Assembly (NCBI GenBank): GCA_022606425.2
Contig: JAHDVF020000589.1
Location: forward strand, 106,512 to 170,511
Direction: 5' to 3'
Source: Lepidostoma basale
Taxonomy: Eukaryota > Arthropoda > Insecta > Trichoptera > Lepidostomatidae
Length of the DNA stretch: 64,000 nt
Below are positions 1 through 64,000 of this stretch, piece after piece. The first letter of the stretch is position 1; each line of letters begins with the position of its first letter. The notes below the pieces were generated by a model. The model searched no databases. It saw nothing but the letters and a program-made list of their open reading frames with translations, and was not told the DNA's origin. Made by a program: the position numbers and the translations under genes.

Positions 1-480
1 GTATTTTTCTTTGTAACAAATGTGATATTCAACTAATACAATTTATTTTTAAAGAACTTGTATAAAGAATGTTCGATTATTTTTTTTTATTAGTAAGCAA
101 AACGGTTTGTCATGTTTTAATGTTCAATCGAATTATCCATCACGCATATTGAATGCAACGGCGGCATATGGTTACTACGGAAACCCATACGACAATCCTC
201 ATAAATAGGCAGTGCACAAAGAAAGCTACAAATAACAGTGTTTCATAAAACAGGCTTGCATTCAATGAAATTATACATGTGCTCGCTTTGGTACATCCGC
301 TTTGGGACACGAAGGGTTGAGAATAGAGTTGTGTATATGCAACGCTATCGATGAAACCCCCGACTAGTTCTTGATTATAAAAAAAATTGGATTACGATAA
401 GTGAGGGAAGGAATGTGAGTACTTTTATTTGAGGCATTTCATGGAGTATAGTTGACAGAGATCTGTTCATAGATTTCAAA
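1..480. other. no gene recognised
   Basis: AT-rich anonymous sequence with no ORF, repeat family or RNA gene that I can identify. Confidence 0.5.
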
Positions 481-520
481 TAACTTGGACGTGGATCTTC
501 TGGTATACCGAGTTTCATGT
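481..520 (+). repeat. fragment of the GACTTGGATCTTCTGG module
   Basis: ACTTGGACGTGGATCTTCTG followed by a GTATACCG-type extension matches the head seen at 23483 and, inverted, at 12212, 13346 and 42960. Only the head is recognisable here. Confidence 0.4.
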
Positions 521-589
521 TATTAACTACGCCTCTTCAACTTCGCCTTTGCAAAATAGACAAACGCCTTTAGACGAACAGCTATGCCA

Positions 590-720
590 GTCTCAAGCCT
601 GAATAAAGAAGAAGGGTTCCAAGGTAAGGTTTAGCTGCCTGCCATGGGTAAAAACCTTAGCTCAAGCACGGTAGAAAAAGCCTCGGACCCCGGATTGATC
701 ATCCCAGGACAGCTCACAGT
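590..720 (+). mobile_element. LINE scraps (segment shared with 14356-14450, LINE-C end)
   Basis: The stretch GGTTCCAAGGTAAGG...CTGCCTGCCATGG...AGCACGGTAGAAAAAGCC recurs at 14370-14450. The final CATCCCAGGACAGCTCAC matches the LINE-C 3' region at 38825 and, inverted, at 14010. Confidence 0.55.
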
Positions 721-1236
721 CATTTTTATTTCATTTCATTTATATCTTACATATCTAAAGCATTACAGATTTTTTTTTCCAATACACTAAAGATACAAGT
801 TAGAGATACGCAATAATAAGTAATACATAATAGATTAATAAAAAGAGCGAGAAACATAAGATGCATGACAAATTAATAAAATAAATAAACCATACAATTA
901 TAATAAAGATAGTAGGTACTTCCCTCAGATGAGCCAAACTATCACAAAATATATCAAACTCCGAGGTGATACGATTAAGCAAAGATATTGCTTTACCTAC
1001 CGGCATAACCATTGACAGGTTGGTTCTGCATCGTGGGAGATAAAACAACCTATGGCCCCTTTGTCGAAGATAATTATCAGGGACGAACAGATCTACATCA
1101 CTCAGGATTTCTGAGTTGTGTATACAACTATATATACTTGTGTATATCTCTCGAGTGACTGGTAGCCTAGCATCCCTAGCAAGAAATCAGTTGGAAAGAG
1201 CCACGGGTAATATCCATACTCCCTAAGATAGAGATA
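721..1236 (-). mobile_element. Jockey-like LINE C-terminus (LINE-E relative), degraded
   Basis: Read on the minus strand, the remains give RYLYLREYGYYPW..., then DLFVPDNYLRQRGHRLFYL and GKAISLLNRITSEFDIF. These align with LINE-F at 44421-44879 and with the LINE-E copies at 2652 and 60290, so this is the C-terminal tail of a Jockey/CR1-type reverse transcriptase. The reading is broken and 5' truncated. Confidence 0.75.
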
Positions 1237-1238
1237 TC

Positions 1239-1270
1239 GCAGGCGTGATGGTTAGTTAGTTAGTTAGTAT
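1239..1270 (+). mobile_element. LINE-A extreme 3' end with (TTAG)n tail
   Basis: GGCGTGATGGTTAGTTAGTT is the terminal signature of LINE-A seen at 16838 and 48928. Confidence 0.6.
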
Positions 1271-2340
1271 TTTTATAATAAAACAACAAAACAGAAGTTT
1301 CTATTCGTATTTATAACTTAATTTTTAATATTATTGGTTGAGAGCATTTAAAACATGTAATGATACTTACAAGGAAGTAAGGATAATCCAAAAAACGCAA
1401 TATCTAAAATGGAGCGTTTTTTTAAAGCAAATATCTAGGATAACTTACATTTCTTTATCAAAATTATAGCTAATATATTAACTTATGAATCAATCCGCAT
1501 TTCACTTGCTTAATGAATTTTCTTCTGCATATAAATAAAATAGCGCATGCATCTATTTAATTTAATTTAACTAGGTACCCGTGTATTTAAGTACATAAAT
1601 CCATAAACCGTTTAAGTATTGTAGCAAAGGGTTAAAACTTTGATCGGGGCAATTTTATAGACTCACCGTATCCGCCACTTTCTCGCATGATTTCCACGTC
1701 AGGACATGTCAAAGCATCAATCCTTGAATCCTCCAGCCTATGGTTTGCCCGCAAACGGGAATATAATTTGTGGGTAATAGCAACCCCCCTCGCTGGATAT
1801 TTAATACCATGCATTACCCGGGCACAGGTTGCCGTAAAAAAGACCAGTGGAAAACAAACACGGTTATTGTTGGGTACTAGAAAAGCACAAATTGCCGGAC
1901 ATTTATAGGCAGGATGTGCATACTTCGGTTTAAAGCACTTGGTAATACGAATTTAATTAGAAAATTTCAGGTTTGGTCCAATGACAATGAATAGAGCGAT
2001 TTGTAAACGGCCACATACACGGAGGTAAAGGATTGGCGGCATATTTCGACCAGTTTGTCACAACTGACAACTGACAAATTATTATTCGTATTGTGTAATG
2101 CGCCATGCATGGTTAATTGCCCTCATGGCGTTCTATTTAGGTAGGTACTCCATATACATAATGTTTTGCCAGTAGGTAACATACATCAGAAATTGATATT
2201 TAAAAGTATTTTTGCTAGAAGAAAGTGCAGGAAAAATGGTGCGCTATATCATCGAAAACAGAAACTTATCCACAAAAATAGCAATACATATTCTTATTAA
2301 TTGTTTCTTGAACAATGATTTATAACCATTTCATTACCCA
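1271..2340. other. no recognised gene; short ORFs only
   Basis: 1687-1908 is open on + (73 codons) within slightly GC-richer sequence, but it shows no domain and no convincing splice context. I do not call it a gene. Confidence 0.4.
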
Positions 2341-2344
2341 TCTC

Positions 2345-2652
2345 TTTAAATTCTTCTTATTCTTCTTCCTCAGCCTAGTCCCGTCCACTCCTGAACAAAG
2401 GCCTCTTCCATTCGCTTGCATGTCAGTCTCTCTTGTGCAGACTGCATCCAGGTTATTTCGACGTGTCTGTTCAAATCATCCTTCCACCGTAATTGCGGTC
2501 GCCCTGCACTTCTTTTTGCCGTCCACGGTCTCCAAGTCAGCAGTCTTCTTGTCCACTTTTCGTCTGAACTTCTGGCTACGTGACCTGCCCATTGCCATTT
2601 TAGAGTCGCCACCCGGTGGATAATGTCAGTGACCTTTGTTTTTTCGGCACTC
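2345..2652 (-). mobile_element. LINE-D (HmRTE-like) RT C-terminal fragment
   Basis: The minus-strand frame gives TKVTDIIHRVATLKWQWAGHVARSS...RPQLRWKDDLNRH, the conserved region downstream of the RT domain in RTE-type elements. Closely related copies lie at 20250, 27075 and 55215. Only the 3' part is present. Confidence 0.82.
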
Positions 2653-3048
2653 ACTCGTAGTTTCTTTAAATTAATCGAGGGATATTTGGAGAACTCGGCC
2701 GTGCTAGAGGGTGTTGGTCTTTTTGTCCCTGATAGATTTATTCGACAGCACAGATTGTTTTACCTATCGGCCACCAGAATCAATCTGCCTTTGGTGATAC
2801 CGGTGGGAAGAGCAATTAGTCTGCTGAACGCGGTCTCCTCGGAGATCGACGTCTTTCATATTAGTGAAGGTACGTTCAGGGGATAAATACTCTTGACTCG
2901 AAAGTATCTTGTCTTCTTAATGTCGAACCATCTCTAATGCATTCCTGGTATTCTGTTGATTTTTTATAATATTTTATCTGTACTCAATATATGCCTTAAA
3001 CATTTTGCTGTTTGTAATGTCTTTTGAGTTAGTAAACTGATTTGATTC
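2652..3048 (+). mobile_element. LINE-E (Jockey-like) C-terminus and 3' UTR
   Basis: The + frame gives FFKLIEGYLENSAVLEGVGL and AISLLNAVSSEIDVFHISE, followed by the family 3' UTR (GTCGAACCATCTCTAATGCA...) and a tail rich in TTTGATT. Copies recur at 12980, 32755, 40090, 57852 and 60085. The 5' end is truncated directly against LINE-D. Confidence 0.8.
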
Positions 3049-3049
3049 C

Positions 3050-3133
3050 TGACGGCGCAGGACAGGGACAGGTGCCGAGGTGATCGCCAATGTTAGGGGA
3101 ACCTGACGGGGCACTTGAAGAAGAAGAAGATGA
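3050..3133 (+). mobile_element. LINE-B 3' end with GAAGAAGAA tail
   Basis: GACAGGTGCCGAGGTGATCG through GGGGCACTTGAAGAAGAAGA matches the inverted 3' ends at 8895 and 63180. Confidence 0.75.
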
Positions 3134-3352
3134 ATATGATGTTTGCTCAATTTTGGCGTGACTATAAAAAAATCTTCTGGCGACTGTGAAGTCTAAAGTG
3201 AATCTGATAAATTGATCTTAAGGTTTCAGCACAATCTTCTGGAATATAATTTCATTCTTAGCCATTGATGTTCCATCAGGAGTGGTGTGATATGACAGTT
3301 TTACATATTATTCATCCCTTTGGTTGTTAAACTTTGACTGTTAAAACTATAA

Positions 3353-4027
3353 AGGCCGGCTTACACGCGACGATAGATCGTAACGATTTATCGTTACAAT
3401 AAATCGATCTCTATCGAGTATTGTTTACATGCTACGATAAATCGTAACGATTTCTTGTCAAATATTCGTTAATATCAAATAAAATCAAATATCGACCGCT
3501 AAATAAGCTTTATTCAAGGAAGAAGTATTATTAATAAAATAAATATGGGTTGTTTAGCGAGGAAAGTGAAAAAGTCGCGAAGACCGTGAAAAAAGTGTAT
3601 CCGCCAGTGGTTACTAAAGAAAAGGGAATTCTCACATATTAAATTATTGAATGAATTGAGAAATGAACCAAATGTCTGGCAAAATTACTTCAGAATGGAC
3701 TAAGATACTTATATTGAGTTGTTAAGAAAGGTTCTCCGTTTATTGCGAAAACTGATACTGTAATGAGAAGAGCGATATCTCCACACGAAAGACTCTCAGC
3801 TACCGGAAGAAGCTTGAAGGGCATAGAATATTCAACTATCATTTCTAAACCAGCTCTCAGCAAAATATCCCGGAAAATCGTTACGATTCGTAGAAATTGA
3901 TGCCGGCCGGCATCGACCATCCAATCCAATTCCAATTCCAATTAATCGTTACGATGTCCTGTTTACACACAACGATAAATCGTAACAATTCGATTATTAC
4001 GATTTATCGTAGCGTGTAAACAGGCCT
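3353..4027 (+). mobile_element. PIF/Harbinger transposon relic with TAA target duplication
   Basis: Both ends read AGGCC(G/T)G(C/T)TTACACGC as inverted repeats and are flanked by TAA (3350-3352, 4028-4030), the 3-bp duplication expected for PIF/Harbinger. Subterminal ATAAATCGTAACGATT blocks are also inverted. The interior encodes broken transposase N-terminus: LLNELRNEPNVWQNYFRMD, stop, DTYIELLRKV, then after a frameshift TDTVMRRAISPHERLSAT and SKPALSKI. The catalytic DDE domain is absent, so this is an internally deleted, inactive copy. Confidence 0.85.
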
Positions 4028-4030
4028 TAA

Positions 4031-4749
4031 TACTTAACACATACGAAGATCATCCTTTGTAGTGTAGTAGAAACGCATTGATCAGCAAGATCCATTGTGT
4101 TCTGTCAATGTTGCCGACTGGTTAGCATAATAAATTCATCGATTGGCATACTCCATGCTAAACCGGTGGCCAAATGGCTGAAATGATAGAGCCAGCTAAT
4201 GGAAGCCCAATAAGCTGACACTTTAATGCTCAGGACGTGACGGAGATGAGATCACGACAGGGCCACGGGAGGGAGGAGGGGGAGAATGCCGTGAGAAGTG
4301 GAGAGAAGTCATCGTGACTTGGTTTACTCCATTCGTGCCAGGACCGGTATCAAAGTATTCGGCACCCGGATAAAAGGGATGTGTACTTGTATGCTTTCAT
4401 ATTTCATAAATGTAGGATTTGTTAAAAAATTTCCCAGAGACTGGCTCTTACGATAAGACATCGAATATCTAATTATGTGAATTTCTGTAAAAAAAATTAA
4501 GCTTTGAAAAATAAATTGATAGACCAATTGAAATGGGTTCAGTTGGTCCTCGAATTCACACTGGAACACTTATTGAATCGATATAAAATATAATAGTGTA
4601 TCGAATATGTTAGGAACAAAAAAACTTATAAATTTAATATAAATGTAGAAATTATGACTGTATGTGAAGTTACTTTCCGACAATCGGTTTAAGAAACCAA
4701 TTTAAAATAATCATTAGTGTTCGAACGGAAAAATTGTTATCTTGAAATC
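4031..4749. other. no gene recognised
   Basis: Anonymous sequence with no repeat family or protein similarity that I recognise. Confidence 0.4.
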
Positions 4750-5008
4750 ATAAAAAAAAATATACATATCGTCGCCCCAGAGCAATAGTGAGATAAACCA
4801 GTGCCATCTTGACAATATAACAAGCCGTAATGTTCCTTTGATATTGTTTATGGTTTGACCTGGTGGAGGCCTTGCACTTATTTGAGTCTCCTAGGACCAA
4901 GTCAAACCATAAACAATATCAAAGGAACATTACGGCTTGTTATATTGTCAAGATGGCACCGGTTTATCTCACTATTGCTCTGGAGCGACGATATATGTAT
5001 TTTTTATC
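4750..5008. repeat. long near-perfect inverted repeat (about 113-bp arms)
   Basis: The left arm 4750-4864 is complementary to 4896-5008 with few mismatches, leaving about 31 bp of loop. The arms contain CCATCTTGACAATATAACAA and its complement. No ORF or transposon terminus is recognisable. It would fold into one long hairpin if transcribed. Confidence 0.9.
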
Positions 5009-5321
5009 GTTATACTGATAAAATACGAGTATATATTGTTTTCCTCTACTATGTTTACAACAGTTATTTCGCCAATAATTTCACCTATTCAATGTGGAAA
5101 GGAATAAATACACGAGTAAGTGTCTGAAAACATGTTCAACTGCTAGATGAATTACAAACAGGTGAAATATCTTTAAAAAAGTATTTCCCCTGGAGATGAC
5201 GTAAAGCCAGCCAAACCTTCCACCACAATAGCAAGAGAAATCAAAAAGATGAGACCCTATCGAGACCATTCTTATGAGACCAGCTTTCGTGTCAATACAC
5301 GAAGAAGAAGCCTTCTCTATT

Positions 5322-5400
5322 TGTCTTTCAATAATAATAATAATATGCTAACTTTTAAAGCGCCGTTTTTGTGATGTAATCACCTCAAGGGCGCATTAAG
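5322..5400 (-). mobile_element. LINE-G 3' end with (ATT)n tail
   Basis: The inverted GCGCCCTTGAGGTGATTA...AAACGGCGCT...(ATT)n matches the LINE-G terminus at 43745-43813. Confidence 0.6.
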
Positions 5401-5800
5401 ACGTGTTTATATGTAGTTTATATTATTTGGAGAGTTATTTTATACATATTTTAAATCGTTGCTCTAGTTATGAATCATTTGAACCTACGATATTGACGGC
5501 CCTTTCTTAATGTACGAGTAATCCGTCTTGATTCATGTAATTTATTAGTCACCAATGATTTATTCATGACCCGATGACAGCAGTTCACTGATTGATACGT
5601 TTAAATGTCAATAATGATGCGTTCATCTCAATTCTCTGTAGACGTGTAAAAGTCATCATCATTTATAAATAGTTGTTAACATAAAGGCTTTATTGCTTTG
5701 TTTTATTTATCAATTTATGTACACAGATTTTTTTTTTGTTTTTTGCTAAATTACGAATATTATTAACATGGCTGATTATTATTATAAATAATAATAATAA
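5401..5800. other. no gene recognised
   Basis: AT-rich anonymous sequence. Confidence 0.4.
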
Positions 5801-5814
5801 TAAATAAAACATAT

Positions 5815-6385
5815 TTCTTCTGTGTTCGCCATACTTTGTGTTGTAGATGTTTTATTTGTCTTTTTATTTTTTTGTATACTTTGTAAATATAACACTAACT
5901 TAAAAAAAAATACATGTTAGACATGTTTCGGACAACCGGTCCTTCTTCAGTGATACATATTATAAAGATACACATTTAGTAATTATTAAAAAATTGTTTA
6001 CAAATATGATCAGTTTTGACAGATGTTATAAAAAATTATTTTGGAACGTTTATGCTTTTGTTATAGCAAATATTATGAATTGGGATTCAGGTAATTAATT
6101 ACAACAAAGTAAATAAATCAAAGATTGGACTTGACTTTAAATTTATTTGATTATTTATAATATTTTCTTTATTTTTAATTACTTTTTTAATTTCTAAAAT
6201 TTTGAGATTGCTCAAAGTTATATTACTATTATTAAAATGTAAAATTTCAACGCCATTATCTTTATTTTTTTCTAGACATAATATTTTAAATATGTATCTT
6301 TGTAATACTCGTATGTATCACTGAGGAAGGGCTGGTTGTCCGAAACATGTCTGATATATAATTTTATTTTTTTTAAAGTTCGTGT
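5815..6385. repeat. foldback element with inverted hammerhead-like motifs
   Basis: A minus-strand motif at 5920-5950 (CTGAAGA..GAAACATGTC) and a plus-strand motif at 6321-6351 (CTGAGGA..GAAACATGTC) face outward in inverted repeat. Outer sequence (GTGTTGTA, GTATACTTTG) is also mirrored. The second copy of this element is at 30090-30415. Confidence 0.75.
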
Positions 6386-6489
6386 TGTAAATAAGAAGTA
6401 TATAAAAAAGAAAAAGACAAACATAACAAATAATATACTTAGGAAATTGAAAATAACTTTGTTTAATCCAGAAAATATTAAAAAAACAC

Positions 6490-6520
6490 GACAGGTTTCG
6501 GAGGATACCTCCATCTTCAG
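6490..6520 (-). ncRNA. hammerhead-ribozyme-like motif
   Basis: The minus strand reads ACAC-CTGAAGA-T-GGAGG-TAT-CCTCC-GAAAC-CT-GTC-GTGT. It has the CUGANGA and GAAA cores, a perfect 5-bp helix II and a 4-bp helix I (ACAC/GTGT). Helix III would be the two pairs AC/GT, with cleavage expected after GTC. The T between CUGANGA and helix II is extra relative to the canonical form. Activity is inferred, not shown. Confidence 0.5.
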
Positions 6521-6549
6521 GTGTAAAAATATAATAAAAACAAATAACT

Positions 6550-7075
6550 AACCATCATGCCGCCTCCTCAAAAGGGTAGGCTGAAATAATATACCACCAT
6601 ACTGTTTTTTTCCTGACATACCTACTTTTCTCAATTCCTGTGCATATATCGTGTCATATACGTCCGTCGCTTTCTACCCCTCGTCGACTCCTCACTTGGC
6701 CGACATTTAATATTAGATTGATTTAATCGTGCCACGTTTTCTCCTCTCTCCTCGGTCTTCCTCTATTTATTTTTCCGTTTACGTCATTCACATATACGTT
6801 ATTTCTTCTATAATACTTTTCATATAACCAAACTATCTACATGACCCTTTCATTATTTTGTTCAGAATACTTTCATTTGCACTGTATTCACTTCTAATAT
6901 TTGCATTCTCTCATGAGATCTCATTTCTGCTACATTTATACTCGTAATATTGTCTTTCGAAATACTTTCGCCATTCTTTGCCCAGTTCCATGCTTTACTT
7001 CAATACATAAGGGTCGGTACACAAACATCATTGTACACCACCACTAGTAGACTTTGACACGAAGCCTTTACTTGG
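6550..7075 (-). mobile_element. LINE-A fragment
   Basis: AACTAACCATCATGCCGCCT is the inverted 3' end. It is followed by the reversed coding remnants of ...RWFGHMERM... and CCTTATGTATTGAAGTAAAG toward 7030. Many stops and frameshifts. Confidence 0.75.
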
Positions 7076-7129
7076 TGGTTTGACATATTTAAAAATAAAT
7101 ATAATAACATTTTCACTTAGTATTAACCA

Positions 7130-7660
7130 CTTTATTTGATAATTGATTCGAATGAAAATGGCAGTTTTCTAGAAGTTTGATTACATTTGATGGGAATGAT
7201 ATGTTTCGCCCTTCTAAGATATTATCAAATTATTGAATATGGAGTTTTACATCATTGTTCAAGAAACAATAAACACTTTATTCGAGTTAGTAGCGTCAAC
7301 TGGTCTCACTCTGTAGCGAGCTTTCTAAGGGCTATACACAAACTAAACTGTTTAATTTATTTATTGTTTCTTGAACAATGATGTAAAACTCCATATTAAA
7401 TAATTAATGCGAATGAAAACGTCAGTTTTCTAGAAGTTTTATTATATATTATGGGAATGACATGTTTTGCCCTCCTAAGACATTATCAAACACATTTGAT
7501 TGATGATGCCCGAGAATGGCAAAACATGTCATTCCCATAAAATATAATAAAACTTCTAGAAAACAGACGTTTTCATTCGTATAAATTAAACTGTTTTGAT
7601 TGTATATAGCCCTGAGGAAGCTCGTTACAGAATGAAATTGGTCGGCGTTACAAAGATTTG
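7130..7660. repeat. compound foldback of the TCTAGAAAACAGACG family
   Basis: Repeated blocks TCTAGAAAAC(A/T)GACG, ATGGAGTTTTACATCATTGT and GGCGAAACATGTCATTCCC occur in both orientations, forming nested hairpins. An outer pair carries GAGGAAGCTCG...ACTGGTC-type sequence (7290-7330 inverted, 7611-7645 direct). Relatives are at 27865-28100, 28380-29490, 57590-57785 and 63700-63830. Confidence 0.75.
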
Positions 7661-7689
7661 AATTTTATTTTTAACTATTTGGATAGGCT

Positions 7690-8690
7690 TTTGTTTGCAA
7701 TATTGAAGTGTACTTAACACAATTTTCGCCAAATTAGACGTAACGATAGATGCAATTGCCCAAGTCATTAAACTTGTTCTCCGCATTTAGTTTGAAGATA
7801 TGTCTAAATTGTATCGATCTCGGGATATGGCTGCGTTATTAATTGTAATTGGTAGCTACTCTTCGTAGAGTTCCGCACTCAACCCGTCATTACCTTGGTA
7901 CCGAGTGCCCAGTAACTCGTGGGGTACCCGGGCACAGCGGGTGCGCGGTTACCTATCCGGGGTCACGTGTAATTACAGTAATCCCGGTGACTGTTTTATA
8001 CAATGCTTGTCGGTAATGCTGCCCATACTTATTATAAATTTCTAAATTGATTGTGAAGGTACTTACTACTTCAGTGCCTACCTGCAAGCGGACTAAAATG
8101 TGACCCAGTACTAAAAGTATAGATTACTTGATCGACCTAAAATTCTATTATAATTGAATTGAAAATTCATTTCCATAATCCCGAACTCAATACCACCATT
8201 TTTTATTCCACACTAGATGACCCGTCAAACTTCGTACCGCCTCGGAATCAATAAATGTTGTGTTAATTTATTAGTTGCATTAAATTCAGTTATTCATTAA
8301 GTTAAAACGAATTAAGTTCAATTATTGTGCAAAAATCAAAATGAAAAGTATTTGAATTACGAGTACGTTAATATGAAAGTAATTCATATGGCAGCAAAGG
8401 GGTTTGCTTTATTGAAGCGAATTGTTGCACTACACTCTGTTAATCTATTATATTTGCTGGATAAAATGCACTCGGATCGATTTTTTCCGATGTTTTAATA
8501 GTTATTTTGCTATTCGGGACGGAGACAAATCCAACAAATCAAAGATCATCAAAATCGTTCCAGCCGTTCTTGAGTTATAAATGGTGTAACTAACAAGACT
8601 TTGTTTTATATACGAGTATATAGAAGTCAAGAATAGTGACATAGGTACTAATATAATAGATTTGATTCATTACGTTGAAAACTATAATTA
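7690..8690. other. no gene recognised
   Basis: 7860-7990 is locally GC-richer (GGTACCGAGTGCCC, GGGGTCACGTG) and could be conserved noncoding DNA, but I see no ORF or repeat family. Confidence 0.35.
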
Positions 8691-8895
8691 ATTCTTCTTC
8701 TTCTTTTAATAGTTCTGACGATCTGTGACACAGAAATCATGATGAGGTCCTACTGTCCCTCCATTACTTAGACGGCCTACCAGGTGGGCGGTGTCCGAAG
8801 GGGGCTTCACAAGCGGCTGTATATGCGAGTCTGTCGCTATCCATTTGGGCTACATGGTCCCTCCAGTATCTTTTTCTGGATGTATTCCTTCTTCT
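8690..8895 (-). mobile_element. LINE-C 3' fragment
   Basis: TTCTTCTTCTTTTAATAG...CTGACGATCTGTGACACAGA, the inverted LINE-C-type 3' end, also found at 23567, 24575, 50430 and 53445. Confidence 0.7.
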
Positions 8896-10110
8896 TCTTT
8901 TTCAAGTGCCCTGTCGGGTCCCCCCAACGTTGGCGATCACCTCGGCGAACCTGTCCCTGTCCTGCGCCGCTCGGAACAGCTCCTCCACACTTCGGATGCC
9001 GGTCCACTCCCTCACGTTTCGCAGCCAGGACATCTGTCTCCTACCGGGCCCTCGACGTCCCTCAATTTTCCCCTCCAATATCAGTTGGAGAAGGTGGTGC
9101 TTTTCCCCACGCAGTATATGACCCAGATGTGAGATCTTTCGAACCTTGATAGTTGATAACAATTCCCTGTCAACTCTAGCTCGCCTCAGGACTTCGGTAT
9201 TGGTAACCATGTCTGTCCAGGGAACTCTGAGCATTCGGCGATAGAGCCACATTTCAAATGCTTCCAGTCTGTTCATTGAGTTAACTTTCAGGGTCCAAGT
9301 TTCACACCCGTATAATAAAACAGACCACACATAACATTTGATCATTCTCTGGCGGAGTTTCAAGTTTACGTTATCATTGCAGAAGAGTGATTTCATTTTA
9401 TTAAACGAAGCTCTTGCTGCCTCAATTCTGCATTTTATCTCTACATCTGGCTCAAGAGATTGCGTTATTATGCTGCCGAGGTATTTAAATTTTTCCACCC
9501 TTTCAACGTTACGGCCGTTCAAATGCAATACTGAACCACTGTAGTCAAGCCGTCCGATTGTCATCAATTTAGTTTTGCTGACATTTCTTGTTGACCCCAA
9601 TCTTTCACCGGACTCGTCAACAAGACTAAGGAGGTCCTGAAGATCGCTGACACTTTCAGCTAATAAAACAGTGTCGTCGGCATATCTTATATTGTTTATC
9701 ATAACGCCATTCATTTTCAGTCCTTTCTCGGTGTTGATGAGGGCTCGTTTAAAAACATAGTCGGAGTAGAGATTAAATAATAATGGAGAAAGGATACAAC
9801 CCTGTCTCACACCTGTATTCCGCCGAACGATATCCTCTATTTCGCAAGTTTTTCTTATGTCTGCGTTGTGGACACGATCTCGAAGAGTTTTTTCAGTAAT
9901 TGATCTTAGGACCTTCGCTTCCTTGGTTCGCACAGTATTGGTCCTCGTCTCTACAGCGTACGTCATGAAAGGTCGCACGAATATCTTATAAATTCTGACC
10001 TTGCTGTCGATACGCATGTGCTTGTTCTTCCAGACCAGATTCTTCAGACACCCTGACACGGCAGAGGCTTTACTGACTTGTTCTCGTACTTCGGTATAAA
10101 GGTCATACAA
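8895..10110 (-). mobile_element. LINE-B retrotransposon with partial open reverse transcriptase (402 codons)
   Basis: This is the best-preserved RT fragment in the window. In the 402-residue minus-strand ORF, GVRQGCILSPLLFNLYSDYV is RT motif B and IRYADDTVLLAES carries the catalytic YADD. VEKFKYLGSIIT follows, then VLLYGCETWTLK, EAFEMWLYRRMLRVPWTD and the C-terminal HLGHILRGE...GRRGPGRRQMSWL. The organisation is that of RTE/CR1-like non-LTR elements. The N-terminal endonuclease and early RT blocks are missing, with VHNADIRKTCEIEDIVRR fused immediately upstream of motif B, so the copy is 5' truncated or rearranged and not autonomous. It ends in GAAGAAGAA. Confidence 0.88.
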
Positions 10111-10640
10111 AGGTCTGTATAATACTACGAGTTAACTAATCACGCCGTCAACTCAACACTTCGTTTCCCTCGGTCTTGCTATATTTCTTATTCCATTCAC
10201 ACTGTTAAGGAATACTTTCTTAAGCATTATTTCGTCATTTATTATTTCTATAATATCAAAATCAGCTTAATAAACCTTTTATTATTTTATTCATAACGCA
10301 TTATTCGTATTTTATACTAGTCTAACCTTGCTGTCGATACGCATGTGCTTGTTCTTCCAGACCAGATTCTTCAGACACCCTGACACGGCAGAGGCTTTAT
10401 TTAGGTACTTGTTCTCTTACTTCGGTATAAAGGTCATACAAAGGTCTGTACCTATAATACTACGAGTTAACTAACCATCACGCCGTCAACTCAACACTTC
10501 GTTTCCCCCACTCTTGCTGTATTTCTTGTTCCATTCACACTGTTAACTTTCTTAAGCATTCGTTCGTCATTTATTATTTCTATTATTAATAAATCTTTTA
10601 TTATTTTATTCATAACGCATTATTCGTATTTTATACTAGT
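9998..10640 (-). repeat. tandem duplication of a LINE-B/LINE-A junction (about 320 bp x 2)
   Basis: The block GACCTTGCTGTCGATACGCA through CGTATTTTATACTAGT at about 9998-10323 is repeated at about 10325-10640 with small indels. Each copy has LINE-B sequence followed by inverted LINE-A sequence (ATCACGCCGTCAACTCAACA). Confidence 0.85.
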
Positions 10641-10659
10641 AAAATAAAATATTTATTGT

Positions 10660-11500
10660 TACATATTTATATATGAACATTTACAATATTAAATCTTAAA
10701 AAAATGTAAGGTTGAATAAACAAATATAAATTATTGTAACATTGAGGTTATGTACCCAATGTTTGTGCGGAAAAAGAACAGGCAAAATAAGTATATTCAT
10801 ATTAGCCATCCGAAGTAAGTGCCCGAAATATCTTGTTACTTTTTATGGATTCGATTTTTAATAAATTTGCGTTGTCTATGTTTGTAGAAATGTCATAGAA
10901 AAAATATGACTTGTTCGTTTGCATTCGTGTCAACTCGTTCGGCGCCGCATTCAAATGACATCTGGGAAATGGCGGTAATGGGCCAAGCCGCAAAGTGCCG
11001 CCGCGCCACAATGGCGGAATATGAAAGGCGCACGCGACCCGCTAATGGCTGCTTTTCTCCACCTGACTCCGATGATAATGCAGAGGACCGTCTTTAGACT
11101 GCAACCCGTGGGGACAGTCGGTATTGCAGTAATGGATGCCTATCACGCCACTTATCTCTTGAAATTAGTGTACTGCAAGTAGCGTTGATATATTAGATTA
11201 TTTTGTTTTATTAATTTATCATATATGGTTATCAAGAAGGTCTTGTAATTATTTTACGTAACTTTTATAATAATTATTACACACTTTAAAATATTATTTC
11301 ATCGTGAAATTTAATATTAACAAAATATGTATTTGAAGGTAACACATGTGTCATTTGAAGCTTCTCACAAAAAAATAAATTTCTGCATTTTGGCAATCCT
11401 TTAAGATTAAAAACAGCTCCATATACAAGTGTATGCATCATCATGAGGGGTTTGTTGTTTTTTTTATTGGTGCACACTCTCATACTCAAATTGTACATCG
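10660..11500. other. no recognised gene; GC-richer stretch at 10906-11097
   Basis: 10906-11097 (+) is open for 63 codons, in sequence that is GC-richer than its surroundings. There is no recognisable domain. It could be an exon or conserved noncoding DNA; I cannot choose. Confidence 0.3.
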
Positions 11501-12260
11501 CTCTTCACGCCTTCCCATCAGCCAGCCAATTAAAATGACAACCTCTGCCTGACCAACTCTGCCAACCACCTCCGGTGCCGCCGCCACAGTTCCTGACCAT
11601 CGTAATCGCTCACTCTCCATTTTGCCGTTGCTATCATCTTCCTGACCCGCTGCCATCTCCAAGTCTGCTGGCGTTCCTTGAACGCCTCCATTTCTTGCTT
11701 CTCCTGCCGCCGTCGACGCCGCCTCTTCCTGCACCGCATTCTGCCTCTCCCTATCCTACGCCTCCTCCAGCCCCGCCGCCGCCATTGCTGCCGACCTCCT
11801 GTTTACTCCAACGCTTCATGCCTAAATCTTTTCTTTCCATCATCTTTATCCCATCCTGTATCTCAACCCCATTGCCATATCGGTCCCCACCCAAGGCCAC
11901 CGGCCCTCTCCTAAGGCCACTCTTGTCCTACTTGGTTCCATATCCAGGACCAACCGGCCCCCACCCTAGGCCACTCCTTGTCACCGTCCCTTGGTCTCCA
12001 CCCAAGACCTCGGCCCCTTTCCAAGGTCATCCCCAACCCCTCCACACTCCTCCCTATCCGGGTAGTCAGGTCCAAATGTCGGACACAACCCACTACATCC
12101 TCCAAGTAACCCTCCTCTCACCATCCAACAATATCTAAATTCATCTCCAAGAAAGAAATTTCCAACATGTGGAGGAACAATAAATAGCCTTTGGGCTGGT
12201 ACTCCCGAAAAGACAATATCCAAGTCCAAGTCTAAGGCAACACATATTGACAAAATATTA
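11500..12260 (-). repeat. GC-rich, strand-asymmetric unidentified repeat
   Basis: The + strand is extremely pyrimidine-rich (CCGCCGCCATTG, CCTCCTCCAGCCCC). The minus strand reads arginine-rich, RKRRRRRRQEKQEMEAFKE.... The right end (12212-12238) carries the inverted GACTTGGACTTGGAT module. Possibly a retroelement ORF1-like or low-complexity segment. The 187-codon Pro-rich + ORF looks like a composition artefact. Confidence 0.4.
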
Positions 12261-12269
12261 AAGTACATT

Positions 12270-12980
12270 AGAACGTCATTTATCCTGAATTTTGAATATT
12301 TTCATAAATATAAGGTGGTACATGAGACATTCAAAGATATTTCAATATAGTTTATTGTAAGTGAAAAATACATACTTTAGGGCACTTCGGTCGGGTAGGG
12401 AAGTCGTGTCGGGACGTGTGTAGGGACTTTAAGATAGCAAATATATCTATTTGTCAAAGTTTTTTTTCCATGATTTAACGGATTTTTAATGTTAAAATAT
12501 TTCTGTCTCCAATAATAATCTCAATAGAATTTTAATAATAATTATATATACATACCTACGCCTTGTTTGGATTAAATCCCGTACTTGACTCCCATCTGAA
12601 GTTATGAAGCTTTGATCCATATCCGATTATCGATGACTTCATCTTCATAAATCAAGATCACAAATTTGCACCGAGAATGGATAAATATAATACATTCAGA
12701 AACTTATTAAATGTTTTTACGAAATACTATTTTCATATCTTAATCCTAGAATACACGACTTTGCAACTGCGGTAATTGTAAAATAAATGTATTTTCTCCA
12801 CTGGAACGCCACATTCCAACTGAGGTTTTCAGGAGACATTAAATAGCCCATGGAACCATAAGCCTTTTAATATAATAGTTAAAATCTCATACAGAAATAT
12901 TTTTAAATAAACATAGCTTACACCACATTTCGAAATAAAATTTTAAGTAGGTACCAATAACACGTAAAAAAGAAGATTAA
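12270..12980. other. no gene recognised
   Basis: AT-rich anonymous sequence. Confidence 0.4.
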
Positions 12981-12984
12981 GATA

Positions 12985-13135
12985 GTATCTAGTATTCCTA
13001 ATGTCGAACCATGTCTCATGCGTTTCTGGTATTGTAGGTATATTATGAACCTGTTCTCAATAGATGCCTTAAACTATTATATAATTGTTGTTTGTAATAT
13101 CTTTTGAGAAAATAATTGAATTGATTTGATTTGAA
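12985..13135 (+). mobile_element. LINE-E 3' UTR fragment
   Basis: ATGTCGAACCATGTCTCATG through GAATTGATTTGATTTGA matches the 3' ends at 2910 and 32820. Confidence 0.75.
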
Positions 13136-13960
13136 AAAACTAGAATGCAATATTTCTTAAATTACGACCCGAAAACACCTTGCCGAATCGATCCTGCTTC
13201 TAAAATCGATCCTCGTTCAAAGGAACACTTCAAATCAAGCCCTCGCATAAACAAACAATCCATCAAATTATCTTATTTAGAATGTTCGTATCAGACATCA
13301 GAAAAATAGCCACAAGTGCTGACCAGGAGTTCAGGAGTGTGTCAGAAGATCCAAGTCTAAGTCTAAATTGTTTTTATCATGATTATAATATTTTTTTATT
13401 GACTGTCATTCCCGTGCCCAAGGAAAATTCCCGCCCCTCGCGGACGTGGGTCCTCGTGTGGCCAGTTTGAATGTCCGTGTTTGAAATTTGAAGAACAGAA
13501 TATTTGTAAAATTTATTTTATTAATACTGGAAAGAGTGCCACCTCACAGATCATTTCTTGCCTATTTGGAATAGTGCATCAAAACATATTTTTTCTCACA
13601 GTATTGTTACACTTTCATATTATAATTTTGTTTATCCGACGAGTTCAAATAGATAACAACAATCTTGCACGTTTTCTGTTTTAATTCTAAACAAAATGTT
13701 ATTCTCGACGTTTACTTATTTTCCAATTGTTTAAATTCGTGTATACATTGTGTTTCTTTATAGATGTTGACTAAAAATTAGTGAGCTGTGTTTGACGATG
13801 AATGTTAAAACAAAACATAAATAAAAAGTGCATTCGCAGCTTTGGATTACACCATCTTGAAACAAGACAGATAAAGATTGTAAGTCCATATTTAATCCTC
13901 ATTTTTAAATATACTATTTTCTATTTAATTTAATACAACATACAAGGAAATCCTTAATAT
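13136..13960. other. no gene recognised
   Basis: An inverted copy of the ACTTGGATCTTCTG module lies at 13346-13375. The remainder is anonymous; ORFs at 13282 and 13481 show no domain. Confidence 0.4.
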
Positions 13961-13961
13961 G

Positions 13962-14460
13962 TTCTTCTTCTTCTTCCCCTTAGTTTAGGTCGTATGACCT
14001 GTTTGTGACGGTGGGCTGTCCTGGGATGATGATGTCCAGCCATCTCTCATTCTATTCGGCGACCTTCCTGCTAATCTTTTGCTGCTTGGGTTTTTCATCT
14101 TTAACAATTTTTGAAATTCTTGTATTCTCCATGCGGTCCACGTGGTCTCTCCAAAAGCGCCTTCTGCTTCTTCCCCATCTCACTATGTCTTCAACACCAC
14201 AGGCAGACCTTATCGTTTCATTTCTGATTCGATCTCTGAGGGTTTTGCCTGCGAAGGAGCGTAGGGTTCCCATTTCTGCTACTCTAAGAAGGTTCTTAGT
14301 TCTATTTGTATCGGCTCTGATCTCTATTCCATACGTCATGATGGGGCGAACGCATGCCATACTGGATAAAGAAGGATGGTTCCAAGGTAAGGTAAGCTGC
14401 CTGCCATGGATAAAAACCTCGTGTAGCTCATAGCACGGTAGAAAAAGCCAAAGCTTAATA
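13962..14460 (-). mobile_element. LINE-C RT C-terminal fragment
   Basis: The minus strand gives RPIMTYGIEIRADTNRTK, then MGTLRSFAGKTLRDRIRNE, VEDIVRWGRSRRRFWRDHV and DRMENTRISKIVKDEK, the region after the RT fingers in RTE-like LINEs. The + strand copy at 38555 matches closely. Confidence 0.8.
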
Positions 14461-14469
14461 TGGGTCATA

Positions 14470-15220
14470 GGAAATAATTAGAAAATCTTTTTTTAACTGA
14501 ATCATAGTTCTCACTTATAACCTAACATTTAAGTAACTAACTTGACAATAGTAATGATATTCGATAATCGACTGTTACATACATAATTACTTATTGCGTT
14601 AGCTATTAATCAGATGTACAATAACTTACCTAAGTTTATGTATAATTACACGTTAGGGACAACTTCTGAGAACAATACCAAGTGGTCTCCATTCTTTTCT
14701 CCCTATACTTAAGTGGGGAAATAATATCAGATATCAATAGGATAAGGCTAGGTTACAGAATAATTGAATTTCTGTAGTTGTTCTGTAATTCCACCCACTT
14801 ACACTCGTTCTCATAAAAATAGTTAAGCACCCGTCATTAAGAATTTCAAGCCACTTCCTACAAAACTTAATTATTGAATTCTTGCGTTCCCCAACAAAAG
14901 TAATTGTATCATTCCCGCTTCTATGAAAATTGCCTCAATAGCAGCAACCAATTAGAGCTTCGTTTCGCATGCAAATTTTTCCGCCAAACCATATCAAACG
15001 GAAAATGTTGGATAATAGCAAAATTGCGAATCGTTGACACGAGCAGAAATGTTCAGATCATTATTGAGGTATTGGGGGCGATTTGAAATAAAGGAATGAA
15101 CTGTTTTTGACGTGTCTCTGTTTTGAATTCAGTTTAAAGTTTTGTTTTGTTGAGGTAATTCAGAGGGCGGTTTTACAAACAGTTTTGAAATTTTTTACAA
15201 TTTATACATTTTTTCGAATT
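14470..15220. other. no gene recognised
   Basis: Anonymous AT-rich sequence. Confidence 0.4.
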
Positions 15221-15224
15221 ATCT

Positions 15225-15525
15225 TTTCTTTACAATTTTTTTTTACAATTAAGTGGCATAGAATCAGATACTCTCAGAACCAAAAACCTCTTTCGAACCA
15301 CCAAAATGAAGACACCAAGAAGTATTGCTGACAAAACTCTTCGTGTCAGAATAAGAAACGCGGATATTTGATGTTTGTGCGAATTCGAGGATATTGTATG
15401 GCAGAAACAAAGGTTCCGGAATGAACACGTGACCAGAATCGCAGATTCGAAGGTCAGAAGAGCAGCTAGGGACGGATGCAAGATAGATAAAATCCTACAC
15501 CAAAGACCTGACACATAAATCAAAG
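15225..15525 (+). mobile_element. LINE-C fragment
   Basis: The + strand encodes RTKNLFRTTKMKTPRSIADK, then TLRVRIRNADI, a stop, and EFEDIVWQKQRFRNEHVTRI, parallel to 14052-14468 on the other strand. Confidence 0.7.
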
Positions 15526-15529
15526 TTTC

Positions 15530-15745
15530 ATCTTCTTCCGCCTACTGGAATTACAGATCGTCAGCCCATCTGTTTTATTTTTCTTTCCCATGGTTTCCAC
15601 GTCAAGAGTCTGGGAGCCCATCTATTGATTCCCTGTCTGGCGACATGTCTTGCCCATATCCACTTTAATTGGGTAACACGTCAGATTATCAGACTATTAG
15701 CTCTTTGTGGTGTACTGTGAATTCAAGCAAATAATCTTCAGATCA
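15530..15745 (-). mobile_element. LINE-D-like fragment
   Basis: The minus strand gives LKWIWARHVARQGINRWAPR followed by LLTWKPW, the RTE signature. Confidence 0.65.
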
Positions 15746-15754
15746 AATCTTCTT

Positions 15755-16028
15755 ATTCTTCATCCTTGTTGTAGATCTATGTGGTCTGTTCTTCAGAGTG
15801 TTGCTCTTCCTATGAGGTAGATTTCCAGCTGTCCTTCCATCTTTTAGGAGGTTTTCCACGAGGACGAGTCCCATAAGGCTGATTATGCATAAGTGTCCAT
15901 TATTTGAACGTGAGCGTACCAGTCCCCTTTTTGCTGTCTGCTCCATCTTATAATATCCTCAATCTCACATATCTCTCTTATTCTGGTGTTTTTCACGCGA
16001 TCTCTTGGTGTCTTGCCTGCTATTGTCA
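15755..16028 (-). mobile_element. LINE-C-related 3' fragment
   Basis: The minus strand gives RIREICEIEDIIRWSRQQKG and ...GTRPRGKPPKRWKDSWKST, as also seen at 24330 (+) and 59130 (-). Confidence 0.7.
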
Positions 16029-16039
16029 AATATCTATTG

Positions 16040-16098
16040 CCAAATCAAATCAAATCAGTTTATTTCATCAATAGACATTACAATTAACGAAAAGTGAC
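16040..16098 (-). mobile_element. LINE-E 3' tail
   Basis: CAAATCAAATCAAATCAGTT followed by TATTTCATCAATAGACATTA, the inverted tail of LINE-E. Confidence 0.7.
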
Positions 16099-16099
16099 T

Positions 16100-16350
16100 A
16101 ACTAACTTACTAACCAACCATCACACCGTTTCCCCGGAGGGGAAGACGGAGAGGATGGACCGTTATGTCACGATACACCTCTCTACTTCCTCCACATTCA
16201 TACATCGTAACATGCACGCTAGTATTTGCTTGTCTTTCAGTATTTGATTAATGTGGTCATGCTTAATTTGTTCCAATGACAATTTGAATAATTTCTTCAA
16301 TATTCTTTTAAAGTTCTTGCTGGTGTTGGTTGGTTTTAAGTGCCTAATTA
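16100..16350 (-). mobile_element. LINE-A fragment
   Basis: ACTAACCAACCATCACACCG starts the inverted 3' end. The minus-strand reading has C-terminal remnants HDHINQILKD...RCMNVEEVERC. Confidence 0.75.
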
Positions 16351-16359
16351 CTGCCAAAT

Positions 16360-16600
16360 AAAAAAAGTGGATACGTGGAACATTAATTAAATCATATAAC
16401 AGCTAATTTAAAAAAAACGGTGGATACGTGTAACATAAATTTAATAAACACAAAACTCCGGATCGTCCATGTCAACATGTGCAACATCGGAAAAACATTA
16501 TGTGTTATTACATTATGTGCTAAATTTAAAAAACGATGGATTCGTGGAACATAAATTAAATAGACAAATGTGCACCATCTAAAAATAACATTTTGTATTA
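16360..16600 (+). repeat. degenerate tandem repeat
   Basis: GTGGATACGTGGAACATTAA, GTGGATACGTGTAACATAAA and ATGGATTCGTGGAACATAAA recur with AT-rich spacers. Confidence 0.5.
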
Positions 16601-16660
16601 AAATATTTTTATTTTTTTATTTTATTTTATATGATTGTATTTTATATTATTTGTTTTAGA

Positions 16661-16863
16661 TTTATTTTGTGGATGTTGGAAGATCGAAGTGTGCGCGGGA
16701 GATGCCTATTGGTGGCGATGAGGTTCGCAACCCATCACACCGCGTCTCCCGCGGGGCGAAAAGAGAAGGATGGAGTGCCGCATCAGTAAAAGTGTGACAG
16801 TCCATTCTTTCTGCCTACCCTTTCGGGGAGACGGCGTGATGGTTAGTTAGTTAGTTAGTTGGT
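16661..16863 (+). mobile_element. SINE-3: short element sharing the LINE-A 3' end
   Basis: TTTATTTTGTGGATGTTGGA...GAAGTGTGCGCGGGAGATGC...GGTGGCGATGAGGTTCGCAA leads into the last ~60 bp of LINE-A and a (GTTA)n tail. The same non-LINE body joined to the LINE-A end recurs at 47035-47166. No Pol III box could be assigned with confidence. Confidence 0.6.
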
Positions 16864-17375
16864 CATGCTATGCTTTCCTTGGTCTTCCACGGCTTCTCTT
16901 TCCACTCACACTACTTGTTACAACATTTTAACCATTCTTCTCTCGTCCATTATTTATTATGTATTAGGTATGTATATTCTCCAATCTGCCTTGCATTTCT
17001 TCCTTATTTCGTCGTTCGTTATTCTACGAGTATCATCTATTTTTGGTCGCTTTAACGGGTTTTTACCTTTCAGGTAGTAAAAATGTAAAATATGGCGAAT
17101 TTCTTCCTGTGATAGTTCACGACTGAACCGACCAAGCGCAATACTGTCAAAAAAGCGTTTGTAGTATACACTCACACCTTTACATATCACCGTATCTTAT
17201 GATCCGATGTCACCAATAATGAACGAGATATACTTAGTTGAAAGAAAAGGGCGCGAAATACGAAATTACTTTTTCTTTATTGTCAGTGATCTCATTTCTA
17301 CAGCATTTATCCTACTTTCATTATTTTTTGCCAGCTCCAAGCATACATTAGAGTTGGCACTAGAGTGTTTGAATA
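16864..17375 (-). mobile_element. LINE-A fragment, interrupted about 17041-17280
   Basis: Inverted LINE-A coding sequence resembling ...RPRKTWHDQ... at 16864-17040 resumes at 17281-17375 (TGATCTCATTTCTACAGCAT). The unrelated 240 bp between them may be an insertion. Confidence 0.6.
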
Positions 17376-17720
17376 CTTGTAGTCCGACTCAGGTTTGTGA
17401 AACATGACGCAATACGGCTCATAGCAAATGCTAGACTCGGCACAATGGCAGTCGAGCGCTTATTCCGCTGGCTGTTGTCTGTTATTACCGGAAGATGTGG
17501 GACGGCTCTCAAATTTGCAGTAAGAGGCACCTTCGTACCGAGGAACCGACATCAATGGACGATAGATGGTAGAACATAGAACGGTAATTGAAGGGGTGTG
17601 CTGGGAAGTCGTCCGCCGGTTCAGGAAAATTGATCTATTGTAGACTGAGTTGACTAACGAATTTTTTAAAACTAAATCGAATACATTTTTAAAAATAAAA
17701 TACAATAATTTAAAGCTTAT
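17376..17720. other. no gene recognised
   Basis: 60-81-codon ORFs occur on both strands without a recognisable domain. Confidence 0.35.
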
Positions 17721-17722
17721 TA

Positions 17723-18180
17723 GTACCTACTGATGAATAACTTTCTGGTCCCAACCCTTATGTATGGAAGCGAAGCATGGAACTGGCAGAAGAAAGATGA
17801 GAGCAGAATAAATGCGGTAGAGATGAGGTCCCTAAGACGTATGTGTGGTAGAACGATGTATGGCAAGATCTCAAATGCTGATATTAGGAAGGAATGTAGA
17901 GCAAAATAAGGTATTATGAACAAAATTATGAAATGATCGCTGCGTTGGCTCGGACATATGTAGCGCATGGGTGAAGAAAGAATGGTTAAAAAAGTATACG
18001 TTAACGATGTAAATGAAGTAAGGAGTCCAGGTACACCGAGGAAAACATGGCATGACCAAATTAATCAAATATTAACGGTTGTTCGTGTCAGAAGCCGGAA
18101 GAATCGACGTGCGTGTATGACTCGATGTATGAATGTGGAGAAAGCTAGAGAGGTATGACAGGATAGAGTAGTGTGGCGGT
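17723..18180 (+). mobile_element. LINE-A fragment
   Basis: The + strand remains encode LMYGSEAWNWQKKDESRINA, then VEMRSLRRMCGRTMYGKISN and, downstream, RRACMTRCMNVEKAREV. Stops and a frameshift interrupt it. Confidence 0.8.
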
Positions 18181-18480
18181 CCATTCTCTCTGCCTACCCC
18201 TGCCAATCGATCCCTCGACCATTCCCGCCAATACATCATGCAGGAAATATTCGTGTCGCAACACATGACCAATCCATCTCGCGCGCCTGGTCACTATGGT
18301 GTGCAACATATGCCTATTTTCTTCAACTCTGCTGAGAATCTCCTCATTTGTAACGTGGTCCCTCCATGAAACATGGGCAATTCGTCGGTAGGTCCACATT
18401 TCAAACGCCTCCAGCCTTTTGCGCTCTCTTTCGCCCAGGCACCAAGTCTCTCAGCCATGTAGTAAAACACTCCACACCAA
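18180..18480 (-). mobile_element. LINE fragment (RTE-like C-terminus)
   Basis: The minus strand gives MWTYRRIAHVSWRDHVTNEE, then ILSRVEENRHMLHTIVTRRA, RWIGHVLRHE and a GRGRQR motif. It resembles LINE-B but is a distinct subfamily. Confidence 0.7.
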
Positions 18481-18574
18481 TGTTTTAATTAGTTGTTTTC
18501 AGAGGTTTACGTCTATGTTATTGGACTCAAATATTTTAGCTTTCTTGTAGAAGGCAAGTTTAGGCTGGTGGATA

Positions 18575-18920
18575 TATGTCATTTCATTCATTTCTCGGCG
18601 CTACATCTCGGTGTGGGACTTGGCCTCCTCCACAACGGCCCTCCACTGACTTCTGTCTATGGCCATCTCTCTCCATTCCCCAGCTCCTTCCATTTTCTCC
18701 TAATCTTCTTTCACGCAATCCGCCCATCTTTTCCTCGGTCTGCCTCTTGGTCTCTTTTCGCGGGGCACCCATCTGGATATAATTTGTGGTATGAAAACAT
18801 GGCCAGCCCACCGTAGGCGTTGAGACTTACAGAATCTCACTACTGTTTCCTGGTTAAACAGTTCTTCAAGTTCAAAGTTTCTTTTAAGTCCCATCCTTCA
18901 GTGTGGGTCCAAAACTTTTT
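18575..18920 (-). mobile_element. LINE fragment (RTE-like C-terminus)
   Basis: The minus strand gives ETVVRFCKSQRLRWAGHVF and RGRPRKRWADCVKED, followed by a frameshifted tail. Confidence 0.7.
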
Positions 18921-18929
18921 CTCAGTATT

Positions 18930-19388
18930 TTCCTCTGGTGGATACATGTATTATTAATAATTAATAAAATGCGTATTAGTGATTGATTGGAAAAAAATAT
19001 TATAATCGAACGTATATGAATCGGTTCGACCGAACCGGCACCTAGCCATAGAGCGGGGACAGCTCTTAGTACCTACGTGCATAGTTTACAGCGGCTGGCC
19101 TGATATTAGGTATTAGCGATGGGACAAGTTGCTGACAATCATTGAAAAATTCAAATCGCCTTTGAATTTTAAACCGTTTTCTCAAATAATAGATTAATGA
19201 CTACATGTAATTCGAAGAAGTAATTGCAGAAAAATATACGGTAGAAACAGTTCCATAATACTATTCAACAAAATATAATTATTATAACTATTTTAAACCA
19301 TTTAAAATAATGGCTTCAAATTACGTTATATTAATATCTAATATAAACATATGTATTTTTTTAACAAGTCACTGACGATGATTAATAC
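18930..19388. other. no gene recognised
   Basis: Anonymous AT-rich sequence. Confidence 0.4.
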
Positions 19389-19424
19389 AAGTGAACGCGT
19401 TATGTATGGAAGCGAAGCATGGAA

Positions 19425-19775
19425 CTGGCAAAACTCTGATTGCCATACCGAAGGTCCCGGGTTCGATTCCCCGCGATATTTATTTTTTATTTTTTTTTAT
19501 TTAAAAAAAGACTAATATCAAGGATTTACATCAATGATATTAGAATTTATTTTACAATCTTCAATGTGAGCAGAAAATAGCTCATTATTATGAAGAAGGA
19601 ATCTGGTCGTGTCCAGGCTTGAACCCATGTCCCCTGGATCAGGAGCCAAGCGTTCTATCCCCTAGACCACCACCGGATTGCAATGTGAATGTCACACTGT
19701 CTTTGGTCTCGTGTAGAAATCATGTTACAATAAAATGGCGATAGATTAGCTACCATCACATGTTATGAGAAAATA
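19425..19775 (+). mobile_element. SINE-1 copy split by SINE-2
   Basis: The left part contains the box B-like CCCGGGTTCGATTCCCCGCG. The right part (from about 19692) is the SINE-1 body GTCACACTGTCTTTGGTCTC...AAAATGGCGATAGATTAGCT. The 5' box A region is lost. Confidence 0.8.
19481..19690 (-). mobile_element. SINE-2 (tRNA-derived) insertion
   Basis: The minus strand begins GGTGGTGGTCTAGGGGATAG (box A-like) and contains ATGGGTTCAAGCCTGGAC (box B-like GGTTCAAGCC). It ends in a T/A-rich tail after ATCCTTGATATTAGTC. Other copies are at 54588 and 22404. Confidence 0.82.
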
Positions 19776-20244
19776 ATGAGAGTACATTAGAATGAATACA
19801 GTAGAAATAAGATCTGTTAGACGAATTTGTGAAAAATCTGTGCATGATGGAGTGTCGAATTAAAATTTAAGAAGTGAATGCGGTGCGAATGAAAATGTTA
19901 TGAACAAAATAATAAAATGAACATTAAGATGGTTTGTCAAATGGAAGGAATGAATGAAGGAATAATGGTAAAAAAACGTATATGTTAACGGTGTAAATGG
20001 AAATAAAAATAGACGAAGACCGAAAGAAAAGGTGGCACAGTCAAATAAATCAAATATTTAATGTCGGCCACGCGAGGAATCGGAGAAATCTACGTGCGTG
20101 CATGACACGATGTAAGAATATTAAGGAACGAAAGAAGTATGTCAGGAAAGAACAATGTGGCATTCAATTCATTCTAACAGCCCCTTCGGAGAGACGGTGT
20201 GATGGATAGTTACTTAAGAACTATAAAATTATTGTATTTCATAT

Positions 20245-20990
20245 TCCTTCCTTCCTCAGCCTATTCCCGTCCACTCCTGGACAAAGGCCTCCTCCATTCG
20301 CTTCCATGTCACTCTGTCCTGTGCAGACTGCATCCAGGTTATTCCGACGTGTCTGTTGAGATCATCCTTCCACCGTAGTTGCGGTCGCCCTGCACTTCTC
20401 TTCGCCGTTCACGGTCTCCAAGTCAGCAGTCTTCTTGTCCACTTTTCATCTGAGCTTCTGGCTACATGACCCATTGCCATTTTAGAGTCGCCACCCGGTG
20501 GATGATGTCAGTGACCCTTGTTCTTTCTCTCACCGTATCGTTTCTGACTCTGTCTCTTAGGCTTATTCCTAACATGGCTCTTTCCATGGCTCTTTGGGTC
20601 ACTCGTAGTTTCTCGGCACTTTGTTTGGACAGTGTAACAGTTTCAATACCATAAGTACCAACTGGCAGAACGCAGACTTCATAGACTTTTCATTTCAGGT
20701 TGATTGGTATTTTCCGATTTTTAAGGACGTACCTAACTCATGTTTCCGAAAGCTGCCCAGCTTAGTCTAATTCTTATTTTTAGCTCTGCGGTTTGGTTAT
20801 CTCGGCCCAATCGAATATTGTGTCCCAGGTTTGAATATTCTTGGACATTCTCAATTCTGTTGCCGTCCACGTTGATTTCAAGCCTTTCCGGCCCATCACC
20901 TTGGTCTTTGCCAGGTTCATATTCAAATCTACAGATTTGGATACAACGTTTATGTCATATTGTAGTTACGGTAAAAGACGGTTGATTTTA
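20245..20990 (-). mobile_element. LINE-D (HmRTE-like) fragment
   Basis: The longest LINE-D copy here. The minus strand includes AMERAMLGISLRDRVRNDTV-type sequence, TRVTDIIHRVATLKWQW and GRPQLRWKDDLNRHVGI, with disruptions. It also covers the preceding RT thumb region up to the inverted CACGTTGATTTCAAGCC. Confidence 0.8.
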
Positions 20991-21640
20991 AAAGTGTTTG
21001 TGTTTGTTCTTGCAATTGTGTCTCCACACGAAAATATACGATTCAGTTGACAACTGTCTTTTTGAGATCTGTGCTCATGAAGACAGTTGTGTATATGTTC
21101 TATGCTCCACTTCCATATACAAGGGTCGATTTATTTTTTTCTTTTTGTCTCATTGTTAAAGTAGTTCATATACGGCACGGTGGCCGCGCACCATGGAAGC
21201 ACAGTCCTCCGATGGTATCGAGGGCCGGCATTAATACTCGCTAATGGCAGGTTAAATTACTGTTTCTAATGCACGGCGTACATAAATACGAGAAAAAATA
21301 ACACACAACAATGGACGCCGGTTACCGGAGAGCTCCGCCCCCTATCCATGTAATTGAACGAGAAATTGTTATAATTATTCACAATTAGATAATGTATGGC
21401 CACCACCAATCTACGGGCAATTGCACGACATCTGTATATATGTATTCGTGTCTGAGCTAAGTACACTCAACTTGCGTTTTTATATTCATTTTCGTGAAAA
21501 AGATCAACATTGCTAAATACTTAATATAGTTTATATTCACATACGAAAATGTAAAAAAATATAACTTATCGAGAATGAATTTCTTCTTCTTCATTATTCG
21601 CCTTCGCTTTATGTTGTGGTTTCATATTTGAATAAATATA
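20991..21640. other. no recognised gene
   Basis: 21160-21440 is mixed-composition DNA (GGCACGGTGGCCGCGCACCA, GGACGCCGGTTACCGG) that could be conserved noncoding sequence. Confidence 0.35.
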
Positions 21641-21645
21641 TAATA

Positions 21646-21900
21646 ATTGAAGACTACAGGGGAAAAACAAGGAATGTCAGTAGAAGGTTAATTTGAATAA
21701 ATTGAGAATAAAGCTAATCAAAGTCTATATATTTCTTAGCAATTAGCAATCGATTATCTGGCCATAGTCGATGACACAGATGATTTTTGAATATGAAAAT
21801 TTTACTGTGGACAGATACGTACAAATGCCGCTAGATGGCATTATTACATTTATTTTGAATTTTAACTGACATTCCTTGTTTTTCCCCTGTAGTCTTCAAT
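21646..21900. mobile_element. TA-flanked MITE with ~37-bp terminal inverted repeats
   Basis: The left end ATTGAAGACTACAGGGGAAA... and the right end ...TTTCCCCTGTAGTCTTCAAT are inverted complements through GACATTCC. TA flanks both sides (21644-21645, 21901-21902), as in Tc1/mariner-type insertions. There is no coding capacity. Confidence 0.85.
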
Positions 21901-22403
21901 TACACTTTGTATTATTACAATACATATTATTTAACACTTGTCACAGATATATTTCGGTTGTGACCCAACAAATGTTGGTTCACATCCGAAAGATGTCTGT
22001 AAATTGTTGTAAAAATGCGAAGTGTGGTTATATTTATTCAAGTACCATAAATATCATAAGTTAATTGGAAATTCAAAAAATATTTCTACAACTTCCAAAA
22101 ACAGCAAATAACAATTTGTAATTATGTGTAAAGATTTTTTACCTATTTGTTTTCTCGACAACCGCCACGACGCACTTAGGGGTATTTCCTGTAATTTGCC
22201 TACTATAAATCGAATTCGTAGAATTTGTCCCCCGTAAGAAAAAAATAGTTTTTGGGAATTTTGGATAGACACCAAACAATGAGCAAACCTTTACGTTATC
22301 CAATTAAAAGCGTGGGCTGGAGTGTGTCTGTTTGAATAGGTACGACTGTCGTTCAAAATGTTCGTATCTCTGGAATTCTCGAAAAATCAGTGATTTAAAA
22401 ATG

Positions 22404-22492
22404 CTTTTTTTTTTTTAAAAAGACTAACATCAAGGATTTATGTCAATGATATTAGAATTTATTTTACAATCTTCAATGTGAGCAGAAGCATT
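22404..22492 (-). mobile_element. SINE-2 3' part
   Basis: A poly(T) run, then AAAAGACTAACATCAAGGAT through CTTCAATGTGAGCAGA matches the 3' half of SINE-2. Confidence 0.75.
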
Positions 22493-22650
22493 TTTTTTAG
22501 ATAACTTGGAAAAAATTGTGATGGATTCGGCTATCACAGGTAAGCGTACAAATATACTGCCAAGTTTTATTAAAATATAATATATTGATAATTAAATATA
22601 TTTTATTTTCGTAGATATTTCTTTCTAAAATGGTTTTTGTTTTACTTCAG

Positions 22651-22721
22651 CTCTATTTTCAGTAACAATCAATGAAACGTGTCCCTTTGGTTTTATTGAT
22701 TGTTACTGAAAATAGAGCGTT
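22651..22721. repeat. short inverted repeat (about 29-bp arms)
   Basis: CTCTATTTTCAGTAACAATC and its complement GATTGTTACTGAAAATAGAG flank a short loop. Confidence 0.8.
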
Positions 22722-22739
22722 TACATTTATTAAATGCAT

Positions 22740-23480
22740 CAAAGTTTACCGCAATCTCTCGTAACATCAATGCTTTTACAGTCAATGAATCATACTATTG
22801 CAAAACCACCTTATTTCAAGATTAATTTATTTTTCGAGTTGAGTTTTTGGAGTTATCTACGGAGGAGTTTGTTCATGAAAAAACTGAATAGAGGAATGAA
22901 AAAATTTGGTGAATAAGGATGGAATTCGTCATCGTCATGAGTCCAGTTATTTTTAATTTTTTCGAAATGTATTAGGTTTGTTCTCGCAATAAATTACTCT
23001 TATGTCAATTTGTACTTTTCTATACAATATGTTTACCAAAGGTTAAATTTACCGTCAATTTAAAAATATAAATGATTTCAAATAAAAATACAACGAATAT
23101 AATTTTGACCGCATAATTAGCAGAAATACCCATATGTGCGCCGCCTAGATTGGCTAGTTAAAATGGCGTCTTATAATTTTAGTGTATTTTTTACCAGTCC
23201 GGATCGCTTGCATTTGTATTGTTTATCCTTGCAGATGCGGCTCTGCCGATTGTGCACGTATATCTTGATAAGGAAGGCCGCACTGGGAGCTCGCAGGAAT
23301 AGTGCTGGGCGGAGCCGCCTTCCCGCTCTTCCCGCCCTACTCCGCCCGCAGCCGCCCACGCGTTAACAGTTAACATAACCGCCACTTTAGTGTCCGCTGT
23401 AGTATTTCTGACACTATCAATACACTTCTAGAACCATCAATACTCTTCATTAAAAATATTTTATTTGATACTTTATACTC
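22740..23480. other. no recognised gene; GC-rich island at 23260-23360
   Basis: 23260-23360 is rich in CCGCC/CGCCC motifs. It might be a promoter-like or repeat-derived island. No exon could be supported. Confidence 0.35.
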
Positions 23481-23482
23481 GG

Positions 23483-23556
23483 ACCTGGATCTTCTGGCTT
23501 ACAAAGGTTCCGCTCTAGTGGTCATTCCTCTTACGTCTCTTGGAAACATTAGATGT
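23483..23556 (+). repeat. GACTTGGATCTTCTGG module (encodes DLDLLAYKGSA...)
   Basis: The + strand reads DLDLLAYKGSALVVIPLTS. The same reading recurs inverted at 42905-43014 as DLDLLAYRGSALIAIPLTS. Confidence 0.7.
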
Positions 23557-23566
23557 CGTGTTTACT

Positions 23567-23790
23567 ATCTTCTTCTTCTTGTTTTAATAGATCTGACGAT
23601 CTGTGACACAGAAATCTTGTCTCGTCGGATGATGAGGTCCAGCTGTCTGTAGAGGTGCAGGCTGATACTGTTCGAACCAAAGGGGTTCTAAGAACATCTG
23701 AGATCATACGGGTTGCTCTGTTGGCTTTCATCTCGGGAGACATTATTTCTATCTCTTAGATCTATTAATGAAAAAGAAGAAGAAGAAGAA
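23567..23790. mobile_element. LINE-C copy with internal inversion
   Basis: 23567-23645 is the inverted LINE-C 3' end (CTGACGATCTGTGACACAGA). 23650-23760 is in + orientation (GCTGATACTGTTCGAACCAA, an ADTVRTK reading). The two halves meet head-on, as expected from 5' inversion during LINE integration. Confidence 0.55.
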
Positions 23791-23794
23791 GGGT

Positions 23795-24325
23795 AAAATG
23801 ATGATTAAATGTCAGATATGTGTCGTCTGAATGTGTTTATAAAACTTGTATAAAATTACACTTATTAAACTTGAAAGAACCTCTGTATATTCCGCGAATA
23901 AAATACGTCACACTCAAATCAAAATACAGTTCGCTGATTCAATCACTGGCCGCTCCCTTCCTCTGTACTCCCTTCCACCACCCTCCCGGCCCGGGGCGGA
24001 GGTCCACCCGTCATTATTATAAACGATTCATTTTCCGATCGGTCATCTTAAATATTTGGCCCCGAGATATCCGCAGAGGCTGGCCAATCAGCAACCGTTT
24101 CTGGCACATGACCAATGGATAAGTATAGAGGATATATACTCTCTAGTCGGACCTGCCTATTGTAGTAGCCTAGCTGGTTGTACACTAAGTAATGTAAATA
24201 CAAATACCAGAAATTGACTTTACACACTAAACAATTCATTGCCCTTATAATTTTAACTAAATAATTTGTTGCAGATTAATAGTGTCAGTATATTTTTACA
24301 TAAAATGCCTCCCCTATATTGCATT
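23795..24325. other. no gene recognised
   Basis: No repeat or ORF with recognisable content. Confidence 0.35.
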
Positions 24326-24329
24326 GCAT

Positions 24330-24460
24330 AATCAGCCTCATGAGACTCGTCCTCAATACCTCCTGAAATATGGAAGGACAGCTGGAAATCTACCTCACAG
24401 GAGGAGCAACACTCTGGAGAACAGACCACATAAGTCTACAATAAGGAAGAAGAAGAAATA
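24330..24460 (+). mobile_element. LINE-C-related 3' end with GAAGAAGAA tail
   Basis: ATGGAAGGACAGCTGGAAAT and GGAGCAACACTCTGGAGAAC match the inverted copies at 15780 and 59160. Confidence 0.7.
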
Positions 24461-24569
24461 AAATACCAGATGAAAAGTATTTGGGTGTGGTTTTGTATAG
24501 GCAAACAAATCTATCATAGGATGTGATGGATAAATAAGGCAACAGTCATCTCAGGATGTTTGAAAAACT

Positions 24570-24638
24570 CTTCTTCTTTTAATAGATCTAACGATTTGTG
24601 GCACAGATATCATGTCCATCTTTATTCGGCTGCCGTCA
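24570..24638 (-). mobile_element. LINE-C 3' fragment
   Basis: CTTCTTCTTTTAATAGATCT through GTGGCACAGATATCATG. Confidence 0.65.
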
Positions 24639-24639
24639 C

Positions 24640-25433
24640 AAAAAAAAAAACACATCAATCAAAATATTGTCAATCGTTAGCCACTACTTTTCGTCTTTTT
24701 GGCAATAGATAGAAAAAACGCCTCATCTTTTGAGTTAATACAGGCATCGATCCAATTCTTGACATCTGCATATAAATGGAAGTGCTGCTCTTCTAAGGCA
24801 TGCGTCATGGATCTGAACAAGTGGTAGTCCGATGGTGCCACGTCTGGTGAATAAGGCGGGTGCGGTTTAATTTCCAAACCCATATTCTGTATCTAGTTTT
24901 TGACTGCGATTGCGATGTGAGGTCGAGCGTTGTCGTGTTGAAGAATCAGCTTGCTGTGCTTGTTGCCCCATTCCGGTCGTTTTTCGGCCAGTGCTTGGTA
25001 AAATCGCATTAATTGTTGTCGATAGACTTCACCTGGTTTGAGGAGTTCATTATTTGGTTAACCTTTTTCGATCTTCTAGGGCGATCTTTGCCGTCAGCGC
25101 TAAAATCACCAGTTTTGAAGCGTCTATACCATTCTATGCATGATTTGTCCTATATGGCATGATCGTCATAAACTTCCACAAGAATTTTATGCACCTCAGC
25201 TGCACTCTTCTTCCAATTAAAACAGAACGGCAGAACTTCCCGCAAATGCTTTGTATTTACCACGATAGTCGACATTTTAAGGAGTGATAAAACAAATGTT
25301 CTGAGAATGACAAGAACTGAACTTAATTGACAGATGCTCAGGCTTACTTTAAAAAAATGCCCGCCAAATTTAAAGACTTGAAGCAGCCAGAGCCCTCTGT
25401 TGTAAAACGGACCGAATTTTCCGAAACACCTAA
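24640..25433 (-). mobile_element. mariner transposon, internally deleted and mutated
   Basis: The minus strand starts with the inverted-repeat-like end TTAGGTGTTTCGGAAAATTC (from 25433, followed by TA). A transposase N-terminus begins at 25275: HLREVLPFCFNWKKSAAEVH, an in-frame TAG, then ECIEWYRRFKTGDF-like sequence. It breaks near 25050, where roughly the central third is missing, and resumes ELLKPGEVYRQQLMRFYQAL...ILQHDNARPHIA, a stop, then PHPPYSPDVAPSDYHLFRSM. Two catalytic Asp (HDN, SPD) of the DD34D triad remain. A frameshift spoils the C-terminus and the second inverted repeat is not found. Non-functional. Confidence 0.88.
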
Positions 25434-25464
25434 TATATCTAAATGTGCAGGGGGGGAGTAAAGG

Positions 25465-25795
25465 GGATCCTATTGACTCTTCGAGCGGTACATGGCCATC
25501 ACCGTGGTGATGGCCATGCTATGCTGGAGGATTGATCTGATCCCGAGTACCTATCCTCGACTTTAGTCTCCCCTGGAAACTATGCGAAATGTTAGAGATC
25601 GAGTGTGAATAACCTCGGTGGATAATATTGATGCATAGGATAACGTGGAAGGACACATCGCCAACCCGTCAAGCGTGGCGTTGTAATGCCAACCACCCCC
25701 CGTATGACATGTCATACATGGACATGGACAAGTATGGGGGAGGCCTATGTCCAGCAGTAGACGACAATGGCTATTAAAGAAGAAGAAGAAGTGCA
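25465..25795 (+). mobile_element. LINE-D-like 3' end with GAAGAAGAA tail
   Basis: GGGGGAGGCCTATGTCCAGC followed by AGTAGACGACAATGGCT and a GAAGAAGAA tail is typical of RTE 3' ends. A 12-bp-arm hairpin (CATGGCCATCAC) lies at 25491-25518. Confidence 0.6.
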
Positions 25796-25799
25796 GTTA

Positions 25800-26685
25800 T
25801 ACCATGTGTGCTGGGTTGGTGAATTAAAATAAAAGAAAAACGAAGCTCGGATTCTAATCTATACGGTGTTTATAATTTTATTATTCCGGGGTCCAGAGAA
25901 AACTCCATTGATAGTCCCAAATAGATGACAAATTATACACTTGTGTTAGTGCTCTCTCAGATAGGATCTCAGATTCAATAATTACGGCGCAATAAAAACA
26001 CTGCTCCCTATTGCGGCCTGCATGATTGCGTCCAAACGACCGGCCGAATTAATTTAATATGTCCAGAACGGGTTTTTACGTTTGTGTATTTGAAAAACAA
26101 CCGCTGGCGTTTTTTTCTTTGCGGATTGTCGCCACGTTGTGCAGCCGATTTTATTAGCCGTATTTTTTTTACACCTTAAAAGCCGTGTTCCTGCTATTGC
26201 CTTCATTAAGCCAATCATTCATGAATCTGGACACGAACAAAAAACGCCAAATTATAGTCATTTGAGTACGAGAACACAGAATTAAATGCGAGCCACGATA
26301 CAAGATTCCATTCATTTTAGTAATCTAAGGTAATAAAACGTCACATTGTGAGACGTATCACATTTCCTCGATCGACATTTCTGTTTTTTAGGCCAGGTAG
26401 ACCAACTCTGCCGCGCTTCCAAGGCGTCTCGGCTTACAGGGGATGCATTGATCACATGCGTTGATATTTTTTTGGAGGCTAATTTCGAATTGCGAATGTT
26501 GGGTATCGGCCCGAGGGGGTGACTCAGCGAGGGGATGAGAAAATTGCCTCAATTATCAATACCTAATTTGGCTTCATCCTTTGTTCGTTTTATGAATGAG
26601 GCATTTAACTTTGATAAAAAAAATCGCTGTGAATAGTGTTGGCTTATAAATGTAAAAAGGTGATTTGATTCTTAAACGTATTGCC
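25800..26685. other. no gene recognised
   Basis: Anonymous DNA. 26000-26120 has balanced composition and may be conserved noncoding. Confidence 0.35.
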
Positions 26686-26689
26686 TGCA

Positions 26690-26852
26690 TTGTAATGACG
26701 AATTTTTTATGAATAAACACTGTTTTTGTCTACTTTTGAGTTTATTTTTCTCGTGATATTTCGAAGGCTTTACGCCTTCATCATCGGGAAAATAAACTCA
26801 AAAGTGAAAAAAACAATCTTTTTAATTCATAAAAAATTCGTCGTTATGGAAT
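26690..26852. repeat. perfect-type foldback around a hammerhead-like motif
   Basis: The outer arms TAATGACGAATTTTTTATGA and TCATAAAAAATTCGTCGTTA are complementary, as are the inner arms CTTTTGAGTTTATTTTTC and AAAATAAACTCAAAAG. At the centre, the minus strand reads CCGATGA-T-GAAGGC-GTAAA-GCCTTC-GAAATATCAC. Confidence 0.8.
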
Positions 26853-27074
26853 TCCAGCGTTTAACATCTTAAGTTTATCTAAAAATAAATCGTGTTAATT
26901 TTATCGTACAATTGCAATAAAAACTTTTCTAACTAACATTTTTGATCAATTGTATAGCAATACAATCGTAGAAAAACTTTTCACATATTAATTCACCATC
27001 ACGCCGTATTCATAGATAGTTACAAAAATAGGATGGACCGCCACGCCATTTTTAGATTCACACTGCTTGTATCA

Positions 27075-27721
27075 TCTTCTTCCTCAGCCTATTCCCGTCC
27101 AATCTTGGACAAAGGCCTCCTCCATTCGCTTCCATGTCACTCTGTCCTGTGCAGACTGCATCCAGGTTATTCCAACGTGTCTATTCAGATCATCCTTCCA
27201 CCGTAGTTGCGGTCGCCCTGCACTTCTCTTTGCCGTCCACGGTCTCCAAGTCAGCAGTCTTCATATCCACTTTTCATCTGAGCTTCTGGCTACGTGACCT
27301 GGCAATTGCCATTTTAGAGTCACCACCCGATGGATGATGTCGGTGACCTTTTTTTTTTCTCTCACCGTATCGTTTCTGACTCTGTCTCTTAGGCTTATTC
27401 CTAACATGGCTCCTTCCATGGCTCTTTGGGTCACCCGTAGTTTCTCGGCACTTTGTTTGGACAGTGTAACAGTTTCAAGACCATAAGTACCAACTGGCAG
27501 AACGCAGGCTTCATAGACTTTTCGTTTCAGGTTGATCGATATTTTCCGGTTTTAAAGGATGTAACTCATGTTTCCGAAAGCTGCCTAGCTTAGTCCAATT
27601 CTTCTTTTTAGCTCTGCGGTTTAGTTATCTCTGCCCAATCGAAAATTGTGTCCCAGGTATGTATATTCTTTGACATTCTCAATTCTGTTGCCGTCCACGT
27701 TGATTTCACGCCTTTCCGCCA
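27075..27721 (-). mobile_element. LINE-D (HmRTE-like) fragment
   Basis: A close inverted relative of 20250-20900 (CATCCAGGTTATTCCAACGT, CTTTCCACGGTCTCCAAGT-type sequence). It includes the RT-thumb part. It abuts SINE-1 at its 5' side. Confidence 0.8.
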
Positions 27722-27825
27722 GACCAAAGACATTGGGACAATCACACTACCATCGTCGGGAATCGAACCCGGAACCTTCGGTGTGACAGTAATAGCACTT
27801 GCCATTCGGCCACGAAGGTCGTCGT
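27722..27825 (-). mobile_element. SINE-1 head
   Basis: GGGAATCGAACCCGGAACCT and GGCCACGAAGGTCGTC are inverted box B and box A regions. The 3' half is missing. Confidence 0.75.
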
Positions 27826-27864
27826 TATGTACTTATAATTGTTATGGTGATATGAATCAGTTTA

Positions 27865-28110
27865 TTGTATCTTGAAAAATTATGTTAAACTCTATATTAA
27901 ATAATGAATACAAATGAAAACAGCACTTTTCTAGAAGTTTTTTTTAATAGTATTTGCTAATGACATGTTTCGCCAATCTAAAGCATTATCAAATGTAAAA
28001 AAATGATAATGCTTTAGACAGGCGAAACATTACATTCCATAAACTATAATAAAACTTCTAGAAAACAGACGTTTTAACGTATAAATTATATGAATTAGTA
28101 TTTCAATCAT
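27865..28110. repeat. foldback of the TCTAGAAAACAGACG family
   Basis: TTCTAGAAGTTT...ATGACATGTTTCGCC is mirrored by GGCGAAACATTACATTCC...AAACTTCTAGAAAACAGACG around TGATAATGCTTT. Confidence 0.75.
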
Positions 28111-28379
28111 TTATTGTTGTCTTGACAGGTCCCTCGACGTCGACTTTCACTAAAGAGTAGGGTTATTTTTTACGTTAATAGTTAAAATGTCAATACGTTT
28201 CTCAATCCTTTTATAGAGACTTATTCCCTTATTTATAATTTTTTTTGGTGATACCCGTCAAAATTATGTATTTCTGTTAAAAATATACATATATCCATCA
28301 GCGTAGGCATGATTTGTTCGTGCCACGTTTTTCTCGGCCGGAATGTCGTAGACATTTGATAAAACCTTAGCATGACGAA

Positions 28380-29490
28380 CCATTTTATTCCCATACAATA
28401 TAATAAAACTTCTAGAAAACAGGCGTTTTCATTCGTTATCATAATTTAACAAGGAGTTTCAAGAAACAATAAATAATCAACGATTGTCATAATTAAAGGT
28501 ATCAAAAGAAAATGAAACATTAAAACTTAGTAACTGCATTTAAATACCAATAACATTATTTGCATGAACACAAATTTGAATCACGTAATATTGAAGAAAA
28601 ACATAGGGTGGTTAAGTAGAAAAGGTCGGGCCAATTTTGTGCTAGAATACAGGACAAGTCACGGAATATTATATTCAAATGAATATTAACAGTAAACAGG
28701 GAAAGTATAATATTAGTATTGTTATTTTATTAAAAGGCCATTATCGGGCAGACGGGAAGCCAAGGATCGGATAACATCTGCTCTCGAGTTCCCAGGGTTT
28801 CTCTTCTCTCCGTTGAAAGGCCCTCAATTTACAACATAATCCATACTTAAATATTTTTGTGAAGCTAACGGTAATAACAGTAAAAAGATTATTTCAAATT
28901 ATTTATTGTTTCTTGAAAAATTATGTAAAACTACATAATGAATAATTAATATCAATGAAAACGTATGTTTTCAAGAAGTTTTTTTTTATAGTTTATGGAA
29001 ATGACATGTTTCGCATTTCTAAGCATTATCAAATGTGAAATTATGAAAACCAAATGTAAACAGAAGTCATATTAATTTATTAATATGGAGTTTTACATCA
29101 TTGTTCAAGAAACGATTAATACGAATGAAAACGTATGTTTTCTAGATGTTTCAGTATTGTTTATGGAATTGATATGTTTCGCATTGCTAAGGCATGATCA
29201 AATGTGAATTTTTGAACATTGAATGAAAACGGACGTTTTTAATCGTATTTTTTTTTAAATATGGAGTTTTACATTATTATTCAAGAAACAATAAATTCTT
29301 ACAATAATTAGTTCGAATGAAAACATCTGTTTTCTAGATGATTATGGTTTATGGAAATGACAAGTTTCGCCTTTCTAAGGTATGATCAAATGTTGACATT
29401 TGATAATCCCTTAGATATGCGAATCATACCATTCCCATAAACTATAATAAAACTTCTAGAAAACAGACGTTTTCATTCGTATTAATCAGT
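28380..29490. repeat. cluster of TCTAGAAAACAGACG foldback copies
   Basis: At least four arms (28395-28480, 28890-29110, 29110-29300, 29300-29490) share ATGGAGTTTTACATCATTGT, GAAATGACATGTTTCGC and CAGACGTTTTCATTCGTATT. Arms lie in both orientations, with anonymous sequence at 28490-28890. Confidence 0.7.
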
Positions 29491-29544
29491 TTATTTATGA
29501 TTTTTATCAATGTATAAATGTATAATATTTGTATCAAACAACAG

Positions 29545-29960
29545 TAACAATAGACCATCACGACGTTTCCAGAAGGGTAGGTAGACAGAATAGACCGTCA
29601 CACTACTGTATTCTGACACACCTCTCTACGTTCCTCCTCATTCATACAGCGAGTCAAACGCGCACGTCGATTCTTCCGACTTCTAACGTTTATAATTTTA
29701 TTTATTTGGTGATGTCATGTATTCCTTGATCTTCCTCGACTCCTTACTCCATTCACAACGTTAACTTATACTTTCTTAACCATATTTTCTTCATCCGTGC
29801 GTCCATGCGGTCCAAATCAACGCAGTAATCCTTTCATAATTTTGTTCATGTTATATTTCGCTCTATATCTCGTTATATTCCTTTCTGATATCAGCATTTG
29901 AAATTCTGTCATATATCGTTTTATTACACATACGTTTAAGGGATTTAATCTCTGCCGCAT
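29545..29960 (-). mobile_element. LINE-A fragment
   Basis: The inverted 3' end ACCATCACGACGTTTCCAGA is followed by reversed coding remnants (CATACAGCGAGTCAAACGCG). Confidence 0.75.
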
Positions 29961-30089
29961 TAATTCATCCTTCTTCTGCCGCTCTCATCCTTCTTCTGCC
30001 AGTTCCACAGGGCAAGGGGGATCACTTGACCGATAATATGCTCAAAGCTGTAAATTGTAATATTATTTTGAAATTGTAAAATTATATCT

Positions 30090-30415
30090 TCTATGTTCGC
30101 CATACTTTGTGTTGTAGATGTTTTATTTGTCTTTTTCTATTTTTTGTATACTTTGTATATACAACACTATTAAAATTACATATCAGACATGTTTCGGACA
30201 ACCAGTCCCTCTTCAGTGATACATATTATAAAGATACATCTTTCTAACATCTTACAAAATTGATCATATTTGTAAACAATTTTATAATATTTTAAATATG
30301 TATCTTTATTATATGTACCACTGAAGAAGGACTGGTTGTCCGAAACATGTCTGATATGTAATTTTAATAGTGTTGTATATACAAAGTATATAAAAAAAAG
30401 AAAAAGACATGTAAA
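30090..30415. repeat. foldback with inverted hammerhead-like motifs (second copy)
   Basis: The minus-strand motif 30186-30216 and plus-strand motif 30321-30351 read CTGAAGA(A/G)...GTCCGAAACATGTC. Mirrored flanks are CAGACATGTTTCGG and TATACTTTGTATATACAACA. It matches 5815-6385 but with a shorter centre. Confidence 0.82.
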
Positions 30416-30734
30416 ATTATAATTTTAATATTTCTGTCGTTTTATAAATATGTAATCAATTGAGAGTAAACATTTTATTATGCCTTTTGCCTAACCTAAA
30501 TAAATCAGGCGTCATTAGACAAAATCGAATATGATGTTTTCGTTCGGCTATTGAAACACAGATGGCGGTAATGTGCTACTAAATGTCATATTTACACCAT
30601 TATTTCGATTCTTATACTTCTTTCTCCTAACCATTTCCATTTATTGGGAATCAGCTTTTATAATTTATTTTATCTTTTAGTATTAATAAATAATTTCATA
30701 TACATTTGTACGCAGATATGATTATATAATGAAA

Positions 30735-30860
30735 AAATGTATTTCTTCTTCTTCGATGGCTCTACAGCCCATATCAAGTATAAGTCTTCATTATTCTTTG
30801 CCTCCAACTCTTGTCCTCCGCTTCGACCGTCCAATCTGACACTCCTCAAAAAGGTATTTA
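30735..30860 (-). mobile_element. LINE 3' end fragment, unassigned family
   Basis: The minus strand reads GQELEAKNNEDLYLIWAVEP followed by a (GAA)n tail, a layout like the other LINE 3' ends here. Confidence 0.45.
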
Positions 30861-30864
30861 CCAA

Positions 30865-31385
30865 AAAACATTTATTGTTAAAGATGGCTAAATAGTATGT
30901 AGATACACAGAGTTAGTAAAAAGGTTTAGAAAAATTGCAGTTTGAAGCCATTATGTTTATAAAAAAAGGTGTTTTAGAAATTGCGAGAATAAAGCGTCGC
31001 ACATATTTATATGTAAATTGGCACTTTCCTGCGGTTTCGCTGATAGAATCGTCAGTCTGTAGGAACATGTCTGCAACCGGAAGTCTAAGGAAACCATTGT
31101 GCGGTTACATCGATTGTGTGCTAAGCGTTTCGCGCACTTATTATGGAACATCCTTAATATTCAGTAAAAAGTAAACTCTTTTGAATTGTCCTTTGTTGGA
31201 GTAGGTAAGCGGTGCCAGCTGTCTTCTATTGAATTGCAAAATGCTACATCTTTGCGTCTCAATACTAAACTTTAATAATTTGATGACTTTATTCTTTCGA
31301 TGCCGTGCAAATAGTAAATTTGCTACAATCCGAAAAATCTACTAATATGTATAATGAATAATCTAATTTCATACATATTCTTATT
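30865..31385. other. no gene recognised
   Basis: The + ORF at 30935-31174 has no recognisable domain. Confidence 0.35.
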
Positions 31386-31387
31386 CT

Positions 31388-31835
31388 CCGACAGACATGG
31401 CCAGCCCATCGCCACTTCAGCCCGCCCATCCTCAGAAACACTTCAGCCACCTTGGTTTGTTGTCGAATAAAATCGTTTTTAAATCTGTCCCTCAAGGTTA
31501 TTCAAAGCATGGCTCTTTCCATGGCGCGTTGGGCGACCTTGAATTTAAATACTAGACCTTTTGTCAGTGTCCACGTCTCGGCTCCGGATCTTCTAATCGG
31601 ATCGTTGGATATCTGTCGGAGAACCGACGGCCGATGGGGGAGACGGGTTCTGGAGTGGAGACCGCGTACATGATTTCGTAGAGTTGGACGTCCCCCTAGC
31701 CGCTGGACCGACGATCTGAAGAGGATTGTTTAACATGGATGGATGGAAGCGGCAATGAATAGGGGGCGGTGGCGTATTTTGGGAGAGGCCTACGTTTAGC
31801 AGTGGATGACAGACGGCTGATGATGATGATGATAT
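31388..31835. mobile_element. LINE-D copy with 5' inversion
   Basis: 31388-31585 reads on the minus strand as AMERAM...LRDRFKNDFIRQQTKVAEV...LKWRWAGHVCR. 31590-31835 reads on + as RTDGRWGRRVLEWRPRT...RWTDDLKRIV, ending in (GATGAT)n. The two halves are consecutive parts of one LINE-D protein but in opposite orientation. Confidence 0.75.
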
Positions 31836-31884
31836 TCTTATTGCGCCCTACACTCTACATTCTTATTTTTCTTCTCATTGTAGA

Positions 31885-32220
31885 TTTTGCGATCTGTTTA
31901 TGCAGGCTATCTACTTTATTTCTGTGATGAAGACGACCAGCCTTCTCTCCATTTATTTGGTGGTCGTCCTGGTGGTCGAAGGCCCTCTGGAGTGTCGTGC
32001 ATCACGGTGGTCCCCTCGGAATCGTCTTCGCTGTCTACTCCATCTTACTGTGTCATAAATTGTGCAGAATCTGCGAATTTCTTCGTTGGGTATCCTATCT
32101 CTAAGGGTTCTACCCACGATAGGTCTCAATGTTATCATTTCTGCTAATCTCAGGAGATGTTTGGTTCTGACAGTGTCTGCTCTTGCCTCGATTCTACGTT
32201 CCCATTTACTTATCACAGTA
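31885..32220 (-). mobile_element. LINE-C fragment
   Basis: The minus strand reads RRIEARADTVRTKHLLRLAE, MITLRPIVGRTLRDRIPNEE and YDTVRWSRQRRRFRGDH. Confidence 0.78.
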
Positions 32221-32224
32221 GGTA

Positions 32225-32754
32225 TAAAAGCAATCGTGCTAGTGGCACTAGTTAACTAATAAATCAAATTTACTTTGATATTTGATTGACGGTTTACATT
32301 TTCTCCCCTAATAGGTCATGAATAAGTTCGTTATATTACTCGTACTTTGTTTTAATTAACCACTAGTGTCCGGATACGAGACATAAATAATGGAGAATTA
32401 CTTTTGAATTCACACCACCACTGCAATGGTCTCCTGAAGTCAAGAGATTGGACAGATTGAAGGAAACTGTGGATGCCTGGATTGGATGATTACTAAGGGA
32501 ACCATACCGCCAGGACACATTAAACCGTGGAAACCTGGAGGACCCTCAAGCGACTGGCGTTGGTAGATCCAGTGACAACACGGCGAAATGGGTTATTCTT
32601 CAGGGCAGTACTACGCTCTGCATCTGTGGCATGGAGTAATCCATGGTGCACATAAAACCTTGCTGCCTTGTGACATACACGATGGAGAAACTGGTTCAAG
32701 TGTCAAACAGTGCGGTCCAGCCGGCTTATCAGGGGATTTCTTCATATTATTCTT
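32225..32754. other. no recognised gene
   Basis: 32400-32720 looks like old coding or repeat sequence (AACCGTGGAAACCTGGAGGA), but I cannot assign it. Confidence 0.3.
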
Positions 32755-32945
32755 TCATATTAGTGAAAGTACGTTCAGAAGACAAATACTCGAGTTTGGA
32801 GAATACCTTGTATTCCTAAAGTAGAACCATCTTTCATGCGTTCCTGGTATTATATGTTATATTTTACCTGTTCGATGGCTTAAACTATTATATAATTGTT
32901 GTTTGTAATTGCTATTGAGAAAATTAACTGATTTGATTTTATTGA
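32755..32945 (+). mobile_element. LINE-E 3' fragment
   Basis: CATATTAGTGAAAGTACGTT through CTGATTTGATTTTATTGA. Confidence 0.75.
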
Positions 32946-32999
32946 TATCAAGATGACAGATGATTTTATTGAGAGTGATGACATACGGACTAGAGACGA

Positions 33000-33380
33000 C
33001 AACTCTTACAGCAAAATGTGTCCACAGAGGTCCATGGAAAGACAGATACTTGGTGTGAGTTTGCGTGACCGCAAAAGGAATGAAGAAATCAGACGCCGCA
33101 CCAGGGTTGCTGACGTCATGGACCGAGTGGAAAAATTGAAATGGCAATGGGCTGGACACTTGGCTAGACAGGGCGGCAACAGATGGGCACCCAGAGTACT
33201 CAGTTAGAGACCATAGGCAAATAGGCGAAGTGTCGGATGGCCACCGATGAGATGGACCGATGATATTGTCAAAAGGGTTGGAAAATCTTGGATACAAAGG
33301 GGGCAGGATAGAGACGAGTGGAGGAAATTGGAAGAGGCCTATATCCAGCAGTGGAGGGAAGAAGGCTAGCAAAGAAGAAG
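33000..33380 (+). mobile_element. LINE-D fragment
   Basis: The + strand reads RSMERQILGVSLRDRKRNEE, then RRTRVADVMDRVEKLKWQWA, GHLARQGGNRWAPRV, and a (GAA)n tail. Nearly intact for about 80 residues. Confidence 0.82.
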
Positions 33381-34110
33381 AAAAAGAAGATGAAGATAAG
33401 ATTTTGTATTTGAGATATTTAAACCTGCGGGATTCTATTAATATGTTTAATGTGCCATAGTCCGGACGATTACTTCATTTAGAATTTAAAATATCAAAAC
33501 ATGATTACGCATTGTATTCTGTTTGAAAACATATTTGTAAATATTACCTGGCCAGTGCCGGCTGCTGCCACAATAGCTCGCGTCAGGGCGGGAGTAGCAG
33601 CCGCCCCGTTCCGCCCTCTGACGTCCGCCCTATCAAATAGTCATACAATACTAGCGGTTACCGTGCTCTGCTCTCGGCACCCGGTCACGGCTTCTGAATG
33701 GGACAAAATATACGTGAATAGCCAGTGTTATTATATTTAAAGCCATATTCGAATTAGCTAGTCAAAGGATGTTTGGTTAAGGTGAGAACTTGTGACGAAT
33801 GCATAGAACAACAAAAAAATCAAAATAATTATTTAAATACGACTAGTTTTATAAATATTCAAATACAGTTCTGAATTCTGATTTAAATTTTGTTATAATC
33901 AAAGATTGTATCCATTGTTTTGGCCAAAACACTACGATACTTCAACATTATTAACTGTTAAATTATAAAACTCTTCTCATGTATCACAATTATTAGGTAT
34001 ATTTAATTTTCGCGACAAATTTAACTTTTAATTAACTGTAATAAGGTACCTTACTCGACTCCAGCAATTACTTTAAAATAATATAAAAGAAATTAAACAA
34101 TTTTACATAG
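33381..34110. other. no recognised gene; GC-rich island at 33550-33710
   Basis: 33550-33710 is GC-rich without a supported exon. 33905-33945 (CCATTGTTTTGGCCAAAACA) is shared, inverted, with 62355-62390. Confidence 0.35.
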
Positions 34111-34114
34111 GAAT

Positions 34115-34425
34115 ATATAATGATGATGTAAGAAATGAATGTAATAAATAAAATCAAGAAAGGGTCACTAAGGTGGTTTGGACATATGGAACGAATGGAT
34201 GAGGGAAGAATGGTTAAAAAGATATATTCAAGTAGTGTGAATGGAAAAAGAAGTTGAGGAAGGCCAAGGAAGACATAGCATGACCAAATTAATCAATTAC
34301 TGAAAGGCGGCCAAGTTCGAAGTAGGAACAATCGACGAGCGTGCATGTCACGATGTTTGAATGTAGAAGAGGCGCGAGAGTTATGTCAAGAACAACGTGG
34401 CGATCCATCCTCTTGTTAGGCATAG
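34115..34425 (+). mobile_element. LINE-A fragment
   Basis: GGTGGTTTGGACATATGGAA (WFGHME) and the RRACMSRCLNVEEARE-type end, truncated before the (TTAG)n tail. Confidence 0.78.
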
Positions 34426-34496
34426 GAATAAATATACATAAAGGTTAAAAAAATAGCTAAATTTTTATTTTAACAGTTGATAAATTATTGTTACAC

Positions 34497-34532
34497 CTGA
34501 TGATGTCAACTGATGATGACGAAACAACTGTC
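34497..34532 (+). ncRNA. hammerhead-ribozyme-like motif
   Basis: ACAC-CTGATGA-T-GTCA...TGAC-GAAACAACTGTC. It has the canonical CUGAUGA and GAAA cores. Flanking sequence is shared with 62040-62160 (TTTAACAGT..., AAAATAAAAATTGTGATA). Catalysis is inferred only. Confidence 0.45.
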
Positions 34533-34599
34533 GCGGAAAATAAAAATTGTGATACATAAAAAGAGTTTTATAATTTAACACTTAATCAATAATTTTATC

Positions 34600-35640
34600 A
34601 TTTTCTTCTTCTTCTTCTTCTTCTTCTGCTTTATTTATGACTACCTAATATAATTATGCGTTTGGGATCTTTGATATGCACGTGTCTCGTGTTATCATTT
34701 TTGATTGATGTTTCTGAGATCGTTGCGGACTTTGTTAGATTAAAGTTAGTAAAGTAGAACTTTTTATATAAATTTATTCATAGTTCTGATATATAAGGAT
34801 GTAAAATGTTAATTTTACGTTTATTTTATTTTATTTGTATTTATAATGTTATTGCCTTTAACAAACATTAACATTTAAATCATGTATACTCATTTATAAC
34901 AAATAGTGTATATGTACTTTGTTTTCACACACCCTAAAGATTATATTGTACGAAATGAATTTTCTTAATAAAATAAAATTAATATATGTTTTGCAAGTAA
35001 ATCTGAGAAACCATGTAATGTTAATAAAACTACTACTACTCTACTAAATTTTGATTTAATCAATGCTTATAAATTTCCAAACTTTTACATAGTATTACAA
35101 TTTTGAAAAAGGGTTTTAATTCATAAATAAACGTAATTTTTTAAATCCTCAGTGTTTACACTACAAGTTTTTAAAAAAAGATATATTTTTTATTTAATAT
35201 TACTCGATACATCCGATGTTTTTTTAACGCATGCATTGGAATTCTTGTTCTATGCATCACAAAATATCATTACCATGAAAAAACACGTATTGCCAAAAGG
35301 CCAACACATCAGTCATGAAATTTGTCTTTCTCTCTCCATTAGGGTCCGCGGGTCCCTTTATAATATTTTTATTTAACAATGACAAATAATTCCCTTTGTT
35401 GGGGCCCTGGGGAGCCATCGCAGGGGCGGGCCTGGCTGCAGCCCCCTCCCTGATTTACCGGTAATATCCAGGAATAAGGGGGCACAATACGCATTACACG
35501 GCCGAACCCCCCTGTTTAGCGATTTTGTTATTTAAACTGATGAAAGCTGTTTTTCTTTTATTATAGTGTAATATTTTGAGGTACTTGCCTATCCACTGCC
35601 ATTCTTAGAGTTTTCTAAAAATGTAAGCAGAAATGTATAT
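34600..35640. other. no gene recognised
   Basis: AT-rich, with (CTT)n at 34603-34627. 35390-35520 is GC-rich (GCCCTGGGGAGCCATCGC) and resembles a transposon-derived or noncoding segment. Confidence 0.35.
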
Positions 35641-35644
35641 CTTC

Positions 35645-36140
35645 TTTTTGGTCAAATGCCCTGTCGGGTCTCCCCAACGTTGGCGATCACCTCAGCGAAT
35701 CTGATCCTGTCCTGCGCCGCTCAGAACAGCTCCTCCACACTTCGGATGCAGGTTCACTCCCTCACGTTTCGCAGCCAGGACATCTGTCTCCTACCAAACC
35801 CTCGGCGTCCTTCAATTTTCCAATATCATTTGGAGAAGGTGGTATTTTTTCCCACGCAGTACATGACCCAGATGTGAAATCTTCCGAACCTTGATAGTTG
35901 ATAACAACTCCCTGTCAACTCTAGCTCGCCTCAGGACTTCGGTATTGGTAACCATGTCTGTCCAGGGAATTCTGAGCATTCGGCGATAGAGCCACATTTC
36001 AAATGCATCCAGTCTGTTCATTGAGTTGACTTTTAAGGTCCACGTTTCACATCCGTACAATAAAACAGACCACACATAGCATTTGATCATTCTCTGGCGG
36101 GGTTTCAAATGTATGTTATCATTGCAGAAGAGTAATTTCA
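35645..36140 (-). mobile_element. LINE-B fragment
   Basis: The minus strand reads SVLLYGCETWTLKVNSMNRL, EMWLYRRMLRIPWTDMVTNT and KISHLGHVLRGKKYHLLQMI. The 3' end matches 8895. Confidence 0.85.
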
Positions 36141-36310
36141 CACCGGAAAGAAATATTGAAATACGTAGAAGGTCAAGAGTAACGGATGTCGTCGAAAGAG
36201 TTGCTAAGCTTAAATTGTCACGTGCGGGACATGTTGCCAGATTAGTAGACGAAAAATGGGCCAGAAGGGTAGTGGAGTGGATACTTCGCGGGAATAGAAG
36301 AAACAGAGTG
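36141..36310 (+). mobile_element. LINE-D-like fragment
   Basis: The + strand reads NIEIRRRSRVTDVVERVAKL, then SRAGHVARLVDEKWARRVV, joined directly to inverted LINE-B. Confidence 0.75.
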
Positions 36311-36324
36311 AGATTCGCCACATG

Positions 36325-36925
36325 ATGGACATGTACGCTCGTCGATTTTTCATACTTCAAACATTATTGATCAATTTGGTCATGCCGTGTCTTCCTTGGA
36401 CCTCCTTGACTTCTTTTTTTATTCACACTACTTGTGTTTACCTTTTTGACCCTTCTGCCTATATCAATTATTCCATATGTCCAAATCATCTTAGTGACCT
36501 TTACTTATTATTTTTTTTGAAACGGGTCGTTTGAACTCAATTACTGTATACAATTTGTTTTACAGCTATTATATTGTTTTTCATGATATGTAGCTAATCT
36601 ATAGCCATTTTACTGTTACGTAAATTCTACAACAGACCAAAGACAGTGTGACAATCACACTGCCATTGCCGGGAATCAAACCCAGGAGCTCCGGTATGGT
36701 AGTCAGAGCTCTTACCACTCTGCCACGGAGGTCGTCAATTTAATTTATTACGCATTCATCTGCCTTACTTTCCTCCTTACTTCACCATTAGATATTCCAT
36801 CATGCATTGTTTTGTCACACATTCTTCTTGGTGGTCTAATTTCTACGTCATTTATCTTATTATCATCCTTCTTTTGCCAACTCCAAGCTCATTTCCATAC
36901 ACCAGGATCGGCACTAGAACTGCAT
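36325..36925 (-). mobile_element. LINE-A fragment interrupted by SINE-1
   Basis: Inverted LINE-A occupies 36325-36530 and 36745-36925 (CATTTATCTTATTATCATCC). SINE-1 sits at about 36580-36735. Confidence 0.6.
36580..36735 (-). mobile_element. SINE-1 copy
   Basis: Inverted body CAGACCAAAGACAGTGTGAC, box B GGGAATCAAACCC and box A CTCTGCCACGGAGGTCGTC. Diverged, 3' truncated. Confidence 0.75.
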
Positions 36926-36934
36926 TGTGTTGAT

Positions 36935-37370
36935 GACTGATCGGCACTCTATGGCTCGGAGACTTGGACCCTGAAAGTGCACACTATGAACCGGTTGGAA
37001 GCATTCGAGATGTGGTTGCACGGGAGAATGCTTTGCATACCGTGGACAGATTTCGTCAGCAATTTGGAGGTTTTGAGGAGAGCCAATTGTAGTAGACAAC
37101 TGCTTAAGGACGTTAAGGTCCGTAAGATTTCATATCTGGGTCACATTCTGTGGGGAGATAAATGCAGTTTGCTCCAACTAATACTGATGGGAAAAATTGA
37201 GGGGCAGCGTGGTCCTGGTAGAAGGCAAACGTCTTGGCTGTGCAACATAAGATACTGGACCGGGATGAGACATGTGGGGGAGCTGTTCCGGGTTGCGCAA
37301 GATAGAGAAGCCTTCGCCGGAGTGATTACCAACGTCAGAGGGAACTGATACGGCACGCGAAGAAGAAGAA
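36935..37370 (+). mobile_element. LINE-B fragment, open for 123 codons
   Basis: The + strand reads NRLEAFEMWLHGRMLCIPWT, KISYLGHILWGDK, GQRGPGRRQTSWL and ELFRVAQDREAFAGVITNVR, then a stop and a (GAA)n tail. Confidence 0.85.
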
Positions 37371-37980
37371 GATATCTAAGAAAGTATTTAAACTTTTTAG
37401 AATCCATCATTCTTTGTGTTTACTTCGAGCCAAGTATAGTACCTAATTATGCAGCATTTTCTAGAAAGTCTCTTATACCGTTTTGTCATGGATGGATAAT
37501 CAAAAAATATCAGTGATCAAACTATACCATCACTTGACAATGTCCTAGTGCTTACCGTGGTATTACTAACAGAGTACAGTTCATAATACTCCAAGTTAAG
37601 TACTTTAAGTAGGCACTCCATATCGCGGAGTGGATAATTCACGTAATTTCACGGTGCATTTGTCGCTCCGACTCCGGTACCGTTTGCTCCCAAAGGGCAA
37701 ATTTGCATTTTGTCCCACAAACCATAGATGGCAGCTGCTATCGTGAAATCACCGCAAGGGAGACAGCGAAAATAAAAATAAAAAATAAGTGCGCAGTGCG
37801 GTTTACGGGAACGATTCGGCTTATGAGATAATGTTAACATAATCCTAACATTACGTTAAATAATATATTGTTCAATAAATAATCAGTTGCTAGACAAGAA
37901 GCCACTTTCGAGATGTAGAAGATTACCGCACAAGGTTGATGTTAACAATATTCCACTCGATGGATAATAAATAATAAATA
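37371..37980. other. no gene recognised
   Basis: Anonymous sequence. Confidence 0.35.
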
Positions 37981-37984
37981 AAAC

Positions 37985-38062
37985 AAGCGATGGTCTAGGA
38001 GACAGAACGCTTGGCTTCTGATTCAGGGTACTTAGTTTAAAACCTATAGACCACCCGATCCT
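37985..38062 (+). mobile_element. SINE-2 head fragment
   Basis: GATGGTCTAGGAGACAGAAC and GCTTGGCTTCTGATTCAGGG match the box A half of SINE-2. Box B is degraded. Confidence 0.6.
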
Positions 38063-38194
38063 TTCTTCATACAAACGAGATATATTTTTTTTAAATCTAA
38101 TACCAATTATTAAAAACTTTTAATGCTAAAATTTTTTTAATTAATAAAAAAAATGTCATAAACCAGTTTAAATCCGTGGTTTTATGGTCGATTT

Positions 38195-38300
38195 CTCCGA
38201 CGCCTCACGTGGCCGACATATAATATTTGATTGATTTGATCGTGCCACGTTTTCTTCATTCTTCTTCTTTTTCCAGTTTCGTTTATGTCGTTTATACATC
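38195..38300 (-). mobile_element. LINE-A fragment
   Basis: CTCCGACGCCTCACGTGGCC, TTGATTTGATCGTGCCACGT. Confidence 0.65.
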
Positions 38301-38419
38301 ATTTCTTTACTACATCACAAAAATAATAATTCATTCTTTCCGCGTGTCATCTTAATGATAGCATTTTTTTGTTTAATTGATATAAAATTTCTTTATTATT
38401 TTAAATTTAGTGGGTACAA

Positions 38420-38530
38420 ACTTGTGTTTAACGTCGAACGGTTTCAGCAGCTTGCTGCCATCATCCGGTCAGACCAGAAGATGGCAGTAAGCTGCCTAAA
38501 CCGGTCGACGTTAAACACAAGTGGAAGCCC
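38420..38530. repeat. foldback with hammerhead-like motifs
   Basis: The arms ACGTCGAACGGTTTCAGCAG and its relative on the other strand (TAAACCGGTCGACGTTAAAC) are mirrored around GGTCAGACCAG. The stem hairpins are GGCAGCAAGCTGC and GGCAGTAAGCTGCC. Confidence 0.7.
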
Positions 38531-38554
38531 ATTAAATGCATAATAATAAAGAAT

Positions 38555-38905
38555 TGACCTAAGAACCTTCTTAGAGTAGAAGAAATGTGAAACCTATGCT
38601 CCATCGCAGGCAAAACTCTCAGAAATCGGATCATAAATGAAACGATAAGGTCTGTCTGTGTTATTGAGGACATAGTGAGATGGGGAAGACGCAGATGGCG
38701 CTTTCGGAGAGACCACGTGGACCGCATGGAAAATACAAGAATTGCAAAAATTGTTAAAGATGAAAACTCAAGCAGCAAGAGATTACCAGGAAGGCCGTCA
38801 AAGAGATGGAGAGATGGCTGGACATAATCATCTCAGGACAGCCCACCGTCACAAACAGGTCATACGACCTAAACTAAGAGGAAAAAGAAGAAGAAGAAGA
38901 ATGAA
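38555..38905 (+). mobile_element. LINE-C 3' fragment with (GAA)n tail
   Basis: GAAACGATAAGGTCTGTCTG, DIVRWGRRRWRFRRDHVDRM reading, then TCATCTCAGGACAGCCCACC and AAGAAGAAGAAGAA. It corresponds to the inverted copy at 13962-14460. Confidence 0.8.
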
Positions 38906-39117
38906 ATTTTACCGAGAAATTTCAATTAAATTTTTTAATGATCTTTCTTCTGATGAAATTTCAAATAACAATATTTAATCTTAATGATCCTTTCATTATT
39001 TTGTTCATAAGACTTTAAATGATTATTTATATTTTATATTGCCCCTTTTACGATTTTGTAGGTTACATATAAAGAATCATTTTATATTATATATTAAATA
39101 ATTTAAAAATAGATTTT

Positions 39118-39395
39118 TTACAAGGGTTGGAAAGTATTTAATAGCTTGCCGCAAGTCATGAAGAACTCAGATAATGTTCACAAATTCCGCAACCAATGTA
39201 TACATTTTTATGTTTTAAAGTTATTAATTTTTTTTCTTGTTGTTAAATTTCTTCTTTGTGTGTTTTGTGCCTAATTGCTTTTTTTAAATTTGTCTTCAGT
39301 ATAAATTTAACTATTACGTATTTTAAAATGTCATATACTAGTTGTAAGAAATATGTAATTTTTTATAACTAAATAAAGAAATATATATAAAAAAA
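39118..39395 (+). mobile_element. Jockey-like LINE extreme C-terminus and poly(A) end
   Basis: The + strand reads VFNSLPQVMKNSDNVHKFRN, the usual end of Jockey/CR1 proteins, followed by AATAAAG and an A-rich tail. Confidence 0.6.
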
Positions 39396-39399
39396 ATGT

Positions 39400-39985
39400 C
39401 TAACCACAATGTGAGTGCTTCGCATGAAAATTAAATAAATAAATAAAATAATATTACTTACTTGGATGTAGAAAAAAAGAATCGATGTCTCTTCCCTCAG
39501 TCACAAAGATGATTAGTCAAAATTTATTTACCAAATCAATCAAATAACCTTTACGAGAGCTTGACAAATACAACATGAATGAACGTCACTTTAACAGTTC
39601 CCCTTTGCAAACACGCCGAGGAGCGAATCCTCTCTAAAGGTAACGCCAATAACTTATCTTCGCAGAAACACATCAATCTATTGTTCCCGCAAAGGTCGGC
39701 ATATCTGGGATTGTGGTTTTGTCCTTTATACTCTGTATCGTAATCTGTGAATGGGCCCCGGAGAAAAGATCCTTCGACAATGCGCAAATTATTGTGCCTC
39801 GCGATTTCTACACACGATTGTTAACAGGGACTATAAAGAAGGATTTCACAATGAGGTTTCGTCAGCATTTTATTTTATTGCGGAATTTTTGGCTTATTTA
39901 TGTGCCTTGTATGATATATCAAAAATGTTTTTGTAAGTATAGAATTTTTATTAAAAACCGAGGTGTGTAGAAATACGTTATCTTC
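39400..39985. other. no recognised gene
   Basis: 39580-39860 has balanced composition and no stop-dense bias, but no domain is visible. Confidence 0.3.
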
Positions 39986-39989
39986 TTCT

Positions 39990-40085
39990 TTCGGGGTTAT
40001 GTCAGGTCCCCTGACTTTGACTATCACTTAAGAGTAGGCTCTCTGTGCCTGGCAGCTCGAAACAGATCCTCAACGCTTTTTAAGA
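39990..40085 (-). mobile_element. LINE 3' fragment (LINE-B-like)
   Basis: TCTTCTTTCGGGGTTATGTC followed by CGAAACAGATCCTCAACGCT, comparable with the LINE-B end. A related scrap is at 28115-28175. Confidence 0.5.
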
Positions 40086-40089
40086 GTGC

Positions 40090-40315
40090 GGAAAGCAATC
40101 AAACTGCTGAACATAATCGCTTTGGAGATCGACGTCTTTCGTACATTCAGAAGACAAGATTTGGAGAGTATCTTATATTCCTAAAGTTGAATCATCTCAC
40201 ATGCGTTCCTGGTATTATACATTATATTTTACATGTTCTCAATAGATGCTTTAAACATTAATTGTTGTTTGAAATATCTTTTTAGAAAATAAACTGATTT
40301 GATTTGATTTGATAA
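40090..40315 (+). mobile_element. LINE-E 3' fragment
   Basis: GGAGATCGACGTCTTTCGTA through GATTTGATTTGATTTGAT. Confidence 0.72.
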
Positions 40316-40509
40316 GCCAGTGTAGTCTTTATGTTGAGGAATCTGCTACCAGGAGCCAACACCTCGTCAATCCTCTATTTAACCTAAAATTTACAAATAA
40401 AAATTTATAAAAATTAAGTTCAACTTTACAAATAAAAATCAATCACACATCGGGTAACGCGCACTCGCCGATTAATTCTGATTTCGAAAATGGATGATAT
40501 TTTTAAACA

Positions 40510-41150
40510 ACAACCACAAACCATCACATCGTTTCTCCGGAAGGTCAGGCAAGGAGCATGGACTGCCATCTCTCTACTGTATCTATCCTGACACACCTTT
40601 CTAGCTTCATACATATGCATACAGCGAGTCTTACACGCACGTCGATTCTTCCAACTGACCTTCTTCTTCTTCTTCCTGGCGCTGTCCCAACTCAACGTCT
40701 ATATTGACTGTTGGGGTCGGCTTTTCTCGATCTCAGACTGTACCTCGCACGGTTCTGAGTATCACCTTCACTCAAGCCATTTCTCTGCAAGACGCTATTG
40801 CACTGAATCATCCACGTGTTTCTACGTCTTCCTCTGGAAGGTTGAAGAGGAAGATTTATACACAAAGCTCTATTTACTGTGTGGTCTGGTGGTCTCCGTT
40901 TTATGTGTCCGTGCCATCTCATCTGCCTTTCTCCTAGCTTACTATTTATATGCCTAACTCCCACACTACCGCGAATGCGTGAACTTTTTATTTTATCTTC
41001 CAACTGACCATTTCATAAATTTGTTCATAATAATTTCTTCCGTTCTACACTCGTTCCTGATATCAGTATTTGAAGTTCTGTGATACATGTTTAACCACAA
41101 ATATGTCTCAGGGTAATATAATAAATTAATAATCATATTTTATCTATTTA
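40510..41150 (-). mobile_element. LINE-A fragment split by a LINE-H insertion
   Basis: Inverted LINE-A 40510-40661 (CATACAGCGAGTCTTACACG) continues at 40999-41150 (CATTTCATAAATTTGTTCAT). TCTTCCAACTGACC is present at both junctions. Confidence 0.82.
40662..40998 (-). mobile_element. LINE-H insertion with 14-bp target-site duplication
   Basis: A 5'-truncated LINE end open for 103 codons: RQMRWHGHIKRRPPDHTVNR, RGRRRNTWMIQCN and SLRSRKADPNSQ, then a (GAA)n tail. TCTTCCAACTGACC flanks both sides (40648-40661 and about 40999-41012). Confidence 0.85.
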
Positions 41151-41371
41151 TAATAAGTCTTTCTTTGTTAAGAGTTCAGTTATATATTTACATCTGTGGA
41201 TGGAAGTCATCTCCGAAACATGTAGTGGCTAATATTTTTATTGTATAAAGATATTTAATAACTTATAGTGGAACATAAACAGCGTTGTTTTTCAATTCCA
41301 AGGTTGTTAATGTGGAATTCCAGAGTGTTAACGCCTTAACCTTTTTAGTTCAATTGTTGTGAGACATTTAA

Positions 41372-42072
41372 GGGGTTAGGGGTAGTCAGAGGTATGAAAA
41401 AACAATTATTTTCAATATATCTTTTATGTCAATAATTACCTTTTTTTTATAAAACCAATTGTATTTAATTATTATATTATGTTTTATCTTGATTAAACCC
41501 AAATTTGAAAAAAAAAAATTATATATGAAGTTATCTCCATATTTGTTGGATACTGCTTGCTTTGCGGTGACCATAATAACTTCTTACAGGTTCATCTAAA
41601 ATCATTCAAATAAAATATATATTATTTTAATAGTTAATGTAGTGCCTGACCGAAGTTTTTTTTAAATAACAACAAATGCCGCCATCTGATAATTTACTTA
41701 CGGATTTTCAAGGAAAAATGCAACACTTAATTGTTTATAAAAAAAAATAGATTTTTAAAAAGAAAAAAATACTTCTAACAGGCACTAGATTAACTCTTAA
41801 TACAATATATTTTTATTATTTGAATAATTTAAGATGAACCTGTAAGAAATTATAATGGTCACCGCATTATGGAACAGGGTCCAACAAATATTACAATAAC
41901 TTCATATATTTTTTAATTTATACATATTTTTCAAATTAGGGCCGAATCAAGTTAAAACATAATAAACAAAATAATTTGTATTGTTATTTTTATAAAATAA
42001 ATTAAATTACTGTAATTTTTTAAAAATTTAAAATACTTGTTTTTTTCATACCTCTGACTGCTCCTAACCCCC
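41372..42072. mobile_element. TTAA-flanked 701-bp foldback transposon
   Basis: TTAA lies at 41368-41371 and 42073-42076. The ends GGGGTTAGGGGTAGTCAGAG and CTCTGACTGCTCCTAACCCC are inverted, and the inner arms also pair (GGTGACCATAATAACTTCTT versus AAGAAATTATAATGGTCACC). TTAA duplication suggests piggyBac-type mobilisation. There is no transposase. Confidence 0.88.
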
Positions 42073-42076
42073 TTAA

Positions 42077-42480
42077 TTCATTCTCATTTCACATACATTT
42101 TATTGAAAATTTTCCCGTTGCATAAAATATTCTTCAGTACATTTATGCGTTGTTCTTAAAGTATTGATGTGAATATTTCCAAGACCTCTCATAAAAGATA
42201 ACATCTGTTCTGGTTTTATCTCCGTCCGAGGAAGTGGTAAGGCGTGTCATGCTGTATGCGATAGCCGGTAAAGTATGATGACTTCACTGTAATTTGGAGC
42301 AAAAGTAAACACGCAATCTTTACAAAGTGAACAAAATCTGGACCATGGTAGCAATGCGTTTATAAATTATAAAAAAGGGGCACAATGGAAGCATCTCTCC
42401 TCAGGCAGTTTCAAAACACGAGGTCTTTATCGACACATCTGTTCCAGCTTCCTTCACCGGTCCATATGAGAATTAACTAA
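42077..42480. other. no gene recognised
   Basis: Anonymous sequence. Confidence 0.35.
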
Positions 42481-42484
42481 CTAA

Positions 42485-43390
42485 CCAACGGAAGAAAGTG
42501 CGGGGAAATGATGAACGAAAGAATACTGGACGAAAATAGTAAAAAAATAAATTAAACTGATGCAAAGATGGCAGTATATAAAAGAGTTCCAGTGCCAACC
42601 CGTATGTATAGAAGTGAAGGTTGGAGAAGGCAAAAAAAGGATGAAAGTATTATAGGATAACTAAACTACTACTACTCCGCCAAACAAAATGGCCTCACGC
42701 AGGATGCTATCTCCTACCACAACTCCAGCCAGGCACTGCTCCTCTTGTCTTCCCCTCGGGAACATACTTTTTTTATAAATACAATCCCAGCCCTAACTGG
42801 TCTTCCATTCCTTGACAATAATGTAAGACTTTATCATAAACCTTAAATTCCCCCTCGCCCTCTTACGGAGGAACACTCCGGGCCATACATTTAGCCCCAT
42901 CATAAAACAACTACCAAATCACATTCCAACAATGTTTCCTACAGACGTAAGAGGAATAGCTATTAGAGCTGAACCTCTGTAAGCCAGAAGATCTAAGTCC
43001 AAGTCCAAATGCCGTAGAAATAAGATGACTAAGAAGAATTTGTGGGAATGGTAGAAGATAGAAAAATGAAAATGATATATGATAGAATACCAAACGACGA
43101 AATAAGGAAGAAATGTAAGGCAGATGATTGTGTCATAAATAAAATTAAGAAAGTATCTTTGAGATGGTTTGGACATATGGAACGAATGAATGAGAGAATA
43201 ATGGTTAAAAAGTTGTATATAAGCAGTGTAAATGGAAATAGAAGCCGTGGACAACCAAGGAAAGCATGGCATTACCAAATTAATAAATTATTAAAAGAAG
43301 TTCAAAAAATCGACGAGGGTGAATGTTACGATGTATAAATGTAGACGAATCTAGAGAGGAATGTCAGGACAGAGCAGTATAGAGCTCCTT
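42485..43390 (+). mobile_element. LINE-A copy interrupted at about 42656-43012
   Basis: LINE-A (GGATGAAAGTATTATAGGA) stops near 42656 and resumes at 43013 (GCCGTAGAAATAAGATGACT). It encodes GHMERMNERIMVKKLYISSV and, further on, RQPRKAWHYQINKL. The interrupting segment is the DLDLL element. Confidence 0.75.
42656..43012 (-). mobile_element. unclassified retroposon-like insertion (DLDLL element)
   Basis: The minus strand begins at about 43012 with TTTGGACTTGGACTTAGATC and reads DLDLDLLAYRGSALIAIPLT. It ends in a (TAG)n-type tail (inverted CTACTACTACT). Insertion within LINE-A defines both edges. Heads of the same element occur at 481, 12212, 13346 and 23483. Confidence 0.6.
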
Positions 43391-43815
43391 CCTCTCTGCT
43401 CAGAACGCGGCTCAAAAAGCACCTGTTCAAACTGTCCTATCCTGATGCAAATGTTGATGGACTGCGTCAAGTGCAGCCCCCATATTAAAATGTTTTATTT
43501 TTAACAAAAATGCTTATCTTTAACAAAATTTTAATTTTTAACAAAATGTTTATTTTAACTAAATGTTTATTGTGACAAAATGTTTATTTTTAGCGAAAAT
43601 GTTTATTTTTTACAAAAATGTTTATTTTTTACAAAAATGTTTATTTTTAACAAAATGTTAACTTTTAACAAAATGTTTATTCTGAATCAAAATGTTCATT
43701 TTGACTAAAATGTTTATTTTCAACTAGTTTATAAAATGGAGCTACAGCGCCCTTGAGACGATAAATTCATAAAAATGGCGCTCTATAAATCATCCAATTT
43801 ATTATTATTATTATT
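43384..43815 (+). mobile_element. LINE-G 3' end with minisatellite in its 3' UTR
   Basis: LRTRLKKHLFKLSYPDANVD ends with a stop at about 43487. It is followed by the minisatellite (43488-43735) and then AGCGCCCTTGAGACGATAAA...(TTA)n. The terminal part matches 5322-5400, so the minisatellite lies between coding end and 3' terminus. Confidence 0.72.
43488..43735 (+). repeat. ~20-bp minisatellite, about a dozen units
   Basis: Imperfect tandem copies of AAAATGTTTATTTTTAAC. Confidence 0.9.
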
Positions 43816-44275
43816 TACTCAAGCTATCATGAAAAGCCATATTTTATTTTCAGGGCTATAATATAGGTCTTTATATTCACTTAAAATAATCAATAACGAA
43901 TTTTCATTATTATCATATCTCCATTAGGGAAACATTAAATAATGTTATACCACTTAATCCATTCAATCAGTAATAGAGATGTGACAAAACATTATCGATT
44001 TATTCGATTTTGTATTTACGATATGCAGGAGTTTTCCGAATCATACATATGTACGAAAAGTAATATAATAATCATAATATAAATAGGCTAAAACTCCAGA
44101 TGTCGTGAAGAGTACGCGAATATTTTTTATACAAGAGAAATTCGAAATGCACACGTTGCGCATGGCCAAGTACGTTTCTGGATTATTTTGAAATTTTTTT
44201 CTAATTATTGTTGTATGACAATAGTGTAGGATTCATGGAAAACTCAGTCAAAAATCAGTTCAATCAAGAAATTTT

Positions 44276-44308
<33 letters not shown>

Positions 44309-44310
44309 TT

Positions 44311-44880
44311 GTTGAAAAAACTCCTTACATCATTACAGCGCAAGCCAAATCGATGTAAAGGGTGAAAAAAAAGAATATCAAAGGAAATATACATAGAACC
44401 TTATGAATAGGAAAAGCCAGTTATTTGCTTGCTGCCTTTATCATAAGGGTATTTACGAATTCGCCATAATTGCATCCAAAGAGGTCTATCTCTTCTGCAA
44501 CCTCATTTAAGAGACGAATCGCTTTCAATACAGGAGAACTTCGAAGGGCCTCTGTGCGGCAATTTGGGGAATAAAATAATATATGCCCCCTTGCTCTGCT
44601 ATAACTATGGGGAACGTACAGATTTAGCTCTCTCAGTATTCCTGGATTGAAAATCCCTCCGGATAACAGTTTAAAAAAATGCTTTCCCAGAAAGATCATT
44701 CGACGAGCTTCAAGAGTGTTGAAACCCAACACTCCTGAGAGAAACAGTGAGGGGTACATAAAAGGATAACAGTTATACTCCCTGAGGTATAAATACCTTA
44801 AAAATCGTTTCTGGATCCTTTCCAGCTCCAAGATGACTGTTCTTTCTCTGTGGTCCCAAATGATAGAGCAGTACTCCAAG
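44311..44880 (-). mobile_element. LINE-F (Jockey/CR1-like) C-terminus, open for 152 codons
   Basis: The minus strand reads MEYCSIIWDHRERTVILELE, RIQKRFLRYLYLREYNCYPF, LGFNTLEARRMIFLGKHFFK and LRSSPVLKAIRLLNEVAEEI. This is the post-RT tail of Jockey-type proteins and is intact for 152 residues. The 3' UTR ends TTTACATCGATTTGGCTTGC...(AAT)n, the same end as SINE-1. It is 5' truncated. Confidence 0.85.
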
Positions 44881-44914
44881 TTAACGTCTTAAGTAAAAAA
44901 AAAAGATTTTGACT

Positions 44915-45085
44915 AACTAACCACACGCTATCTCTTGGAAGAGTAGGCAGAAATAATAGACTACCACACTGTTATTTCCTTACATATATATCTAGATTCA
45001 TCCACATTCATACATCATGTCATGCATGCGCGTCGATTTCTCCGACTCCACACGTAGGCGAAATGTAATGTTTGATTGATTTGAT
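44915..45085 (-). mobile_element. LINE-A fragment
   Basis: The inverted 3' end (CTAACTAACCACACGCTATC) and TTGATTTGATCGTGCCACGA. Confidence 0.7.
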
Positions 45086-45496
45086 CGTGCCACGATTTCC
45101 GTTAACTCAATTGCATATTTTAATTTAAAAAAATGTATATTTTTATTTCAAATACTTAAATATTGTTCCATTTATATTTTTTCATGGTAAATACTCGTAT
45201 ATGGAAATTATAAATATTTTCACATTTCTATGCATTGATCGAATCTCTTTCCATTACCCTAAACCTTTATCTCTGATCAACTATTACAATAAGTCCATTA
45301 AGAGCATTGATATTCCGTCCAACGAAATATTATCCCATAATAAATCTTTCACTCTGAAATCAATTCCCCTTGTTATTAGACACAATTGCTCTGACACTGT
45401 CCTAGAATTTTTCGATAAAAAATCGAAATGTTTCCTAAAATATTTGGTATGTACAATGTATCTCTATACAATATTTTATTGAATAATATTAAAAAT
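45086..45496 (+). other. uncharacterised ORF 45201-45482, 93 codons
   Basis: The frame reads DRISFHYPKPLSLINYYNKS and FTLKSIPLVIRHNCSDTVL. The composition looks protein-like but no family is recognised and no splice context supports it. It may be part of an unidentified transposon. Confidence 0.25.
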
Positions 45497-46180
45497 TAAC
45501 TAACTAACTAACTAACAATCACGCCGTCGCCGGTTAGCAGAAAAAGTGGACTGCCACAATTTTATTCCCTGATATACTTCTCTCGATTCCTCCACATTCA
45601 TACATCCAGTCATGTATCGTTTTCTCTGAATTTTCATGTGGCCGACAATCAATATTAGATTTATTAGATTGTGCCTCGTTTTCTTCGGTCTTCCTCTATT
45701 TCTAGTTCCGTTTACATCGTTTACATTTACTTAGTTTACCATTCTTTCTTCATTAATTTTTTCCATGTGTTTAAATCACCTTTCTTATATTTTCATTCGA
45801 CACATCAAAACAGTTTTCATCATATCCGTCTAGAGATCTCATTTCTACTGAAATAATTCTACTTTCATCTTTATTTTGCCAGTCCCATGATTCGCTTCCA
45901 TACGTAAGGGTTGGTGCAAGACACCATTATCCGTTGCCATTTTAGCTTCTTTGGATAGGCTATTGTTTGCAATAACAACTTTAAGTGCACCATTCATCTT
46001 ATTTCTTTAATGAATTTAATAACTTAGTTAACCATTCTTTCCTCATTTATTCTTTCCATGTGTACAAACAATCTCAATGTTCCTTTCATTATTTTGTTCA
46101 TAACACTTTCATTTGGACTTAATTTACTTCTTATATTTTCATTTGATCATTCGTCTAAGATATCAATTTGACATCAATAA
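45497..46180 (-). mobile_element. LINE-A fragments
   Basis: The inverted 3' end with AACTAACTAACTAACAATCA, then coding remnants to about 45935. More LINE-A follows at 46030-46180 (TTCATTATTTTGTTCATAAC). Confidence 0.72.
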
Positions 46181-46184
46181 TATT

Positions 46185-46386
46185 ATTATTATTAATTAAT
46201 AATTAAATAAAACGATGTTTTTTAACTACTTCCACTTTTGTCTTTATTTAGACAGCGACCGGTTTCGCCAGACTCGCTGGCATCGACAGACTGGTCTGTC
46301 GATGCCAGCGATTCTGGCGAAACCGGTCGCTGTCTAAATAAAGACAAAAGTGGAAGTAGTTAAAAAACATCGTTTTATTTAATTAT
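46185..46386. repeat. near-perfect palindrome (about 95-bp arms) with hammerhead-like motifs
   Basis: AAATAAAACGATGTTTTTTA...GACAGCGACCGGTTTCGCCA is mirrored by TGGCGAAACCGGTCGCTGTC...AACATCGTTTTATTTAATTA about the centre near 46287. Both arms contain CGATG-CCAG-CGA-CTGG-CGAAACCGGTC (46258-46286 minus, about 46299-46328 plus). A degenerate relative is at 54160-54345. Confidence 0.9.
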
Positions 46387-46519
46387 TATTTAAAATGAAC
46401 TTCCATCAAGAGATTTCAGTAAAATCATTTGAATATTATTTTTATTGTTGTAAAACTCAATCTTTCTCGAACTCTTTAACTACACATCAGAAACCTTTTC
46501 ATCAGATTAAAAATGAAGT

Positions 46520-46952
46520 GTTAACTAACTATCTAACCATCACGCCATTTCCCCGGAGAGGTAGGCAGAGAAGATTGCTCTGTCCTGACATACCTCTTAA
46601 GTTTCCTCTACATTCATACATTGTGACATGCCTTCATGTTACGTTACAGTGTGACGACTTTCGTGGCCGAGTGGTAAGTGGGTTGGCTGCCACCCTGAAG
46701 GTTCCGGGTTCGATTCCCGGCGAGGGCAGTGTGATTGTCACACTCTCTTTGGTCTGGTTTGGGATTCACGTGACAATAAAATGGCGATAGATTAGCTACC
46801 TATCACATGTCACGAGAATCACTATGATAGCTATAATATCATTTACATCGATTTGGCTCATGCTGTCATGATGTAAAGAGCGATTCAACAAAATAAAATG
46901 AAAAAATAAAATAAAAAAATGAAAATGCAAAGTCGTCGATTTCTTCGACGAA
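46520..46952 (-). mobile_element. LINE-A fragment split by SINE-1
   Basis: The inverted LINE-A 3' end (CCATCACGCCATTTCCCCGG) stops near 46650 and appears to resume at about 46925 (GTCGTCGATTTCTTCGACG). Confidence 0.65.
46654..46917 (+). mobile_element. SINE-1, complete copy
   Basis: Box A-like TGGCCGAGTGGTAAG at 46664 and box B GGTTCGATTCC at 46707-46717 show tRNA derivation. The body GTCACACTCTCTTTGGTCTG...AAAATGGCGATAGATTAGCT follows, then the LINE-F-type end TTTACATCGATTTGGCTCAT...ATGATGTAAAGAGCG and an A/T-rich tail. The tRNA acceptor stem does not close, so this is not a functional tRNA gene. Confidence 0.88.
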
Positions 46953-47034
46953 ATAAAGTGTTACTAGGTTAATAACCTAATAAACAAATAGCCTCAGTTA
47001 TTTAAAATTAGAACCAAACGTTTTTTTAATTTTT

Positions 47035-47166
47035 TTATTTTGTGGACGTTGGACGATAGAAGTGTGCGCGGAAGATGCGTATTGGTGGCGATGAGGTTCG
47101 CAACCCGTAAAGTGTGGCAGTCCATTCTTTCTGCCTACCTACCCCTTCGGGACTACGGCGTGATGT
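47035..47166 (+). mobile_element. SINE-3 second copy
   Basis: TTTATTTTGTGGACGTTGGA, GAAGTGTGCGCGGAAGATGC and the LINE-A-type end GGCGTGATG, with a shorter middle than 16661-16863. Confidence 0.6.
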
Positions 47167-47189
47167 TTATTTAGTATTTTTTTTATAAG

Positions 47190-47262
47190 GAGGTAGTTAC
47201 ATTTTTTACATTTTAGGATGTGACGACACTAAAAAGGTTGAGAAACACTGATCTATACCTTA
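47190..47262 (-). mobile_element. hAT-type terminal sequence
   Basis: The minus strand reads CAGTGTTTCTCAACCTTTTT, the characteristic hAT end. Only one terminus is recognisable. A possible relative (CTAGTGTTTCCCAAC) is at 62886. Confidence 0.55.
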
Positions 47263-47344
47263 ATTTCTTTTTTCGAATGTCAATAAGTACAAAGTTTCCA
47301 AATCCCATGACTTATTTAATAATATAGAAAATACACATATAAAA

Positions 47345-47645
47345 ATAAAACTAACTAACTAACTAACCATCACGCCGTCTCCCCGAAGGAGTAGGCGGAA
47401 AGAATTGACTGCCTCACTTTTCTTTCCTGACATATTTCTCTCGTTTCCTCAACATTCATACATCGTGTCATGCACGCGCGTCGATTTCTCTGACTCCTCA
47501 CATGGCCGACATTCAATATTTGATTTATTTGATCGTGCCACGTTTTCCTCGGTCTTGCTCTATTTCTGGTTCCATTTACATCATTAACATATAATTTTTT
47601 TACCATTCTTTCTTCATTCATTTTTTCCATATGTCCAAACCATAA
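47345..47645 (-). mobile_element. LINE-A C-terminus, open for 86 codons
   Basis: MEKMNEERMVKKLYVNDVNG, RPRKTWHDQINQILNVGHVR and RRACMTRCMNVEETREICQE, then the 3' end and (TTAG)n. This is the cleanest LINE-A C-terminus. It lies just upstream of channel exon 1. Confidence 0.85.
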
Positions 47646-47706
47646 AAATATATCTGCTTTATTTTAACTTTTATGTATTTAATATGCTGAAAGGTCTAAT
47701 TTTCAG

Positions 47707-47914
47707 GTAAAAAAAAACATGTGGATCCACCGATAATAATTCCGTCAGAATTTTTGAAGAGACGTGGTACGCTCGCAACAACCGGGGTTAAAATAAGAGC
47801 TATAGTGATGCTCGTTCTATCTGACTGGAAAGACGGACTCACAACTTTCTGCAAGAGTACTACCATTCACGGCTTTAATCACATTGTGTCTACTAAAGTC
47901 CATTATTTCGAGAG
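47707..47914 (+). CDS. ppk-like channel, first recognised exon (cytoplasmic N-terminus)
   Basis: The acceptor TTTTCAG precedes 47707 and the exon ends GAGAG before GTATTT. It encodes the cytoplasmic segment with FCKSTTIHGFNHI, the family's N-terminal signature carrying the HG gating dipeptide, and runs to YFER just before TM1. The exon starts in phase with two bases of a split codon. The only in-frame Met is at codon 34, so either an upstream exon carries the start or translation begins there. The 3' edge is firm and the 5' edge is uncertain. Confidence 0.8.
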
Positions 47915-50900
47915 GTATTTTTCTTAAGTTAATAAAACGTTTTTGTCATTGTTCTATAAACTAACTAATTAATCATTACGCTGTTTTTCCGAAAGGGTAG
48001 GCAGAAATAATAGACAACCCCGATGTTCCATTCTGACATTCATTTATTGAGCTTCATTAGTACCAGATTGAGTTTTCATACTAATAATAATAATAATAAT
48101 TATTATTATTATTGTTATTTTTTTTGTATTATTATTTTTTTTTTTTATATTATTTTTTTTATGTTTATTTCTATTTCTATTTCTATTCCCATTTTTTTTT
48201 TTATTATTTTTTTTTAAATTTTTTTTTACAATTATTATGGTTTTTGAAAAAGAATAAATCATGACAGTCTGTAACATTAGCGTGAATTGTGAAAATTTAG
48301 AGCAAGTATATGAGTTCGTGTATTTAAGTAGTATGTTAACAAACGATGGGCGAGTGGAAAGGGATATTGAAAGAAGGGTTGTGGCAGGCAAAAAAGTGAA
48401 TGGTGCACTTAAAGTTGTCATCGCAAAAAAAAACCTATCCAAAAAAGCAAGAATGGCAGTGCACAATGGTGTTCTTTTACCGACCCTTATGTATGGAAGC
48501 GAAGCATAGATCTGACAAAAGAAGGATGAAAGTAGAATAAATGCAGTAGAAATGAGATCTCTTAGACGAATGTGTTGATACTTCGTGTATGATAGAGTGT
48601 CGAATGAAAATATAAGAAGTGAATGCGGTGCCAATGATGGTGTTATGAAGAAAATAATGAATGGATCATTGAGATGGTTTGGACATATGGAAAGAATGAA
48701 TGGTAAAAATAATATATGTTAACGATGTAAATGGAACTTGAAATAGAGGAAGCCCGAGGAAAAAGTGGCACGATCAAATAAATCAAATATTGAATGTCGG
48801 CCACGTGAGGAGCCAGAGAAATCGACGCGCGTGCATGACACGATGGATGAATGTTGAGGAAGCGAGAGAAATATGTCAGGAAAGAAAAGTGTGGCAGTCC
48901 ATTTTTTCTGCCTACCCCTTCGGGGAGACGGTGTGATGGTTAATTAGTTATTTTTTTAAATTATTATTTTGTTGAATCGCTCTTTACATCATTACAGCGC
49001 AAGCCAAATCGATGTAAAGGGTTAAGCTTCTATATTGATTTTCGTGACATGTAATAGGTAGCTAATCTGTCGCCATTTTATTGTCACGTTAATTCTACAC
49101 CAGACAAAAGACAGTGTGCCAATCACAACCCGGAATCGAACCCGGAACCTTCGGGGTGGCAGTCAATGCACTTACCACTCGGCCACGAAGGTCGTCAATT
49201 GTTCAATCGTTTATTGTAACAAGTGTTCTGTAGCATCTTTGGGGTAAAGTTAAAACTTCACTTTGCACTATTGCACAGTTTTGGGCTTTATGTTTAACAC
49301 CAATTAGGATCTATTTTTTGAATATTTGACAACTTCGTAATGATCAGGCTTAATTTTTTTTACATAATACAGTAGAGTCTCAATTATCCTTCCTAAGCCG
49401 GCCGCGGCAAGGTCAGATAAGCGAAAAGGTCGGATAACACGGAAAATGATAAAAACGACATTGATAATGTGTTAAATTTATTTGCACATCGAAAACTTTT
49501 CAAATATGTACATTTGTACATGTAACGTAACTGAATGTAACGAACTAAAACATCAAAATGCACTTACGGCAAAGTAATAAAACATGTTTTACAGTAGGTA
49601 TATACTCACATACAATGCAGTGAACTACGAAAATAAACGTGATTGTCTTTTGTTTACCCGCTGTTTGTCGTTTTCTAGCTACATAAGCACTGAGGACTGT
49701 CGCCTGGCGCGCGAATATAATGCGTGCAGTCGGGTAAAGGAAGTGGGCATTGCCCCGGTAGGTCGGATAACTCGGAAGGTCGGATAACCGAGACTCTACT
49801 GTACTCGTATTTACAAACATAATTTTTTAACTTATATTATTATAAATTCTGTATTTAACTTTTTTTTTTTAATATATTTTAATATGAATCAGGAAATATT
49901 AATGTAGAATCTATTATTTTAGGGTGTTTTGGTCTCTTGCGGTCTTATCTGCAATAGTGGGAGCCATACTCCTGGGTCGCACTCAGTTGGCGCGCTTCCA
50001 AACCAGCCCTACCGTCGTCTCCATCAAGAAGGGCTTCCGCGAGTGGTCCACTACCTTTCCCGCCCTCACCGTTTGTCTCACGGATCGCGTCGACTTGAAC
50101 AAGGCGGAGGAATTCATTTATAAGTAATAATATTCCATTTATAATATACAAAATTTTATAATATACAAAATTTTATAATCATTTTATAGACATGATATGC
50201 AAGGTGTCTAAAACGAAAGTTTATATTTAGCAGATCGATAAAAAAAGTTAACTATTTATCGAAAACATGTTTATTGATTATTAATGTACGTCGAAAGAAG
50301 GGTTGGTGCGGAACATTCTTTTGAGATATCTTTTATTTATAAATCGGAATTCATGAAGGTAAAATGGTTTCCCATTCGCCATTGGAGGGACGATAAAATC
50401 AATTAAGTTCGTGGCATCATGATTAGTTATTCTTCTTTTTTAACAGATCAGACGATCTGTGACACTCAAATTATGTCTCTAGAGATGACGAGGTCCAACT
50501 GTCCCCCTATCTCTTTGGTAGTCTTCCAGGGGACGTTGTCCGGAGGAGTTTTCGTTAGCGACTATATATGCGATATACCATATATTTTATGATTAGTTAG
50601 ATTTTAATTTAATGGCGAATGGCGAATCCAATTTATCTTCATGGATTCCGATTTATAATACAAGATGTCTCAAAAGAAAGTTTATGTTTGAATTCAGATC
50701 ATTATATGGAGATGTCAGACAACTTCTTGGTGTCAGAATTGCAAAACTTTCCTGTCTATTACCAAAGAATATGGTTCTTACATCTTGGATGAAGATGGAG
50801 ATCACCTCCGAAGCATTGTTGTGTTTAGTATTTTTATTGATTAAATAAAAAGTGGAACATAAACAGTGTTGTTTTTCAATTCCAAAGTTTTTACAATTTT

Positions 50901-53900
50901 CCACAGTGTTTTCATTTCTGCTGTTTGGTTCTGACAGTGTCTGCTCTTGCTCATAACAACAAACAAGAAAACAAGCATTTACCTTCTTCTTTCGCCTAGC
51001 CATTTCCCGTTATTTGGGGTCAGCTTTCCTAATACGGCTCCGCCAAGTTTCACGATCCAGGGTCATCTGGCTGTCCAGTCCCAGCACCTTCAGGTCGTTC
51101 TTAACTGTGGGCATCCATGTCGTAGGAGGCCGACCTAGTCCCCTCCTTCCTTCTTCCAATTGCAGGGTCTTATGAACGATGTATTCATTGTTCCTCCTGC
51201 TCACATAGCCGTACCACCGCAGATGACGTTCCCTAGTTTTTTTCCACTATGGGAGCGACTTTTAGGCTACCTCTGATATGCTCATTTCTAGCTTTATCCA
51301 TCATCGTAAACAAACAAGTCGTAAGACATCGTAAAACAAGCATTTACAAAAAAAATTTTAGCACGGGTATGTAGTCTAATTGTAGAGATATGCGAACTAT
51401 CATTTTTAAATTCATATTTAAATTAATACGTTATAGAACGTGGAATGTGACGAAAGACAACGAGGAACGCTACGACTACTATAGCGGCTTCATCCGCCTC
51501 GTGGCCACAGTTTCATTCCGATCAAACCTGCGCTTGTTCTGGAAGTATGAACATGACCCCACGCTGATCGGGCTGCCCCTGATGACGGTGGCTGCTGGGG
51601 TGTCTCCCACGTCCGGGCTGCGAGCTCGTCTCCACACGCGCGAACCCGTGACCTGGGTGCCCGTCATGACGGAGATGGGCATCTGTCGAACCTTCAATTC
51701 TGTTTTCTCAAGGTATACTTTCTCTCCTGATTTTATTTCACAAACATTCATGAAACTTATTTGGGTACATATTAACCCATACAGTTTGATATGTGAGTCA
51801 GGCTCACTCCCACCATGTGTTGGTACAACTCAGTTTTATTTGTAAATTAAAAAAAAAACATGATAACTTCGTATGTGCGTAGTTTGTCACGGTTGGTAGG
51901 TTTATATTTTCTGGGAACTTGGGTACGTCCATCTCAAGGACACACTCAAGATCTCAGAGAGATGGACTCTCGTGGTATCCTTTTAGAACGACGTTTCGGA
52001 GATCGTTGCAGAGTCTATGATGGTTAGTCAAGAAAGATACCATGAAAATAGGACACACTCAAGATCTCAGAGAGATGGACTCTCGAGGTATCCTTTTAGA
52101 CCGACGTTCCGGAGACCGTCGCAGAGTCTATAATGGTTGGTCAAGAAAGACACCATGAAAATAGAACACCCTAAAGCTCAGAAATTATAATTTAACATAC
52201 ATGTACTCGTAAGTGCAAGAATTCTAAATATTATAACAGTGCGGTGATATTATTTCTAATTGCGTAGATATTTTGGGCAAATGCCGTTCACTGTTAAATT
52301 GAGTACATCCGAAGCAATGAAATTATACGTACAGATTGTTTCCCCTTGCCTCACAAAAGGCAAGTCACAAGGAAGTCTTATGGGGACACGGCATCTCCTT
52401 AAAGTTTACTTTTGTTTAAGGACTTTCTGAAAACAGCCACATAATTTTTCTCAGCATCATAATCATTCTCCATAGATGGCGTTAGTGGGTCGGTTGTATA
52501 GGTTAATTCTTGAAAAAATTCACTAGTGCAACCAAATCTACATAGATGGCTGACTGAAACTGCCACGTGAAGATAAATATGGATTTTGAAATATATATAC
52601 ATCTTCCAAAAATTTGTCATGCATGATCACAAATAACAAAGGTGGAATGGGGAATGTTGTAATTACATAAAGCGTGCGCTTAACCCAACCAATGACAGGT
52701 CATAAGTCCTGTAAACACCTTGATCATCCATGTTCAGTTTCCAGTTTACGTCTTCGTCTCTATTGAGATACAATTAAAACATAATTTTTCAATAGAAATA
52801 ATGTGATGATACACTCAAAGTTGAAAAAAAAACCATTGATAAAAAATATGAACTTATGTATAACGACTGTTGAAAACCCTTATGAATAGAAGTGAAGCTT
52901 CGAGCTGCAAAAGGAGGATAAAAGTGCAATAGAAATAATGTTATGGAAATGCGATTACTACGAAAGATTTAGAGAGATAATGACAGATTAATTACAGAAA
53001 GAATTTTGTTGCAGATATCAGAGTGTGGAGACTTGGAAGCTGCAGCAAGACGATCCTGGAGCCTTTTCAAGAGCCGTTGCTGACGATGAGCTTCTATCGT
53101 GTCCTTACATGGGCAAGCAGTGTTATGCGCGAATCAGCATAATAAATTCCACTGGAACAGTAAGTTGATCCAACATTCGCAATTGAAATTAATTAAATAA
53201 TTTTATTTGCACAAACATTTTTCTCCGATTCCTCACATGGCCGAAATTCAATATTTGATTTATTTGATTGTGCCACGTTTTTCTCAGCCTTCCTCTATTT
53301 CTAGTTCCGTTTACATCATAAACATTTACTTTTTACCATTCTTTCTTCATTCTTGAAGGATGAATATACAAGGAGGTTATGCAATGGAAATGAGATCTCC
53401 GATTCTTCACATAGTTAACATTCAATATTGTTTTCATATTTAGCTTCTTCTTTTAATAAATCAGACGATCTGTGACACAGAAATCATATCTCGTGGGATG
53501 ATGAGGTCCAGCTGTCCCTCCATCTCTTAGGCGGTTTTCCAGGTGGACGGTGTTCGGAGGGGATTTCATAAGCGGCTGTATATGCGAGTCTGTCACTATC
53601 CATTCTGGCTACGTGATCTCTCCAGTATCTTCTTCTGGATCTACTCCACTGAACGATATCCTCTATTTTGCAAGTTTGTCTGCATTGCAGATACGATCTC
53701 GGGGAGTTTTTCCAGTAATTGATCTTTGAACCTTCATCTCAGGTATTCTTAGTAGACCCTTAGTTTGCATAGTGTCGGGCCGTGTCTCTACATCGTACAT
53801 TATGGTAAGTCGCACGCATGTATTATATTATATTTGTTTTATTTAGCATTTAAATAATTGTGCTTTTAGTACTACGTGCACTCTCCCTGGGAGTTGGCAG

Positions 53901-56900
53901 AAACGACTTCTGTGAGCACAGGACCAGTGGAAGGAGGCGAAGAAATTGAGGCGGTTTATCGCGCATTGCAGGTGCGGTCAGGGCCGGCGGTGCGAGGACT
54001 TGCGGTGTATCAGAGAGGCTGCCGTTTCCCCACTGAGGAGATCTCAGCCACCATACCGGTAAATCTCAAAATATTAATATTGTTACGAGTAATTGAAATT
54101 TCATGGCACAATTAAATCATAAATATTATTTGAAAAAAATCATTTTAACATATATTTAAATAATAATTAAATAAAATAATCGATGTTTTTTAAAATACTT
54201 CCAGTTTTGTATTTATTTCGACAGCGACCGGTTCGATTCGACAGTCACTAGTCTGTCGATGCCAGCGAGCCTGGCGAAACCGGTCGCTGTCGAAATAAAG
54301 ACAAAAATGAATGTATTATAGTTTTAAAAACATCGTTTCATTTCATTTTTCTTTAACATTAAGAGATTTCAGTAAAATCATTCGATTATATATATTTACT
54401 TTTATTCTATTTTTTTATAAATTTAAACACTTTTTTAAACTTTATCTTATTTTTCTCGACACGTTTCGTAGGCTTTACACGTTCATCGTCGGGAGAGCGA
54501 TATTAATTTTAATTTTAAATGTTTTAATTGATTTTAAAACAGTACACACATATAGATTTTTTTGTAACTAAGCTATTTACATATTTTTTTTTTTTAAACG
54601 ACCAACATCAAGGATTTACATCAATGATATTAGAATTTATATTACAATCTTCAATGTGAGCAGAAAATAGCTCATTATTATGAAGAAGGAATCTGGTCGT
54701 GTCCAGGCTTGAACCCATGTCCCCTGGATCAGGAGCCAAGCGTTCTATCCCCTAGACCACCACCCGGTCCCGGTTTAATTTAAATAGTTATTATGAGTAC
54801 AAATCATAACGATCATTGCGCTATTCTGTTTACGACAGCAAAACAATAATACAAGATAGCGCAAAATGACTTATATTCTTGAGCTTCGTTAAAACATTTT
54901 TTGTTTCAACAATAATAATCAAAGGAAATTTATTTTAATAAAGCATGTAGTGTAACTAATAATAAAGTTGTTAATTAAGAATTATTTTGCATCTCTTTCA
55001 GGCCTACAGCAATGCCCTATGCCAGATAGATTGCAGGAGCAGGATGTCTCAGGTTTTCTGTGGCTGTCGACCGTTTTTCTACATCGTTGGCAGTAAGTAA
55101 CTCATGAATGAAATTAATGTTTTATACAATAAAATGAATTTTCTTCTCGAGTCGTGTTAACGGGCAGGGATACTGATCACTACCCATACTACAGAGTAAT
55201 AATGTAATTTTATATATATGAAGCGGAACAAGTGCCGAGAAACTGCGAGTGACCCAAAGAACCATGGAAAATGCAATGTTAGGTATAAGCCTAAGAGACA
55301 GAGTCAGAAACGATACGGTGAGAGAAAGAACAAGGGTCACTGACATCATCCACCGGGTTGCGACTCTAAAATGGCAATGGGCGGGTCACGTAGCCAGAAG
55401 CTCAGATGAAAAGTGGACAAGAAGACTGCTGACTTGGAGACCGTGGACGACAAAAAGAAGTGCAGGGCGGCCGCAACTACGGTGGAAGAATGACCTGAAC
55501 AGACACGTCGGAATAACCTAGATGCAGTCTGCACAGGACAGAGTAACATGGAAGCGAATGGAGGAGGCCTTTGTCCAGGAGTGGACGGGAATAGCCTGAG
55601 GAAAAAGAAGAAGAAGAAAAAGCGGAGCAAAGAGAGGGTTAAATGTAGATTAAATGATATCTGGGATCCCTCATGCTTTGCTTACAATTTTTAAATTCAA
55701 AATCGATAATCGAATGGCCAAATTTGCCCTAACGAGCTAAAAAAATTGGTCACTACTGAATTTTACTAACCGGAAATCTCTGATGAGCTAAAAAAGGAAA
55801 GGTCGCCGCCGAATTCTATTACCGGAAGTCTCGATCACCTGATCTAATTGAAGAAAAAGGAGAAGAATTATTTTCTAGTGGTGAAATGACCCCTATAGAT
55901 GTAGCAGTTCCGTTTGTTGTTTTTTAGAGTTTTTGTTGTTGTGACATTCAGATGGCAAGGCGTGTGATGCAGCCGGAATGGCCTGCCTTGGCCGCAGTAT
56001 GGAGATCCTGGTGAATCTGCCAACCAACTTAGCCCGCTGCCAGTGCGTGCCGCAGTGCACTGAGATCAACTATGTGCCGTACGACCAGCGCACCAATGTC
56101 TGGTAACTGGTACACTCAAAATTCCAAATGATTGCTGTACACTCCCGATTTTCTGGACACTAGAGTCATTGAAAAAATATTTTGTAAAAACAAAAATATT
56201 TTACAATAGTACTTATAATGCAAACAAAATCTCAAATCTGACACAATGACATTGGGCGTTTAGTTCACATTTGCGCCACCGCTAACATACGTTTGTGGCT
56301 CTATAGTCGTGTCATAAAGTTTTGAGTTTGCAATAAAGCACCCGCAGCGTAGTTCATACTCATAAAACATGTCGTTAATTTTATTTTGCCTTGAAAAGTG
56401 TCTATAATAATGAATAAACGCGAACGAGTCGTACTTTTAAAAGTTTGAATGTTGCAACCGTTAAATATTTATTGAACCACCAGTTAAAAACTGTGACGCT
56501 GTCAACACGTGCGGCATACATAAACGCGTATGGCGCAGTTTAAAATTTCTCTTTGTTTGCATATTTTTAATGTTTTCGGATTAATCGGGAAATCGATTAT
56601 ACGGGATTTTTTTTTCACCATCTATCCCGGAAAATCGAAAGTGTACTGTATTCCAAAAAACAAACAGTTTTCACGAAAGATTTTTTACAATTTGTATCAT
56701 TGAAGCACGGTAATTTTCTTTTTCAGTTATACTAATTTATTTCGTTTTTTCATAGATATTTGGTGTTATATTTTGAAAAATAAAAAATATGTTTTGTTTT
56801 AAAATATTATTAAAAAAAGTATTTACTTTAATTTATGATAAACATTAGAAGTTAATGATGTGGAATTCCATAATTTTAATGTTATTGATCTTAAAATAAA

Positions 56901-59023
56901 AGATAAAACATAACGTTTTTCTCGACATGTTTCAAAGACAATATACCAATATCATCGAAGATATTATATTATATAATATATCTCAATTATAAATGAAGTT
57001 TATATCTCTTCAATATTCGTCATCAATTTGTATTGTGGTTTCATATTTGAATAACACTGTGTTTTAACAAAACTTATTGCACTTTCATAAACATTTTTCT
57101 GTTTACGCAGTTTAAAAGTTTACACTGAGTGTTTGAAACTGAAACATGTTTGTGAAAAGGGCAAGAAGTAGGAATCAAAACATTTTAATTAATGTTATTA
57201 ATTTATTTAATATACTGTTTATTTGTCAGGAACTCGTCTCATCATACAATATTCGATAGAAGGGCATCAGTCCGCCTTGCCCTTCAGATGCCGAAAGTCC
57301 TGATGCACAAAGATGTCATCTTTACCTTTGAAGATCTCATTGGTAAGTACATATTTTCATACAATTTTTTTAGATACGTTCGCAAAAGTAACGTTAATGG
57401 TGAAATTGCGATATAAATTGGATAAATGTTATATAAAAATATGTAAACAAAGGAAGCGATTGTTATCGTTAGCAAAAGTCTATCTAAAAAAGCTAAGACA
57501 GCAGTGCACAATCGCATTGTCTATTTGTACTTATCTTTATATAGTAGAAGAAACATGGAACTGCTAAGAGAGGGATGAAAATAGTTTGTAGTTTCTTGAG
57601 CGATTATGTAAAACTCCATATTAAATAATTAAAACGAATGAAAGCGTCGTTTTCTAGAAGTTTTATTATAATTTATAGGAATAGCAGGTTTCGCCTTTCG
57701 AAAGCTTAGAAAGGCGAAACATGCCATTTCCATAAATCATAATAAAACAGACGTTTTCATTCGTGTTAATTTAAAAAATACTTAATCGCTGTATTTGCTG
57801 ATATCGGTCCCTTTTTACTAATAAGTTTGCCGATCTCTGAATTAAAATTATCAAATCAAATCAGTTTATAACTCAACAGACATTACGAACAGCATAAATG
57901 TTTAAGGCAAATATTGAGTACGGGTAAAATATTAAATATATACAACAAGACGACCTGCGTGGCCGAGTGGTAGTGCATTGACTGCCACCCCGAAGGTTCC
58001 GGGTTCGATTCCCGGCGAGGCAGTGTGATTGTCACACTGTCTTTGGTCTGGTGTAGAATTCACGTGCAAATAAAATGGCGATAGATTAGCTACCTATCAC
58101 ATATCACGAGAATCACTATGATAGCTATAATACCCTTTACATCGATTTGGCCCATGCTATCATGATGTAAAGAGCGATTAAACAAAATAATAATAAGAAT
58201 AATAATACCAGGAACGCATGAGAGATGGTTCGACACTAGGAAGACAAGATACTCTCTAAAGTCATGAGTATGTCTTCTGAACGTACTTCCACTAACATGA
58301 ATAGTTGTGTATACTTATGAATGTAACATGTGTCTCAAAAGAAAGTTTATATTTAGTTGATAGATTAAATAAAAGTAAGCCGCTTATCGAAAAAAATGTT
58401 TATTGATTACCAAAATACACAATTTGGGATATTATTCCTTAAAAATAATATCGTCCAAATGTATTACAAACCTTCGCGTTCGTGACACTCATTTTGTCGA
58501 ACAGAAAAAGTTCTTATTATACCATTTTGTGGCGAATATTTTCTTTCAAACGCGTCAGGGAAGTCGATTTATTGGCGTAAAATTTATTAAAAGTCCATAG
58601 GGGTTAAATCAGGACTGCGTGGAGGCCAATTCATGTCACCTCTCCTGGAGATTAATTTTCCAGGGAAAATATCACAAAATCGTGGCAGAGACGTATTGGA
58701 CGTGTGTGACGTTGCTCCTTCCCACTGAAACCATATTCTTTGGTTAAAACCAGGAGAGTTTTGCAATTCAGGCACCAAGTAGTCGTCTAACATCTGAAAA
58801 TAACATATTATTGAACGATATAAACTATATTTGGAGACACGTTGTATGATATCAATGTTATAAGGAAGTCTATTTGTTTTCAGGTTCCTTCGGAGGAGTA
58901 AGCGCCCTATGTCTTGGAGTCAGTACTATCTCGTTTGTAGAGATACTGTTCTGTATTTCGAGACCCCTGTTTCGAATGTTCACAAAAACCAGGCAAAATC
59001 TTGTACCGGATTTTACCAATTAA
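47707..59023 (+). CDS. pickpocket-type DEG/ENaC sodium channel subunit, nine exons
   Basis: This gene encodes an amiloride-sensitive-type Na+ channel subunit of the plasma membrane; pickpocket channels act in insect mechano-, chemo- or osmosensation, and I cannot say which paralogue this is. Exons: 47707-47914, 49923-50123, 51437-51712, 53015-53159, 53870-54058, 55002-55092, 55952-56102, 57230-57342, 58884-59023. All introns are GT-AG and every junction keeps frame, giving about 503 residues, the usual family length. Counting from the first full codon, the gating HG is at 54-55, TM1 about 70-88 and FPALTVC 114-120. Then come GICRTFNS, YQRGCRFPTE, a Cys-rich block (CQIDC, CGCRPFF, CQCVPQC) and TM2 about 458-480 with LGVS carrying the Gly-x-Ser filter. 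A TAA stop ends it. No in-frame ATG precedes codon 34, so a 5' exon is probably missing. No AATAAA is seen just after the stop. Introns contain many transposon copies. Confidence 0.93.
47960..48050 (-). mobile_element. LINE-A 3' end
   Basis: ACTAACTAATTAATCATTAC and the GGGTAGGCAGAAATAATAGA signature. In intron 1 of the channel gene. Confidence 0.65.
48080..48235. repeat. (AAT)n / (TTA)n and T-rich low complexity
   Basis: Runs of AAT, TTA and poly(T). It explains an apparent Asn/Lys-rich ORF on the minus strand. Confidence 0.9.
48255..48955 (+). mobile_element. LINE-A, longest copy (RT C-terminal part to 3' end)
   Basis: The + strand reads LEQVYEFVYLSSMLTNDGRV, then ERRVVAGKKVNGALKVV, LLPTLMYGSEA, a stop, VEMRSLRRMC, SLRWFGHMERMN and RRACMTRWMNVEEAREICQE. 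It ends GGAGACGGTGTGATGGTTA. It sits in intron 1 of the channel gene in the same orientation. Stops and frameshifts make it inactive. Confidence 0.85.
48957..49197 (-). mobile_element. SINE-1 copy
   Basis: The inverted 3' end AAATCGATGTAAAGGGT, the body TAGCTAATCTGTCGCCATTT, and box B/A (CGGAATCGAACCCGGAACCT, CACTCGGCCACGAAGGTCGT). Its 3' end CATTACAGCGCAAGCC matches LINE-F exactly. In intron 1. Confidence 0.85.
49370..49801. mobile_element. pogo-like non-autonomous element, TA-flanked
   Basis: Inverted ends CAGTAGAGTCTC and GAGACTCTACTG are flanked by TA. Subterminal GGTCGGATAA repeats face each other. No transposase ORF. In intron 1 of the channel gene. Confidence 0.82.
49923..50123 (+). 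CDS. ppk-like channel, exon 2 (TM1 and FPALTVC)
   Basis: AG|G at 49922 completes the Arg split from exon 1. The exon encodes the hydrophobic TM1 (VFWSLAVLSAIVGAILL) and the post-TM1 FPALTVC motif, then ends AA|GTAATA. It is much more GC-rich than the flanking intron. Confidence 0.93.
   Translation, partial: GVLVSCGLICNSGSHTPGSHSVGALPNQPYRRLHQEGLPRVVHYLSRPHRLSHGSRRLEQGGGIHL
50205..50700. mobile_element. inverted-repeat transposon relic with LINE-C insertion
   Basis: GTGTCTAAAACGAAAGTTTA (about 50213) resembles TGTCTCAAAAGAAAGTTTAT at 50664 and 58331. TTATAAATCGGAATTCATGA at 50336 is the complement of TCATGGATTCCGATTTATAA near 50639. An inverted LINE-C 3' end lies between them at 50430-50590. 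In intron 2. Confidence 0.5.
51000..51240 (-). mobile_element. LINE-H-like fragment
   Basis: The minus strand reads LGRPPTTWMPTVKNDLKVLG and DRETWRSRIRKADPK, then a tail. In intron 2. Confidence 0.7.
51437..51712 (+). CDS. ppk-like channel, exon 3 (ectodomain)
   Basis: The acceptor TTATAG and donor AG|GTATAC bound an open segment that joins exon 2 as ...FIYK|TWNVTKD. It encodes the finger/knuckle region and ends with PVMTEMGICRTFNS, equivalent to the family G-x-C-x-x-FN motif. Confidence 0.92.
51938..52164 (+). repeat. 113-bp tandem duplication
   Basis: GGACACACTCAAGATCTCAG...AGATACCATGAAAATA occurs twice back to back with a few substitutions. In intron 3 of the channel gene. Confidence 0.92.
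53015..53159 (+). CDS. ppk-like channel, exon 4 (ectodomain)
   Basis: The acceptor TTGCAG and donor ACA|GTAAGT bound a 145-bp exon. The first base completes an Arg from exon 3 (AG+A), then YQSVETWKLQQDDPG... and ending NSTGT. It contains two Cys (SCPYMGKQC). Confidence 0.88.
53212..53420 (-). mobile_element. LINE-A fragment
   Basis: CTCCGATTCCTCACATGGCC and TTTGATTGTGCCACGTTTTT. In intron 4. Confidence 0.7.
53445..53830 (-). mobile_element. LINE-C fragment
   Basis: The inverted 3' end CAGACGATCTGTGACACAGA and coding remnants through CGATCTCGGGGAGTTTTTCC. In intron 4, ending about 40 bp before exon 5. Confidence 0.75.
53870..54058 (+). CDS. ppk-like channel, exon 5 (ectodomain)
   Basis: The acceptor CTTTTAG and donor CCG|GTAAAT bound 63 whole codons. 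It encodes YYVHSPWELAE and the conserved YQRGCRFPTEE signature that precedes the thumb-domain cysteines. Confidence 0.93.
54160..54345. repeat. foldback related to 46185-46386
   Basis: The right arm CGATGCCAGCGAGCCTGGCG AAACCGGTC (54256-54285) is intact. The left arm GACAGCGACCGGTTCGATTC is truncated. In intron 5. Confidence 0.75.
54458..54491 (-). ncRNA. hammerhead-ribozyme-like motif
   Basis: The minus strand reads CTCTCC-CGACGA...GTAAA...CGAAACGTGTC-GAGA. TCTC/GAGA could form helix I and ACGTGT helix III. Helix II is imperfect. In intron 5, antisense to the channel gene. Confidence 0.4.
54588..54772 (-). mobile_element. SINE-2 copy
   Basis: The minus strand reads GGTGGTGGTCTAGGGGATAG (box A) and GGGTTCAAGCC (box B), then a tail of A/T. 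Nearly identical to 19481-19690, suggesting recent activity. In intron 5. Confidence 0.85.
55002..55092 (+). CDS. ppk-like channel, exon 6 (Cys-rich thumb)
   Basis: The acceptor CTTTCAG and donor A|GTAAGT bound this exon. It encodes AYSNALCQIDC...VFCGCRPFFYIVG, the typical C-x(3)-C...CGC-x-P-x-F cluster. Confidence 0.93.
55212..55620 (+). mobile_element. LINE-D (HmRTE-like) fragment, open for 90 codons
   Basis: RTMENAMLGISLRDRVRNDT, RVTDIIHRVATLKWQWAGHV and RPQLRWKNDLNRHVGIT, followed by a stop and the 3' end with (GAA)n. In intron 6, same orientation as the gene. Confidence 0.85.
55952..56102 (+). CDS. ppk-like channel, exon 7 (Cys-rich thumb)
   Basis: The acceptor ATTCAG and donor TG|GTAACT bound this exon. 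It encodes NGKACDAAGMACLGRS and ARCQCVPQCTEINY, the second half of the cysteine array. The split Trp codon (TG|G) joins it to exon 8. Confidence 0.93.
56135..56648. mobile_element. pogo-like non-autonomous element
   Basis: The left end CTGTACACTCCCGATTTTCT is the inverted partner of the right end AAAATCGAAAGTGTACTG, followed by TA. The left TA is degraded. In intron 7. Confidence 0.65.
56924..56957 (-). ncRNA. hammerhead-like motif
   Basis: The minus strand reads CGATGA-T-ATTGG...GTCTTT-GAAACATGTC-GAGAAAA. The stem is weak. In intron 7. Confidence 0.35.
57230..57342 (+). CDS. ppk-like channel, exon 8 (pre-TM2 palm)
   Basis: The acceptor TTGTCAG and donor TG|GTAAGT bound this exon. It encodes the membrane-proximal palm, ending FTFEDLIG, which leads directly into the G-x-FGG of TM2 in exon 9. 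Confidence 0.88.
57590..57785. repeat. foldback of the TCTAGAAAACAGACG family
   Basis: TTCTAGAAGTTTTATTATAA...TTTCGCCTTTCGAAAGC is mirrored by GGCGAAACATGCCATTTCC. In intron 8. Confidence 0.75.
57852..58305 (-). mobile_element. LINE-E 3' end interrupted by SINE-1
   Basis: CAAATCAAATCAGTTTATAA...GTAAAATATTAAATATA stops at about 57945 and continues at 58207 (CCAGGAACGCATGAGAGATG). In intron 8. Confidence 0.8.
57949..58205 (+). mobile_element. SINE-1, complete copy
   Basis: Box A GTGGCCGAGTGGTAG and box B GGTTCGATTCC, then the body, the LINE-F-like end TTTACATCGATTTGGCCCAT and an (AAT)n tail. Inserted in LINE-E. Confidence 0.88.
58331..58793 (-). mobile_element. IS630/mariner-superfamily transposase remnant
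   Basis: The minus-strand ORF 58587-58793 reads LDDYLVPELQNSPGFNQRIW, FQWEGATSHTSNTSLPRFCD and INWPPRSPDLTPMDF-like sequence. WPPRSPDLTPMDF holds one catalytic Asp. The preceding WFQxDGAT-type motif is WFQWEGAT, with Glu in place of Asp. A terminus-like TGTCTCAAAAGAAAGTTTAT lies at 58331. In intron 8, antisense. Confidence 0.72.
58884..59023 (+). CDS. ppk-like channel, exon 9 (TM2 and C-terminus)
   Basis: The acceptor GTTTTCAG opens the exon and a TAA stop closes it. It encodes SFGGVSALCLGVSTISFVEILF, the family TM2 with its Gly-x-Ser selectivity filter (GVS) and the conserved Glu, then a short cytoplasmic tail ending DFTN. Confidence 0.94.
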
Positions 59024-59039
59024 CCTAAAATGTAATTGT

Positions 59040-59098
59040 CACGTTGACATCATCAGTTGTTACAATATTTTTTTTAACTGTTAAAATTAATTTTCGTA
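59040..59098 (-). repeat. half copy of the hammerhead-like unit in the channel 3' flank
   Basis: The minus strand reads TTTTAACAGTT...TTGTAACAACTGATGATGTC, the 5' half of the unit at 34460-34532, cut before GAAAC. It begins 17 bp after the stop codon. Confidence 0.5.
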
Positions 59099-59129
59099 AT
59101 TTTTCCAACTTTTATGTGCATTTGTTCCA

Positions 59130-59565
59130 ATGTTTTTTTCTTCTTCTTCTTCCTTGTGGTCTGTGGTCTGTTCTCCAGAGTGTTGCTCCTCCTGTGAGGT
59201 AGATTCCCAGCTGTCCTTACATATTTTAGGAGGTCTTCCACGAGGACGAGTCCCATATTATGCAATGCAATATAGGGGAGTCTGGTGGTGTCCATTCTTT
59301 GAACATGACCGTACCAGTTCCTTTTTCGCTGTTTGCTCCATTTTATAATATCCTAAACCTCACATATCTCTCTTATTCTGGTGTTACTCACGCGGTCTCT
59401 CAGTGTCTTGCCTGCTATCGTCCTCAGTGTCTTCATTTCGGAAGTCCGTTTTTTTGTGCTTTGGTCGGTTTCCAGAGTAGTTCTTTATTGTCCGAGGCTT
59501 TCCTCTCTGTACTGTGAGCTTGTGGTTGTTTTTTTTAATGGTATGTAGGCTGCTAACCTTGCCCG
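59130..59565 (-). mobile_element. LINE-C-related fragment
   Basis: The minus strand reads GLVLVEDLLKYVRTAGNLPH and TDFRNEDTEDDSRQDTERPR, with frame breaks. Confidence 0.7.
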
Positions 59566-59639
59566 CCAACCTTCCTCCATCGGCGGAGTTCCAATGTTAA
59601 TTTGAATAATTTCTTTGATAGCAAAGATCAAATCCTTGG

Positions 59640-59910
59640 CAACATGCAGCCGCGGCAGTCTCTTTAATGTCGTTCTTCCATCGTAGTCACAGTGACAGTT
59701 CTATGACGCCAGCAAAAAAGGCGTTTTGTCCATCTACCGTCAGAACTGCGAACAACATGGCTTTCCCAGCGCCATTTTAGCTCTGTCACTCTTCCGATGA
59801 TGTCCGACACTCCTGTTCTGGCTCTAATAATGGTTTTTCTTCCACTGATCGCTATACTGATACAAAAACATTGCTCTTTCCATAGCTCTTTGGAAATACC
59901 AATATACATG
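59640..59910 (-). mobile_element. LINE-D fragment
   Basis: RTGVSDIIGRVTELKWRWES, HVVRSSDGRWTKRLFCWR. Confidence 0.75.
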
Positions 59911-60079
59911 GCTTACACAGTGTCAACGGATAGATTCGCGCGTTATTTACAATGCATAGTTTTTAGATGAAAAGCAGTGAAATCATTTATGTAAATAACA
60001 TACTTTTCATTTTTTCATAACATGTGAATAATATACTTTTTAAATAAATTGTTAGAATTATGTACAAGAATAAACTTTC

Positions 60080-60562
60080 AACAAATCAAATCAAATCGGT
60101 TTATTTCATCAATAGACAATACAAAATTAATTTTAAGGCATCTATTGAAAACAGGTAAAATAATATATTGTGGATAGCATACTACCAGAAACGCATGAGA
60201 GATGGTTCGACCATAGGAAGTCAAGATACTCTCCATAATTAAGAGAATTTGCCTTCTGAACGTAATTTCACTAATATGAACGACGTTGATCTCCGAGGAG
60301 ACCGCGTTCAGCAGATTAATTGCTCTTCCCACCGGTGTCACCAGAGGCAGGTTGGTTCTGGCGGCCGGTAGTTACAACAATCTATGCTGTCACTGTCGGA
60401 GATATCTATCAGGGACAAAAATCCGAACACCATCCAGCACGGCCGAGTTTTTGAAATATCCCCTGAGTAATCTAAAGAAATGGGTTATGAGATGCCCATC
60501 TCTTCGAAGCTGCAGACAGTTGGTTCCAAGGATTCCCAAAAGAATTGCCGTGGGATAGAGCC
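60080..60562 (-). mobile_element. LINE-E C-terminus and 3' UTR
   Basis: The minus strand reads FFRLLRGYFKNSAVLDGVRI, FVPDRYLRQ, PVGRAINLLNAVSSEINVVH, then the 3' UTR with the inverted (TTTGA)n tail at 60085. The best LINE-E copy here. Confidence 0.8.
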
Positions 60563-60998
60563 AGTTTAAATGAGGTAGAGATGAGGTCCCTACGACGTAT
60601 GTGTGGTAGAACGATGTACGACAGAATCTCAAATGCTGATATTAGAAAGGAATGTAGAGCGAAATAAGGTATTATGAACAAAATTATGAAAGGATCGCTG
60701 CGTTGGTTCGGACATATGGAACGCATGGGTAAAGAAAGAATAGTTAAAAAAAGTATACGTTAACGATGTAAATGGAGGACGGAGTCGAGGTAGACCGAGG
60801 AAAACATGGCATATGACCAAATAATCCAATTTTAATGGTTGGTCATGTCGTTGGTCGTTAGAAGCCGGAAGAATCGTCGTGCGTGTATGACTTGCTGTAT
60901 GAATGTGGAGGAAGCTAGAAATGTAGGTCAGGATAGAGTAGTGTGGCGGTACATTCTTTCTGCCTACCCCTGCGAGGAAACGGCGTGATGGTTTCTTG
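60563..60998 (+). mobile_element. LINE-A fragment
   Basis: RCGRTMYDRISNADIRKECR-type sequence, GSLRWFGHMERMGKERIVKK and RRACMTCCMNVEEARNVG, ending GGAAACGGCGTGATGG. Confidence 0.8.
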
Positions 60999-60999
60999 T

Positions 61000-62038
61000 T
61001 GTTCTTTTTGAGCCAGTTTACACCGAGCCTGTTAAAAGGTAAATTAATACCCATCCCGCAAACATTGTCTTATAGCGATATTTTTGATCAGGTAATGTTT
61101 TTTAAACTCTTTCACAGCTTCCGACAGATATTACATATAAATATGTAGGTATACGCCATAGGCCAATTATTTGGTACTTACGCTGCTGACAGACCTGGGC
61201 ACGTACCCAAGTAAACATAAAAACAAGGCCTTCATTAAGTTGTATCACTGTGTTGAAACAAGATTATGAATGAACGCTTTTTACCTAAGGTGCCGCGAGG
61301 TGAGACACGCCAGCCGCACTTTTTATTAGCAGGGCATTCATGAAATTACCTACAGTAGGTACCTGTACTTTCATTAGGACGCGTACAGCATGTTACTTGT
61401 CTTGTAATGTCCTCAGCATGTCACCGAAGTAGTTATATAAGCTTACACTTGAAATACAAATACTCGTAATCTGTAATATGCATTCGATTATTTAAATATA
61501 AATTCATGTTTTTTCTTCTATGTTTACCTTAACTTTGTGGCAGGGCATTTTTTATTTATTTTTTCATAAGGAACATAGAAGTTTCCGCCACATACCCGAG
61601 GCTGTTATAGGGCGCAGCGGCGCTCTTTTGTCAGCCTCGCTCGTACACTCCTGGACCTGTCCCCGGTCCATCCGGGACTTACATTTAAAGACGGCAACAA
61701 CAAGGGGGTGCCAGACCACATTTAATTTACCCCATCTTACTTCTATGCTCCGCTGTACAGGAGAATACCAACGTTGAAGAGACCTGACACCTAAACAAAA
61801 AGAAGAATGGTCTTAAGACCCTGGTATAAATTAACCACGTATACAGCCGGATAAACCAGATCAATCAAGACTTCGTGCACTTCGAGACCGCAAGGAGCAA
61901 GACCTCTATGTAGACCTAGAAAGATTTTTGTTCTGGTTAATGTGACTAAGGGAATATTGGAGACTTTAAAGTCAAACAAAATAGGTTATTACCGCTAAAA
62001 TTTAAAACACTGTTATAATATCAAAATTTCTTTTTATT
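61000..62038. other. no recognised gene
   Basis: 61545-61790 looks like an old repeat or pseudogene (CGCCACATACCCGAGGCTGT, GTCCCCGGTCCATCCGGGAC) that I cannot assign. The rest is anonymous. Confidence 0.3.
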
Positions 62039-62078
62039 TAAAACTCAGTTTTTAATTATTATTTTTTTATTGTAACAC

Positions 62079-62114
62079 CCGATGATGCCAACATCGGTTG
62101 GCGAAACAGCTGTC
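62079..62114 (+). ncRNA. hammerhead-ribozyme-like motif
   Basis: CCGATGA-T-GCCAAC-ATCG-GTTGGC-GAAACAGCTGTC. It has a perfect 6-bp helix II and a palindromic ACAGCTGT for helix III. U4 is C. Flanks match 34440-34575. Confidence 0.5.
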
Positions 62115-62189
62115 GCGACACTCTCAGTGAATAAAAATAAATTGTGATAAATATTATAACAGTGTTTTAAATTTTAACAGTAATAATGT

Positions 62190-62335
62190 TCTTCTTCTGA
62201 TTGTAGATCTTGCGATCTGTTTATGCAGGATATCAAATTTCTTCCTGTCATGAAGACGACCAGCCTTCTCTTCATCTCTTTGGTGGTCGTCCTGGTGGTC
62301 GACGGCTCTCTGGAGTCTCGCTGGTAGTCCCTCTT
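62190..62335 (-). mobile_element. LINE-C 3' fragment
   Basis: GTAGATCTTGCGATCTGTTT and TGGTGGTCGTCCTGGTGGTC, as at 31880-31985. Confidence 0.7.
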
Positions 62336-62339
62336 AGTA

Positions 62340-63175
62340 ATAATGTTGTTGTTGTATCATAGTGTTTCGGCCAAAACAATGGACTATTTAAAATTAGTTA
62401 TGTCCAAAAACACACTAAACCATTACTTGAGATTAGTGTTGAGGATCAGGAAGTTTCATTACATTTCTACATTGTTTAAAAACTTGTGTTATAGATTGTT
62501 GTAAAGAGCACTTTTGTTAGTATGTAACCACCTCAGAAATGCGTCTTTATTGCCACAGGAAGTACTAAACGACACTTCGCGTGCCAGATTCCTGTTTACA
62601 GCCTGTGAAAACACGTGGTACCCGTTCGGCCGCCACATCTGGAGCCGGACCCGACTTCATTACCTCTTCCATTCCATTTCCCTTGATTATATACATTACC
62701 GCCGGTGTTTTCCTATTTATTTGGTGGTTACAAAGAGATTTACGGTTCCATTCGAGCGGTTCATTCATGGACCGGAGTCGACACCGGATATCGAACGAGT
62801 AAAGTGTAACGATTTTTATTTTATTTATTCCTATCTGAGATCGCGTTCTTAACTGTAATTATCTCAATGTATCGCATCCTCTACACTAGTGTTTCCCAAC
62901 GTAGTTCCTACCGATAAGACCTACAAGTAGGAATTGTTGTAGGGGGCTTAAAAATTTCAGGGGGTTCGTAAAAATTGGTATTAAAAAAAATCATAATTAA
63001 ATAAAACGATTTCATGATGAGGTGCGGCAAATCGTATTTCTTGTTATGAATAATGTGTCCCAAATATGTCATCTTTCTAACAGTGGCGGTACTCCCATAG
63101 AAACCCAGAAGCCCGGCTTGCGTAAGAAATTTTAAATCAAACCCCCCAAATCTAAGTAATCATGCCCCCGCATAA
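62340..63175. other. unassigned; ORF 62514-62852 (+, 112 codons)
   Basis: The ORF reads VLNDTSRARFLFTACENTWY and YPFGRHIWSRTRLHYLFHSI without a recognised domain. It may be a chance ORF or part of an unknown gene. 62881-62960 carries a hAT-like CTAGTGTTTCCCAAC end. Confidence 0.25.
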
Positions 63176-63179
63176 ACCA

Positions 63180-63680
63180 ACTTATTCTTCAAGTGCCCTG
63201 TCGGGTCCCCGGAACGTTGGCGATCACCTCTGTGAACCTGTCCCTGTCCTGAGCCGCTCGAAACAGCTCCTCCACACTTCAGATGTCGGTCCACTCCCTC
63301 ACGTTTCGCAGCCAGGACATTTGTCTCCTACCGGGCCCTCGGCGTCCCTCAATTTTCTCCTCCAATATCAGTTGGAGAAGGTGGTACTTTTCTCCACGCA
63401 GTATATGACCCAGATGTGAAATCTTCCGAACCTGGAGAGTTGATAACAGTTCCTTGTCAACTTTAGCTCGCCTCAGGACTTCGGTATTGGTAACCATGTC
63501 TGTCCAGGGAATTCTGAGCATTCGGCGATAGAGCCACATTTCAAATGCTTCCAGTCTGTTCATTGAGTTGGCTTTTAAGGTCCACGTTTCACATCCATAC
63601 AATAAAACAGACCACACATAGCATTTGATCATTCTCTGACGGAGTTTCAAGTTTGTTATAATTGCAGAAGAGTGTAATTA
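63180..63680 (-). mobile_element. LINE-B fragment, open for 123 codons
   Basis: The minus strand reads MKLRQRMIKCYVWSVLLYGC, NRLEAFEMWLYRRMLRIPWT, KISHLGHILRGEKYHLLQLI and RRGPGRRQMSWLRNVREWTD. Very close to 8895-9400. Confidence 0.87.
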
Positions 63681-63699
63681 AATGAGTGAAATTAATTTT

Positions 63700-63830
63700 C
63701 ATTCACATAAATGTCTTCTTGAATAATTTTAATATGGAATGACATGTTTCCCCCTTCTACGACATTATCAAATGTTTTGATTTCATTTATATTAATTATT
63801 TAATATGGAGTTTTACACCATTGTAAAAAA
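63700..63830. repeat. TCTAGAAAACAGACG-family half element
   Basis: GGAATGACATGTTTCCCCCT and AATATGGAGTTTTACACCAT. Confidence 0.6.
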
Positions 63831-63947
63831 TTATTAATTTTCATTATTATAATACAACGCAAAATGTATGTTTCTGTACTTTTTTAATGTTATTATTTCA
63901 ATAAATATTAATTCTACAATAATAAAAAAATGCTAATATTTATAATA

Positions 63948-64000
63948 CAGTGGAACCTCTCGTAATGAGAATAATTCGTTTCAGAATCTTACTAGTTATG
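63948..64000 (+). mobile_element. pogo-like terminus cut by window edge
   Basis: TA followed by CAGTGGAACCTCTCGTAATG, similar in style to pogo/Tigger-type ends. The rest lies outside the window. Confidence 0.5.

What the first reader, a model, noticed from the sequence alone, without database searches (positions are those of the whole stretch)
5920..62114. Dispersed hammerhead-ribozyme-like motifs with palindromic helix III
Seen: at least a dozen sites on both strands share C(T/C)GANGA, one extra base, a hairpin, then GAAAC-NN(NN)-GTC. Clear sites are 5920-5950(-), 6321-6351(+), 6490-6520(-), 30186-30216(-), 30321-30351(+), 34497-34532(+), 46258-46286(-), 46299-46328(+), 54256-54285(+), 54458-54491(-), 56924-56957(-) and 62079-62114(+). 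The stem changes in sequence but stays paired (GGAGG/CCTCC, GCCAAC/GTTGGC, CCAG/CTGG), which is covariation. ACATGT, ACCGGT and ACAGCTGT are palindromes. Known: type I hammerheads need CUGANGA, GAAA and cleavage after GUC, and Penelope-like elements carry versions with a tiny, often palindromic helix III that can act as dimers. Inference: these are related ribozymes or their relics. The extra base before helix II, and the partial core at 46 and 54 kb, are departures from the canonical form.
Basis: partly seen in the sequence, partly recalled or inferred. Interest (0 to 1): 0.8.

Follow-up and report, generated by a model that had tools for sequence, protein, structure and literature searches.

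The report
Ribozyme-carrying palindromic mini-retroelements of Penelope type
This stretch of an animal-type genome holds many short non-coding jumping elements that carry a stripped-down hammerhead ribozyme and look like mirror-image insertions of the kind made by Penelope retrotransposons, which makes the ribozyme a usable landmark for how such elements are copied.

Summary
The motifs are real. Ten sites fit a hammerhead descriptor (core with at most 1 mismatch, stem II of at least 4 bp, GAAAC, GTH). All ten have exactly one extra base after A9; shuffles average 0.16 sites. Stems I and II covary across nine sites. Rfam hammerhead models find none.

In 10 of 11 elements examined exactly one arm has a 3' extension; 5 of 11 have 8-12 bp AT-rich target-site duplications. 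In those five (three families) the extended arm ends 99-105 nt past the predicted cleavage site, the short arm 54-69 nt. This is the published anatomy of Penelope-like insertions (PMC3846280, PMC11167929). I conclude: non-autonomous Penelope-type mini-elements with minimal type I hammerheads. The ribozyme kind is known; the extra base (U in 8 of 9 aligned sites, making A9-U-G an AUG in 7), the fixed distances and the non-coding form look like variants. Cleavage is untested, many copies are relics, and no Penelope ORF was found.

The parts
5816..6419 (.). Family A element 1: head-to-head palindromic mini-element, two outward hammerheads, tail on the left arm
   Evidence: arms end 104 and 68 nt from the cut sites (ends by homology with element 2); only a candidate 7 bp TSD seen by eye, none beyond control
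5920..5950 (-). hammerhead motif A1L (CTGAAGA+A, stem GGAC/GTCC, GAAACATGTC)
6321..6351 (+). hammerhead motif A1R
6490..6520 (-). hammerhead motif B (CTGAAGA+T, stem GGAGG/CCTCC, stem I ACAC/GTGT); not in a palindrome
7354..7586 (.). Family I element: palindrome with 10 bp TSD TAAACTGTTT (7344-7353 / 7587-7596), tail on left arm
7492..7538 (+). hammerhead-like motif I (TTGATGA+T: C3 replaced by U; GAAA replaced by AAAA)
7451..7497 (-). hammerhead-like motif in the other arm of the family I element (weak score, supported by its place)
   Evidence: E 0.0044
26693..26892 (.). Family H element: palindrome whose centre is one hammerhead with a very long stem I; right arm has the tail shared with 56.9 and 41.2 kb; right end approximate
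26745..26795 (-). hammerhead motif H (CCGATGA+T, stem GAAGGC/GCCTTC), best model score in the window; helix III degenerate
27858..28087 (.). Family I element with 8 bp TSD ATATGAAT (27850-27857 / 28088-28095), tail on left arm
30087..30409 (.). Family A element 2: head-to-head palindrome, 12 bp TSD TGTAAAATTATA (30075-30086 / 30410-30421), tail on left arm
30186..30216 (-). hammerhead motif A2L; extra base G; stem I of 9 bp
30321..30351 (+). hammerhead motif A2R
33911..34586 (.). Family C element: inverted arms (33950-33995 / 34541-34586), tail on left arm, another repeat between the arms; ends by homology
34497..34532 (+). hammerhead motif C (CTGATGA+T, stem GTCA/TGAC)
38389..38553 (.). Family J palindrome with hammerhead-like motifs at 38467-38514(+) and 38425-38475(-); tail not assessed
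41186..41232 (+). hammerhead-like motif related to B (CTGTGGA+T), followed by the tail seen at 26.8 and 56.9 kb
46188..46431 (.). Family E element 1: near-perfect palindrome, 9 bp TSD AATATTATT (46179-46187 / 46432-46440), tail on right arm
46257..46289 (-). hammerhead-like motif E1L (CTGTCGA+T)
46296..46328 (+). hammerhead-like motif E1R (CTGTCGA+T)
54159..54389 (.). Family E element 2 (E3): 9 bp TSD ATATATTTA (54150-54158 / 54390-54398), tail on right arm; left arm lacks the hammerhead core
54253..54285 (+). hammerhead-like motif E3R
54458..54491 (-). hammerhead relic F (CCGACGA+T, stem II broken)
56924..56957 (-). hammerhead relic G (TCGATGA+T), followed by the H-type tail
57585..57771 (.). 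Family I palindrome, tail on left arm, no TSD found; arms end 98 and 46 nt from the cut-equivalent positions (ends by homology)
61986..62383 (.). Family D element: inverted arms (61986-62038 / 62130-62186), tail on right arm interrupted by a later insertion at about 62188-62345
62079..62114 (+). hammerhead motif D (CCGATGA+T, stem GCCAAC/GTTGGC, helix III ACAGCTGT); a rival hairpin CCGATG/CATCGG is predicted to dominate in the monomer

Best explanation
These are minimal type I hammerhead ribozymes of the Penelope kind, carried by several families of short non-coding elements (about 230-680 bp, later insertions included) that were inserted by a Penelope-type reverse transcriptase acting in trans. 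Proposed mechanism (inferred): a short RNA running through the hammerhead into about 100 nt of downstream sequence is bound by the enzyme; AT-rich DNA is cut on both strands; each cut strand primes reverse transcription at one of two internal sites lying about 55-70 or about 100-105 nt downstream of the ribozyme's cleavage position; the two cDNAs meet head to head. The result is a palindrome with outward-facing ribozymes, a tail on one arm and an 8-12 bp target-site duplication. The ribozyme would cut the transcript after GUC, possibly as a dimer through its small, often palindromic helix III, to trim the 5' end of the RNA or separate tandem units. Shown here: motif, covariation, palindromes, one-sided tail, duplications, fixed distances. 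Inferred: the Penelope enzyme, the cleavage, its role.
For: Motif far above chance. Covariation in stems I and II; slid partners give at most 0.201 against 0.562. One-sided 3' tail in 10 of 11 elements examined (A1, A2, C, D, E1, E3, H; three of four family I palindromes). TSD of 8-12 bp in 5 of 11 (random same-spacing pairs reached that length in 4-44 of 2000 draws; 12-25 of 2000 in the wider first tests of A2, E1, E3 and I7.4); 44 of these 48 TSD bases are A or T. Extended arm ends 99, 103, 104, 105, 104 nt and short arm 58, 69, 67, 56, 54 nt past the cut site in the five TSD-bounded elements A2, E1, E3, I7.4, I27.9; by homology ends A1 104/68, C 103/54, I57.6 98/46; unextended arms of I29.3 56 and 64, of H 60. 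Literature: PMC3846280, passages read (head-to-head inverted pLTRs, 31 bp tail at one inverted pLTR, 8-10 bp TSD, palindromic junctions); PMC8969392, passages (inverted pLTRs, short 3' extensions); PMC11167929, main-text section read (both strands cut and extended, RT starts 111-118 nt into the ORF, ribozyme cut 26 nt into the ORF, hence 85-92 nt apart by my subtraction, tail = 30-40 nt between two RT start sites); PMC7761336, passages (thousands of minimal type I hammerheads dispersed in animal genomes). From A9 to the cut is 25-30 nt in the nine aligned sites.
Against: No Penelope RT or GIY-YIG motif was found by pattern in six frames (strict patterns written from memory, one doubtful match at 33602-). 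Of 10 ORFs sent to Pfam (of 22 of at least 120 aa), one matches an RT (RVT_1, 8902-10131), which I read as LINE-like. Six of 11 elements show no TSD beyond control level (A1, C, D, H, I29.3, I57.6). I had seen candidate TSDs by eye before setting the boundaries for the tests, so the controls are optimistic. Element I29.3 has no tail; further family I pieces were not delimited. The whole-genome search did not complete, so copy number and an autonomous partner are unknown. As full transcripts A1, A2 and E1 are predicted to have no stem II pairing; D and E1 do not form it as shorter transcripts either.
Confidence: 0.82

Rival explanations
1. MITE-type DNA transposons whose terminal inverted repeats happen to carry a hammerhead-like hairpin; moved by a transposase.
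For: Inverted-repeat arms flanked by duplications; the window does carry mariner-like sequence (Pfam HTH_48 at 25150-25518).
Against: One end extends beyond the inverted repeat by 34-52 nt in the eight elements measured; duplication length differs within family I (10 and 8 bp); RNA-style covariation of two stems around a conserved unpaired core.
Confidence: 0.08
2. Retrozyme-type elements: short tandem repeats with type I hammerheads that spread as circular RNA.
For: Non-coding, low GC, type I hammerhead, palindromic helix III as in animal retrozymes (PMC7229834, passages).
Against: No head-to-tail pair of one family within 1 kb among the 20 model matches with E below 0.01 (A1L and B share a strand 0.57 kb apart but are different families); the pairs found are head to head. 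Animal retrozymes are described as tandem repeats of about 150-450 bp.
Confidence: 0.07
3. Structural relics only: ribozyme descended from Penelope pLTRs, now inert sequence that spread passively inside palindromes.
For: Broken stem II in F and G, C3 lost in family I, rival fold in D, stem II absent in three of five full-length transcripts folded.
Against: B, A2L and H fold to stems I plus II as short single transcripts, though in B the predicted fold also pairs part of the core; compensatory changes persist between families. Selection within a family was not tested.
Confidence: 0.35
4. Chance hairpins in AT-rich repetitive DNA.
For: Several sites are copies of one family, which inflates the count.
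Against: 10 observed against a shuffle mean of 0.16; families A, B, C/D, E and F/G/H share no flank with each other at E 1e-3 apart from neighbours that lie in each other's flanks and the B-like core at 41.2 kb.
Confidence: 0.01

Closest known systems
Minimal type I hammerheads of Penelope-like elements (Cervera and De la Pena 2014; Lunse, Weinberg and Breaker 2017; both not held, seen only as citations and through passages of PMC7761336 and PMC6466107)
   Same: Type I layout, tiny helix III, dispersed in non-coding animal DNA, proposed action as dimers
   Different: Here one extra base follows A9 at every one of the ten descriptor sites; whether the published consensus has it could not be checked. 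Rfam's hammerhead models miss these sites
Poseidon of Anolis carolinensis, PAc (PMC11167929, main-text section read)
   Same: Hammerhead at the start of the ORF region, cut 26 nt after the start codon (25-30 nt from A9 here), RT start 85-92 nt past the cut, two RT starts 30-40 nt apart, both strands primed
   Different: PAc is a full coding element; the elements here are short and non-coding. PAc ribozyme cleavage needed the protein; not tested here
Bdelloid Penelope elements Pen1-Pen6 (PMC3846280, passages read)
   Same: Head-to-head inverted pLTRs, tail on one inverted pLTR, 8-10 bp TSD, palindromic junctions
   Different: The full bdelloid copies described flank an ORF or captured DNA; here only the pLTR-like part remains. 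The main text does not mention hammerheads (0 occurrences)
Plus hammerhead of chrysanthemum chlorotic mottle viroid (PMC3705267, passage read)
   Same: One extra base between A9 and G10.1
   Different: The viroid has A; here it is U outside family A. In the viroid ribozyme A10 to U raised trans-cleavage 3-4-fold
Animal retrozymes (PMC7229834, passages read)
   Same: Small non-coding type I hammerhead elements, weak palindromic helix III in some
   Different: Retrozymes are head-to-tail repeats; these are head-to-head palindromes

Membership tests
Hammerhead ribozyme, type I | Core CUGANGA ... GAAA ... UH with the right topology | tested here: met
   7 exact (U or C allowed at position 4) and 3 one-mismatch sites; relics F, G and family I depart further
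Hammerhead ribozyme, type I | Stem II closes directly on A9 (canonical core without insertion) | tested here: not met
   All ten sites have one extra base
Hammerhead ribozyme, type I | Stems I and II paired, with covariation | tested here: met
   stem I 77.8%, stem II 86.1% of cells paired; changes on both sides in 7 of 9 pairs
Hammerhead ribozyme, type I | Match to Rfam hammerhead models | tested here: not met
   No hammerhead family up to E 5 in the window or E 10 in three narrow stretches round sites B, D and H; no positive control was run
Hammerhead ribozyme, type I | Self-cleavage after the H17 position | not testable with these tools
   Needs an in vitro assay
Penelope-like element | Telomerase-like RT and GIY-YIG endonuclease ORF | tested here: not met
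   No convincing motif in six frames by strict pattern; the elements are non-coding
Penelope-like element | pLTR units, also inverted and head to head | tested here: met
Penelope-like element | Optional 3' tail on one inverted pLTR | tested here: met
   10 of 11 elements
Penelope-like element | TSD of variable length, about 8-12 bp, AT-rich target | tested here: met
   5 of 11 elements; 6 of 11 show none that beats the control
Retrozyme | Head-to-tail repeats flanked by hammerheads | tested here: not met
   No head-to-tail pair of one family within 1 kb among 20 model matches; head-to-head pairs seen
MITE | Both termini are the inverted repeat, fixed TSD length | tested here: not met
   One-sided tail; TSD 8 and 10 bp within family I

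The most novel reading that the evidence does not exclude
The hammerhead is the measuring point of a two-position reverse-transcription start: in three non-coding families with target-site duplications (and a fourth by homology) the cDNA ends sit 99-105 and 54-69 nt past the ribozyme's cleavage position, one of each per insertion, so each palindrome records an ordered double priming in which the two strands use different start sites. The extra base is the U of an AUG (A9-U-G10.1) inherited from an ORF start embedded in the ribozyme, so ribozyme and start codon share nucleotides. The elements form a SINE-like, ribozyme-anchored class parasitic on Penelope enzymes.
Probability: 0.4. Interest if true: 0.62.

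Novelty: new variant of a known kind. Interest (0 to 1): 0.45.

Why it matters
The role of hammerheads in Penelope-like elements is described as unknown (PMC7761336, passage). If ribozyme position fixes the two reverse-transcription starts, genomic palindromes become a fossil record of the integration reaction that can be tested in any genome that has them. It would also mean that searches with models lacking the extra base undercount such sites.

Tried and rejected
Chance: rejected by shuffles. Rfam identification: no hammerhead hit; weak microRNA and sRNA hits (MIR7723, STnc400, MIR841, mir-548, Phe_leader, MIR7533) fall on the palindromes and, I judge, reflect their hairpins. Relatives elsewhere: one pattern in viral contigs gave 0; a looser one gave 50 stretches, of which 8 have some stem of 4 bp or more, only one of them (L045) with one extra base, in a 28-nt insert, judged chance; one in prokaryote genome contigs gave 4, none with a convincing stem by eye. 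The covariance model on 10 of those 50 viral loci gave a best E of 0.0025 (L009); these loci were preselected for the core letters, so this is no clean background, but it shows that window matches near E 0.002-0.004 (38425, 7451) do not stand on score alone. DNA-transposon and retrozyme readings: see rivals. Dimer folding: cofold energies were lower than two monomers in all five cases tried (B, C, D, A2L, H), but I did not establish a double-hammerhead fold in any, so I give it little weight. Inverted arms that start near the ribozyme cut site (H, C) looked suggestive, but E3 and D do not agree; dropped. Papers: Cervera 2014, Lunse 2017 and Craig 2021 are not held, so the extra base could not be checked against them. 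Statements that something was not seen in print rest on the nine searches, of whose hits I read passages of a few and saw most as listings only.


Full report
OBSERVATION. The window is 64,000 bases at 36.6% G+C and is rich in dispersed repeats with a reverse transcriptase fragment (Pfam RVT_1, 8902-10131) and a mariner-type HTH (25150-25518), so I take it to be animal-type genomic DNA; the organism was not identified. An exact descriptor (CYGANGA, 0-1 extra base, stem of at least 4 bp, GAAAC, N2-4, GTH) finds 7 sites, all with one extra base, and none in 100 dinucleotide shuffles. Allowing one core mismatch and 0-2 extra bases gives 10 sites, again all with one extra base, against shuffle means of 0.03, 0.035 and 0.095 for 0, 1 and 2 extra bases in 200 shuffles.

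COVARIATION. Nine representatives (A2R, B, C, D, E1R, F, G, H, I7R) were aligned, chosen by me as one per family or lineage, relics F and G included; family J and the 41.2 kb site were found later and are not in it. On a structure of three stem I pairs, four stem II pairs and two helix III pairs, 84.0% of cells pair against 62.6% in shuffles; 7 of 9 pairs have changes on both sides; covariation score 0.562 against 0.220 with 0 of 500 shuffles as high; slid partners give at most 0.201. The two helix III pairs show no alternative pair type and so say nothing. The number of further pair types (15 against 11.9, reached by 47 of 500 shuffles) is not outstanding. C and D share flanks, and F, G and H in part, so the nine rows are not fully independent.

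MORE SITES. A covariance model of these nine finds 27 matches up to E 1 in the window, unfiltered; 20 have E below 0.01. Nine are its own training sites; five further copies of families A and E score E 1.5e-8 to 5.4e-7; new are 41186(+) at 7.3e-6, 38467(+) at 1.2e-4, and family I copies 27954(-) at 1.2e-4 and 28995(-) at 4.7e-4. 38425(-) at 0.0023 and 7451(-) at 0.0044 score no better than a control match in preselected viral sequence (0.0025) and are kept only because they are the opposite arms of palindromes. The seven matches above E 0.01 I regard as noise.

ANATOMY. Reading each arm outward, the two arms are homologous and face outward, and one arm runs on for a further stretch that is shared with the corresponding arm of other copies. 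This tail is on one arm only in A1, A2, C, D, E1, E3 and H and in three of the four family I palindromes I delimited (7.4, 27.9, 57.6 kb; I29.3 has none). J was not assessed, and further family I pieces (about 7133-7273, 28355-28476, 28893-29121, 29115-29296, 63736-63824) were not delimited. Target-site duplications: A2 12 bp, I7.4 10 bp, E1 9 bp, E3 9 bp, I27.9 8 bp; random pairs of window positions with the same spacing reached these lengths in 13, 4, 15, 9 and 44 of 2000 draws; with a wider search the figures were 13 (A2), 22 (E1), 25 (E3) and 12 (I7.4). I had seen candidates by eye before setting the boundaries, so these controls are optimistic. A1, C, D, H, I29.3 and I57.6 gave nothing I would rely on (A1 101 and C 98 of 2000; A1 47 of 2000 for an 8 bp word).

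THE RULER. Measured from the last base of GUC to the TSD-bounded element end in A2, E1, E3, I7.4 and I27.9, the tailed arm is 99, 103, 104, 105 and 104 nt and the short arm 58, 69, 67, 56 and 54 nt (E3's short arm from its GTC equivalent). With ends set by homology: A1 104 and 68, C 103 and 54, I57.6 98 and 46, the two unextended arms of I29.3 56 and 64, the unextended arm of H 60. D gives about 101-111 nt for the tailed arm after setting aside a later insertion with uncertain edges. Copies within a family share ends by descent, so the independent count is three families with TSDs (A, E, I) and a fourth (C) by homology.

COMPARISON. Penelope insertions in a rotifer are described with head-to-head inverted pLTRs, a 31 bp tail on one of them, 8-10 bp TSDs and palindromes at the junction (PMC3846280, passages). 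For the anole element PAc, both DNA strands are cut and extended, RT starts 111-118 nt into the ORF, the ribozyme cut lies 26 nt into the ORF, and the tail is the 30-40 nt between two RT starts (PMC11167929, main-text section). The distances here (about 100-105 and 55-70; difference 34-52) sit on either side of PAc's 85-92. The 25-30 nt from A9 to the cut is like PAc's 26 nt from start codon to cut; the extra base is U in eight of nine aligned sites, and seven of nine read A9-U-G as AUG. That the extra base is a leftover of an overlapping start codon is inference; PAc's letters were not seen.

FUNCTION. As short transcripts B, A2L and H fold to stems I and II, B with part of the core also paired; D prefers a rival hairpin. 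As longer pieces starting 25 nt upstream of the core, A1R, A2R and E3R form stem II with probability of about 0.9 and E1R with 0.0. As full-length elements A1, A2 and E1 have stem II probability 0.0, D 0.12 and E3 0.96 or more, so the intact palindromes could act only if transcription starts inside. PAc's ribozyme cleaved only with protein and its cleavage was not needed for insertion in vitro. I therefore judge RNA trimming by the ribozyme to be plausible but unproven, and many copies here to be relics.

NOVELTY. Dispersed minimal type I hammerheads, some in Penelope pLTRs, are known in the thousands (PMC7761336, passages), and an extra base at this position is known from a viroid, where U is the favourable letter (PMC3705267, passage). 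In the nine searches I saw no paper that describes ribozyme-anchored non-coding palindromic Penelope elements or the two fixed distances, but the two key hammerhead papers are not held and most hits were seen as listings, so this is a weak negative.

Noticed in passing
534-620 (+): Type-P1 twister ribozyme match (RF03160, 31.4 bits, E 2.6e-5 in a 201-base scan; below the gathering score of 67.2) with the conserved segments present; could be a second ribozyme class in this window, perhaps of a retrotransposon 5' end.
   Followed up: partly
46657-46728 (+), related to 36584-36737: tRNA-Gly(GCC)-like sequence inside a repeat present twice in inverted orientation; a tRNA-derived SINE is likely.
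   Followed up: no
41366-42077 and 4755-5005: Two further large palindromes (712 and 251 bp spans) in which model R1 found no hammerhead-like motif up to E 1; nature unknown.
   Followed up: no
41.2, 26.8 and 56.9 kb: A tail with GGAATTCCA and a following TTAAC stretch is shared by otherwise different hammerhead copies and may be the enzyme's recognition or start site.
   Followed up: partly
62188-62345: A later insertion flanked by repeated GTAATAATGTT-like bases splits the tail of element D.
   Followed up: no
8902-10131 (-), 35812-36363 (-), 36941-37348 (+), 63279-63677 (-): Related LINE-like reverse transcriptase fragments; only the first reaches a Pfam RT match.
   Followed up: no
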